Of a stretch of DNA of 64,000 nucleotides, positions 1-64,000 are shown one piece after another. Position numbers and translations under genes: made by a program. Numbering within the stretch: the stretch's first letter is position 1; every line of letters starts with the position of its first letter. The notes under the pieces are model-generated. The model was not told the DNA's origin. It worked only from the letters and a program-made list of their open reading frames with translations, and did no database searches. This stretch comes from Nereocystis luetkeana (taxonomy: Eukaryota > Sar > Phaeophyceae > Laminariales > Laminariaceae), in NCBI GenBank assembly GCA_031213475.1, contig JARUPZ010000026.1:4420823-4484822 (forward strand). The letters run 5' to 3'.

Positions 1-3000
1 CCGATCAGAAACGACCGAGAACAAAACGGGTATACTTACCGTGCGATGAGTCCGAGCCACCTGGAGAGCTCGACTTGGGTAAAGGGGTGCGTGCGCATCG
101 GCGAGTGGGGTTTCTCATCCCGTCTTGAGGAGCTCCACAGTAGAGATCTAACCTACAGCAAACCTCTGATAACCTTGATTCAATGAGCCCGATGGGCGCT
201 CCGATGGGAGTACACACATAACCACGACGACATCGATGCGATTCCAATGTTGGGGTCGTCGTTTCGAGAGTGCCACCACTTGAAAACGCACGTGCCAAGA
301 ACTACCCGCTTTCGTTTCAGGGCATGGATCTAATCCCGAGATATTTTTTTCCCTCCACGTCTATTACCCTACAGGTAAACAAAGGCGCCGCACCAGACGA
401 TCCTCGCGGATAATATCGCACCGGTCATCATTGTACGCTTCAAAACAAAATGAAAAATAAACTCGGGGGCAAAGGAATACTCGTGGCCGGTACGGTCGAG
501 TTCATGTTGCCCGGGTAGGAATCCTGTAGGTTGGGGTACAAAACCCTTATTTTCACGGGTTGGGGCCGTATTTCACTGGTTTTGCCCTCAGCACAATATA
601 GCGCCAATATGATCTCAACACGTTTGGGCACGATTTACCCGATAGTGTGCAATCGCGTGCTGCGGCTCCGAGGAAGGGGTCGCCGCCATTTCGATTGGCG
701 GCCAGCGCCGTCAAGTAGTTCATTTGTTTTGGCGCAATATGTGCACAGTATCCCCTCGCCGTCTAAACCGCCGAAGAGCGGGGAAAAGGGGGGAAAGAGG
801 GTACGCGCTCACTTCTTGCTTGTCTTGGCGTTGTCATCATTAACCCCCCCCATGTACTTCGAGAGGGGCGGTCGATTGGGAAGATAGGACAGAGGGAGGG
901 GGGTTCCGTTTGTCTTGAGATGTAAACAAATACCAGGTACGGGGGTAAGGTCGTTCTCCGGCTCTTGTCCCGTTGGGCTTCACCTTGCTTGCACGAGAGG
1001 AAAGGGGATGGTCGGGGGGGGATATCGTGTGGTGTATTTGCATGTAATATCATAGTCCTATCCTTAGTATGTACGTATGCCTGGTACCAGGTACGGTCTA
1101 TGTTACCATAGGCATATCAGGCCCAACTCCATGCGGAAAAAAAGCGTTCGGTTGGTGTATGAATATCAACACCGAAACGCGCTTCACGCTGACGGACGGG
1201 GTGTTATTGTGTCGAAGTCGTGGTATTCTCTCAGGATTTTGTTTACATTTATTACGTGTTGTAATATGGAGACGGCATTTCGTTGGTCAATCGAATGCAT
1301 TTCTGACAGGCCGGGTTTCTTCACACGACCTTCTTTGGTTCACTACTATCGGTAATGGTTAAAAAAAAATGTTCGTGCGATGCACACCCGGCATTCGAGA
1401 TTGTTTGTCGGGTTGCGTAAGTTCATCCAACATCAAAACCTGTTTTTCAGTGGTATTCGGAGTGATGCAGGCTGTAGCCAGACTGGTACTATGGGTGGGT
1501 TATAGTCCTTTTTGGGTCCTGGCTTTCCGTCCGCCTACAGGGTGTTTTAAAATGAATAGCCCCCCTACCGCCGCGTCACCAGTCGCCACATACTGTAGGT
1601 ATGGTTTTAGGTTCTACCTCGACCGTACCCCGTGACGACGCAGTCTCGCGACTAGATCTCAGCACCCGCAACCGTTCGCTGCTCCACGTCATGACGAGGC
1701 AGAGCCCAATATTGAAACGAAAACAGAGGTTCATGGTACTAAATATGTTACACATGCTTACGCATAGTTTATGCTCCGCCGTTTGGGAATGGAGTACGAA
1801 TATGCAAGACGCACGAAAGGTCCTTGTCCCGGTACGTCGGGGTTCCCGTATTTCGTAAACTCGTTTCCATCCGATTGACCTCCTCAAGTGAGTCTTTATC
1901 GCAACCTACAGCCCACATTCTCTGGGGATATACGGAGCTCCTCAAATTTGTAGCTATGAATCGAAGCCCCCACGTCAAGCGTTGGGAATTTGCTCGAGCC
2001 TGTATGTCGTCATTCACGAGGGCCCAGCAGACCACGTTGTAACCGGAGGGTGACAGACAACAAGAGCTAGCGGTGTAGGTTTCAAGATATATGGTCGAAA
2101 GTGACTGAGTCACGGGAGGGTATGGGGGGTAACGAATTATGGGAAATGAGGGGTACGTGAGGAGGGTATGCTTGGATGGCACATCTGGTATGCGTGTTAT
2201 ATTTACATGTCGGATACATGCGCTTGTCGGATGTCTCTTGTTTTCGAGGGCGTTTATGTGAGGAGAATCTAACCCTTGAGATCTCGTCGGACGGGTGGAC
2301 CCCTGTCGTTGGCGAGTAACTCAAGCGGGTCGTGTTTTGTTTCGTGAGTATGCAATATGGTACGTGCCGGTGAGCCCTGCCACGATGTTGGGGTTCACGC
2401 TGTTTGAGAGCCCACAAACTTCTCATTGCGGACTGACTGGAGGGCTCAACCATCGCGACGAAGGACGTATCCAACACACTCTGCGTATATTCTACGTGTT
2501 TGAGCTACGCTAGTGTAGGGGTTGCAATCTTCAGCCCTAGGAATTTATTTTCCCTCTGGCGGTGCTCCTCGGCTGAGAGTTTTGCCCAATGTGGTTGCAT
2601 CTGATGTATAGGTTGAGTATCTGTCAGGTACTTAGCTCGCGGGCTTGCGTATCGGGTATGTATATATATATATATTATATGTAGCGTGCGTTGTTTGATA
2701 CAAGTTGTCCCGTTATACTAACGGTATGCGCGAGGCGATCACACCGGCACTGCGGCGGCAACAGGCCCTACTCTCTACACTGCCGTACTGGTTGACCTCA
2801 TCTGTGCTAGGCGGTTTGACGGACACTCTGGCGGGCCGCCGGAAGTTGCTCAGTGCGGTCTATCGCGGAATCTTTACTTGATACCCGGTAGGTTTTGTTG
2901 TTGTTGAAGCTCTTCAGGCGAGGAGCCGCAGATATGTCAGGTAGGTGCTATCGCTATCGTCGCAGGAGTAGGTTCGATATATAGATAATATGTATGTATA

Positions 3001-6000
3001 CCTTGTATCAAACCAGCGCAAATGACCGCATGACGAGATCGCTTTGAAAATATCTTCTTGAAACGTTTGTTGAGGTACCGCGATTTGCTTCTCAAGAGCG
3101 CAAGTTGAGATGTTCTTCGTTCCACCCGTAACGCAGGATGCGTTCCGTATTCATCCCCGCTTGTTAATAGCAAGCACCGTATGCCTACATATAGGTTGCC
3201 ATAATTCATGGGTCATGGTTTCGGGAGATGTTCACGCCGACACACTCAAAGAGGCTTAATAGTTGGTATATACGAGGTATACCCTTTCTTTGCAGCTTGG
3301 GTATATTGTCCCACAAAGGCGGTTGTTGGGACAATACCAACAGCACCCGAAGAACGCGCGCACACCTTTCGCCGACGTCCAGGTGGCGCTAGCAGACACA
3401 GGGAAGACTCGCGGAGTTGTAGCGGAAAGGTGTGATATTTTCGCCAGGTCCAATGGCAATGTTTCGTGTATATTAGCAACAATCCGTGTACACCATAGGA
3501 ATCGCGATATATTCAAAACCTGTCACAGGTATACAAGACTGCTGCGATCATGTACAAGTCCACAGCAGCTCGACTGCGTAGCACTCCACCGTACACAAAA
3601 TACACGCAGCGTTCTGTCTGCCCACCAGGTCTTTCGCAACTGTCGGGATTAAATTTGGTATGATGATACGGGTTGGTATATTCTATGAAAAAAAACACGG
3701 GATGTGATAATCGTATATTGGTGATATGGTAGAACATCCATTGTTGGTATGGTGTACACGGGGGAAATATGAGATTTGGTATGGTGTCTTGGTGGCATAG
3801 TGACGTGGATGAATTATATAGCTCATTTGGTTCTGGTGGTGTGATGTGTTACGGTATATATGATCCGTCAGGGTCGACTACGTCGTAGGAATATCATCAA
3901 CCCTAACCTTACATATCGGATATTGCAATGTGGTCCGAAATACAAGGCATGCGGACATACAGCCAGATAGAGATGATTTTGCAATTACCGCACCCGAGAC
4001 TCATTTGTACGAACTGAGAATGAGTTTGTGGACGGTGTTTTGAAAGACGCAATGGATGCGTGCGCTATCAATATGAGGTTGTTTATGTAAGGTGCTAGCG
4101 TAGGTGTAGATTCACGGATGCATAAACGCTTCCTACGTTACAATTATTTTCCTCATCGGGGGATTTATCCAACGTGGGTGGAGGACATGATAGCAAACAG
4201 TTGCAAGTTGATACGATGATATTGCCTTAACACAACGACCGCCAAAATATAATATTTGCAGAAGGTAAGCTCGTGCGCCGTCCCATGTGCGAGATAGGTA
4301 CACATATATATATATATATATAAACTTCGCGTGTAGCCAACACTGTCGTGAAGCTACCCCTGCGACGATAGCTGTAGCACCTAATATTTGTCTTGGTCCT
4401 CGCTCGAAGAGCTTCAACAACAAAATTGCTGTAGAGTTTGGTGGTTCTTGTATAGACCGGGTTCAGTAACTGCCGGCTGCTTGCTATAGTTCCAGCCCAA
4501 CCGCTTTGCGCACGTGGGGTGTACCAGAGTGGCAGGGTGCGGGGAAGTGGTGGTTGCCGCAAGCGGCTGTTGCCGCCATAGTACCGGCACGGTTGGCTGC
4601 AGATATACCGGACCCTATATAGGGCCAACCGCTGCTGTCAGAGAGTGTACGTGATATGCCCGATACATAAGTCCATCAGTAAGGTATACGACGGACACTC
4701 AAAGGATAAGTCAGATCGATCAATACTGCGTAAAATCGTGCACCGAGGAGGGATACACCGCTGATATTGAGCATTGCAACCGTTACCGTAGCGTCGCTTG
4801 AACCACTTGCGATCTACCCAGATTGTGTTGGATACATCCTTCGTTACATTGGTTGACGCCCCCGGTCTCGGTGATTAAAATCGGCGGCTCTCATAAACAG
4901 GTGCCCTACCACCGTAGCAGGGGTCACCGAAACGTTGCACAATACGTACCCACAACGTTCAGCGTGCTCTTCTCGGGAACCACACCCCGCCACACCCGCC
5001 CGACGGGGTTCCAAAGAGAATCAACGCCCAAATTCCTGTGGAATCAAAGGGCACCCGAAACGCACATGCATTCTAACGTTTAACATAACGTGCATAGCAC
5101 ACATTCAGTATCAAGGTACGCCTTACTCTCATGTAACCCTCTCGTCCCACCCTTGCTTAACACCCCCACCCTTCCGTCACTCTATCTATCCCGACCGGTT
5201 CAGAACTTCTGTTGAACTACAGCGCCAGCTGTCGTTGTCTCTGCTACTTCATGGGATTCCTCGCACAATGGCTCTCATGAATCGCAAGATTACGTCTCGA
5301 GCAAATGCCCCACGCTTTATGTCGGGCTCTGCATCAAGAGCTCGTCACATATGGAACTGACCCCAAAAACCATGCGCTCGGAGCAGGTTGGCTGGGGCAG
5401 CTCCATCCAAAGTCTGTTCGCGATATACATGGAGCTTCCCACTGGAGGAGTCCAATCGCATGTGAATTGTTTGGCCTGAAAGGGGTTCCCCCATATGCTG
5501 TGGCATGGCTCCTTCGTGCGCCTTGTTTTCTCGTAGCCCACTTCCACGCGGCGTCGAACCAACTACGCGTTAAAATAGAAGATTGAGGTAGTTCATTGGA
5601 CCCCTCGTTCCGTTCATTGAATCGAGCCCAGCATGGTCATGACTAGGAACATCGGGCGGCGGACGCTCAAGTCTCCCCTTTTCTGCGTCGCTTGCTAAAT
5701 TAGTGGCAGAAGCCCCAAAATACATCTACACTGCGTAGATAGGGGGCACTATCCCTTTTTCGCTACTCTGCGAACGTCCCTGGGGCATGTGGCTCTCTGC
5801 GTCACTTGCAAATGAACTCAACAACCCTATGTTGCCGGTGGAACCCGTGAGATCGCGAAAAGTGAAACGTGAAGGACCGGATATCAACAGCGATCGAGGG
5901 GCTGTAAAAAATGGGCCTGAAAATCCTCCCCATAACGTAGTATCAGTCCCACCGCTAAACGAAAAAGTTCAAATACCACTTCAATACAGGTCAGGATAAT

Positions 6001-6500
6001 ATCCTATCTAGCTGGCTTCGGCATTCCTCAATCATGGTAAGGCTTCGTATGTTTCCTAAAATCCGCATATGTAAGATGAGTAACAACGGGCCACTAGTGG
6101 AGAGCACGAGAAAATAGTTTTGCTTACCCGTGATATTTGCAGAGCAGCTACATTACCATCGATATCCCCATGGATTGCATCCTCTGCTTCGGCGTACCGA
6201 ATAACATGCCTCATTGTGATTCAAACCTGACCCAGCCTAAAGGCGCCGGTGGTCTGAATCCAGCACACATCGGACTCAGGAGCCCTGTGTTAGATGACGC
6301 AGATGTTCAAACTCATTTCCTGCTATGAGCTTGGTCAGTGGATCGCCCCCACCACATCGATCGGGGATACGTCTGTTTAGACCATGCGGCCATCTCCCCT
6401 GGACTATCTTCATCGACAACAAACAAGCCTTCGATCTCCGATGCACTGACTGAATATCTTGCCCCATCGGATATGTACACGAGCAAACTACAGATACACC
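1..6500. other. Intergenic stretch, no recognised gene
   Basis: I see no supported gene here. Open frames are short (up to about 140 codons), overlap on both strands and show no family motif. Two alternating TA runs occur near 2660-2680 and 4303-4322. Further decayed 3' exons of the pseudogene that starts at 8586 might lie here, but I could not recognise any. Confidence 0.5.
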
Positions 6501-6521
6501 GCACCCGGAAATCTTTCTTTA

Positions 6522-6627
6522 CTCGGCGAACGCAAACACGCAGATGAGAGACCATCTATACCGATGTGTTTGGGACGAGGAAGACCAGCAATCCAGTGAG
6601 CGCCAAACGCTTCAGACACTCGAACAT
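6522..6627 (-). pseudogene. Pseudo-exon matching exon 23
   Basis: Read on the minus strand this encodes FECLKRLALTGLLVFLVPNT, close to VECLRRLVLTGLLVFLVPDT in the intact exon at 22201-22304. An in-frame TAG follows soon after. The 3' boundary reads CCGAGTAAAG where the intact copy has CCAGGTATG, so the donor GT is lost. Confidence 0.75.
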
Positions 6628-7467
6628 CTGACGCTAAACCGAGAAGAAACACGGATGCCCGACGTGAATGAAATTGGGAGGATGACAGACTCACTCAAAT
6701 CCAACCTGACTTAGCACTTAGTGCCACCAATGTCTGCCTGATAGGTAAAACCGCGATGTGTTCCGTTCCGGTATTGTAGGGATGCGAGGGTCCTTTGCCA
6801 TGACGCTGCTGCCATCCATGCTATCGACTAAAACTGGCACCCCCTTCACTTTGGGGAAGTTTTAACGGATATTATCTTTATCCCACCTTGGGATTCTTCT
6901 GGCCGCGACAAAATGCTAGCCAGAAAATTACTTTCGGCAAACGCTCGTGCCTGCAGACACTGTCGGTGTTTACAGTAAGCACAAATATACACAATCGTAC
7001 GTTCATCTCCAAAGTATATTGAGAATGCTCTCGCCCTGACCGAACGGCCCCTCGACGTGAGAAACGCATTTGGTGCGGCGTATCGATAGGTTCCAAGCCA
7101 AGCCAATATATCTTCGCAATATCATTCCCGGGACCAAACGCCAGCACTAGAAACCAGCGACGGAGACATCCCTCCCTGCAGACGTTGCTCCTGTTGAAGC
7201 GGAGAGGTGCATCACCATCGGGTCAAAAACTGTTACTTAGGGAAATGCACTTGCTGCCATAAGTGTCTACCGCAACTCGAGGGCAGACGAGGTCGTTACC
7301 TGCAAACCAAGTTCACGTTGAACCGTGGAACGTTGTTATTGTCGGGCTAGCGAATGCCCTTTTTACGACTGCACGGCGTCGTCTCGGCTCTACAGATTTC
7401 TTGTCGGCGACCGACGCCGAAACGGGGAGGGGATAAATGGGTATTTGACGTACGTTCCTTAGTGTGT

Positions 7468-7560
7468 CTCGAAGTAGTAGCGGTTGGGGTAGTACGAGTT
7501 CCAAAGGGAAGATGGCGGCGCTATGATCAGGTGTACGCTACGTTGCTTGATCTTCTGAGG
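7468..7560 (-). pseudogene. Pseudo-exon matching exon 22
   Basis: Encodes QKIKQRS, then IAPPSSLWNSYYPNRYYFE, matching REKIKQRSNDVGIAPTSFLW and YYPNRYYYE of the intact exon at 23349-23441. The 3' edge reads GAGACACAC where the intact copy reads GAGGTACACAC, so the donor GT appears deleted. The 5' edge is uncertain. Confidence 0.75.
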
Positions 7561-8500
7561 TTACCGAATGATGAAAATGTTTTCATCGATCAATCCAAAG
7601 AGGGACAGAAGGGGCTGCCAAACACAACACGGACATTCACCAGAGTATGCGTCGCTGAAACAACGCAGTCAAGGTAAGTTGCTGGGGCCATTACGACGTA
7701 TGTGCGACGCGCGCTGATCGTCTCGCGCTGACGGCTAAAAAACGTTCCGGATAAAACGAGGAGATCAGAGACCGCAGGGACTAAGGGTGTACATGGAGAT
7801 GCGCGGAGAGGCTCGTAACAAGACGAGATAGGGGCCATAGTCGCAACAGCCGTCCTTGACAGTGCCGTGTGCTTTACGTGTGTACAAAGCCCCGGCCGTG
7901 GAAACGCCGGCACTTACGCCCACCCAACATAGGCAATGCGATGTGCTGCAAACGTGAATCCAGCACACAACCTACGTTCCACGATCAGAAACTGAGTGTA
8001 TCCGGCACACATTATTCATGGAAATGATCGATCCGAAAGCTCTGAATGCTGATGGCAACGGCACACAACCACAAAGGCTGACACATATACTGAACAATGA
8101 ACATGATATGTAAAGGCCAGCAGGAGGTCCTGAGTCAGCGTTAGCATCACCTCTCCCCTCCCACCCGACATTCACCAACGACGCTAGGCACTCTCCACAA
8201 ACCTGTCGTCGAAGAACAGAAATCATATTCAAGCATGAGACTCTTTTCGAACGTACCTCGGTGGTGCAAGAAATGCAAACAAGGTAGCGTATCCTTACAT
8301 CCCAATTGCGTAGGGTGCGGAAAGGCAGCCGTTCGTGTTTTCACCCTGGCGTGCCGTGAGGTCATAACATGGAGAGCTCAATGGCTCCCTGGATAGTGTC
8401 GCTCTCGACGATCGGGCCACAGTAATCCGCACCTATCAAAACAGCCCTTGTCTCTCGATTTTAGTGTATTGTAGTGTCAACATATTCTCCAAGATATCAC

Positions 8501-8586
8501 CACCTTCGAAACGTGGCTGTGTAGCCCAAGGACAATACGATGAGCATCATGGCGGTGTGTCTCGCAAAAATGCCGCTCAACGAGCC
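8501..8586 (-). pseudogene. Pseudo-exon matching exon 19
   Basis: It keeps a good acceptor (pyrimidine-rich tract, then GCAG) and a GTGATA donor. One frame gives GIFARHTAMMLIVLSLGYTA, matching ELFARHTTMTLILLYLIYSQ in the intact exon at 30526-30609. The block is 86 nt against 84 in the intact copy, so it would shift the frame. Confidence 0.7.
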
Positions 8587-8619
8587 CTGCAAAGAGGGGC
8601 AAGGACCGGCGCCAAGTGT

Positions 8620-9500
8620 CCACAGCAGCATGGCCTCCGTTCTCGTTTCGGCAACGGTGAGGCCTGTTGCCGAGAAAACAGTCACGACGGCGGTCATCCT
8701 CGTCCCTCAGTTCCCTCTGACAAGTACGACAGAGCTCCTGCACCGTCCGCGTACGGCATACCCCGTACTCCCTTTCCTGTGAATACCGGTGGGTCAACCT
8801 CTATCCTGCCCTCTCTAAAGTCATTCTGGAGGTCAGTCAGGCCCCTCATGCTGTTCGGGTCTTCACTGAAGCGTACCAGCACGGTATGTGTCACACCAGC
8901 GTAAGATACATTGAACAAAATTGATGGCGGCACAAATACTTGCCGCAGCCACTGAGTGACGTAAACCTAACCCGAGTGCAAGCCTTTGGGGAACTCGCTG
9001 GAACCAGTTCCAGCATTTTGTGGTACGCCGAACCATAAGGGCACCATGGACGACATCTCTCGGCTGACGGGGTCAAATGCTTTCTGCAAATCGATCAAGC
9101 ACATGCACGGCGAAGCGTTTGGAGGTCGCGCAATCGGCCCACTGCCAATGACATGTCGATCGTTGATCGTGATGGAGAACGCCTCACTGTTTCTCGTGGG
9201 ATATACCTTTGGCTGCGCAATAGCTGCCGCGGCGGAACACGACACTGTTCAGAAATATTTCGCTAAAATGGGCAGCAAGCGAAACCACTCGGTAGTTGTT
9301 GCAGTCAGAGTCATGTTTCGTGACCTGAAGGACCTTAATGGTCGGGTCGTTCCAGTGCTGGTGTGCGTAACCCGCTATCCACATGCTGACAAGTAAGTTG
9401 TGAAAGTACCTGATGAGTTCGGGGTTCTTGGTTTAACAACTCGGCTTGGAAGGGAGTCTGGTTTCACCGCTTCCCAGGTGGGCATACCGCGGTCGACCGC
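8620..9500 (-). mobile_element. Fossil LINE reverse-transcriptase fragment
   Basis: Minus-strand peptides in three frames follow the order of a LINE reverse transcriptase. They are WNDPTIKVLQVTKHDSDCNN and YRVVSLAAHF (the W+..I+.L.KK...C.NYR.ISL block), CLIDLQKAFDPVSRE (the F.D..KAFD.V.R block with its catalytic Asp), GMPYADGAGALS (the YADD box, here YADG) and FSATGLTVAETRTEAM (the GL.V...KTE block). The frame changes between blocks and the second box Asp is replaced, so it is dead. It is truncated at both ends, with no endonuclease domain or tail seen. It ends about 30 bp upstream of the pseudo-exon at 8501-8586 in the same orientation, so it sits in what was an intron of the duplicated gene. 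Confidence 0.75.
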
Positions 9501-12500
9501 CGTCCTATCGTGCATGGTGGGTTCATTCACCTTCCCGCAATGTTGCCAAAGGCTGTTGCGCAAATAGAGCGCGTTCTATTTGGTCCAAGATGTGACGATT
9601 TCGTGATCAAGAGGGTACCGAGCCATTACACTGACCAGTCAAGATTGCGCACCTGGTGCACAACATGTATCGTTGATGCTTATCTCGACTAATCGTTTCG
9701 ATATTTTTGTTCATCCGTGAATTTTTTATCGCTACCACAAACACCAATCGTCGCAGGCAGCAGTCAATCCCATACCGCAGACGTAAGTCCCCAGCATCTA
9801 ACTAGTTTCGCTTTGCTCGTCTTATATTTGTCACGACGTGCTAGCCACCCAGAATCGTCGTCGCATGGATATAAGCCCCAATGCGCCATGCTGTTGTCCC
9901 CATGCACACACGGCTAGGCCCGATGTTACGAACTCAAGTACCCAGTAAGGCCTACAACGCGCGTTATGATATACTATGTACTGCAAACGTTCTTATCATC
10001 CAATTGTCAGAAACCTAATACTGCACCCGGAACCTACTCAGATATTTAACCACAGAGGCTCAACCAGATGAACGACCCATGTTGTTTTCAGCCCTAAGAA
10101 ACCAACTGTGCAACCTAAATGATATGCCGGGTTGATCTACAGCAGACGATTTTCCTCAGCCAGAAACCTTTTCCGTCCAGATTGATATGTCGCTTTAGTG
10201 GCAAGCGGTATACGTTTATTTTGGGGAGGCTTGAGCGATGAATCTCGTCCACAACCTAAACACCAAGGTTCATAGCGTCTCGCGCAGGGACCGAAAGGGT
10301 GCACGTTTGCCGCACCTGGATTATATGAATGGATCCTATCGAACCAAGGCAAAACAAAAATTCTTCGGACATGTGATTGACATCACATGCAGAACGGCTA
10401 GATCTGGCGAGCACCGGGGTACATAAATCACTCCGGGCGAGCTGTGGCTCGGACATCCTGGTATTGTGTCACGCGAGGTTGGCGTATGACAATCGCGGCT
10501 GCAGTCGTCCGACATTCGAAATCGACCGGATTAATCACACAAGCGCTGGAATACGTTCGGGCGAGCGAACAATCAGTGAGAACATACACTAGTAAATCAC
10601 TATCGAGTGTGGACCCTTCCCATAGCAATGCTCTCCACTGCCCTCCCCTCCCCCCCTTCTCCTCACCCTGCCATATTTAAACAAAATCTGCTTAACCGAT
10701 CTAATTTGTGTATCATGCGGCAACCAACTCACAACAATGGCTCCCTGATATTCAGAACGGACAATGCGTCCTGCTCCCTTTTCTTGGCACCCTCTCGCAT
10801 GCACGCCTTCTCACTCTGTCCAATACAGCCTACACACTTACTTCATAAAAATAATCTCGATAACATAATTGCATCCAACACAACAACGTATCATATTATA
10901 TTTGTATATATATATATATATTCAATATGCACCTTCGGCCATACACGTCTCACTTATCACCTGCCTCATGGGTTTTGGAACACTGCATCACCCGCTCTCT
11001 ATGGCTCGCTATATCACACTGCGACCTGATCTACAGCCCATCGCGAACGACAAGCGGTCGTCTCGTGTTTCGTATTTTCTCGTGTCTCTCTTCGTTCACC
11101 GGATCAAAACCTGAGGAGAAAAATCCAGAGTGCCATAAGCTCGTCGAATCCTTCTTGGACGCCGGCTTTCAAAAGAGCCGGCAGGTCGGTCTGAGGTCGT
11201 ATTCGCTTCCGACAAGAAGGCCACTGCACTAATACCGAAATCGTGTCGTGTCGATGCCAACACACATTTAGGTTACCACACCCCGAACGGAAACTTGAAC
11301 GACATTCGAATATTCGTGCGTGTTCACAACATGCCTCTTACACAATTCCGGATCGACCGGTACCCAATATATAGACCTTGTCACATATACCAATTTTGTA
11401 TTCGTAGAATTCGCCACTGACTTTGAAAGTGCACCGCAGCGATCTGGTCGAGCTGCATCTTCATCTCTTCCTTGAAAACCAGGCTGTTGTTTCCTTCACA
11501 CCCAACAAATAACATGTGCGCCCTGCTTGCATCAAGAAATCCCTCCACACCCATGACTAGCAACATCCACAAATAAATGAGCTCCTGACTGTTGGCAGTG
11601 TCTTCACTAGGGGTAGGAACCGTTTTTCGACCTGTAGAAGCTGCGTGGTGAACGTCGAAATCACTAGAGCGAACATCCACTGGGTACACCCGCCCACCCT
11701 CGTGTCCAGTGTTGTTACTAACCCAAAAAGCCTTTACCCGTCGCGCATTACCGCAAGACCCTCTCGTTGGTGCTTCAAAGACCGATAATTCGTAGCGCGC
11801 GGTCGACCGACCTATGTCATATTTTTGTTTCCGTAGGAACAGCAAAGACACACGATGGGATATAATCGGGTATAATAACTGATGCTACCTAACGGGGACA
11901 TATTTTCACCACGTCGTCTAGGCTGCTCGATGTCTTGCTCATAGTTGGACTTCGCATTATCTCGTTGGTGCCGACGAACTAAGACACCCCCAGAACGGTG
12001 CATGTTGCGAACGACAACCACGAAGTATGTCATTTGGTCGAGCGGCTCTGACCGGCTGAACAAATATCGCCCAAACACCACTCCATTTTGTTTCGCACCG
12101 TATTCTCACGCTACGTGTCACTTAGGACCTCGCTTGCCGGAAACGACGTGGGGGATACCTGCAAAGCACAACATATGCAACCCAGGAAATCCGTTTTGTT
12201 GATTAGGCAGAAGTCACAGCTGCCTGCCACCCTCGCGGCGACGTAATCCGCTGTAGGTGATAGCCGTCAGTGACCCCTCTGTCCTGAACGCACTGGATCA
12301 GTTCATCGGGAACGATGTAATGTGCCCGACTCTTCACCGCCAGAGGGGTGCCCTTCCCGATCTGTGGGGCAGCGCAATGGAAGGGCATGTCTAAATTAGA
12401 TGTGTCCCGAAGAAGAGGAATCGATACGTCGATGGGAACGCATTTCTCGGGCGGTCGCTGAGGAACGAGCCAATACGTTTGGGCGTGTATATAATTGCTG

Positions 12501-14181
12501 TGTAATTCGATCTATAATCTTTGGATCAGTGTTTTGCGTTGAGGGGAAGCAAAAGCTAACTCCAACTTGTGTTTCAGGTGCGATCTAGCGAAGGCCTTAC
12601 AAGCGAGAAGCAGCACCGCATTTTACACGCACTGCTACCGAAATGGGAAGTTCGTATTAATCTTCATTTTGTCTAGTCAAAACTGTCGGGAGGATAGTGA
12701 ACGAAATAGTCGTGTACACTACCCCACGTGCCTGGGACATGCCCCCCTGGTGCAATTTCTTCCGAACAATGTAATTATACTGAATACACCAACTGGAAGA
12801 TATCGTAAACACTTGCGGATGATTTCCCCGCTAAGCTACGTCCGGGGGTACCTTCGCGGCGAGCGTCTATTACAGCACATGGTACAATCTGCTTCAGATT
12901 GGTCTACTCGTCAAGTGTTCCACGCTACTTTTCTCCATAAAGCCCAAGTCGTACGATACCCACTGTACAGTTTGGTCGTTCGGCTGGCTGCTTGTCTCGC
13001 GGCGTGGTTCGAGCACCACGCCTGAAGGAAAAAAAAACAGAAAATCAACAGTCTAACTGTTCAGAAATGACCCTTCGAACGCAAATCGCCTGGTTAAACA
13101 TGTATCGACCTGCATACCCCAGCCGCAGCAAGGCAAAAATAAAGGCTTTGACCCATTAACCTTAGACGTGAACCTTGACGGCGAAACGTGACGATTCCGG
13201 CACGAGCCAAGTGCGACGCTGAGGGATTGATCAGGCTGGTGTCCCGGGTACAGGGCAAGGAGTCGCAAAGCGTCGGCCCCGCTAGGTCCTTGTCGTTCAC
13301 GCATTCCGTACACTGCACATACAACAAGATCGTCTCCCGAAAGGGCTAAATATACTTCAAGGGGGAAGGTATAATATTTCATGAAACTGCCGTGACGATG
13401 CAAGCGTCCGCCTATACACTGTGCCTATTAGAAATGTTGTATCGACGTTCTTGAGACGCGTTTTGCGATAGAGGTAGCACATTTTCGCCTAAATGGTTTC
13501 TGAATGACGGCGTTTCTTCACCCAAAATCGTCGTAATGACCTTTGTATATACTTGGGCTATGGGGATTATTCATCGCGATGCAATTTGATTTTTGCTGAA
13601 ATCATTTTTCCAATGAGGTGTATGGAGCTCCTTAAGTGAGAAGCCTCATAATGTTTTGGGTGAACCTCCATCGTAGAACGCCTCTTGATACTAACCGACT
13701 TGTTAACGGTTCATCTCTGTGAGGAATTCTCGCCAACCCGCGACCACATTATTTATGTATTCTCTTCTCCCCGCGCATGCCACTAGGTTTGATATTGCAG
13801 AGAGTCGCAGCGTTTCTGCTGCTCGTCTAGTGTACCAACCATAATGCAGCGAATTGAGCTGCACGCGGGGTGGCCATTGCAACTCGTCCCGCTCTGTGCT
13901 CGTGAAAAACGGATGTTATATCGATGACGTGGGGTTCGTACACGTCCAACGATGAAGGGAGAACATTTCGATCAACCTATCTGTGACTGGCACGGGTCCT
14001 ACACCCAGCATCATCCAAACACTACTGTTTCGGTAAGTTAGGGTATATATTCGTAGGCAGTTGGACGTCTGCTAGGGTTGAGTGTGTAGTGGTGAAATAT
14101 TAACCCTTGTTTGGGTCACGGTACGATTACTTTGTAATGGGTTTGACAACAGTACACAATGTAGCTTCTCGAGGCGGAACC
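9501..14181. other. Intergenic stretch, no recognised gene
   Basis: No supported coding sequence. The longest open frames (for example 11381-11851 minus and 12567-13025 plus) carry no motif I can defend. An alternating TA run lies near 10905-10921 and an inverted-repeat element at 13455-13684. The 3' UTR and poly(A) site of the large minus-strand gene should lie just below 14182, but I see no clear AATAAA-type signal. Confidence 0.5.
13455..13684 (+). mobile_element. MITE-like element, copy 1
   Basis: About 230 bp and collinear with the copy at 43418-43663. It shares GATAGAGGTAGCACATTT near the left end, CACCCAAAATCGTCG, GATGCAATTTGATTTT, TATGGAGCTCC and a right end ATCGTAGAACGCCTC. The left inverted terminus is degraded. 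It has no coding capacity. It lies just downstream of the large gene's stop codon. Confidence 0.75.
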
Positions 14182-14508
14182 TCAGAAAGCGATATATTGC
14201 AACATTTCTAGCGTAGCAAGTATCTTGGTCACAGCCAGAGTCGCCTCGTAATCTGCTGTTGACAGCATGTGCGCGGTTGGAGACCTTGCTATACCGAATA
14301 TATCGACGAACCTAGTGCTCGCGCTGCTGTCGGCTCGCGCGTCGATGTCGTCCGCAGTACCGTCCCAAGTTGGACGGTCCTCCGCGCTCTGGGTGTTGAC
14401 GTGCTGACCGTCTTGGTGTGACGCGTTCCGTCCGCTATTCTTCTTGTTTGGCCCTAGGAACGTATCCACGGTATCCTCACCGAAAACGTCCAAGCCCATC
14501 ACGGCGCC
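14182..14508 (-). CDS. Exon 26 (terminal), cytoplasmic tail
   Basis: The acceptor reads CTATCTTGGCAG followed by GGCGCCGTGATGGGC in phase 0, continuing to a TGA at 14182-14184. It encodes about 108 residues: GLDVFGEDTVDTF, an Asn/Asp/Ser-rich stretch, then a hydrophobic-charged mix (YEATLAVTKILATLEMLQYI) at the C-terminus. No membrane segment is evident, so I place it inside the cell. It joins exon 25 in frame. It is less characteristic of the family than the other exons. Confidence 0.65.
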   Translation of the reverse strand, partial: GAVMGLDVFGEDTVDTFLGPNKKNSGRNASHQDGQHVNTQSAEDRPTWDGTADDIDARADSSASTRFVDIFGIARSPTAHMLSTADYEATLAVTKILATLEMLQYIAF

Positions 14509-16768
14509 CTGCCAAGATAGAGTACCGGGACAACAGCGCTCAGCAATTATTGTTGGCGTGGATAAATAGTATGGGCTTTTTAACAGCCGAGGTCACCATG
14601 GAACAGGCCGATAATGCCTGCCAAGTACGTGCGCTGTACGAGGAACACAACGACGCCGGCCCTGCTAATACGGTTTCTTATACTTCAGGAGCTTCGCAGA
14701 CGTTCGGGCGTGGTTCCCAAACGTTTTACCTTGTTCAGACCGTCCTCACTTCGTATATATTGTTTCGATCTCTACTTCGGTATATGGGTGATGATTTGTG
14801 GCCAACCACATATCTCTATGGCGCAGCTACGTAGCCGCAGGTATCTCCCACCATCGGTATATCCGATAAACCGTTTCTGCCATAGTTCGTCACACTCTTA
14901 CCTCAGGGGATTGCAGGCCCGTCTGTCGGTGTTCGCATCTAGTTTGCAACGATAACGAGTATTGGAGTGTTTTCCGTGTCAGGAGCCGCCAACAATGTAG
15001 GTGCTACCTCTGAATGGTAGCACGGATCCAGCCGTAAGAAATGCGCAGTTACAACCTTGTCAAGTGTTCATTGTTCGAACAAATCGCGCAGCATCTGAAA
15101 GACAACAATGCCACGCGCAGAACGGTCAATACCGAGCTCGCGTCGGACGCCAAGCCCCTACGACACCTCTAACCACCGGGGTTGCGTCGGAAAGCCAATC
15201 CCTTTGAGTCATAATTTGGGTCTCTGCAGCATCGTTCGCCTAATTCTTCAGCGCGATTATATGCCATTCAAGACACAACCCGCGAGAGTTGTGCATGTAC
15301 GGTTGTGCTGGGGCATCTCGCTTGAGTTGGGGCTATTTGTTATCCAAACGCTAGTTTTAAACAAATGGATATACAACCCGACGATTCACGTATACAACGA
15401 CCAACACGAAAATCTTGAAGCGAAAGATCTGTAGAGTTCCTGTATATACGAGTGCAGGCAGCCACAATGTGTTCGACTCAAAACTGCGGCTCCTATCGAA
15501 GTATGAGTCTGAACCCGACTTCAACTAAACACGATAAATGATGCATCCGACGGCTTTCAGTGAATGTTCGGGCTAACAGCCCGAGACGATCAAGACATGA
15601 GCGTTTTCTGTGTAGAACCGCGTGTGCTCGGCTGTTCTGATCATTTTTCTCATTATCCGTCTTTCTGGGACCCGTCGGAGTCCAGCCTCCGGCGGTTGTT
15701 GACGTAGCACACGTTTGTCCCTTTCATTTTTCCATCGGGTGCGGCATAGGAAGTTCAGGCCGGCTCAAATAGTTGTATCGATTCGCGCGTTGTAGGGGAC
15801 ACCAGTTTTGCCCCGGGCTGGGAATTACTTTGTGCATGGCATATTCCTGAGGTCCCTCGCTGACAGTCCTGGAGGCATGACCCAACACCAGTTCGCGATG
15901 TATGTGTATCGAAACCGAATGCGGGCACAACTACCCGATTTGCTACTACGTTCCATCTCAAACATGCTCTTGCTGTGTGAAAAGGCCACTGTTTTATCGG
16001 GATTTCAATTGCGTGGCGCGTGATGTGGTAAAGATAGCAGTCTCCAGTTAACCTGTTTATGGTTCCCGCGTCACCTTAACCGAGGAAGCACACACATTAT
16101 ATCATTTCAGTCTCGAGATTTTTTAGAGTGCATGCCATTCGCTGGTTTTGTTAGACATCGGGCTCAGCAGTCAGTTTTGGATTTTTGAATTGAGTACACG
16201 TTGGTGAGATGTCAAGACTTCCCTCCGCGAGGAGCTCCAGATATATAACTAGTCCAACCCCCTATCATGCAATGTGCCAGATGTTTTATTGCTTTAGGTA
16301 AGGGGTACCTGCCAGGTCTCTACACGGCGTCCAAACCTTGCTGCCCATATCGTAGCAAGCGTCAGTCAATAGGAAAATCTCGGCCGCGAGGTGCACCTAC
16401 CGGTCCCCGCAGCCCCGCATGCACTGTACCCAATGCTCCTCACTGGTAGTGGTAATTCACGCGGAATATATTTGTTCATGTCTGAGGATGCATGTGACTA
16501 AACGTTTTTGGACATATCTCAAAACACTCATGAGTGCACAAACAAAACGCGAAGAGCATCGATTCGCCCTGTATAGCGCATATATATACCCCCACTAAAT
16601 AGGACCAAGGACCAATTTATCTACCTCCACAATTGAACGAGCACCTAGTTGTGGGATATGGCCGGTCGGTGGGAATAGGCCCACGAGAGTGTCCCGAGGA
16701 ACAAAGTAGTTGGTGATTCTTTCCTTTCGTGGTTCGAGGAACACCCGGTAAGGCATTAATTACAGAGC

Positions 16769-16805
<37 letters not shown>

Positions 16806-19800
16806 TATATATATATAAATATATATATATGGTGCAGAGATGAACATTAGGTTCAGATCGATCTCGGGGCATCAATAGAGTGAGGCTTTAGCCACTTCAG
16901 TGCTAACCGAATGGTAGCCTTCGAGGGAGCGAGCCCTCGCCTCGATGATCTCGCGTTACTACCAAAGTCGTTTATTCTGCTCTGGGTAGCAGTTATACTT
17001 GCGCCATGATCACGTATTCGATTAGGCCCAGCACGATGTATTGTCAAGTTATTGTTTCACGTTTCGAGGGGATAAGGTTTTCCAGTAGAAATAGTTGATG
17101 AGCGTACGCAGACACTGTTAGAAGCCAACCCTCGAGACAGTTGCGGATCACGTCGCTACGAGTAATTTCACTATAACCACCGGTAGAAAACGAACCTCAT
17201 AGGGAACAAGTATATCCGATACACAATGGTTGAAGTATAGCAACTGGTCGAAAGTGAACCCAACAAGAAACGAGCTCAGCCGATACGCAATGAAACGGTT
17301 ACCTGCGGCATATATGCTGTAATTGTACCGTACGGTCTCTTCAACACTTCGTACTTATCACGATGCGGATCAACTAGGCAGACATGTTGTGCACGATTTG
17401 CGTAGTAAGTATCCGCTGGAAGAAACAACTACCGGATGGCGCAGGACATGGATGCCCCAATCCACATGATGTTAAGATTTCATAACTCCGGTCACATAAC
17501 CCAGGGAACTATCTGAAAACGTCTGCTGTCTACATGCTATGAAACATGTGCATCGTTTGACATCATATAATGCCCGGTGTGCAATATATTACTTAGTGCA
17601 TCAATCCAACACCGCCAAGGTACCGTGTAACCATACCTGGAATCCCCTCCTGGTGCAAGCCAGCCTCGTCGTAGCCCATGTGTTCCACCAGATTGACAAA
17701 AAGTACAATATGTTGACCAATATCAGCACCACCGAGTATATAGCGCTGCCGGCCGAGTGTTCGTCCGCCACTTCAGCTTTGATCATGAGCGCCAAGAAAT
17801 TGGTGAAGAATATCACCAGACATCCCTTTTTTGGTCACACGAATCCGGAAAACCATTGAAAGAGGCGGCGGAGCAACGGGATTGGTAGAGACACTTGTAG
17901 GGTACACCCTCCCACAAGGGTCAACACATTCGTTAGCAGCAAGTATACCCCGCCGAACCCTTGGGCGGCCTTTTGAGTGGTGTATGACATTCGTCTAAAT
18001 AGTGCGTGTCCTGCAGCTTTGCGAGAAGTTCATCATGCTACGTTCTCCCTGTCGCGTGTGACGGCGACGGCGGGATCTTTAACGTCGCTGGCTTTGCAGC
18101 GCTCCGCGGAGCTTCACACCAAGCGGATCGCCTATAACGCAGTATCATGTATCTTACTCGTGGCGTCGCCAGCTAGCCTCCCGAACTTTACAGCTCCAAT
18201 TTCGCGGCTCCAATTCAGCGAAAAACGAAAACACGATAGAGACTACAGTATCGTAGATACGACAGAAAATGACCCGCATCAACGTTTTGTACAAAGAAGT
18301 GCGGGGGCCTTCAAAGGAGGTTCTGCGATGCATTTAATGCGCTGTACGGTTGTACGCTATTTGTCTCCTTGCCCCAGGATGTACCTCACACCTCACCCAA
18401 ACATAGACGTGGAACCAAAAAACTACCAATCAATACGCGTTACCCGATGAGTATTCACTGTCCTTGGTGTAGGCTAAAATCGATGATATTTTCAAAATAT
18501 CAAATGAGGCGTTTCTGAGGCTCCTCACTTAAGGAGCGCCATTCCTCACCCCGAAACTGACTTCAGCAAATAACAAAATCCATCGCGGTGAAGGAACCCA
18601 TGGCCAAAGTCTACAAAGCGTTTTGTTTTTTTCGAAATTAAGATTGACATTCCGACGATTTCGGATTGGGATCAAGGAATCCCGTCTTTTCAGAAACAAA
18701 ATAGCGGAAATGTGCTACCTCTATCGTAGAACGGGTCAAATCTAGGTTCAAACGGTGCCGGCCTAAACAACCTATCCACGCCCGTCAACAACGTATTGCG
18801 CTGAAACTTGCTACTCATATCGTGACCTATCTCGTGGTAAGGAATCTGGGCTTAGTCGTCTTGATATTTTCGGACCGTTTGGGTTCGTCGAGTGATCAAC
18901 TACCAGTTAGTCTGATAATGTTAGTGTTGCGTTTGTAGTAAGGACCAAGTGCGTACGTAGCTCACGCGAGTGCTGGTCGGCTTGCGCCACCACACTTCTT
19001 CGGAAACATGCTGGGTCTCGGGTTTAGATCTTAGGTTTCATGTAAGGAATACGTCTATTAATATGAGACGAACCCCCCCCTTTGCATTGCTCTCCGTCGC
19101 AATTTGAGACCGTGGCTCGCTTCGCGCATTTTTTCGGCGTGTAACAACTTCGACTGTTGTGCTGTACATACACACAGCTATAAAGATACCAGGGCCGTCG
19201 TAGTCGAATACGTTTCCCCCTATATTTTTGGCGAAATTAGTAATAACTTTGGGAATTCAGCTTTCCTTGTATATCGCCCTCTGTTTAGGTCAATACAGTT
19301 ATATTTTTGTTCCCAAAAATGTATGTTTTTCAACATATATATACGGACCTTCTGGTTCTCCGGCAGTATCGACTCCCACTTTTTTTTCGGTTGCCCCCGA
19401 GAACGGGAGCGCAGCCCTTAAGGGCTTCATACGACTAGTACTCGCATTCCCTTGTTAGCAACGGGAGGGTAATTACACGTGTTTAGATTTTATGCTCGCA
19501 TCATCAGTAGTATGTAGCACATGGCTTTGCATTGAGGACTCCTCCCGTGATAATCGCTAGAACCCCCCCAGCTCTCGTTCTAACTTAATTTACAAGGCTT
19601 AGCCCGATGGATCGCGTGATCGTATGGGCTTGCGAGCAATATGTTCGAATGCACTTTGAAGTAGAAATGTACTTCTAAAGTGCAAATAATAGCTAAGGTA
19701 CCTTGTTTTCCTTTAAAATCCTCCACTACTTCGTGAGGTATATGCGTTAAAAGGTGTCTGCACTATATAACAGATCAAAACTGTGATAGGACGAAAAACA

Positions 19801-22800
19801 TAATGGCAGGCTAGATTGTGAGCGAACCTTACGCCAGTCGTCGGACGTTCAAGCCTATGCCCCGCAAGCAATGGTACACATACATTACGGGGTAGGCGTC
19901 CGGAGCCTTGCGCAAACGTAGTATTAAAATATCAAGTTCCCACGGTTCTGTCATCTCCCGATTAAAACAAGCAGTGGACGCGCACTACTAGAACTGTTTG
20001 TTACGCCCCTGTGTTAACAAGGAACTGCAACTTCGGTCTTCGACTGATGTACATATTTCCAGAGATAGTGGCGTAGCACCCGCCTGTGAGTATGGAGGTG
20101 CCTCCCTATGATACCACCTGGTTTGTCTTAGTACTAATAGCGCAGCAGTATCGTGAGATTGTCGGGATTGATCTGGTCGAGTTCGGGTTCAGGTTCAACT
20201 GTCTACGGTCGTGCAGACGAAATCCCAATTTGTTTTCGTGGCACCAACGGATGACGAATCTTACCGAACCGTAAGCTGGCAACGCGTGTTCGTGGTAACA
20301 GTTGGGGATGAAATATTCGGACGCGTATCCCTTGGAATCCTCCCCACAGTGTGATGCATACGCCAAGAGTATGGTAAACCATTACCATTGATTTGCTCAC
20401 CGTTCGGTAGAGTTGAATTTCCAAGTGGTCGATGTGCGGCCGCTGAAGCTCGAAGGCCAGCAAGCTGCGGGTTTCGATAGGCACGGAGCAAACCAAGACA
20501 TAGCGGCATTGTTTAAGAGCGGAAATACAGAAGCAAACATGCATATATATCACGAGCGGTCGACTGCTGCAACACCGATATTCACCCCCGATAACTACAA
20601 CTACCCCGGTTTTGAGTTTTGAGTAATGTTGCCATTGCAGCCGAAGTGGTATACCGCCATGATTTATACACCGTAATAGGTAAAGGGTTGGGCATTACCT
20701 TGAAACAAAAAAATGGAGATGACCACGTCCGTGCCCGTTTCAGTGGAGGGTCGTGCTTACCAAAAAAATATTTGTCCAGTTACTCCATATTTGTTTTGTT
20801 GAATTCTAAGTGGATACCAGGGATAGATAGCTAATACAAATAGGTGGGCGTTTACCAGTTTCATGGGACCCTGTTGATATTTTGCTAATAATCCAAAATG
20901 TCTGACTTTCATTTTTCAACTTACAAAACACGAGTGGATTTCCCTTCGAAAGCTGTGCCAAGGCGTGGCCGTAATAACACGTATGCGCATCGTTGGCTGA
21001 CGAATGTGAATCAGTGTTTCCCGGAGAAGAGTCGTCGATATAGTCATAGATTCCTTTGATTAAGAAAATAGTTTTTTTTTTACGGTGAGTTCTATCAAGA
21101 AAAAGTGGGGTGCCGATTTGTTTTATCTTTGGAAGAGAGGGTGTAAACAGAGTGATACTTCACATATTCCAAAACTATTCACGAAACATGAAAAAATGGA
21201 CAGTTAACCCCCCTGAACTAGGGAACCTATTGGGGAACTCTGTCCGTATACATCGACATATACCTTAGATTGCGTTCAAGATATGTATGTGTTCTGTCTT
21301 GATCGATGATACAACCCCAAAACATGAAATCACGAAAACAACATGTCGCATTGGTGTAAAAAATAATTTGGAAACGTTTGAAGATGGAAGATAAAAATAA
21401 GAGCGAAACTAAACGGGAATAATACTAGAAAAATTCAAATAAAAACCGCTCCGACATTTATTCACCAGCCGATACCATACTCCAAGCCAAAGATCAGGTG
21501 AGTCGCCCTCCTCACGCTTGGTAGGAGTAAGTTAGTAAAAAAACAAAACAAGATGCTATCGGGAGCTCCCGGGAACCTCGCCCTTCCTCTATGTTTTTCA
21601 AGCGCGGACTCTACCACATCGATCATTTCCGAACAAAAAAAAGCACACGCTTAACGTCCTAGGCGGAAAATCTACTATATCTAATGATCAGCGCTGGTCG
21701 GGTTTCGCTAGACCGTGGAAGCGAAACCAATCGATACTTAGGACGGGAACCGGATTGTTTATTCCGAGGCAAAATAAGTCTACGGAAAATATTGTCTAAT
21801 TGACAGACGAGCGACAACGTAGTAGCGCCAGCTACATTGAGGAGGTCAACCGAGGAGATATGCGGCGTATACTGCTTCCGAGCGAATGAGAGTCGCGAAC
21901 AGACATGCCGCCCACGATTCCACCTTTCCAGATTTTCGTAGAATTCACCTACTACAACAGACGGCGTTACAAAAGCTTGGAAGAAAGAGCAAACCGGGAC
22001 AAGCTGAATACTTTCTCAGAAAATCCCGAACTATACCGACATTTTCTACCGTATGTGTGCTACGGATGCACTGCGGCAGTAGCACGTTCCCTAACCCACA
22101 GTCTTGACAGGACCACTGGTGAAGGTAATACATAGGGCTTGCACCACGAGGGTGGTACATCACTGGCCTGCATTAGAAACGACGGTGACTTTCATCATAC
22201 CTGGCGAACGCAAAGACGCAGCTGAACGCTATCTGCCCCGGCGTGTCCGGGACGAGGAACACCAGCAACCCTGTCAGCACCAAGCGCCTTAGACACTCGA
22301 CCACCTGCCGTGACAAACCGCAGACATCGACGAACCATGGGGACTTAGAAACCGCGTGACACGATGTAGAGTACCAAGCAGCGTCAATGTTAGTGTTGTC
22401 TTGTCCACCCCTGGTTTCCTTGACGTTATTCAGATACATGGCCGTTTTTTGTTCTGGTCGTTCAAGCATACTGACTACCATTTATTTACCTCTCGATAAG
22501 TTCCAAATGTTTGTCGATCGATCACGAGTCCCTTGGTGTGTATAACATATCTTACATTGACCATGTATTTTGTATGCAGCCGTCGTATCTGCGTATTGAT
22601 CCGGTGAACGACAGAAGCTCCAACCGCTTCTTGAACATATCGACTGTGTTGTAGGGTAAAAATACATATTTATTGCGTATTCCCTCCTTTCAAAGCTGTG
22701 AACGTGACAGAACGCCTGAGCCTTGGACACCTGGCCTAAGGTTCCTATACGAACAGATCTAGCTGTAAATAAATACAGCCTTCCATGGCAGATACATTTC

Positions 22801-25800
22801 TGATATGCATGGCCCATTGTGAACCGCTGCCGGCCAATCTTGAGAACATCACATTCACGACTACATGCCATGCCTGAGAACAACAATGGCGGCAATGCAA
22901 CCTGCAGACATTGTTCAAGCAAAACAACCATTCCACGGGATGGGTGTTGCCTTATCCTCTCAAGTACTCACACTAAGGAGTCAATATCGCAACCGACAAA
23001 CGACATTAAAACCTTCGTTGGCGCAACCTGAGCGACAGTACTGTGCGTTAACCCTGAAACAAATACAACCCTATTAGTGAAACCTATACCGGTATTTTCT
23101 CACTTCACCAAATGAATTGCGAGAAAACGATTGAGGCCCAACGTCGTACTCCTTTCTTCCGGGGGGTAGCCCGTAAACGGTCGAGATTGAGGTACAGACG
23201 TCAGAGAAGCTGGCGAGAGGAAAGCCCTCACTGGGACCATCAAATGTTTACTCATCCACAGATTGCCCCGCGCTGCCCCACACGATCAGATATGCATACG
23301 TGGGAAAGCATGGATACATGTCTTCCGGTTGTATTCGGCAGTGTGTACCTCGTAGTAGTAGCGGTTGGGGTAGTATGCGCTCCAGAGGAATGACGTAGGC
23401 GCTATTCCTACGTCGTTGCTGCGCTGTTTGATCTTCTCGCGCTGCCAGACAAAACCCAAAATACACATCGACCGAAATCGAAGAAGATAAATGAGGGAGG
23501 CGCGGGGAGGCGGGAGGGGTCTGTAGTCGATATCATGCACAGCCGCAGTCGTATCATCATTAGTGTTCGAATCGCTATAATCTCGGCACGTACCTCGTCG
23601 GGGATTTACCGCCCTGGCAGACATTTGCTCAGCACGTGTTAGAGTGTCGATATCAGGCACGGCCGTAGTCGTAGGACCATATGCCCTCGCTTCTCCAAGA
23701 TCCCGGGACGAAGCCCATCGGGATTTCACGGACCAGACAGACGATGTTGGCACCGAACCGCCGTGAATTGTTACTCGAATCGCGAGAAGGGTGAGCTGCA
23801 CCCCACTGGGCACCACTAGTGATAACGTCTTGCACGTGGACCACAGCTTCAGTTAGTTAGATTTTTTTCCTTGTGGCCATTTCCAAGCTCACCAATAATT
23901 CAAGGTGCGAGGCATGTCCTATTAATCGTGAAACGAGTGTTGTAGACATTTCTGGTTGGTGTCAGGCTCGACTCAGCATCGAGGACTGATAGGTTCTCGC
24001 GTGTGCGAGTTGTCGCCAGGCTTAGGGGCGGCAGTCAAGATAGATCGTATGTGAATCGTCAGGCACGGACACCTACGGTTCGAGCTTATGTTTTAGACTG
24101 GAGGTGCATAGCAGCAATGTCCCCTCGAGATGGCCGTGCACGGAAGGAGGTGACACTCGAGCCTTTGTTGTTTACAGATCAGAACTGCATGTGAGAGGGA
24201 CATCTTGGGGGGGGGGGGGGGGCGGGGGAGAGGGAGAACCGAATGGAAGAGAGTGAAGACGAGAGCACGTTAAAATTTAGCGGGCGTAGTTGGCTAAGGC
24301 GGTGACGCGGCCATGGGGAACGACAGCAGGACGGCACACGGAGACCGCACTCGGCGTCTACACCATCATGAGAGAGGTAGTCATTGTTTTGTTTTTGATT
24401 TTGTGTCCGAGGAAGTAGGGCGTACATGTCTTCTTTCATCACCAACCCTTTATAGTTTCGGCGCGTTGTATACTATAAAATGAGAATGAAACCCGTAGTA
24501 ATCAGGGGCGTGGTACAACAGCGTTGCTGTACCTTGTGTCATACAGGCGGGTAAGACTTGGCGATCGTTGATATCCGCTAAGTCGTTCGGGTTCGACTGC
24601 AAGTTTTTCACGGCATGTCCGCGATTTGTCACTTTGACACCACCGCCGAGAGCAGACGTTTCAATTTCTGTGTTCACGCCTACCATTCATTGGGTCTGGT
24701 GTAGGCGTTATTCCGGACGCGAAACGCTTTAGGTAGTAGCCACGGGTCGCTGAAGTTGAAAGGAAATCCGCGGTTATGTTAGCTCAGTTTTCACCTTGGT
24801 TTCAATTTATGTGTGCGCCTACATCGTTTCTTGTTTCTTTATAAGTCGGAAGCATTTTGTGCTCAACCCGAAATGTTTTATTAGATCGTTTGATTGGTGG
24901 TTTAGTGCGAGATGGACCACCAACAACAAGACAACAACGACAACAACAACAACAACAACAACAACAAAAATAGCAACAATAAGGACAACAGTAGCAACAA
25001 ATAAAGACATCACTGTCAAGAGCCGCAACGTTGGCATGCTGACTGTAGGGGCTTGGCCAAGCTCTGGGCTTGCGTTGCTCGATCTGCTCGAACTTCCGGT
25101 CAATATCTCATCAGTAACATGTTAATGGTATGAAGACCTTTATCAAACGGATAAAACAAAATCAGTGAATGAAATAGCGCAATAGGTTTCTAAGCGACGC
25201 TAACCTCAAGGGTACCGCCACTATGCGTGCATGCTACGATAAAGCACCATGTGCTTTTCCGTGCATTTTCCGTAGTGTCATTGGCTGTGGAACTCGTAAA
25301 CCTCACGCGCAGACTGACTACAGGCAACATCATCAACCTTCTGCCCGATAAAACAAAGACCTGTCAAGGCCTAGATTGATATTTTGAAAAAGTGGGTTAA
25401 ACGAAAAGGATGCATGCCCGATCTAATTCTGACCTTACTTTTTGAGGACCGTAGTCCGGTTTCGGGGGCAATCTACTTGGGACTTCGAGTGGTGATTTAT
25501 CAAACAGAGACTGCGGTACTGAATCGGTTGACGAACCCCACGTCTAGATCACAGAGCGCCAGAGAAGGCCTCTCCAGCTGAAAGTATTCGACTAAAAACT
25601 GTCAACGCGTTGATTCACACTAGTCGTACCTCAAGCACTGTATGCAATGAAATAAGCTGACCAACCCCTTCAATAATATATACCATATAGTTTTTTTATC
25701 CGGTAGTATATTTGGATGTATGGCGTTCGAAAACAAAATATTAGAGTATTGGACATATTTATAGACTGTGAGGCCTGTTTTTAAAAGAAAACAATCCACA

Positions 25801-28800
25801 CACAGTTGTTGGATGAGGTATAAGCCTCCTGATATAGAGATCAGGAGACTACGTTTGGTGTCACCCCTATACGTGATACGGGATAATGGGCGTGCTCCTG
25901 ACGCACGAAAAAGACGGAGGCCGTACCGCCACAATATTTGGTGTGCATCGAAGTGCCAAAGAACAGTCTCGAGAGGAGGAAAGTGGCCACAGTGGCCACT
26001 CTCGACAGACCCTGTTGCGAGTGCATTCCTTGAGATATACGCTGTGGACCTTGACAAGCTATCCCCTTAAACCCAGCCAACATGTCAACATGTATAGAAA
26101 AACGTGAAGCAAATGTGTAAGAAGCGCATGTCAATGTTTCACGCACGGGTACCATACTTGTTTTTCCACTAAATCAAAGCTAGGCATATAGTCCGAAACT
26201 CCAACTACTGGTGGCCACGACACAAAGCTCTATAGCTTACAATGACCAATCCAGGGGTGGGGTGCCGTCGTATCCCTCCTACCCATTAACATATGTGGGG
26301 TGCGGTATACGGTCTTCCCAGACCACAAGGAACACCACCGCAACCAGCTACACACTCGGCAACGAGGCTTGACTAGTTCATCTGCAGTGACGTTGCCAAG
26401 CAGCGATCACGAAAAGACGTTGGTGTAGGATCAAGCAACTCCAGAAATTCCAGATTTGACCGTAGTGGGTTCACGCATTTTGCTTTATCTTCCAGATTGT
26501 CTAGATGGCATGTCCCTATATGTGAATGCTAAGCGTTTCTACATATTTCCTTCTGTCAAATTAGACAAATTGTATCCGAGCGCTTCCATGTCTATATAAG
26601 CAACCCACATACCCTATAATTATGAAAAATATTTGAAACCACTCTCTGATAACAACATGCTGTAAAGTAGGGCTCTTTCGAATGCCCTACAGAATGTCAG
26701 GAAGGAAGACAAGCTACGGTAGCCCAGCCTAAACACCATATTGTATCCAGTCATACACTGTCGGGTGCCGCTAGTAGGGCCTGTAGCGTGCATCGGTGAA
26801 CATAACGGTGTGCCCCGTATACCGAATCGACGAGATGGATAGGCCACCGTCTCCATGCATCATTCCACGACGTTCTTGTCAGTTTTCCATCGGGGCACAG
26901 ATGTTTGGCTTTCCCTACAACACACATCAAACCTCTGTGTTTTGGGTTTGGCATTTTGGGGCGGGTTTAGATTCAAACAACAAAACCTATCCACACGACT
27001 TGCCCCACGATATCCTTACGGCACTTGTCCTCAACACTCTTTGCCGCGGTGCTCACCATAACGTGCTTTGTGCCTCTCTGCTCCTTCAATGTCACATCGG
27101 TTGGTGGGTTGATGGAAGACCTCTTGCTCGAAAGGAGGAAAAGAAAGGCCGCGGGGATGCCGAGGGGATCTGGGCGCGCGTGGAGCGGTGGACAATAAAG
27201 CGAAGCACATACACCACGATGGCCGAGGGGACGGGAGTGCGGCGATTATGAGTAGATTAAGAGTACGCTCGTGGCTTGTGATATCTCCCAGGCACTGTGT
27301 AGCAGGCGCCCTTTGACGAGAGTCGACGAGAGAAGAGAGGACCCCACCATAGTCGCGATCAGACGAAACACTCGTACCGCGGTACGTACTCGGAGGATGT
27401 TCAGCTTAAACCAATGCTTTATGTGTCATACGTCTATGCGGTTGTATTATGCGAAAACGGCGTCTCAGGCATATGATATCACATGTTTTCATATCACCCA
27501 GAGATATGACATCATGGCCGCAATCGTTCGGACGAGTCACATGTAATAACGTTTAATTGCTTCGTCATCCGAGTTCAAGATATAAATCTTCTTTCGATAC
27601 GGACCTTTCATAGTCAAATGTCTCACGGGTGAAGAGGAGTTCAACAACCGCTCTCCAAGCCCCGTCATCCGTACAAACAGGCGCTTTGAATGGTCATCGC
27701 GAGATGTGTCGATCACCTTTTCCCCACGGCGGCTCGCATCGAAAGTAAGCTAGAGAACGCATTCGGAGAGAAGTTGTTCTCAACAAAAAAAAATCGCGAG
27801 TACACATGCTTCCAGCTTGTATTTGAATTATTGTGAATATTACGGGAAAACGCGTGCGATTAAAAAGAGACGATCAAAATGACAGCCGCCGGCGCGGACG
27901 ATGGTAGTAGCTGGTGTCCGGGTGACAACGAAAGGGCTTGTATAGCACAGACGCAACAGGTTAGAAACAGTATTGCTAGACGCTCACGCTGTCCAAAGAC
28001 GGCTAGTAGTATCAACCGTTGCTTTGTTCGGGTACCTAGGGGGGTGAACAACACGAGCGTGAAGCACCAGGAAAGTCGCTATGGTGCGCTGGAGCTGTAC
28101 AGCTCCTCACAATGCATTTTGGGCGTGCACCTAACTGCCGCGACCCAGCCGATCTTCCTTGTTTTCAACTAAGTCAACGACGTGTGACGTTAACGCGTTT
28201 CCCCTCGCTGTATCTCCAAGCCCCAAAGGTGTTGCGCCGAAACAAAAATCTGAGACAACCCTTGAACGCGTTAACGCGAAGGTGATAATTCGGCCCTGAG
28301 TAACACCTAACAATTTCCTCCATGCATGACGTCTCAGACGCGATCGATTTTCCCGACTCTTCGATACTGGTGAGGCGGAACGCAACGGGTTCATACATTG
28401 CGTACCGGAGCGCGTGGACGTCGCAACCCCAACCAGTGACAGGGCGTTCTACGATAGATGCTTACCCAAAAGTGTTCGAGGCTCCTCACCTACGGAGTTC
28501 CGTATCTCATCCCAAAACGGACTTCAGCAAAAAACAGTTTGCATCCCAAGTATTCATCTCATGGACCCAGCACGCAAAAAATTGTTTTTACACAAGATTG
28601 GCACTCCGCCGGTTTTGGGTACATACACCTCGTCGTTAAGAAGACATTTCTACGTCAATGTGTTACCTCTATCGTAGAATGCGCCAAGGCCTTGTGTGTA
28701 GAAGTTGGAAATACCCTTTTGAAAAAAACACCCTCGTTAATGCGTAAAGAGCACTTGCATTTAGTATAGAAAAATATTGCCTGTAAAACAAGGATCATGC

Positions 28801-31800
28801 AATGTGCATCGAACTCACAGAGGAATATCATGAAGGCAGCGTATGTCCTGAACGCCATGTGCGTCGTCGTGTCACACTCAATCCTTCGGTCCGCCCTCAG
28901 GTAGCCTTTATTTATTTCTGCAAAATTCTCGCACGAGAACGTCTGGAACACCTGCAGGGCATGGGACACGTTATTCATGAAAGGGTCTCAAGGGTTTTGC
29001 GAGTTCGATGTTTGTACGCGGGTCCTACCCAGCTTCAAACGCAGAACTGTGCCGAATCTACATCGCAGCCTAAACGTATGTAGCTCTATTAGAGGTGTAG
29101 ATTTACGCCATATTATGTTGCTTACGTACGTAGAGGATATGTATGTCTTCACCCGTGCAAAGGTTAGCTGCACTGCACCCTTTTGTTCGTACCCGCAGCA
29201 CCAGCCTCAGTCTACATATATCTCGTCACTAGGTCGATTTACTTAGTTGGTACGCTACCGGTTATTTTGCCGCTTCCTCGGCAGTGTATACCGTGCAGAA
29301 CGTAAGCATCGCCTGCCTTCGTAGGACGTCCGATCTACAAGACATTCGTCCTCTTTCGTAAGCAGCATCACCGTAGAGCGTGTACGATCCACATAGTGCC
29401 TCCTGCAAAATAACGCAATCAATCCATGACTTTTTGGGGGCAATGTTGTCAGCTTGAGCCTATCTGGATTCTTCCAGAAGACTACAGAAACAGATATTTT
29501 GTTCGAACATCCTCCAGCAGCGAGGGTGGTGATTTATGAACAGTTTGCGTTGAACTACCGTATGAGCAGTTCCGAGCGCTGGCCTAGCGACAACCAACGA
29601 AAATGATTCTGGGTAGTGATTATTGCTCGACAGGTAGGAAGAACGAAGCGCGGTGGCTAATTTTCAAAAGAGGCAGTGCGCATGCAATCGTTGCGCATGC
29701 TATGGTAGTGCTGCCTTCATGTTGTCTTCGGAGCACCGACGAGACCCAAAGGAATCGGATTGAGAATGGAAACGAACACGTATCCACCATAACCCATGAA
29801 CAAATCAACAGGACCTCCGGAGGTACTGGAAAATCTCACGAAAGCTATAGGAAGACACGGAATGTATTGTAATATATTTTCTTTGTAGTTCGTCGGCGAG
29901 GTGCTCCGGTAGTTCTCCATATATCCGGTGAACATGTGTCACATTTACTAAACACGCCTCATTCGACTAGTCTACGCTTTGACCGTTATGTCAACTAATT
30001 TGGCCCTACGCGGCCCTCTGCCCCGATAATCTGTGGCGTTTTCTATCATTGTTAGAGCAATAATCTCGTGGACGCCCGTCACACAACGAGACGGTGCTGG
30101 CCCAAGCTCTTGAAACCAACTAAAGTTGACCTCATCCGCTTAACATATTCCACGGATCTATATATTTCAGCTCATGTCTAGGCACCAAACCATTGTCATC
30201 GTTGGCTCGCTTTCTTGTATTTTCGAGTAAATACAACAAATTTTGTCGTCGTCGGCTCCATATTGTTGCCTCTCGATCTTGGCAGAAACATTCGAGCCCA
30301 CTACTCGTCACCATTGGACGTCAGTTCTGGACGTAGATCCTGGAGCTACCCCTTTCTCTGCAGATTATTCTCAAGTGTAACCAATGTATTGCGATCAAGT
30401 ACTGGTCTTTGTTGGCCCCGGTTAGCGATCTCGACAAAACACAAAATTGTTGGAAGTACCCATTCGCCCTCTCTTCAAAAATGTTTTCAAATGTTTTTTT
30501 TTATGTTTCTACTTTAAAATCTCACCACCGTGGACACTTGGCTGTAGATCAGGTACAAGAGAATCAGCGTCATGGTAGTGTGTCTCGCAAATAGCTCCCG
30601 CAAACGATCCTGAAAACCGAGACAGGGGAAACGACACAGTCACAAGCATCGAGTACACAGCAGCAGAAATATTATCCGGTGAAGCGTTCGTGATCATTCC
30701 TGAGAACATAACATGAACACCAATCGAACGGACTCACCTTTTTAGGGGAGTGTGTATACTCTACCTCGAGGGCCTGCACGCGTGGTTCGTATCTAGAGCA
30801 AGTGATGACAACAAACACTATTAAGCCCGACTGTCACGGACGTTTCGAGACTAGTTCAATCGCACCGGTACTGCGGCCTACGTTAGCAGCTTGACAATCT
30901 CGTACATAAAGCCAGAACCGAAACTGCCTGCATAGCAGCCGACGAATAAGATGCAGAAAATGCGTAGCGAAGTAGTCGCAAAACTGACAGGGACATTGCG
31001 GCTTGTCGTACCTGCTCCTGGTCCGCCTCGGGTCCGGGCCCGGTCTTCCACACGCTCCGTGGCAACCGATGAGATCTGTGGAGGGATCTCACCGCAGGCG
31101 CACGAGATGCGGATAAGTTGAGTCCCGCCTCCCCCGCCTCCTCACCACGTCTTATTCCCGACGCGAAATCATGTTCGTTGGCAGTGACGTCATGCGAGCT
31201 CGCGGAAGGATCGTTGGTGACTGACGCCTGCTGCTCCCTACCAGCGGGTTGATGGTGGTTCGTGGTGACATTCGAGACCGGGGCCGGGCGATCCCTTAGC
31301 GACAAAGCAAGATAATCCTTGGACGTTTCTGCTGCTTCCCTGTGTTGTCCTGCGGAAGCTCCTACCCGTGGTCTTTGGTGCTGGCTACGGGACAACCCGA
31401 TGGTATCTTCGGAGCCACCCGATGGTCCGCTATTTTCTAGCACCGGCTGGGACGTAGGTGATTGTACCGCTTGCAAAGCATCTTGCATTAAAGTGTCCGC
31501 TGCTGTTACCCTCCGAAGGCCTGACTCTGATCTGGAAGATTCTGTCGGTTGGAGCATACTCGTCGCCGGTTGGCGTATGTGTGTGTCTGACCGATTGACG
31601 GGCACGTTGTTTGCGGCTGGTTTCAATGGCCTAGCTCCGACGTGAAACGTGATGCCAAGTATCCCCAGAACGACCAGCGGCCCGATGGTCACCATTCTAT
31701 TCGAATCCAAGTTGCAATAACAGAGGGGAGGTTCTGTTGTTGCGGGTGCAAAATATGCCGACGACATGGCCAACGTTAAAGTTTGTTCACGCATGCCAAT

Positions 31801-34800
31801 GGTGGGGGTGGATTCTTGTGTATTTCGAACACAGCGTGGCTGGCACACCTCTCAAACCCCCGACGATGAGAATACATCAAAATGCAAACCAGATGGGCAA
31901 TCACAGACTTGACTTAATGGGTACAATGCATGGCTTCCTCTAAAGCGCACGAGGGGCTCCAGAACATTTGAGTAGCTGCTCACGTGAGCGGCCAGCTTGA
32001 AGAAAAATATTCAGGGACAAACCAGGGCTACCTCTAAACCTCTGCTATCATACGTAGCTGAAACACTTCCGGCCTGCAAATATACACAACAGGCTCACAG
32101 TAGCTTGTGGTAGAAATTGACATTCGTCGTGAGGCATGCGGCCGAGAGAATCCAGGCCAGATCTAGGTTGAAGACACCGATGATGGAGAGGAACTTCTCA
32201 TAGATTGGTGGATATGCCACGTTCGTGATGTTGGAGTACTTCGCTCGAGGGCAGTGACGAGTTGCCCGGTAGTGGGACAAGTTGGAAAGGAGCGAGGGAG
32301 CAACAAGATGTGACGTAACAGGTCGTGGAGACGAGACGTCGGCCACGAACCGAGGAGTCGAGTTAGTTGTGTTTATTTTGTTATAGTCGAGTGCGATACT
32401 ATCCATTCGTCTAGAAAGCCTTCATGCAGCGTACACCGATTGCAATGATCACGATTGTGCCCAGGTGTCGTACGGATCCACAATTGGTTTGCTTCAGAAG
32501 CAAACCCATACCATGGCCGCCCGGGGTTTTTGAAGTATGGCCGATGCATATGAGCAGCTTCACAGTGTACACGTCTTCCCAGACGCGCTTCTGAACGACC
32601 TCACACAATGGGCCTGTTAGGGCTTAAGACTGGATGTCTACCACACGTTCAAGATATTCCGTCATAATATTCTATATACTATGTAACAAATCCAGGACTT
32701 GGTTTGCCCCCCATTGTATATTATACCCGGTATAAACACCGCCGATATTCGAGGAAATGTGCATACATGTTGCGACGGGGACAATTGGGCTCACGAATAG
32801 TGCTACGGGTTGACTCACCGACGAGGAAATTTGCCAGACGACTGCCATCCCGAGCGACGTGAATGGTGGTTGAGGGAGACCGATGCCAAACGAATGTGTG
32901 CACGGGCAAAGAGTGGCGGAGTACGAGGGCCACAGGCGTACCCGTCGTCGGGCAAAATCTCACGAGAAACGAACGTGGTCAGATTACTCGCGCGCACGCT
33001 TTCAGAGGGAGCAACATATGGTGTGGGCGTTGGGCTACGCATGTCGGACTTCCAGTAATGGGTTTCGACTCGTCCCAAGACGGGGGTCGTACGTGTGAGG
33101 TACGTATAATGGGATACGTTGAACTGTACAAGAGAAGGACGACCGGTTGTGATGAAACGTTTCCTCAGGTACATGCTGTACAACTGCCTGGTAGCAAACG
33201 AGGAGGTTATGAGACAATAAAACCTCTCCAAAGTCTTGTTTTGGGTGAGGTAGATGAGTCCCTACTGCGGGGAGTTTCCCAAAATGGGTTTTCTCCCCGT
33301 ACGGCAGCCTTACCCGTTTTACATTTTTTTCAGACCGCGATTCTGTATTGGACGTGCTAACGCTTGCCTATGACGATCTTGAGCTTGGAAAGGGGGAGTC
33401 CCGCCAGTATATTTCCGATTCTCGCCGCCGCCGTGCCGTTCCCGCCTTGTTGTTCAGCTCTATTCCGCCCTCGCGACTGCCGCTGCGTTAGGTTCCTCGT
33501 CGATCTCTCGACGTCTATCCCAGCTGCAGGCCCTCGTCGCTCTCGTGGCAGGCTTGACTGCGTCTGCTGTATGCTGGCTTCGAGTTCATCGACTCCAGCC
33601 TCAGTTCTTGGTGGGCCTCCACTAGTTTGTTGATGGCTGGTCTCGGGGGCCAAGCGACGCCTAGTGATACCGACAGAACCCTCACGACGATGGGTACCTG
33701 TGCCGGAAGCACCGCCCTTGCCACCGTGACTGGTTTCGCCACCGACAGTTTCACGCCCTTCGTTTCCGGCCAAAGTATCCAATCGGAGCGAATCACTGTG
33801 CTGCGTGGGGGGCGTTGCTGCGAGACCCGTTTTCGGGTTTTTCGATTCTGCCGGCCGTTCCGATACCACAGGTCTAAACTCAAGCGGTCTCGTCACTGAA
33901 AACGAGCTTGCACGAACGCTTTCCGATCCTGAACGGCCTTCCAAGGTATGGTCGATGGTGGTGTCGATGGCGCTGCGGCTGTTGTTGCTGCCCCGGTGCA
34001 CATGCGACTGCCTCATTCCAATACATTGCGACATCTCGATCTCATCCTCCGAATAAACCTGTGGTCTGGTGCCGCCAGGGACAGCTGAATTCCCAAAATC
34101 GATGCGACCACCGCCGTCAGAACGAACTAGGAGCACCTTGCCACGGCGTTGGATCACGCGGACCGACTCTTTCGTGTTAGCCACGGTGGAGGAGACCGCC
34201 CCCCTTCCCCCGACCTGATGACGATTTCGACAGTGTGATAAACAGATATGTTGAGGTTACTTGATCAATTAGAACGTGTGGCCCACCCTCTTTGCGGTTG
34301 GAGAGACCACCGGACGGCGATTAGAAACAGGTGGAACACCCGACTGAGGGACTTCCAATGAGCGTTGTGGCTCGCTCCGCAGAACAAAAAGAGCGCGATG
34401 CGCCCGGTTCGCGACCGCATGGATGCCCCTGTTGCAATATATAAACTAAATCCTGCGGCCATCGATAAAGTGTGCGAATAGGATTCTCTAGAACGAGAGA
34501 CTAAGAACGGACGCGACCCCTCTCCTGGCGAGCTTGGCGACGCCATTGACAACGTTTTGGACACTAATGGTGGCAAACCACCTTGATTGCACAACCCGTC
34601 CAAGTGCGAAGCCCGATTCACCGGTGGGTCAGTGGATGCGTCGCCGTTTATTGCAGGAACCTGATGTATACTCCTGAATGCCATGCCTCAGAGAGCGTCA
34701 ATTATGTGGAGTAATATATACCCGGAATATACTTCGAAGTATTTGTCTACATATATTCCTTTACCCGATCATAGAGTCGACTTGATGGCACCTTGGTCTG

Positions 34801-37800
34801 CCCATTAGAATTTGATCAACACTAAACGAAAGAGGTCCACCCGAAGTTTTCCGAGGCTGTTCACCCAATGAGCTCCGTACCTCAGCCGAAAAACTTCTTC
34901 TCTAAAAACTGTTTTCGATCCCGATGAATAATTCCATTCCCAAAGACTGCGAATACGTCATTGTTCGAAATATTATTCTAACCTCGACGAGTTCGGGTTA
35001 GGGGACCCCGTCATTCAGAAGACAGTTAACGGAGATGTGCTGCTTCTATCGTAGAATGAGTCAGACAGTGGTAGACGCCTACGGGGGTAAAGCATCTGGC
35101 CTTTCATCACTCTATCGAAACCACCTGTGCTACGATACAGGTCGCACCTTTTGTTGAAAACGTCTCGTTACCGGAAAAAGCTCATCCACTGTCCGACTGC
35201 CCAGTATAGTTAGGCTCTCCTATGAGTTTCAAGCTAGGCCTAATATATAGGTCTACTCCTCCAGTTGACCCATGTATGTGTTTGTGGCCAAAGAACATTT
35301 TGGTGTAATGTATGGAGCTCCTTAAAAGGAACACCAGAAACATTGTTTTTCTGCTAGCCCTATTGGAGCACATATTGAGTCCAGACCTGGATATGCCTTG
35401 CAAATGCTTACCCCGTCGGAAAATCTGCATTGGGGTTCTGATCTAAGAATCACAACATAATCATCTTCGTGGGTAGAATCGAAAGTCTGTTGTGCGAAAC
35501 GGAGCCTCATCGGTTTTTGACGCCGCCCCCTCGGATGGTGGGTAGGCGTTTTGAGGTCTCCGTATTTATTCGTGTGGTGTCTGAAGCAGAGCTCCCCCCC
35601 GTGCTCGGAGGGTTCAGGAGGCTTACCACTTGCTCACCAGATACACCACAAGAAGCGTCATGACGACAAGCGAGCAAAACGACGCAATCGCGATCGCGAA
35701 GTACATGCCCGCCTTGAAACCTGGCGTGCATCGGTGGCACTCCGTCGCTACTCCTCTGCCGTAGCCGGAGGTGCACACCGCGCACTCTGAATATTTAGGC
35801 ATGACGTGTAAGGCGGGTGGGGGGGGGCGGTGTATTGACCGTACAGTACTCGATCTCAATATCGGCGACAACCAATACATTGCGCTATTCACAGAGAGAG
35901 GCGTGCAGAATAGCCTGTAGGAAGCACCGGTCAAACTGTGTCGCTGCTCCGCGCACGATCCCGGGTACACGTCGCGCGAGCCGTCAAACCATTGTTTTTT
36001 ACCATCATCGATACGTGTCGGTGCGACAAACCACGATCCGGAGGACACTCCGCACGAAACGGCAGACCTTCGCTTTGGAACGGAAGAGAAAACAGCACGC
36101 AGGCTTCTTTCTGGGAATGGAAAGAACGTTGCAACGCTGGTGAAGGGGCAAGGAGTACCGCTCTGCTCGACAGTCGAATCACAACCCACGTTAGCCTGTT
36201 TGGTATACATTGACGATCACGGAGAGATAACGGAAAGCTATTCCCCCCCCCCCTGGCCCCCGATGGTACGCAGCAATAATGCCGCACGTTGCTATCTCTC
36301 CGTCTTCATGCGGGGAAACTGCTGGCAAAACTCACAGCAGCCCGACGACGTTCACAACCCACGAGTGAAGCATGCCCCCTCCCGTAAGTAGTTCTGGCAG
36401 AATAACGCTGCATGTTGAAGGTCAGTTAATGTTATATACGTCCAAACTTCCACGTATGCAAATGACGCGTGCTAATTTAGGTGTGCATGTATTGTTTGGT
36501 GAGGATCGTCGCTTGAGAAGCTCCATAATTCTCGCCCATGAAGTGAGTTTTGAAGCACAGTTTGATCAAAACCCTAATTCGTTTTCAACGATGTTAGGTC
36601 ATTTTCACCTCAGGAGTCCCTCCTCGCCACCTAAACTTCGCCGTCGCAACGACGTAACATACCAAGCACGCGCATAGAGTCTAGATTTTAAACGTCGTAA
36701 CCTACCACAAAAAGTGGAATAAGCAGAACATGCTGAATCCACGATTCATCAAGAATTCTGCCTAAACGAATCCAGACAGGGCTATAATATTCATACACCG
36801 CGCACATGAAGGTGGGGAGACTTACCGGGTCCTTTATAGCCCAGGTCGCAGTATTCCTGCACGCTTGCCACGGCGGAGCCTCCTTTGCATGCGGCCTGCA
36901 CGACAAGCGAATATCGCGCTGAGACGATGTGAACAAGGAAACAGCAAGCTAGAACGCTCCATCGCACGACAGCAGTGTTATCGGCGAGATGCCATGGTAC
37001 GACACAGCGCTTGTCCACAAAATAACATGATTCCCTCAACACTTTGAAATCCACGGGATGGTCGTCTCATCAAGCTCGGCCTATTACAACTATATTCTTC
37101 AAGCCCCGATAGGGTTGGTGCTTCATTGTCTGAGCTCCTTATGCGATAAGCTAAGCATCACAGCCGAAACATGACGTCGAGCAACGATTGTTGGCGGCAG
37201 AAGACATACGCGCCTAAACGCGAGCCATCGAACAAATACACTAAAGCAGTAGTAAATGGATCAGGCAACCGGTACTTCCATTGCTTCTAAACCTGAACGG
37301 GTCCGTACAATTTGAGGCCGAAGGAGGCGTACGTTTACCGTGGGGTCTGAGTGTAACTAGTTTTCCTCGACGATTGTATATAACGTAACGAAAAATAACC
37401 CCCATTAAGATAGCATTAATCCGTAAAACGAAGGTCGCGCCTATTCCGTACAAGGCTAACACTACGAAGAATGGACTAGTGCTACCGGTAGAAGTGGAAC
37501 ACACCATTTTCTGAGGCTCTCCTCGCAACCCAAGCATGACAAAAACATAACGATGGTTTTAAACACCATGAACCATCAAACATGTACCCGATGTATTATA
37601 GGCCACGAGTGATTCTAACGAAAAGGCATGCGTTATTGGGTGGTTTGTCGCTATTCTTGAGGAGCCTCCCCATCCACAAGAACGCATTTTGCCACCACGT
37701 GATTCCTTTGTCGGTGCACGCGTCGGTGCTCGAACTGAAATCCCGTGTGTCTACCTCCGTGGAGCACTCGCGGATGAAGACAGAATCCAGTGCGGCCCGC

Positions 37801-40800
37801 CAATACCCCTCTTCAACAGGTAGTGTCCGAATCGTGGCTCCTGGGTCGTCGCACACCACTCCCTGTACATGCCCAGCGTTGGTAGTACGTCGAGGAACGT
37901 ATGGTGACGTGGTTCAAGATTAAAATAGGGAGAGTGCACATACTCTCATGCCATGCCACCCGGGGAGTGGGGGTTGAAATGCTGCCCCTCAAAATAATTT
38001 AATTTTCTTAATAGATGAAAATAGAACACAATACGAGTATACGCAAATATATGTTACGTTGGACGTGGAGGTTTACTAGATCTCACGCGGGTGGAAGTCG
38101 AATGACCATAGACCTGTGTATTCCTACAATTCCGAGGTGTCCGACGTCGTGGTTGAGCAGAACAGGTGGGCATATCATGCACCGAGCGCGAGGCACCGTG
38201 AGGTGTTCGATGAGTCACCTAACAGAATGACCTTCGCCGCTGGGACGGGGTGATGGGGAGAAGGGGTACGACTCATATTACTCGTCGTTTACATCTCACA
38301 CATTAAAAATTGTTATGGGTGGTCGAAAAAGTAAGCCCATATCAAACGAAGTATGTGTCAATTGACGAACAGCAGTCGGGAGTTTTATCAAACCCTTGAC
38401 GGACCGGAGGCATGGACTATGATTGCTTAGAATGGTTGTGATATTCAAGGAAGAAAAACGATGGTTGACAGCCGAGGTTTCGACATAGTTTGACGCAGTG
38501 CGGACTCGACTTTCTCTATGATAGCACAGAAGCACCATGAGGTACTATTCATCTGCAGCGAGCAAGGGTCACACCAAGATGCGGAAATATGTCTCCACAA
38601 ATTGTATTCACCAGCTATATAATGCAATAACGAGATTATTACCTGCTTGCTGTATTCCAGATATACGGGATGATTGTTGCCATAAGAAGAGCCCGTTTAA
38701 TTCGATACCCAGTTCTCAGTGACCGAGATCCGATGGACTATTATGACTGTAGTTATGCTTTTGGTAATGTCCACTTCACTGCTAAGGTGACGTATGGATA
38801 TCCTCATATATGGAGCCTTCGAAACTATACGTGCGTCCCTTACGATAGCGCGCGTGTACCCAGAGACTAACTGCCGGACACCCCGCTTGCACTGGGCACC
38901 TCCTCATGCCTGATGTACCCCTAGCTACCAGGTAAGATGGTAGCGAGTAATGCCCTGACCTAACGAACAAGAGCAAATTCGTAACAGGCACACGAAGTCA
39001 CTTCCTCGATAATATCACTTCGCCGTTCTAGGATGAACGATGTAGCAGCAACGTACACTACAAAAAGTTTTCTCACTCGACGAGTCTTACACATCACCCC
39101 ACATCGTCATCGTTAAAACGCGTGAGCCATGCACCAATGGCCAGTGCGACGTGTAGACGAAATGCATGGTGAGGCAGTATTATCACCCTCTTCGAGAGCC
39201 CCACGAAATGAGTGAGCTATCCTTGTTTTCCGGTTTTTGTTTTTGTTCGCGTTACGCACCCAAATGGGATTTGGATTTCTATGTTATGCCAAAACAATAT
39301 ATTGCGTCCAATGGACTGTGAGGTACGTACACAGACGCACGCTCCGGGTAATGCCAGTAAACTATTTGGAACCGTAACGCAGTGACGCGCGCACCTCGGT
39401 CTCCCCTTGTACCACGTCGCTGCATAGCTGGCAGCCCTCGGAGGTGCTTCCAATCGAACCGCTGTCGAGACTGAATGAATCGGGATTCCAGACTTGGCCA
39501 GTGTCGCAGTGGAAGAACGTGACGTTGAACGAAACCCACGATGACGTGACGTTCGACCTTAGTCCGCTGGTAGTACCCGCGAGAGCGGAGTCGTTCGGAT
39601 GTTCCGACGAAGCGCTGGATGTGTGTTTCGCTTGATTTACGGTAGTAGAACCCAGGTACGAGTAAGTGCTTGTTTTGTCGAATGCGTCCTTGTCGGCGTC
39701 GGAATATCTCAATTCGCGTCCGGCAGTTGAAGCTATACCGTTGGAAGAAGAGTTCATGCCGAAGCCTTCCGCCGTGAACGTGACTGGCGCGGTACCATCG
39801 AAGAATACGCTCGGCAGCGTGACCACCCGCAGGGTGATGCTGCGGGCATTGAAAATATCGCCGACGAAATTTCGGGGAAGGTAGACATGAGCAATGGGTT
39901 GATCGTAGTAATATACACTCCATAGTACTCACCTCCAGCGGGGTTTATCGTGTGCGAACTCCATTATGGAGTAGAGAAAGGAGTCTCGAAACTATATTGA
40001 GTCTTTGGTTGGGCGTTGGCTCCTTCACCATGAACTATAAGTCCGCATACTTTGCATGGTCACCAATCGGCCATAACAGCGTCTTATAGTGTCAAAGGCG
40101 AAAAACATTTAACCATGTAGGTCATTTTCGATCTTGATCTGTTTTATTTGTACAATGCATAGTTGCTCTTCGGCAGCACACTTGAATACTGAAAATATAA
40201 GCCGGAGCATCGGCTTGGATTTTGTTGTTGCGAAAACTGGGAGTCTGCGCAGTATTGACCGCCAAGCAAAAAAGTATCCCGACAGTATACCCCTACACCC
40301 AACGACGAATGTGGCATATAATACAGGCCAAAACGCAGGATCCCATTGAACTATCAACAGGGGAATCAATTGACCTGGATATATTTTCCCACAAACAACA
40401 CAAAGGTAGACTGTAATGGTCAATCGAGGTTAAGGCCCGAGTAAGGTGGGTAACAACACCGATCCCCAAACTGTCTGTTTCCTGAGGAGTTCTTCCGCAC
40501 CATATACTTGGAAAACTGTGTCTTGTGGCCATGGGCCGAGTTAATGGCGCTCACGTAGTGTACCAAAACAATCATAACACCATAAACAACGTCAACATAA
40601 ATCTGACTGTGCCCTTGTACGTATCAGATTGTATTCCAGTGCGGTAGGCTACCACATTGAATCACACCTTCGTAGAAATTACATCTAAGAACGGCAACTT
40701 CGACTTCGAGTTGAAGCGGGTAACTGATTACAACCGATCAATCAGCTTTTTCAAGCATCAGTAAGGACCGCCTTCTCCTGATGTTTATGTCCTTGTCCCG

Positions 40801-43800
40801 GAGCTTTCATTGTGTTGCTCCCTTACGGGAGACAACGGAGACAAGATAGGAGGTCAACGAAATCGTCCGAAAAGTTCGGAAATAGAGCCCTCCCCCGTTC
40901 GGGTTTATGCGAAGGGCTCAGCTTAAATACTGCAATGAAAAAGGTGTCGCATTGGGTGGTACTACACCCCACCTTTCTCCCGGAAGCAACAACCCCGACG
41001 ATGGAAATACTGTCCATTCCATCATATTTGTCCCGGACTCCGCTGGCTGCTGCAACGCTGAAACGCTCCATACCACACCGCTTTGACTTCCACCTGAAGT
41101 CAAAACTCCATTTTCCTCCGCGTTTCGACTGCTGTTGCTGTGGTTGACGTTGTTACTGCTGTTGCGAATGTTGCTGTTGACGTTGCTGAAGCTGTCGCCG
41201 TAGCTGCCTTCAGCGTCGCTGGACAGCGTCACCGTATCGCTCTCCTCGAGCCCACTTGAAGATGCCGACGACTCGGTATCGTCGTTATCGGTGGTGGACT
41301 TGGTAGACCTGGCACTCGCGGGAGACGTGCCGAGCGACAAGATCAGGTCCCCCTCGAGCATTTCAGGGAAGAAGGTGATTCCCGGCACACGCTTGGAGGC
41401 GATATCCAATGTCGCTGCATCTCCGGCCACACACCTCTGCTTCAATATTACGTTTTTCAAGAGAGGGTAGGCAACCGAAGGGATGAAACAGAAGTCGGGG
41501 GCATGAAATGAGTGAAACGTAGGTACTCCTGTTTTGGTATATACACTCGCGTAAGTAGGTCGGTATATGGACGTGCGGTGCCCGGGAAGTTCGCGGAAAC
41601 ATTTACCGATGAGTTACAGCATCAGTGACAGCATGACCGCGGGTGCGGAAAGGCAAACAGGCGGTGCAGACCCCTGTTCGTCATTCATCGTCGATATAGA
41701 ACGAGAAGGTCAAAATAATATTGAACCTTCTCAGCATACCAGGAGCGTCTAGGGGCACAATGGAACGCACGCGCGCGGCACGACTCCACAGACGCTATTC
41801 GCAGGCTATTCGAGAGTTTTGCGTAGGAGACTGAACACTGAAACACCCACTGACAGGACCTAAGCCCATTGTCGCCCTGGCTGGCAAACCCGTGTTACAG
41901 CGTCCAAATATCGCGAACCTCCGCGAACTCTATACACAACCGTGAGCGGAAACAAAATGTTAAAACAATAATCAAGCACATTGTAAGGGAACAGGCCGTA
42001 GGTTGTTTGATCAGGCCATCATGAAACACTAAACCATGCGTTTGCGCCGCTTTGAACCAGCCTATAGTTTGAAAACTTCAACGTTGGGATGCGAGCATGG
42101 CACCGAGGGGGGCGTAGATCAAGCCGATCAGAAATACGCTACTACGACAGGAGTGGCATACATATTTGAATGCCTCCATACGATGTAGAGCAAGTCCGAT
42201 ACATCAGCCCATGCGTCTACCATGAGTGCACTGCATACAGTTCAAATGATACGCTACGAGAGGAGGTGGCACTCCCGATAGATACCTCAATATTGAGAAA
42301 CGTCGTTGATGGGGCCCAAGCGAGTATGAAGGACCAACGTGCAACGGGTTCGGTTTCACCCGTTGACGTACGTTCGACCGGAGCGGGGGAATATTTGTTG
42401 TGAGTTGTGAGTGTCAAAAATAGTCTATCTGTATGAATATTGCTTTGTGCGGGAAGCTATATCAACTCAACAAGAAAAGGTGTGAACCGACGCTAAATGG
42501 TGGGCTTGGCAAACAACACCGCCCGAACCGAATGTATGTAGTGCAAACACGTTTTCTGGAAACTAACGCCGCACTCCAGTAAATTGTAACTGTCGCCGAA
42601 ATGTGTTCACGCGGGAAGTGTATGTCGAACGCTTCGGCCAACTCCAATCGTGTCCTGGTGGCCAAATCTCTGTCGACCGTTCGACGTTCAAAATCGCTTG
42701 CAGATATGATGAATTGAAGATAACGTTCACCACCAAAATCGTCAGTAAACCAGGTATTCTCGTGTTGCGGCTGATGGCCTTCAACCCCTCCAACAGACCA
42801 GCGCATACCCCTTGAGTTATAACCCCACAAAACTAAATAGTCCCGATACCGAAAAACACTGACTACACGTGTGAAAAATACTGGGCTCAGCTGCCACTGA
42901 AATAACCACGTCCGGCATGCAGGCACTATTTATTGACATTGTCGGTACGACGTTTACAGAACCGAGGTACGGCAATATATCACTTCCCGCCCGTGGAGTA
43001 TTGCATGCCTGTCTCAAAGATGACCGTTGTATGTAGCAAGGGCAGTAGACGCCCAGGTCGCCTTCCAGACAGGCGGACCCGTTGCTGCAAGGAGGAGCCT
43101 CTGATGATGACAATGAGGATGACGGGTCGTCCTGGCTTTGTGTCCCAGCCCAGGGGACACCATCTCGGCACGTTATGTTGGTGTTGGTCAAAGAGTCGGC
43201 TGTCGGAAAGGTTCCGGATGACGAGCCTCCCTCTGCGAGCGCAACGTCTGTCACGTGCAAGGATCGATTCGGTGTCACCCGGCAAGCGAGGATCGATTGG
43301 AATATATATATAGAGAGAATGAGAGACAATTGGAGACTAGATAAAAATAACCTGGTGGGGTGAGAAAGGCGACGAAGAAACTTGAACGCTCCACACACAG
43401 GTACAAGGCATACATCACGCGCTCTACGATAGAGGTAGCACATTTCCGCCTAACAGTTGTCTGGATGACGGGGTTTCATAACCCAAAATCGTCGGAATCA
43501 CAATCTTGTTCAGACAAATGACGTGGCTGTATACCTGGGATTTGGGATAGATCATCTAGATGCAATTTGATTTTCGCTGAAGCCAGTTGTCGGGTGAGGT
43601 ATGGAGCTCCCGAAGTGAGGAGCCTCAGAAATTTCAGGGCTAATAATTATCGTAGAACGCCTCACATGTATAAATTTCGATCTCCTCCGTGGAAGCACCA
43701 CTTTGATTTTGAGACCACGTACTGGTTCATGCATTATCAATTTGGCAGAAGATACAGGGTTCATAGGCTGGAAGGTTCTTCACATGAACCGCTAAAGTGA

Positions 43801-46800
43801 CACTACCTAGAACAGATGCGTCACTCACAGTTGTTGTCCCCAAGCACCGTGTTTCTGATCATCACTGTGGATTGCTGCTTTGCGTAGACAAGCTGTCCGG
43901 CGGTGCTACCGCTAAAATCGCAGTCGTCCAGGAAGAGCTGTCCCTCGCTGAACACAACTGCCTGAAATCAGCAAACAATTGAAGAGGGCGTCGAATCCGT
44001 ATGGCGTGGTCGGAAAGCCCACATATTTTAATCTAGAAGGTTCACCTAGGCATCCAAACCTGAAAATCACCTTAAACTGTCATTTTGCGGTCAGAGGCAA
44101 TACATGGATGCACCGGAACTTACTTGTCGAAATGATGCTCACATTGAGCCCTGCATGCCATCCAGATCATCGTTTAAAAAACAAAAGACTCTTCACCAAA
44201 ATAGCACCCCCCCCCAGTGAACAACATATGTTTACTGACATATTTTACTAACAAAATCCAGCACTCGATACAATACCACGTTTGTTTTGCTCAAGCCCCG
44301 CTAGGAAGAAACTAGTTAGCGGCAAATGGCAATACCTCCATGTCGTAACTCGCACCGCCACTAGGTTCAGATACGGTAAGGGACTGAGTGGGTTGCACTG
44401 CCGTTTGCGTTCGGAACGGGGCCTATCTAATGGCGGTGGATGTCGCCACACGGCCGTGCGATTGACTCTCGAGATGGATCATGCCCCTGATGGCTCTTTA
44501 TATCAAAGTCTTGTCATAAAGGTATCGCCTCAAAATTGGCGCATGGATTGATAATGCTACATACAAAATACGTCTAATTACTGAAATCGTTGAAAACTAC
44601 GCGTGACTCTTCCTGCGTCTTACCGGAACGGCAGTCCATACCCTTATACTTCGAAAATATCTACATTCCATACATTGAGCGCCAGGTAGCACAGAAAGAC
44701 GTGTGAATTACAGCCCTGGCAAGGTTTACGCCAGCAGGCACCAACCTCTCCGTCGAAGCCTTCAAATGAGGTATCCTCCGCCAGATAGGTCGAGCCCGCG
44801 TCCACTTGAACGGCGGAGAGATCGGACGATTCTTTAGTATCCTTGAAGTTCACCTGCGTCCAGTCCACCCACAACACCAACGGCCCGACAACATCCGTCG
44901 GGCGTGTTTTTAGCTTCCGCGGTTGCTCGAAAAATGAAATAAAGAGAATTTCCCGATATTGCCTGGCTTTCGTTTCCTGGCGCGGATATCATCATATGCT
45001 GAAGAGCGTGGTACATTGCCGCATGCATACTTCGCGTACCACTAGCGCATATTACAGAGTTATAGCTGAGAACATATGCAGTGTCTCCTGCGATATTATT
45101 GCAAGCGCTCCCATAAGCTGGGTGAATTGCATTATACCGGGGTCACAAAGCGATGTAGAACACTACCGACACTTGTAACTCTCTTAACGATCGGAGAAAA
45201 AATAGACATCGCCCCAACGATCCAGGAAATGTGTTTGAATGTGTACCGCTTAAGGAAGCTCACACCCAGGCCAGAGATTGTTAAGTTCCTGAAGCATGTT
45301 TAAAAGCACAACACACACAACAGCGCATGCGACACTGCCTGGCGCTGGAACATGTTTCTACTGACTGAAAGGCCTTTCCGTCAACAGAAGTCGAGAACCT
45401 ATGTATGCATAGGCCGAGGCCGATCCATTCTTACATGGTTGAAAGACACCTGTCTAAGTTGGTTAGGGCAGCATCAGCCGCTGATTGAGCGTCGAAGACA
45501 GTTACCTCAACATTAAACCGCCCTTCCCACCATACAGGCATCCGACAGCTGCATCCCACCGGCATTACGTAGGGTGGGGAGGTGTACTTGATATCATGCA
45601 TGGCTGTAGTCAAGGAGGGACGGCTACAACATCTCGTTTGTTCTCAGCAGCCAATCCCTGGCTCCGCGGTATGCTTAACGTCGTGGAGATGTCTGTGACG
45701 CTGCACGATAGAAAAGCGTTTCACGTCTAACGTCGAGTAACGTACTGAGCTACCCGTTCGAGTGGGCCCAACAAACAAATAAACAAAAGGGGTAGTGGCA
45801 ACACACCGTGGAACACGCTGTTGTTCATTAATTCCAAGTTTCTATTGGACCGCCACTGTGGTGTCAACATGAACAACTATTTGGGGTCGGAAAGTGCGGC
45901 TAGTACTCTAGCACGCGTTATTGGGGGCCACGCATCAAAGTACAGGAAAACAAGCTCTCCCTCGTTCACGAAGTTTACATGTGTCAACCCCCGCGCTTCT
46001 TGAGGCACGATCACAGGCCCCCCGCAATATCGGGCGTAGGTAAACCAATCCTACAGAACACGTTCCGTCGTGCAGCCTTTTTTCAGGAAGAACAGCCAGG
46101 ACGAAATTTATTGTCCTGCTTATTACGTCGTTGTGCGCAGAACGTCTCCTTCAGTGAACCTAAGAGGAGACAGCCATACCATACCAAGCAAGGTTCAATC
46201 AGACATTTGTTGTACTACGGTAGACAGTTTTGACTGCACGACCTTCACAACAAGAGTTTTTGCGCACCTGGTATGTTCGTAGATGGCTGTCGACGACTAA
46301 GATAACGCTGCCCCGAGCGACATCGTTGTCCAGAAGGGAAACACGCCTCAGTGTCACGGTGGTATCTTCCCGAGCATAACTAGATCACAATAAAACAGAA
46401 CAGCATAAATCGATTTCAGCGCGTGAACAGATTTGACTCAGATAACGGGAACGGACCATAATTATAGTAGATTAGTACAGTACTATTACCGGGGGGGGGT
46501 CATAGTAAACAGGACCTATGGTATACATAAAAAACTATATGTTTAACCAATTTATACGAACAATATTTGGCCCTGTTAACTATGTCTCCCCGAAATAGGA
46601 GTACTCATTCGTGAGCGATGTCGTATTCGCCTTGATCGAGTGAAAAGGGGGGGCGCAATCGATTCCGGCGTAGGTAAACAGAGAAATTTTCCCAGCACAG
46701 TCAATATCCAGAAACTATATGGGGAGCTTACGCACTGGTGTGTTGAGGAAATTTGAATACTTTATTAACCCTGGAGTTCATCCACACACGGACAATTTCG

Positions 46801-49800
46801 AACGTATTTTCTACGCGGCAATGGCGCTGTGATCCAAGGAGAAACGAAGCAAAACTCTAAACGGCTTGGACAAAATTATCTTTTACTGTTGTAGCGCGGG
46901 GTTGGCAGTGTTGTGTGCCTTGGATTTTACAACCGTATCGTTTGCCAACTCTGTCTACCCGACAACGCGCTTCCTCTGCTACCGATGGCAAAACTATATA
47001 TATGTTAATTCGTGGTGGTGTTGTTGTTGGGGTAATCATATAGGCGAGTGCCTTCTATCTTTGGGTATGAAGAGCACTTGTGCCGATCACGACAGCAGAT
47101 GAACGCGAAGCGCGGGTAACGGCAGGTATCAATATGTCGCAATACATATCATCTGCGACCCCGACGAACGTGGTAGCCTTAGCGTCGTTGCCGCACGATG
47201 TCGTGCGGAAATTTGTTGATCGACCGTCACGTGTCGTATCCACCAACAGGTGGGTGTGTTAGCGGTGTTCGTGTCCCCGAGGAGGAACCGATGAGACCTT
47301 ACCGCGATGCCATATCCCTTTTGTTTGACTGAATATTACTTCCAGGAACATATAGGTTTTCTCCGTTCAATCGTCTGCGTGAATATAACGCTCGGAAGAT
47401 GGCGAAGCATTGTGTGTTCCAGCAACAGAGATGTTACCGTCCATTCTCTGCGTCAACTCGTCCACTAAACCAAGGAGGTATATGATAGGGGTACCACCGG
47501 TTTGGCGCGATCTTCGTATGCCTGACGGTGGGCGTCACTTGAGCAACCCACTCCAACGCTTGGGTATCCCGTTGATGCATTCTAAATCTAAAATATCAAG
47601 TTCCTCAAGCCATCGGATATGTAGCTTATATAGTATTTTAGCGTCTGTTCGTGGGGTTCGGCAAACATCTACTGGAGTGCGGAGATTTAGCCCATGTAGG
47701 AAGTGTATCCTTCCGTGTCACACACATCTTTCCCGGGCCACATGATACAAGTTTCGTCTATATCAGCAGGAAACCGCACATAGGTAGTTTGGAAGGTCTC
47801 ACATGGCAGGTCCAGCTAACGCAGAGTTCTCCCGGAGATCGCAAGCCCAGTCCAGCACCGCGTCTTGGACGGCGTGGATAGCGCCGCCGTCCACGCCTTT
47901 GTTCAGCAGTATCGACGCACCCTCGCACGAGACCGTCCCATCCCCCTCTTTGTGCAGGAATCCTCCGAAATCAGCCTCGTTCGAGCTGAAGTTTCCCCCG
48001 GTTATCTGCACGAGAATGCACCAGCGTTAGCCTTCGAAAGTGTTTGAGGACGGTAAGAAATGCCAAACCGACAGCATCCTGTAAACGGGGTGAAGCGAAA
48101 ATATTGCAGCACCCGCCAGGCGAGGACACGTCAAACGTCAGCCACGTACAACTGTCGAAAGAGACGTTTTTTTATACGGAACGTAACCTGTAAGCGTTTG
48201 TAGATGAAGTTTGGAAAGGAACTACATAAACACCACATATCCGTGGTACTTCTGAATCCCACTGTGCTTCTGTGGTCCCGGCACAAACTGCGTTGTGTTT
48301 AGAAGTGACGAGTTGGCGACGAGACCTGGAATCGCGATGTATTGTAGGCGCGACGGGGAAGATATCAATACACACCCAACATCGAGCAAAATGAGAAAAC
48401 CTGAGAAGAAGGCACAGATGCATAAGCCGTCCCCGAGCGCAACACGTAACCAAAGCTGAAGCCCACTATATGCTATTTCTGCCCTCGACATCCCCCGTGT
48501 ATAAACGTCGGAGGACTAGATCATTGCGTTAACGTAGCTGACAACCTGCGCCGGCTTGACAATTGAAAGGGTGGTGGTCGAACGCGTTGAGGCTCCAGCT
48601 TTGGTTCTTGCATGTTGCTAATTGACTATCCCGAATCACTTCGTGTAGTCTTCCAGACAAGGCCACGGGTCGCTGTAAGGGTTATTTATAAATCAAACCA
48701 ATCATGGGTCAGGGCGTTGGCCCCGTTGCGTCGATGATATCCGTGTGCCTCGTTATCGTCCCCGAGGGATGCTGACACCGTTGACGACAATTCTAGTATA
48801 CCTTTACGGCTCCCCGAATAAACCAGTATGTCAGGTTCTACACAGCATATACCACGGTAAACTGTCCGACGACTTGTTCGATCTGGATTATTAGTAAAAC
48901 AAGTACAGAACAGGTGATACAAGGACAACAATGTCAGCCCCCTACCGGCCTTAATGAAGAGCACGCAGACCCCGCTGCGAATAGATAGGTACTAAACATC
49001 CCCCCAAATATTTCGTCGGTGCTGGACAGCGACAAGGTCATGAGACATTTTTCTAAACCCTTCAACTTCAGTTCGTACTCGTTACGCTTGTGCATCACGC
49101 TGAGACGCTGAACTAAATGTAGTAATATTTCGGTGGGAGAAGGGTTCTCAGGCAACAAAACATTACGTTTCAAGATGTTACCTAGTATATTTATGTCCTG
49201 CAGTTTCGGCGGTTTCGCGTGGTCTGCAGAGTCTCGTTTCCAACCACACTTCAGGCGGACGACCGCACTATGGAGGTGATGATACTGACCTGCACACCGT
49301 CGTTGCGATGAACGACGTAGTTGGGGCAACGCGGATACGGCCACTAGAATGCTTCGATTGATACCCTCTCGACGCCTGTTGCACCTACTGCAAGGCCATT
49401 CGTTTTTTGGTTCGCCCACTCCTCAGAACTCGTCAACAAGTATGTGTACAGCAGCGGCGTGCCAGTGTATATATTGTGATCTCGGTTTTACGACGACGGC
49501 TGGTTTCTTTACAGGGATAATGACGGCAGCTAGTACGGTACCGGCAGTGGTGAAACCCCTCATCGTTTCGCCACGGGTTCGGATCCTCGTGTTCCACACT
49601 TGGTCTTGTTTTGTCACACATGCATCGCCTGCGACCCAACACTCGCGCCTGCACTGGCCGGATGATATTGGCCGTCGACACCTGGTAGAGTGTGACACGT
49701 TCCTTGTGTATATCATATCCAATTCAAGACATCCAGTCTACAAATGTACTACTTCGACGAGAATCCCAACCACCCCTCAGGGCGCCTATGCAAATATCAA

Positions 49801-52800
49801 CAATGGCTGTCCAATCTACAGAGTTGGGACTCCGGCAATCTGAACTCGGGAGTTTTTTCGTGAAACATACGCGCGATATTCTCCCCAAGAATATCTTGTG
49901 GAACCTTTCGACTTATGGTGCACGTGCATATCATTTTGACGAAAGACAACACATTCAGCGTAAAGAAATGTAGCCCATTAAACTAAGGCAGCGAAGTTCC
50001 AGAATCCAGATTGCGGATTATGATAACCGATTACGAACGAAGTTGCAGCCCAACAGTTTGAACGTGTTGGTCGAATACCAAACCCACATGTATGTAACCG
50101 AACGCTAACACTGCACGGACCGAAAAGTTGAAACATGCGTTCTCGCACCTTCAGGTTCCCACCGTCGCTAACCGAAAACACGCCGCCGGTGTTGCTAGCT
50201 TCATTTTTGTAGAACGTGCCGTTTCCCACCGACAGGTTGGATCCGTCGCCCACGTACACAACCCCCCCTTCAATAGCTGAGTTTCTTTCAAACACTCCTC
50301 CAGCCAAGATGGTCGTGCTGTCGTCGCCGGCAATTACCACGCCGCCCTTGTCCGAGGCCTCGTTGTCGACGAACAGTCCACCCAAAATCTCTACTGTGCC
50401 CTTTGTCCACATCACGCCCCCATCCTGTTAATTTGTTGTCCCCAACGGTAGAGGGAGGTTACCGGGCGGGTATAAGCTACATGTCCTGAACCTCTCCGTG
50501 GGGAGGGTAACTGGCAACATATACGATAAAGTTCAGCCGTGATACGCGAGTGCACACACTTGTTGACGGAACGAGAACAAAAGCCATGATCCACAGCAAA
50601 CGTTTGAACATCGCAAGTGCCCGCTATACGTGGGTATATCGTGAAGCACGGTAGCGTTAGCAACTAACGTCTACGAGACTCCTCGCCTCGGGCAGGTGGC
50701 CCATAAATCCCCCCCAACACGCCCAAACGCCACTTTATAAATGTTTGGAAGCTGAAACCCGAGAATATTTCGTTGGCCTATGTAAGTAGATGGCGAACCA
50801 CACAGCCAGACCCAAAGTTGTTCCCAGGATATATGGTGGTCCCTCGGTGTAGAAGTCCCACCTGTGAAATACTCCTCTTAAGGAACCTGGGATCCTTGTC
50901 GTAGCACGCGTTGAACGACAAAAGGGTGCACCGGCAATCTCTAGCCAGGTGACGTGGCAAGTTTTCCAGTAACATGGAAAGCGGTACATCCACGCCGGCA
51001 CGATGGGGCTTTCGCTGAACAAAAAACGGTGCTCACACGTTCGTGAATGTTCTACCATGAGCGCGTATGTGGCGGCATTCCGTCAGCGGATGGCGTGTTT
51101 ATCTCATCGCCGTGACATTTCCGCACTTTCCCCGTCCTGATCCGTCGTCGGCAAGAAAAACCTCGGTAGGTTTGTTTATGCCTCGCATCGTTTGAATCGG
51201 CGACAATATGTATACGACACGATTCGATTTCCCCGGAAGGGGACTATCCGTCCCAAAAGGCAAAAAAGGAAATCTATTATCTGCGAAAAGGCACAACCCC
51301 GTTGCTCGTGGTGTTCACATTTATCAGTACCACTGAAACTTGGGCTGGCACTAACCACTACACAGTAGGCTCGTCTGGAAGACATGTTGTTGCAGTGGCT
51401 GAAACCAGCATCAATCAATGTATACCACAGGTTTAGCCGACCGAAAACAACGACAACCCACCTTATCAGCTGCGTTGTCACTAAACACGCCTCCCTCGAC
51501 GGTGATGTTTGTGTTAGTCGTTCCTCCAAAGACGGCCCCATGAACTCCGCACGTATTACCCTCGAATACGTTACGATCACCTTCCACCAACAAGAACGAG
51601 AACTCTCCAAGGTACACAACCCCTGCGTTGCCCAAATCAGCTTTGTTGGAATCGAAAGTGGAGTTCCTCACGATGAGGGTGGGACCCGGATCCTCTATCC
51701 AGTCCCCTCCGGACGAAAGTGTTATCGCCCCGCCCTATTGAGGTGGCCGTGTTCAATGTTCGAACGGAAAGCAAACACAACGACGAGGACGGTGGTTGGG
51801 TGGCGTCTCTCCGGGTGTATGCGCGGGCTTCATTCCCCTACGGAATCGCGACGACCCTGCTACGTGCGTACGTGCGGGTACTCTAGCGTAGAACACGTCG
51901 GTGCGTATTTGCGAATGTTGGCATGCGACACGTCACCGATTCGAATCGACGTCAGAGTGCGTGCACACGGTCCGAACCGGCAATATGATTCAAAACAATC
52001 GCAATTAATTGTCAGTTTTGGCCACGTGAGTAGTAGGGGTGCAATTTGTTATTGCTGCAGTCAGTTTTCGGGTACGGTGTTGAGCTCTTCAAGTGAGCCT
52101 AAAACACTTTATGGTGAAGATCCATCGTAGAATGCCTCGACATAGCACGTATTTTCAAGTCGTTTGGGGGTTCTCGCAGGGCGTACCATGTACTCATATT
52201 CATGATCTGGGCTGTGTTACCTCGGGAGGGGCAAATGTTCAGCGTCGTCTACGTTACGGCAGATGGCCTTGGTCAGTCAAATTCAACAGTATATGAACCC
52301 TGCACAATTTGTTTCGGTGGCAGGCTAGGGCCTTCATGGTGTTCAGCGTGGTCGGTCCGACATGTCTACTTTTGATAACATCGTGCAAGGCCTACAACGC
52401 TATTGCAAATGTATGTAGTTCGGTGTAGACGTTTGTCCGGGACTTCGAGATTTTTGCAAATCGGGCGGCGCCCGTCCCTTTTCGATACGAAAGGGCAGGC
52501 AACTCGAAATTGACCCGCTTGAGCTTCACGCAGTACACCACGTTAGGTGTGGAGAAAACACCCGGCGTTTATGGAACCTGGTACCATGCGTTCGACAAAT
52601 GCTGCCGTGCATTCAGACCCTGTATAACATCCCCATCCGCCGGCCGTAATATATTTTATCCAAGAACGCACTTACACTCCATCGGCTCACGGCTCCCTTT
52701 TCTAGGGTGATTAGCTGGTATTTGTTTCTGAAATGCAATGATTGACTGAAGGATGTATAAAACCTCGAGTGTAGCAACAAACTGCGTGGCGTCAGTCTTG

Positions 52801-55800
52801 ATTGAAGTGCGACTGATTGTTTAATTGTTTTTTCATCTGTCGAGGTCCGGAGCGGGGCAATGCATCTCATCGAAACCCACATAAGCTCATATAAACGTCA
52901 TCTGAATCAGGTATACACCTAACAAAATTTATATGATAATCCCCACTGACATCCCAACGATACCGCATTTGCCTTAGTGGGTAAGTCCTCGGTTGAGGAG
53001 CACCGAAGTGAAGTCACGCGGTGAGGGGCTACGCCGGTGTTCTCTATCGTGCTTGGGTAACCCAAGCAATTGCCTGTGCCTTCTTCGAAATGGACGTTGA
53101 ATCGATTTAACAGCGCAGCACAACAAACCGCAATCACGTGGGGGCGGAGTTCGCGAAGCTAATAGGTTGAAAGCTGACTTGCACGGTAGCCAATGACGAA
53201 CGTTTACTGGCCAGAGGGGGTTTAACCCTTTGAGAATGGCAGTTCCGGTTTGGGGACAAACCACTTGAATTTGAGTGTTTTTTTCCCCAAAACAGGACTG
53301 CGGTTCTAAAAGGGTAAAGCAGCTGGAGTACGAGGATCTCAACACTTCCGGGCGTACTGTAGCACCGTTCGTTAATATCAGCAATCATTTCGGGTTTGCC
53401 GAAGTGCTCTACCCTATGACGCAACACGTGTCGACCATACCTTGTTTCCGCAATAATTCCCCTTGAGCGTGCAGTCCGACAAGACAAGGGTGATTCCCCT
53501 GCCCACGGAGAACGCTCCACCTTCTCCCTGGGGATCGTCCTCTATTTGACGCCCAGTGGTGCTGTTGGCCACCGTGCAGCGGTGGAATTCCACGTGTGAC
53601 GGTGCGTTCCCGCTACCAATGGCTACCGCGCCCCCCTTTCGCCCCACGTGGCTGTTGGCGATAATGGTGTCGGTCACCTCGCAGCTTGATTGACCATCAA
53701 ATGAGAGCGCGCACGTGGTGAAGGACAAGGCTGCACCTTCACCTATCTCGGTTTCTGTTCGCGTGACAATGTTCGGGATTCGCGCGAGTTTCACGTGCGG
53801 ACGAACGTAAGTGTGTAGTAGCTCGCACATGTCGTACGTGTTCTTCTTGCGAGACAACCCAGTGTTGTGTTGGAGCGCGTGGGGGCTCCGGTGTGAGCGG
53901 TAGGAAGACCGGACAGCGCCTTCCCTACAATAAGTTTCTCTACAGGTGAAATCAGTTTTGATAGGGCGGGTATCGTATACTGTGCTCGATGGCGGTGACA
54001 TTGTGGCGACGTTGAGGGATGATCAGGTATACGCAGACCATATTTCGGAAGGGCCAGCGCTTGTTCCTCCCGCGATATTCCCCTTACATGACTCGTTGGA
54101 AAAAAGAGTGCGTGAACGGCGGGCGGGCGGGCGAGTGACAAACAATGTGATATACCATATAATATAGAAACAGTGTTGTGCCTCGTACGTTAACGTTGAT
54201 ATGATGAGGGTGCGCACAGACGGACACAACGAAACTATATACTTATACAAAGATCGATAAATAAGAATGGTAGACACTCGGCCTAGAGGCCCATCGGCGC
54301 TGAAGACTTTGACATGGGGATCTCAACGACATCACCGACGCTATTCCTCTATCGTCGCCACATAGTCTACAAGCACGGTGGAACACCCAGAAGCGTGTAA
54401 CGATAGCCACAGGGTGTTGTGGGTCAACCGTACTGTATCTGACAGGGCTCCCTGTCCCATAATCGATGAAATTTCAATATAATGTATCTGTTACTAATTC
54501 TCATACACCCAAGCGATGGGATTGTTGTTCGTGTTCCGCGTTTTGCTTCTCATAAAATCACGTTTTTTTGGTGAAGTTGTTGAGCTTCCGGACAACACGC
54601 ACGTGGTATATATCTTAACCGTACCAAACATGCGTCTCCACGTCTTTCAACGGCAATGCCTCACCGTCCTCAACGTTGTCGCTCCCCGCAATATTATTGT
54701 TAAACACCGACCCGAGCACGGAAGTCTGTCCGATCCCCATATGCACACCGCCTCCTTTCTTGCTTGAGTAGCACTCTTCGAACAGACACCCATCGATGAA
54801 GATGTTGGTATATTCGGCCTGTCGATCGGCGTTGGCCGTGGTCGGGGAACAGGTTGGAAGGGATCACGGGACATGATGGGGATTGTTGCCAAGGAGTGAT
54901 CGGCCCTACCCGGTTACTCCATCACTGCCCCATGGTCGAATGGATAAATTTCATTTGTACGGAAATATAGAACATGTAAATGAGGACATACATGCGCTTT
55001 GAAACCTATGGGGCAAAATCAACATTTCCGGAGCAGGCCCAAGTCACCCTCGTTCTTTGGTTGTTCGTTCGAAGAAAAAAACAAATGCTTGCGGAGTGGA
55101 CAAAGCAAACCAACTAGGGAACCACGGAGGAGTTGACCTTTATTCCAGTCGGGGTGTGCTGGCTTGTTTCAACGTCCCTTTTTCTTTCACCAGGGTCATC
55201 ATCTCCCAATAATGCTATATGCTAAGGACTGACACCTGCTGCCACAAAGGTATCGCGTATAATCAGACACATCACGAAGCCCGCCTAGGCCGTGGAATGG
55301 GAAGTAACCCGCTCTCATCCGTTTGTGCTGCTCAATGGTGTTCGTTAGCTACCTCTCGGGGATGGGATCGTTCAGTGGCTCAGTCTTCGAAGACGGTGTG
55401 TTTTCCGGACAAACAGATTTACATGGAGTGCATAGATCTCTTCTACCGTGAGGCACGAGGAACCACAGTGGTGCTAGTGTGCACCTCAAAGTCGCAAGCA
55501 GGTATCGGTCGACACACAATTTTACGAGACAACCCCTAACGAGCCATCGTAAAACCTAGCATCAGCGTTCGACCAGTTTCCGGGTTGTACTGGTTGATGG
55601 CCTGCGTCGGTGAGGAATCGTCGTGCGGAAGAGTACGGCGCTACCGCCAGCACGGTTTTGGATATCATTATAATTCAGTCTGGGTAAGTATTGGTCACCG
55701 GGACCGGGTCCTCAGCCATACAGCTCGTCGGAGAAAGGAAGCCCACCATCACGGTTTACATCCAAACCCGCTGAGTTGTGTGACATAGTCGGGGGAGAAA

Positions 55801-57899
55801 ACTTCTCCTTACTTTAGGCTTTTCACGTTTAGAGCTGTACACGTCATCACCAAAAAAAATATATAACAACGTAAAACACGATTATCAACTCTGACGCCTG
55901 GGCATGTCACCAATACCTATGCTCTCTAAGCCACAACTGTTTTGCAACGACGTTCACCCCACGAGCGGGCGTGGGTCATTATGGTTTGCCCGCCCAGCAC
56001 TCCAGTAAAACGTGTCTGGGTGGAGTAGTAGCACCCCCCTAACTCTTCCTCAACAAAGGTGCATTAGTCGGTAAACAAAAAACCAATACTACTGTCGAGG
56101 AAACTGAATCAGGGTTATTCACCGTGGATCTCGCACAGAGTTGATGAAAAACGAGTGAAACTTCGATCACGCTTCCCTTCGCGCAGGCCGACAGTAGTTT
56201 CCCTTTTTTTTGTTGGGGTATCTCTCTACCGAATATATAAGGATATTTGTGTCAAGCTTCCTGATATTTGCCGTCTCTAACCAAACGCAAACCGCACGCT
56301 CTCGTTCGTGATCGGCCCCTTCGTTTGAAATGGATTTTGTCCTGGACTCATTTCACTGAGTTACGAGCACGGCACGGTTACGGGATGAGTATGAATAGAC
56401 GGGATTTATCCAGTTCGCGACGACCACAAGACTAAATTGATAAACTCGGACGCCTCCGAGTACATTGACACGTCGTGAAGGCCAAGATACAAAGACGAAG
56501 AACAAGCGTTCTAAACGGAAAGAAGGTGACTCCTGTGATAGCGGATTACGACTCTAGCAATGGCTGCGTCGGAACGCATGAGCCGGCCTTCGCCGGACCC
56601 AAATACACACTCAGGGACTAGAACACGCTGATCGAAACCAGTGCAATGGCGGTGTTCGAGTATAAAACGACGACAGCCACGACGTAGAGAGTAAATCAAT
56701 TTATGGGCCCCAACATATCGACGACGCAGTTTTTACATTGGTTTCTCAATGGTTGACGATACGAATAGACGCCCAGCAGTACGGGTAAGGCCAATGTGCG
56801 TTCGCACCGTTTTGCTCCTTGTACTTTTCAATCAGACACCGAGTTGGGTGTCATTTTCCCATCATGGGGAGGGTGTTCCTCATTCCATCGCCTTCTATAT
56901 TCGACGTTTCTACTCCAAACCCCAAAGGCGATTAAACCCTGACGCTGTACTCACCCCAATGCCACCGCCTGCGCCATCCGGATTGTCATCATCAGCCTTT
57001 GATTGGAATCCCGCTCGGCAACGCCTGAACACCGAGTCGATAATGACGAGGTTTGACTGGTTGGCAAACACACCACCGCCGTAATACTCGGCGAAGTTGT
57101 CCTCGAACTCACAGTTCGTCGCAGTAACGTTAGAGTTTAGCGCATTGACACCGCCCCCATTGACGGTAGTGCTGAAAGTTGAGTTGTCTACGAATCCGCC
57201 GCGGACGGCCATGTTTTCAAGGATCAGCTCTCCGCCGTCAACATGAAAAATTGGCCCGAAGGCGAAACCCTCGTCGGTGTTTGCCGATGTTCCTGGCAAT
57301 CCAACACCCACGGCGGCCGACGAAAGTCCCCGTGGAATCGAGAGGTCTGCGGTCAGGCTATCGACCTCCTCGTAGGTGATCGAGCCGATGCTGCTTCCCG
57401 TGAGGCTACTTGTGCCCTCTGTGATTGAGGCGGGATCTGATGGCGTATATGAGCTTACCTCGCCGACAATTTTCACTGTTGTTCCTGAGCCAATGAGGAT
57501 CGTTCCGGATACATTAACAGCACCTGACCAGGCGACCTCAAAGTCTCCGTCCTCGCAGTTAAAAATGCTGGTGAGGTCTAGATCGGTGTCAGGCGTGATA
57601 CTCACACCAATCACCCCTGCTGCTCCTCCCGCACTCCCTTCTGCGGTTGTCTCGGCTATGCACGGTGCAGCAGAAACACCAAACCCAAGTCCCATCATAC
57701 GCGCTCCAGCATCGACAATGGACGACACCGATGCCACCGCGACGATGAAACCGAAGACTGTCTGGATAGTCCGTGAAAAATTGCGTTCGTGACGACCGCA
57801 GTCGGCTGACCCAACCCTCGTTTCTCCATGGAGGGTACGCATCGAACCCAATCGGGGATGTCGGTGCCGCTGATATGGTACCTGGTCTGGGTCAGTCAT
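14182..57899 (-). CDS. Large multi-exon Pmp beta-helix / Cys-rich / multi-pass membrane protein
   Basis: This is a surface protein gene of about 2,230 codons in 26 exons (exon 7 provisional), pieced together here from splice sites and family motifs. The intron phases match at every junction, so the gene looks intact. In order: N-terminal hydrophobic anchor (about residues 44-65); beta-helix repeats of the GG[AV]...F..N.A type (about 230-820); DGVPWAGT and GDLGVYC segment; Ser/Asn-rich linker (about 920-1010); PSSGLLLPGES; Cys-rich GCC2_GCC3-like stalk with TLPVEEGYWR and GY-GP-CAVC; then a membrane domain from about 1275 with eight or nine hydrophobic segments. It includes ARHTTM, YLRADRRIEC, YPLGIP, PTSFLW-YYPNRYYYE and FFTNFLALMI blocks. 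This layout is known to me from stramenopile Pmp-repeat membrane proteins of unknown role; receptor, adhesin or channel are guesses. About 85 percent of the 43.7 kb span is intron. A decayed partial copy lies downstream. Confidence 0.8.
16770..16830. repeat. TA dinucleotide array in intron 25
   Basis: About 60 bp of alternating TA, interrupted twice by an extra A. It lies in the 3.1 kb intron between exons 25 and 26, which otherwise shows nothing recognisable. Confidence 0.95.
17637..17825 (-). CDS. Exon 25, last two membrane helices
   Basis: 189 nt, phase 0 to 0. It encodes CLVIFFTNFLALMIKAEV, a helix ending in a family-typical FLALMIK, then DEHSAGSAIYS and a second helix (VVLILVNILYFLSIWW). 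The donor is CAG/GTATGG. The acceptor AAAAG/GGATG has a weak pyrimidine tract, so the first few residues are less certain. Confidence 0.8.
18490..18735 (-). mobile_element. MITE-like element, copy 2, in intron 24
   Basis: Inverted relative to copy 1. It begins with GAGGCGTTTCTGAGGCTCC and ends CTACCTCTATCGTAGAACGG, sharing the GAAACTGACTTCAGCAAA core with the other inverted copies. The left terminus looks partly lost. It is non-coding. Confidence 0.75.
20401..20464 (-). CDS. Exon 24, FELQRPHID loop
   Basis: 64 nt. Joined to the AG at the end of exon 23, it gives SLLAFELQRPHIDHLEIQ then LYRT. This matches the family's FEL.RPH.D.W....YR block between membrane helices. The donor is ACG/GTGAGC and the acceptor CCCGCAG. 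Only the expected frame (2 to 0) keeps the protein open. Confidence 0.85.
22201..22304 (-). CDS. Exon 23, helix pair LTGLLVFLVP / IAFSCVFAFA
   Basis: 104 nt, acceptor CACGGCAG and donor CCAG/GTATGA. It encodes VVECLRRLVLTGLLVFLVP followed by DTPGQIAFSCVFAFA, two hydrophobic segments split by a short DTPGQ turn. The preceding exon ends in YYYE, so the junction restores the family's YYEVVEC motif. A decayed copy of this exon lies at 6522-6627. Confidence 0.9.
23349..23441 (-). CDS. Exon 22, PTSFLW / YYPNRYYYE block
   Basis: 93 nt, phase 0 to 0. The acceptor is GTTTTGTCTGGCAG and the donor GAG/GTACAC. It encodes REKIKQRSNDVGIAPTSFLW, then SAYYPNRYYYE. This is a conserved cytosolic loop before the VVEC helix. 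A decayed copy is at 7468-7560. Confidence 0.9.
23520..23760 (-). repeat. Imperfect tandem duplication in intron 21
   Basis: Two units of about 110-120 bp each end in a block like CGACTACGGCCGTGCCTGATATCGAC or its diverged form, and share AATCCC(C)GA and a GTCTGxCxGG tract. The units are about 70-75 percent alike by eye. They lie 80-320 bp upstream of exon 22. The upper unit includes an exon-like piece (AG/GCGGTAAATCC and a GTACGTG donor), but using it is not needed to keep the frame. Confidence 0.5.
24919..24968. repeat. CAA trinucleotide microsatellite in intron 21
   Basis: About 50 bp of CAA/ACA repeats with a few interruptions. It is flanked by other low-complexity sequence; a run of about 14 G lies at 24209-24222 in the same intron. 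The open frames across it (poly-Thr on plus, poly-Val on minus) are repeat artefacts. Confidence 0.9.
27057..27169 (-). CDS. Exon 21, YPLGIP helix
   Basis: 113 nt. The last T of exon 20 plus AT gives Tyr, so the join reads IFL-YPLGIPAAFLFLLSSK, the family's YP.GIP block at the end of a membrane helix. It continues SSINPPTDVTLKEQ. The acceptor is GCGCCCAG and the donor ATG/GTGAGC. The phase (1 to 0) matches both neighbours exactly, which supports the assignment strongly. Confidence 0.88.
28443..28685 (-). mobile_element. MITE-like element, copy 3, in intron 20
   Basis: 243 bp with clear inverted termini: GGCGTTCTACGATAG at the left and CTATCGTAGAATGCGCC at the right. The interior has GAGGCTCCTCACCTACGGAG, CCCAAAACGGACTTCAGCAAA and TGTTACCTCTATCGTAG. 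No coding capacity and no obvious target-site duplication. This is the best copy for defining the inverted orientation. Confidence 0.85.
28819..28951 (-). CDS. Exon 20, VFQTF / YLRADRRIEC block
   Basis: 133 nt, acceptor CATGCCCTGCAG and donor CTCT/GTGAGT. It encodes VFQTFSCENF, then YLRADRRIECDTTTHMAF and RTYAAFMIFL. This is the family's extracellular loop with two conserved Cys (C...YLRADY.I.C) followed by the start of a membrane helix completed by exon 21. Confidence 0.92.
30526..30609 (-). CDS. Exon 19, ARHTTM membrane helix
   Basis: 84 nt, phase 0 to 0. The acceptor is GGTTTTCAG and the donor GTG/GTGAG. It encodes DRLRELFARHTTMTLILLYL then IYSQVSTV, which runs on into VFQTF of exon 20. 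A paralogous pseudo-exon at 8501-8586 keeps the same splice sites. Confidence 0.9.
31012..31696 (-). CDS. Exon 18, membrane helix plus long disordered loop
   Basis: 685 nt. It opens with MVTIGPLVVLGILGITFHVG, a clear membrane helix, and then about 205 residues rich in Ser, Gln, Arg, His and Gly with no predicted fold (for example SSRSESGLRR, HHQPAGREQQ). It ends at GAG CAG/GTACGA. The CT left by exon 17 plus A completes a Leu codon. The loop is an expansion compared with the short connector I would expect here, and should face the cytosol. Confidence 0.85.
32099..32243 (-). CDS. Exon 17, YPPIYEKFL / FNLDL segment
   Basis: 145 nt. It encodes KYSNITNVAYPPIYEKFLSI then IGVFNLDLAWILSAACLTTN. This matches the family's block (FPP.F..F....FNLDL followed by a conserved Cys). 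The donor is CT/GTGAGC. The acceptor CCCTCGAG is weak and chosen because G/CG keeps frame with the unusual donor of exon 16, so a few residues or a micro-exon at this junction could be missing. Confidence 0.82.
33362..33367 (-). other. GC donor site of intron 16
   Basis: On the minus strand the exon ends GTCATAG and the intron starts GCAAGC. A GC donor in an otherwise consensus context is the only reading that ends the family's LSKLKIVI block before a stop codon and stays in frame with exon 17. Confidence 0.6.
33368..34214 (-). CDS. Exon 16, disordered cytosolic loop between helices 1 and 2
   Basis: 847 nt, the largest internal exon. It starts VGGRGAVSSTVANTKESVRV, which joins exon 15's LVVYL to give the family's VGG.AV.STV segment. 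About 230 residues of Ser/Arg/Gly/Thr/Glu-rich, poorly conserved sequence follow, with no fold. It ends in ILAGLPLSKLKIVI, a recognisable start of the next membrane segment. The acceptor is GTCATCAG. The loop is long and could hold regulatory or phosphorylation sites, but none can be named. Confidence 0.85.
34845..35060 (-). mobile_element. MITE-like element, copy 4, in intron 15
   Basis: Inverted orientation. It shares CCGAGGCTGTTCACC, GAGCTCCGTACCTCA, GACCCCGTCATTCAGAAGAC and the right end CTTCTATCGTAGAATGAG with the other copies. It lacks a clean left terminus. Confidence 0.75.
35300..35345 (+). mobile_element. Possible MITE-like fragment, copy 5
   Basis: About 45 bp containing TATGGAGCTCCTTAAAAGGA, like the GTATGGAGCTCCTTAAGTGAG core of copy 1. 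The termini are absent. It could be chance or a short relic. Confidence 0.35.
35638..35786 (-). CDS. Exon 15, end of Cys-rich stalk and first membrane helix
   Basis: 149 nt. With the G from exon 14 it reads ECAVCTSGYGRGVATECHRC, then TPGFKAG and the helix MYFAIAIASFCSLVVMTLLV. Four Cys in a C..C...C..C pattern close the extracellular stalk. The acceptor is AATATTCAG and the donor CTG/GTGAGC. A second GTAAGC donor lies 11 nt downstream, but the first keeps the frame. Confidence 0.92.
36826..36895 (-). CDS. Exon 14, short Cys-rich exon
   Basis: 70 nt. It encodes AACKGGSAVASVQEYCDLGY then KGP. The C.GG...YC..GY.GP-C pattern is typical of this family's stalk. The acceptor is CGTGCAG and the donor CCCG/GTAAGT, a perfect consensus. 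The phase (0 to 1) matches exon 15. Confidence 0.92.
37755..37862 (-). CDS. Exon 13, TLPVEEGYWR module
   Basis: 108 nt, phase 0 to 0. It encodes GVVCDDPGATIRTLPVEEGY then WRAALDSVFIRECSTE. It matches the family block C...G.T..TLP...GY(W/Y)R....+.C. The acceptor is ATGTACAG and the donor GAG/GTAGAC. Confidence 0.9.
39395..39839 (-). CDS. Exon 12, start of Cys-rich stalk
   Basis: 445 nt. It opens SITLRVVTLPSVFFDG, completing PGES with exon 11. It continues through a Ser/Thr-rich region with several N-glycosylation sequons (NSSS, NVTSS, NVTF) to GQVWNPDSFSLDSGS and EGCQLC. The acceptor is TGCCCGCAG. Two in-frame donors fit the 3' end: GTGCGC after QGETE (used here) or GTACAAG 18 nt earlier. Both join exon 13 in frame. 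Confidence 0.82.
40973..41434 (-). CDS. Exon 11, Ser/Asn-rich linker domain
   Basis: About 462 nt. It encodes CVAGDAATLDIASKRVPGIT then FFPEMLEGDLILSLG, a likely beta-sandwich edge. A long Ser/Asp/Asn low-complexity stretch (SNVNSNIRNSSNNVNHSNSS) follows, then EWTVFPSSGLLLPGE, a family-typical end. The donor is GAAAG/GTGGGG. The acceptor is ambiguous by 2 nt (41434 or 41436); 41434 keeps frame with exon 10. Confidence 0.8.
43025..43247 (-). CDS. Exon 10, DGVPWAGT / GDLGVYC segment
   Basis: 223 nt. It encodes YVALAEGGSSSGTFPTADSL, NITCRDGVPWAGT and CSNGSACLEGDLGVYCPC. The Cys pattern (C..GS.C..GDLGVYC) is characteristic of the region after the beta-helix. The acceptor is CACGTGACAG. The donor CG/GTCATC is weak but is the only one that joins exon 11 in frame while keeping the Cys-rich motif. 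Confidence 0.75.
43418..43663 (+). mobile_element. MITE-like element, copy 6, in intron 9
   Basis: 246 bp and the best direct copy. The termini are GCGCTCTACGATAGAGG at the left and TATCGTAGAACGCCTC at the right, an inverted repeat of about 13 bp with one mismatch. The interior has GACGGGGTTTCATAACCC and GAGCTCCCGAAGTGAGGAG. No open frame and no clear target-site duplication. It lies in the 581 bp intron between exons 9 and 10, filling nearly half of it. Confidence 0.85.
43829..43961 (-). CDS. Exon 9, beta-helix coils
   Basis: 133 nt. It encodes AVVFSEGQLFLDDCDFSGST, then AGQLVYAKQQSTVMIRNT and VLGDNN, typical beta-helix rungs. The acceptor is GATTTCAG and the donor AACT/GTGAGTGA. It joins exon 10 through a split Tyr codon. 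Confidence 0.88.
44746..44853 (-). CDS. Exon 8, beta-helix coil
   Basis: 108 nt, phase 0 to 0. It encodes VNFKDTKESSDLSAVQV, then DAGSTYLAEDTSFEGFDGE. The acceptor is CTGGACGCAG. The donor GAG/GTTGGT is weak; a nearby GTAAAC donor would break frame with exon 9. Confidence 0.75.
45506..45548 (-). CDS. Provisional exon 7 (43 nt)
   Basis: Exon 6 ends in phase 2 and exon 8 starts in phase 0, so a linking exon should exist in the intervening 2.9 kb. This piece has an acceptor GGGATGCAG and a donor GAG/GTAACTG with the required phases, and encodes CRMPVWWEGRFNVE. The peptide is not clearly beta-helix-like, so another small exon could be the true one. Confidence 0.3.
47803..48005 (-). CDS. Exon 6, beta-helix coils
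   Basis: 203 nt. It encodes ITGGNFSSNEADFGGFLH, EGDGTVSCEGASILLNKG and VDGGAIHAVQDAVLDWACD. The repeated GG[AF], N.A and small-residue turns are typical Pmp rungs. The acceptor is TCGTGCAG and the donor CCAT/GTGAGA. Confidence 0.9.
50149..50424 (-). CDS. Exon 5, beta-helix coils
   Basis: 276 nt, phase 0 to 0, with clear Pmp-type rungs: DGGVMWTKGTVEILGGLF, DNEASDKGGVVIAG, FERNSAIEGGVVYVGDGSN and YKNEASNTGGVFSVSD. The acceptor is AATTAACAG and the donor AAG/GTGCGA. Its length and phase nearly equal those of exon 4. Confidence 0.93.
51462..51734 (-). CDS. Exon 4, beta-helix coils
   Basis: 273 nt, phase 0 to 0. It encodes GGAITLSSGGDW, PTLIVRNSTFDSNKADLGN, VFEGNTCGVHGAVFGG and ITVEGGVFSDNAADK. 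It uses acceptor CTCAATAG and donor AAG/GTGGGT. A 248-codon open frame overlaps on the plus strand but has no motif and no composition signal. Confidence 0.92.
52038..52138 (+). mobile_element. MITE-like element, copy 7 (right half), in intron 3
   Basis: About 100 bp that matches the right half of copy 6: GCAATTTGTTATTGCTG, GAGCTCTTCAAGTGAG and CATCGTAGAATGCCTC. The left half is missing or too diverged to see. Confidence 0.65.
53441..53754 (-). CDS. Exon 3, beta-helix coils
   Basis: 314 nt. It encodes TEIGEGAALSFTTCALSF, IIANSHVGRKGGAVAIGSG, VEFHRCTVANSTTG and GEGGAFSVGRGITLVLSDCT. Pmp-type GGA and C.V.N motifs are regular. The donor is AAG/GTATGG. The acceptor GCGAACAG has a poor pyrimidine tract but the phase matches exon 2. 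Confidence 0.9.
54665..54818 (-). CDS. Exon 2, beta-helix coils
   Basis: 154 nt. It encodes EYTNIFIDGCLFEECYSSKK, then GGGVHMGIGQTSVLGSVFNN, the same rung pattern as the rest of the ectodomain. The acceptor is ATCGACAG and the donor GACG/GTGAGG. The start phase fits exon 1. Confidence 0.88.
56955..57899 (-). CDS. Exon 1, N-terminus with membrane anchor and first beta-helix coils
   Basis: 945 nt (315 codons). The first ATG in the open frame is at 57899; the next is at 57842 and is also possible. A basic N-terminus (HRHPR, GRHERNFSR) precedes the hydrophobic stretch TVFGFIVAVASVSSIVDAG, which is either a long signal sequence or a signal anchor. A Gly/Ser/Thr-rich region (about 80-230) follows, then the first beta-helix rungs: NGGGVNALNSNVTATNCEF and YYGGGVFANQSNLVIIDSVF. 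The donor is GGG/GTGAGT. No promoter element is recognisable upstream. Confidence 0.88.
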
Positions 57900-58205
57900 C
57901 GTCGGCTACTTGGAGCGCTACAGACAGCGCGCGTGTAGGCGAATTGTCCTGAAACCAAGCACTGGTGAGTTGCCCTGAAACCAAGCTCTGGTGTCGTCGA
58001 GGATGACGGGAGTTTGATTGCAACCCCGTTACACCCTGACGTCCGGCCACAGAACTTTGTTTTGTTTGCCTTGATAGTCATAAACGAGGGAGAGAGACGT
58101 TAACCGACAGCGAGGAGTGCGAAAGGTCACGGGGGAGCGGGGATGTGGGTGCTGCTGATATAGTGCTTGGTCTGGGCTAATTATCGTCGGCTACTCGGAG
58201 CGCTG
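57858..58205. repeat. Duplicated segment around the start codon
   Basis: About 70 bp at 57858-57915, covering the start codon of the large gene, recurs at about 58138-58205 with some 80 percent identity. Both share GCTGATAT, CTTGGTCTGGG or CCTGGTCTGGG, and ATCGTCGGCTAC. The upstream copy has lost the ATG (the minus strand reads GATAATTAGCCC where the gene reads GATGACTGACCC). Between them, about 25 bp (TGCCCTGAAACCAAGCTCTGG) is tandemly repeated near 57944-57993. Confidence 0.75.
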
Positions 58206-60059
58206 CAGCCATCCTTACTATGGTTTCGCAGACCGGGCGATTCCGCTCCCTACGCTCGCCCACAAAAGATTATAGGATGCAACAGATACGCGACCCGTCA
58301 GTTGAGGTGAAAAAAGGGTGTTTTTCAATTGCCAAGAGCTCCATGCTCCAGGATATCGAACTGAACGCCACGATTATTAGGTGTCTGTGCACGCACATAC
58401 TCGTTTCCTGTGTATGGCAGAAAATACACCACCCCTCACCGCACCAGTTGGCGCTCCACTGTTCGTGAGATGAGCTGGGTGTTCTTTGTTTCTTGTTGAT
58501 GCTTTTCATGTAGTACTTGGTACTTGGCAAGCATGATAAAAACAAGAACATTATGTACCTTGTATGCGATACCTGCCGCTGCGCAGCAACGGCACTGAGC
58601 TTAGAGAGGTCTAGCGGTACGCTCCCGATCCGATCTGAGCTCATATAATCTGAGCTGAGCTGGGTGGGAATTTTGCCTTTGAAGTTGTGGTGATACGTGA
58701 TATTTCGTACTTCATATGTTACCCCTTCAAAACAATTTTGCGTTGTGTAGGCGGGCTACTTCTTTATCTCGCACAGTTTTCGCCAATGAAGTCCGACGAC
58801 GTTTGATTCAGATTCGAGGTCGGAACATCGTTTATAGTTTGCTATTAAAAAAATATGTAAAACACTATCGCTTCATCCCGCTGTGGGAGCGACAATCTCG
58901 CTTAGGTCTGACTGGTTTTCGATTCTGACTCAAATTCTCATGATGATACCTGTTTTGCCTGTTTTCCGGAGCTGGAAACACTCCGGCGTGATTTCGAAAA
59001 AACAAACACAAAACGAAATAAAAATCAGGAAGCGAAGAAATAAAGAACCACGAGGACAACACATACATTTCCTCAATCGCCAATTAATTGCGCGCTGAGG
59101 AGAGCGGCGAGCTGTCACGTGGGAGATTATGTATAGTATACGATTAACTTTTTCACAAAATTGTGCAGTACGTCAGCTGTGAATTCGACTGATAAAATAG
59201 ATGATACTCAGCTTTGTAAGCTGCGTAATACGTCCGTCTGTCTCGTCTGTATATCAGTTTTACCGAACATAACGATTTGTGTCATAATAAGGCGTTCGCG
59301 CGCATTCGACAAGCATTCGCTTGACAATGTTTAGAGAGGAGAGAAAAGGCAGCCCTTCCACCAAGATCAAGAAGACCGGCCTGGAGGCTGCGTAGCGGAG
59401 ATAGCATCAAACTCGGAAGAACCTATAATGACGATGGCGACATGCAGCAGTCCGTATTCATAGGACAACGTCGTCATCGGTACGTCTGGAATTATTTGAT
59501 AGGTGGGGGGTACGGCTCACGGCTGGTCGTGGAGTAGTCTACAGGACAGCAAATTCCATTCAATAGCACATTCATAAACTCTGGAATATTCCACCGGCTA
59601 GTTGGGTCTCTCTCGGTATATTCTTCCACAGCATAGCGAGGTCCCATAACTATTCGGGAGGTAGGATCTCTAGGTTGGTGGGCTGTTCAGGCATTTTAGT
59701 TCCTGTTGGGATCAAGGCACAGGGGAAGACCCAACCCGACCCCGGACTCTAACCCTAACCCTAAACCTTACCCCAGTCCGAGGCCAAAAACGGGCCAGAA
59801 CTGGTCATGAACCGGCTGCGCCGCGTTTGCATCGAACCAGGAAATTTTTTTATTGCGGACTCAGTGATGCTGCACCGCTTCAATATACAGATTATAAATT
59901 GAAGTTGTACGTACTGCGGTGCAGCAACATAAACAATGTTTTTCTCAAACAAGCATGTTTTCGCTCCATCGCCACCGCACGAGAGGTACCTAGCCGTAAT
60001 CCTAGCCAGCTATATGTTGGGCCTATATATATATATATATATTAAACTTTTTTTTTTTT
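58206..60059. other. Upstream intergenic stretch
   Basis: No gene recognised. This should hold the promoter and any 5' UTR of the large minus-strand gene, but I see no convincing TATA or initiator. A tiny telomere-like run (CTAACCCTAACCCTAAAC) sits at about 59749-59766. An alternating TA run follows at about 60023-60042. Confidence 0.5.
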
Positions 60060-61320
60060 CTCGATCGCAACCTGATGAGTGTGGCGCTCGCTTTCACCGG
60101 ACAAGACGCAATTTCTACCCGTGCGTTCGACAATCTACAGGTGTCTGCACTGAAGAGACCTCCAGCGCATTTGGCTGTAAACATTACCTCTCATCCAACA
60201 ATGCGCGCGGGGAGTCATTCCTTCAGTGTGCCCGCTTACATACTCGTACTAGGGCTTCACACCATTATAGTCGATCGCTCAGGCTGTGAATATTATCTCT
60301 CACCCAGCAGTCCGCGTGGGGAATCACTCGTTCATTGCGCCAAATTCTTAAATCGGTTATGCTCCCCTCAATATCAATTTAATCTGCGCCCCACCGCAAA
60401 ACGCGATATGCCCCCTCTTGTCGATCATTTGACTGGGACTATATCTCTCACCCAAGCATTCGTCTAGGCAGTTACTCATTCATTGCGCCATTATACACAC
60501 TTCTTGTCTTTGCGCTCAATATCTGCCTTGCGGCGACTATCTACATACGGATCCGCGCGCAAGACATCTCATATGTTTTGGCTGTGAAGATTATCTCTCG
60601 CCCTAAAATTCGTCTGGGGAGTCACTTATTCATTGCACCATCTTTCATACTTATATTTGCGTCCAGAATCCGAGCTCAAGACCTGTCGAGCGTTTGGCGG
60701 TGAAGAATATCACTCACCCCGCATTCCGCGTGGGGAGTCATTCATTCAATGTGCGATATTCCGTGCTCGTATTTACGCTGAACTGAGTCGATCGTTTTTT
60801 CTGTGAGGAATGTCTCTCACCCAGCAGGTGCCCATGGGGAATCTCTCCTTCAAGGTTCCCTACTACATACTTGTATTTACTCTGAACCGCGTTGATTGTT
60901 TGGCGGTGAAGAGGATATCTCATCCCTCAGTCCGCGTGGCAAGTCACTCATTCAATGTTCCCTATTGCAATTTTGTATTTACGCTGAACCGAGTCGATCG
61001 TCTGGATGTGAAGATTATCTCTCACCCAGGAGTCCGCGTGGTGGATCACTCATTCATTATGCCTCATTATTACATCGTGTATGTACACGCCAACCTGAAT
61101 TCCACACGCTCTCCGCCGCGAAGGGCAATATGTCCGCTCACGTCGATCGTTCGGGTAGGAAGATTATCTCCCATCCAGCAGTCCGCGTGGGGAATCACTC
61201 GATCAGTATGCGATATCGTCAAATATATCGTGCATATCCACGTCAATCTGAATTTGCTCCGTGCCGCACCTCCAAGCACAATAGATACCGGCAATACTAA
61301 TTGTGCTGCATGAGCGATGT
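60060..61320 (+). repeat. Degenerate minisatellite, about nine units
   Basis: The anchor TCTCACCCAGCAGTCCGCGT and variants recurs near 60185, 60296, 60447, 60597, 60713, 60812, 60920, 61019 and 61166. Spacings fall in two classes, about 98-117 bp and about 147-150 bp. Units also share TTTACGCTGAACCGAGTCGA and a GTGAAGATTAT block. The unbroken plus-strand frame at 60810-61313 reads through the units as a peptide repeat of 34-35 residues (SHP.VRV.SHSF, then VPY, then VFTLNRVD). I see no start context or relatives that would prove it is translated. Confidence 0.8.
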
Positions 61321-61569
61321 GTTACGCGTGCAGGTTTAGCGTCGCCCTGCCGCAACATTTGAAACCCAATTGCAATGGGTATGACATAGCGATTCACCTT
61401 CTTACACCTGAAAGTTTCAGGGTTGCCTTGTCGCAACGTACGAACCCAATAATTGCTGATATAGGTATGATATCACTATTCACCATAAAGCAGGAATGTA
61501 AAACGATTTTTATTAATAGTGGTCAACTACAGAATATATCAATAGGTCTGCGCCCCATCGCGCACGCGA

Positions 61570-61590
61570 TAGATATATATATATATATAT
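61570..61590. repeat. TA dinucleotide run
   Basis: About 21 bp of alternating TA just beyond the minisatellite. Confidence 0.9.
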
Positions 61591-61944
61591 AGACCACAGC
61601 AAGGATTTTCAGTTGACATACTTACCGCATGCTGCTGTGATTAATGTTCCCCCGCTGCTGTAACGTGCGATGGAAAGGCGACAGTGTCGCTCACGGTTCA
61701 CCACAAAAAGCGAATCAGCGTATTTTTCTGTTCGTGTAGGTCCTTGTGGCCGATCCATACCAGGTACGATATCAACCAGTATTTTTTTCACACCGAAAAC
61801 TTGTTGAACTGCACACCGTAATATTAGTACAGTAGTAGCATCATTTGCTGTGTTCTGAACACAGGGAATGTTGTGGAGTATCCATGCCAAGGCTGCCCCA
61901 GAGTTTCATCGTAGGCAAATCTCTCGCTTGTCATTACGAGTATT

Positions 61945-62020
61945 ATAGTATATCTGCCTTCGAGTATCGTGGTATATCTGCCTTGGAGTATGATGATAGT
62001 ATATCTGCCTTCGCTCAAGG
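61945..62020 (+). repeat. Short tandem repeat, three units
   Basis: GTATATCTGCCTT recurs three times, followed by CGAGTAT, GGAGTATGATGATA or CGCTCAAGG, with a period of about 25-30 bp. It is non-coding. Confidence 0.8.
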
Positions 62021-63079
62021 TCGTAATGACATATCGTTGCCACGTTGTGTTTAAGCGGTATATCATTTGGATGTGCTCAATAAGGAGGTTCAATCGTTGC
62101 TATTCCTCCTCTTCTTGTTTTCGCAATTAATTTTCAGTCAATACAACTCGATCACCAAGCCAAGCGCACACACGCCCTGGCCCCTTAGCGTCGGGTTTAG
62201 TGAGACAGATAGATAACTACCCGTCTCAGCACATACATGAGACTGGTCGATGCGACGCACGGTGCCCACGCTTCGGCGCTCGCTCGCTGCCTGTGCCACG
62301 CATGAAGCGCTCCACCTCCGCTCCACATCCGACGTCGAATCAGAATACACAAAATACCTGATCAAGTAATCACGAATACCTGGCCTAGCGAGCGACCGCT
62401 GTCCAGGTGCAAGCCACGGGCCCTGCCTGTTCGCGTGTTCTACCAGTCTGCCAGCACCGTTCCGTGCGGTATCCACTTCGTAGTCCCACAAGCGCAATCA
62501 ACCTAACAGTGCCTACGGCTGCTGTCGAAGAAAGTTACATACTACAGATACGTACTCAGCCAAAAAGCATAAACCACAACGCATAATTCTCTGTACAACA
62601 ACACACTGTAGATTATGATCACGTCTGTTCCCTATTATTTCTAATCATCTTTGCTTTTTCATCATTATCCCTCCCATCACAATAGCCAGCAAACTTCGTT
62701 CGCTTTGTATCATGGCCCCATCTCAAAAGTCGGCGAGCATCCATCCCATCAACTTAATACGTTACGATCGTATCAATGGTAGTATCCGCCATGCCCTCGC
62801 GAAGTAAAACGAAACAAAGTATCTCCATCACGCCCGAAACCCCGGGAATAATCCTAAAGTAAAAACAATGTGCTAAACCACAAGATATTAATTAATAAAC
62901 ACCTCCTATTCAATTATTTTCCGGTCTAAGCACTTCACTCTTCCAGGACGTTATCGAATACCTGATACCTGATAGGTGATATTCTGGTTACCCTATAGCC
63001 ACTTACACCCCTCACATCCGTCAACGAAACCGACTTCCGGTAGAGGCTTATCCCGCCTGGTGTTGTAACGACTTAGACG
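62021..63079. other. Intergenic stretch, no recognised feature
   Basis: I see no gene, RNA or mobile element here. The 62138-62497 minus open frame has no recognisable motif. Confidence 0.5.
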
Positions 63080-63445
63080 CTACGCCCACGTTTGTAGTCT
63101 ACGACGCTGGTCCCCACCTCCCCCGCTGCAGTACATCTTATGGAAGTCGTTTTGTTGTTGGTCCGTTGAAAGAACAGAACCCGTGTCCTGATCCTCGAAA
63201 ATTACCACCCCGTCCCCGGCCACGAAACCACCACCCCCCCCCCAGACAAGGGAGCCGAACCGAAGGAACCTCCTGAAGCCCCTTGCCCCACCCCTCTCCC
63301 CTTTCGCTCTCTCCTCCTCCAGAACCTCTTCCACCTCGTCCGAAACGATGCCCAGTACCGAAACCGTCCGATGCTGCCCTCTCACCCCGACGCTGCCCTC
63401 TATCAACTGCATGTCGTCCTTAAGTAGACACGCCTCCTTCAACAA
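63080..63445 (-). CDS. Orphan ORF or terminal exon, unknown function
   Basis: 121 codons to a stop on the minus strand. The composition is protein-like: an acidic helix (VSDEVEEVLEEERAKGE), a Gly run (GGGGGF) and GDGVVIFEDQDTGSVLS. I do not recognise a family. It may be the last exon of a gene entering from beyond 64000 on the minus strand, or a chance frame in GC-rich sequence. Confidence 0.3.
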   Translation of the reverse strand: MLKEACLLKDDMQLIEGSVGVRGQHRTVSVLGIVSDEVEEVLEEERAKGERGGARGFRRFLRFGSLVWGGGGGFVAGDGVVIFEDQDTGSVLSTDQQQNDFHKMYCSGGGGDQRRRLQTWA

Positions 63446-64000
63446 ACGTCCTTCACTCTCCTAATCGTAAATTCAATTTCCGCGTGGGCATCCATACTCG
63501 ACCAATTATTTATGCTGATGTCGTTGAAAAACCATGCGTTTGTGTCGACTGTGCCGGCTGCGGCGCACACAACACGCCTCTCGCCGGCGTGCCCTTCTCC
63601 TTCCCCGAACGTCCTTCTACCTCTCCAACACGGCTGTCTCTTGATCCCCACACCGCTGATTGGAATACCACTTTTTGATGCATCTCTCTATCACAAATCA
63701 GGGGTTAGCGAGTAAGGGTTAGCGAGTCCTCAGAACTTCGGGCGGCCGCAATGCTGAAAAACGCTGAACCAGCGTAGGCGGACCCCTCGTTGACGACGAT
63801 GTGATGGGCGGCCGCTACGTCTCCGACACGTTGTCACACTCCTAACAGACAAATCGGAAAAATGGGAACGAAGCCTAAAATGAGAACCAAGCCGTATCTC
63901 CAGAACCATGTGGTGTATCAGAGAACCAAAATGATCCTGCGAAACCCCTTGGCCAGCCCTGTGAGAGGAGCTCGTCAGAACGGTCATGCTCCATCTCGTG

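Follow-up and report, generated by a model that had tools for sequence, protein, structure and literature searches.

Background

Little is known of how the cells of brown algae recognise partners, neighbours or pathogens at their surface. The chlamydial Pmp proteins, with which relatives of the present gene product share a repeat type, end in an autotransporter barrel. A kelp unigene is annotated as a 'polymorphic outer membrane protein' in the accessible part of its source. The ROCO proteins are candidate immune receptors of brown algae; the available portion of the report on them describes a multi-exon family with a proposed function in recognition, and claims that their exons are shuffled (PMC11378527).

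We analysed a window of 64,000 nucleotides from Nereocystis luetkeana (C26:4,420,823-4,484,822, where C26 is the contig that carries the window). The gene in this window is called W throughout, and its two closely compared paralogues on the same contig are called A and B.

Results

Gene model

Minus-strand open frames from a first-pass annotation of the window were used as queries against the 465-Mb assembly (1,987 contigs), and three exon-sized queries led to copies on C26 and on other contigs. A and B were then compared with the window by translated alignment. At each junction, we chose donor and acceptor sites with equal phase and a matching offset in W, A and B; a few junctions were settled by reading the alignments or the DNA. 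Exon labels run from e1 to e12 and from e15 to e29, the numbers e13 and e14 being skipped (Table 1).

The joined model of W lies on the minus strand and has 27 exons; it opens with an ATG at 57,899, and 14,182 is the final base of its stop codon. These ends are exactly those given by the first-pass annotation. The same annotation had proposed one spliced open frame, which our model reproduces, but its 26 exons and roughly 2,230 residues need correction: the coding sequence has 6,795 bases including the stop, which corresponds to 2,264 residues, and contains no internal stop.

All 26 junctions are compatible in phase, as had also been claimed. Since junctions were picked by equal phase in W, A and B, this agreement is partly built in. 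The presence of GT or GC and AG sites at matching offsets is not built in, nor are the stop-free joined frames in all three copies. The introns of W comprise 24 of the GT-AG type and two of the GC-AG type, with AG at every one of the 26 acceptors. The GC donors follow e10 (43,009) and e18 (33,368). The latter is GC in W and A and GT in B; the former, which is unusual, is GT in both A and B. The start ATG occupies the same place in the three copies, and an in-frame stop occurs just upstream of it in W and A. A 74-base direct repeat (57,853-57,926 and 58,138-58,211, 84% identical) was also observed here, and its first copy spans the start codon.

Table 1. Coding exons of W in window coordinates. 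Basis: aln, translated alignment, phase-matched junctions and joined model; read, reading of alignment or DNA and joined model.
Exon	Coordinates	Strand	Content	Basis
e1	56955..57899	-	start codon (same ATG in A, B); N-terminal hydrophobic segment (residues 41-71); first part of ectodomain	
e2	54665..54818	-	beta-helix	aln
e3	53441..53754	-	beta-helix	aln
e4	51462..51734	-	beta-helix	aln
e5	50149..50424	-	beta-helix; fastest-evolving of three diagnostic exons; Chlam_PMP below cut-off	
e6	47803..48005	-	beta-helix	aln
e7	46268..46379	-	beta-helix	aln
e8	44746..44853	-	beta-helix	aln
e9	43829..43961	-	end of beta-helix	aln
e10	43009..43247	-	stalk with Cys cluster; GC donor (GT in A, B)	read
e11	40973..41436	-	stalk; Ser/Asn-rich insertion absent from A, B	read
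e12	39395..39839	-	stalk; Ser/Thr-rich insertion absent from A, B	read
e15 (13th)	37755..37862	-	Cys-rich region containing GYWR	aln
e16 (14th)	36826..36895	-	Cys-rich region	aln
e17 (15th)	35638..35786	-	end of Cys-rich region; first strong hydrophobic segment	aln
e18 (16th)	33368..34214	-	long variable loop; GC donor in W and A, GT in B	read
e19 (17th)	32819..32841	-	micro-exon, 23 bases	read
e20 (18th)	32099..32238	-	hydrophobic segment	aln
e21 (19th)	31012..31696	-	hydrophobic segment; second variable loop	read
e22 (20th)	30526..30609	-	hydrophobic segment	aln
e23 (21st)	28819..28951	-		aln
e24 (22nd)	27057..27169	-	hydrophobic segment	aln
e25 (23rd)	23349..23441	-		aln
e26 (24th)	22201..22304	-	hydrophobic segment; 85.7-91.4% identical to B and A	aln
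e27 (25th)	20401..20464	-		aln
e28 (26th)	17637..17825	-	two hydrophobic segments	aln
e29 (27th)	14182..14508	-	C-terminal tail; 14,307 to 14,182 uncertain	

Paralogues with the same exons

The paralogue A (C26, about 4.375-4.419 Mb, plus strand) encodes 2,049 amino acids and B (about 3.68-3.72 Mb, minus strand) encodes 2,064, each in one open frame of 27 exons. All three modelled copies have the same 27 coding exons, the same 26 phases and the same order, and conserved blocks in the translated alignment are collinear with both A and B from about 57.9 kb down to 14.3 kb of the window. When only sense-strand tblastx pieces of at least 45 bits within the gene span are counted, which leaves out weaker pieces, many of them off exons, 66 of the 72 pieces shared with A and 60 of the 61 shared with B lie on exons. 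These pieces touch 26 of the 27 exons in A and 25 of 27 in B. The six pieces that miss the exons in A are out of collinear order and resemble a dispersed repeat.

The single off-exon piece in B is a block at 38,215-38,060, in the intron between e12 and e15. It is collinear in A and B, is 48% and 37% alike as protein, respectively, and fits no exon of the model; it may be either a cassette exon or a conserved non-coding element.

We noticed several repeats around these genes. A dispersed repeat, about 250 bases long, recurs at 13,455-13,684, 18,512-18,737, 28,443-28,683, 34,826-35,066 and 43,417-43,663, in introns and in the flank. This repeat is also present in A, and its end at 35,000-35,066 matches many sites in the genome. 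Degenerate tandem repeats at 60,156-61,254, partly with a 102-base unit, leave long open frames on the plus strand. The downstream flank of A and that of W show inverted matches (2,344-2,528 with 4,953-4,773, about 71%; 2,898-2,975 with 4,423-4,350, about 78%). W and A are arranged tail to tail, and their 3′ flanks have apparently been duplicated.

Extent of the gene

The first-pass annotation had described a single gene and named a split near 36-35 kb as the outcome that would contradict it. Two neighbouring genes, one for the ectodomain and one for a membrane protein, would account for the long intron at this border, for the lack of a single frame across it in W alone and for the fact that the e16/e17 junction is not read through in any relative. 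However, in the relative L027 on contig C3, a single open frame of 476 codons covers the end of the Cys-rich region, the first membrane segment and the membrane block after it, from e17 to the start of the e21 equivalent (of 423 aligned positions, 116 are identical; E = 7e-33, calculated without composition correction; the intervening loop is poorly alike). Moreover, in-phase GT and AG sites are present at the e17/e18 junction in all three copies, and the exon chain is collinear across 36-35 kb in both A and B. We therefore rejected a division at 35-36 kb, which we regard as extremely improbable, and W is almost certainly a real, single gene. Its 3′ end is less clear. The similarity of W to A and B stops within e29 near 14,308, at an AG|GT common to all three copies, as would be expected if coding continued into one or more further exons and the bases from 14,307 to 14,182 were intron. 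Yet A and B remain alike past the AG|GT, up to near their own stops, and the blocks that they share further downstream hold stops in matching frames, so no further long 3′ coding exon was found there. We consider such a continuation somewhat unlikely; the alternatives are a frame that reaches 14,182, as in our model, and a short final exon further on.

Intron numbers in relatives

At 15 of its 26 junctions, W has an intron where one or more relatives outside C26 read straight through, although those within the beta-helix are weak because of repeats, and L040 is linked to the family by its beta-helix alone. This tally takes only L022, L027, L028, L038, L039, L040 and L064 (contigs C3, C8 and C22), and omits matches to C26 copies that run on into introns or lose register within repeats, with which it would be 16 of 26. 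The junctions not bridged are the first three, e16/e17, the five from e21/e22 to e25/e26, e27/e28 and e28/e29. In the C8 copy, e12-e16, e19-e21 and e25-e27 are each fused; this copy has one stop in its match to e7-e9 and another in its match to e12-e16 (with A as the query). W, A and B thus have many more introns than their relatives on C3, C8 and C22. In an unrooted tree of six rows, the C8 copy falls between those of C26 and C3, and the contrast may reflect either gain in the C26 cluster or loss elsewhere.

Copies across the genome

At least eight copies on C26 carry the three diagnostic exons, e5, e17 and e28, collinearly; besides W, A and B, these are five copies at about 4.60-4.62, 4.77-4.79, 4.83-4.81, 4.87-4.90 and 4.94-4.97 Mb, which were checked for these three exons only. 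Two incomplete loci on C26 (4.735/4.723 Mb and 4.644 Mb) and the contig C376 were left out of this set. C376 scores equal to A in two exon searches and nearly equal in the third.

A genome search with e17 gave 31 matches: nine on C26, 14 on C3 and eight on eight other contigs, some of which are probably duplicate haplotypes. On C3, 13 of the 14 matches lie between 15.79 and 16.82 Mb, a cluster of about 1.03 Mb. Stops occur in seven of the 31 matches (one on C26 at 4.78 Mb, four on C3, one on C8 and one on C20; copy D is included); either some members of the family are in decay, or the match extends into an intron. In the copy at 4.78 Mb, the stop lies in the e17 match, yet the stretch limited to the exon is open, and we counted this copy as open.

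Some further observations concern the family and its surroundings. On the minus strand at 8,589-6,288 of the window, there is a degenerate family fragment with pieces like e22, e25 and e26 that are 54-73% identical to A; including introns, its DNA is about 65-68% identical to A. The C3 relative L063:1411-3135 has a C-terminal tail in a long open frame with imperfect repeats of the type SEDxxPTYERATGGLxAPPS, unlike the tail of W. The EsV-1-7 repeat family (PF19114) exceeded its cut-off at all 150 sites scored from 1,713 candidates, the rest being left unscored, and in none of 14 control genomes. In the accessible part of a published account, this family is described as expanded in brown algae and patchy in other eukaryotes (PMC7457493). 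We take these matches to point to a brown alga as the most likely host.

Selection on the reading frame

Pairwise dN/dS (Nei-Gojobori) is 0.355 between W and A (2,045 codons, 55.9% identity), 0.368 between W and B (2,054 codons, 53.0%) and 0.39 between A and B (2,036 codons, 61.7%). These figures are rough, since the dS of W to A and B is near 1 (about 0.94-0.99) and hence close to saturation. The values differ along the protein. From the ectodomain to the Cys-rich region they are 0.30-0.39 (e1-e9), 0.35-0.50 (e10-e12) and 0.22-0.30 (e15-e17); in the membrane part they are 0.12-0.13 (e19-e20) and 0.14 (e22-e28); in the loops and tail they are 0.59-0.67 (e18), 0.59-0.82 (e21) and 0.32-0.63 (e29). 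The exons of W are constrained coding exons, with purifying selection on the frame.

The eight C26 copies agree with this result, which upholds the earlier suggestion of selection on the frame: e5, e17 and e28 are free of stops in all 24 exon stretches. Over 28 pairs, pN/pS averages 0.60 for e5, 0.46 for e17 and 0.25 for e28, with a maximum of 0.76. By this crude measure, no pair exceeds 1 in any of the three exons, and so positive selection was not detected among them. The ectodomain exon e5 is merely less constrained than the membrane exon e28.

Protein layout and domain searches

Read from its N-terminus, the W protein has a hydrophobic segment, a beta-helix-like ectodomain, a Cys-rich region and nine or ten further hydrophobic segments with two variable loops, in agreement with the layout first proposed, as far as sequence and hydropathy reveal it. 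The N-terminal hydrophobic stretch (residues 41-71 in W) is also present in A, and in B falls under the hydropathy threshold used. By the same measure, the later hydrophobic segments start at residue 1,304, and the long loops of e18 and e21 lie between them. W, A and B have 35 Cys in common, and 33 columns of the Cys-rich stretch are invariant across five copies. If the ectodomain is outside, ten crossings would put the tail outside and nine would put it inside.

A Pfam search with the whole W protein gave no family at an E value of 1 or better. The description of the ectodomain as Pmp-like holds for relatives of W, but W itself stays below the 20.6-bit cut-off of Chlam_PMP (PF02415), with 15.6 bits for the e5 frame and 10.3 for the ectodomain. 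By comparison, the A ectodomain reaches 38.5 bits, and two of five frames from other relatives also exceed the cut-off, namely L038 on C3 (44.7 bits) and L040 on C22 (127.6 bits); the other three frames gave no Pfam family above cut-off. A PF02415 profile search of the raw genome DNA found no match, while one of 14 control genomes matched. We take this miss to mean that an exon-wise search overlooks short repeats. The Beta_helix family (PF13229) reaches 21.8 bits in the exon-1 frame of W, below its cut-off of 25.9. A fold prediction from the single sequence of 244 residues of exon 1 has a mean pLDDT of 33.6, too low to be of use. In the PDB, the ectodomain and Cys-rich parts have no trusted match, and phage records yielded no relative of the Cys-rich part of A.

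The membrane domain had been said to be of unknown function, and this description stands: Pfam holds no match to the multi-pass part, and the PDB none that is credible. A 363-residue query joined from pieces of W and A found nothing in the PDB with phmmer at an E value of 10, and the sole match of an e22-e28 profile was ectodysplasin-A (E = 0.77), which we take as chance. Pattern searches for relatives of the membrane part, with two short peptides each, gave 17 matches in IMG/VR and 51 in GTDB, none of which was confirmed. That the domain is eukaryotic, as also proposed, is suggested by these two weak scans, neither of which produced a viral or prokaryotic relative.

Discussion

Proposed function and its alternatives

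Our preferred reading, held with some reserve, is that W encodes an adhesin or a recognition receptor of the plasma membrane. Its family is expanded, and several members lie on C26. One gene, transcribed from right to left, would yield a protein of about 2,260 residues from 27 coding exons. Its N-terminal hydrophobic segment would direct the protein to the secretory pathway, residues 100-839 or so, the beta-helix-like ectodomain, would form a rigid rod outside the cell, and the Cys-rich region would be the neck linking this rod to the membrane. The nine or ten hydrophobic segments would serve as an anchor, and the variable Ser-rich loops and the tail, if they face the cytosol, are likely regulated parts. 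The beta-helix may bind a cell-wall polysaccharide or a partner surface, and the multi-pass part, besides anchoring, could possibly relay a signal. Judged from sequence features, a location at the surface is probable, the case for a role in binding or recognition is evenly balanced, and signalling is doubtful.

More speculatively, the C26 and C3 clusters could constitute a repertoire of polymorphic recognition receptors in brown algae (for self/non-self, gamete or pathogen recognition), in which a beta-helix sensor rod of the bacterial Pmp type is joined to a lineage-specific multi-pass transducer. This idea draws on the faster change of e5 than of e28 between copies, and we think it unlikely to be correct as stated.

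The main functional rival of the adhesin or receptor is a membrane-tethered enzyme that modifies cell-wall polysaccharides, its beta-helix being catalytic and not a binding rod. Pectate lyases and alginate epimerases have right-handed beta-helix folds, and alginate is a product of brown algae; together with the sub-threshold Beta_helix match in exon 1, this gives the enzyme some appeal. Yet the ectodomains of A and W match no Pfam enzyme family at an E value of 5 or better, Chlam_PMP being the only family matched, and we regard an enzyme as rather improbable. It is also conceivable that W is a decaying copy whose frame has survived by chance or youth, given its GC donor after e10 in place of the GT of A and B, the two low-complexity insertions in e11 and e12, and the degenerate family fragment nearby at 8.6-6.3 kb. 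Youth is hard to reconcile with a dS of about 0.94-0.99, which indicates an old copy, yet all 2,264 codons are free of stops. The dN/dS of 0.36-0.37 to A and B likewise argues against decay, although this constraint could partly stem from A and B. We regard a pseudogene as very improbable.

The analysis provides a checked model for a large, easily missed gene of a putative surface protein from an expanded brown-algal family. This family is a natural candidate set for cell-surface recognition in brown algae. Given an exon model and diagnostic exons, and an ectodomain exon that changes faster than a slow membrane exon, the receptor idea becomes testable. The strong differences in intron number among relatives also make the family a case for studying intron gain and loss.

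Comparison with known systems

We found no description of this architecture in the open-access literature, which gave a single brown-algal annotation. That annotation, of the kelp unigene mentioned above, can be likened to W by name alone, and the name is what we would expect an annotation to give for a brown-algal protein with Chlam_PMP repeats. Weak matches below cut-off to JAMP (PF05571), TMEM9 (PF05434) and DUF7630 (PF24633) occur in the Cys-rich-plus-membrane stretch of some family members. For JAMP, the Cys-rich stretch of A scores 16.9 bits against a cut-off of 25, and the Cys-rich stretch of W itself matches none of the three.

The similarity to chlamydial Pmp proteins consists of PF02415 repeats, which are above cut-off in the relatives A, L038 and L040. 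By contrast, the C-terminal half of W contains nine or ten helix-length hydrophobic segments and has no Pfam match, and the Pfam scan of the whole W protein contains no autotransporter beta-barrel. With the ROCO receptors, as presented in the accessible portion of the report, W shares membership in a brown-algal multi-exon family proposed for recognition; the domains are different, and the set of 27 exons is constant among W, A and B, whereas shuffling is claimed for ROCO (PMC11378527). We file W as a well-supported new member of an annotated but little-studied kind of protein, rather than as a new kind.
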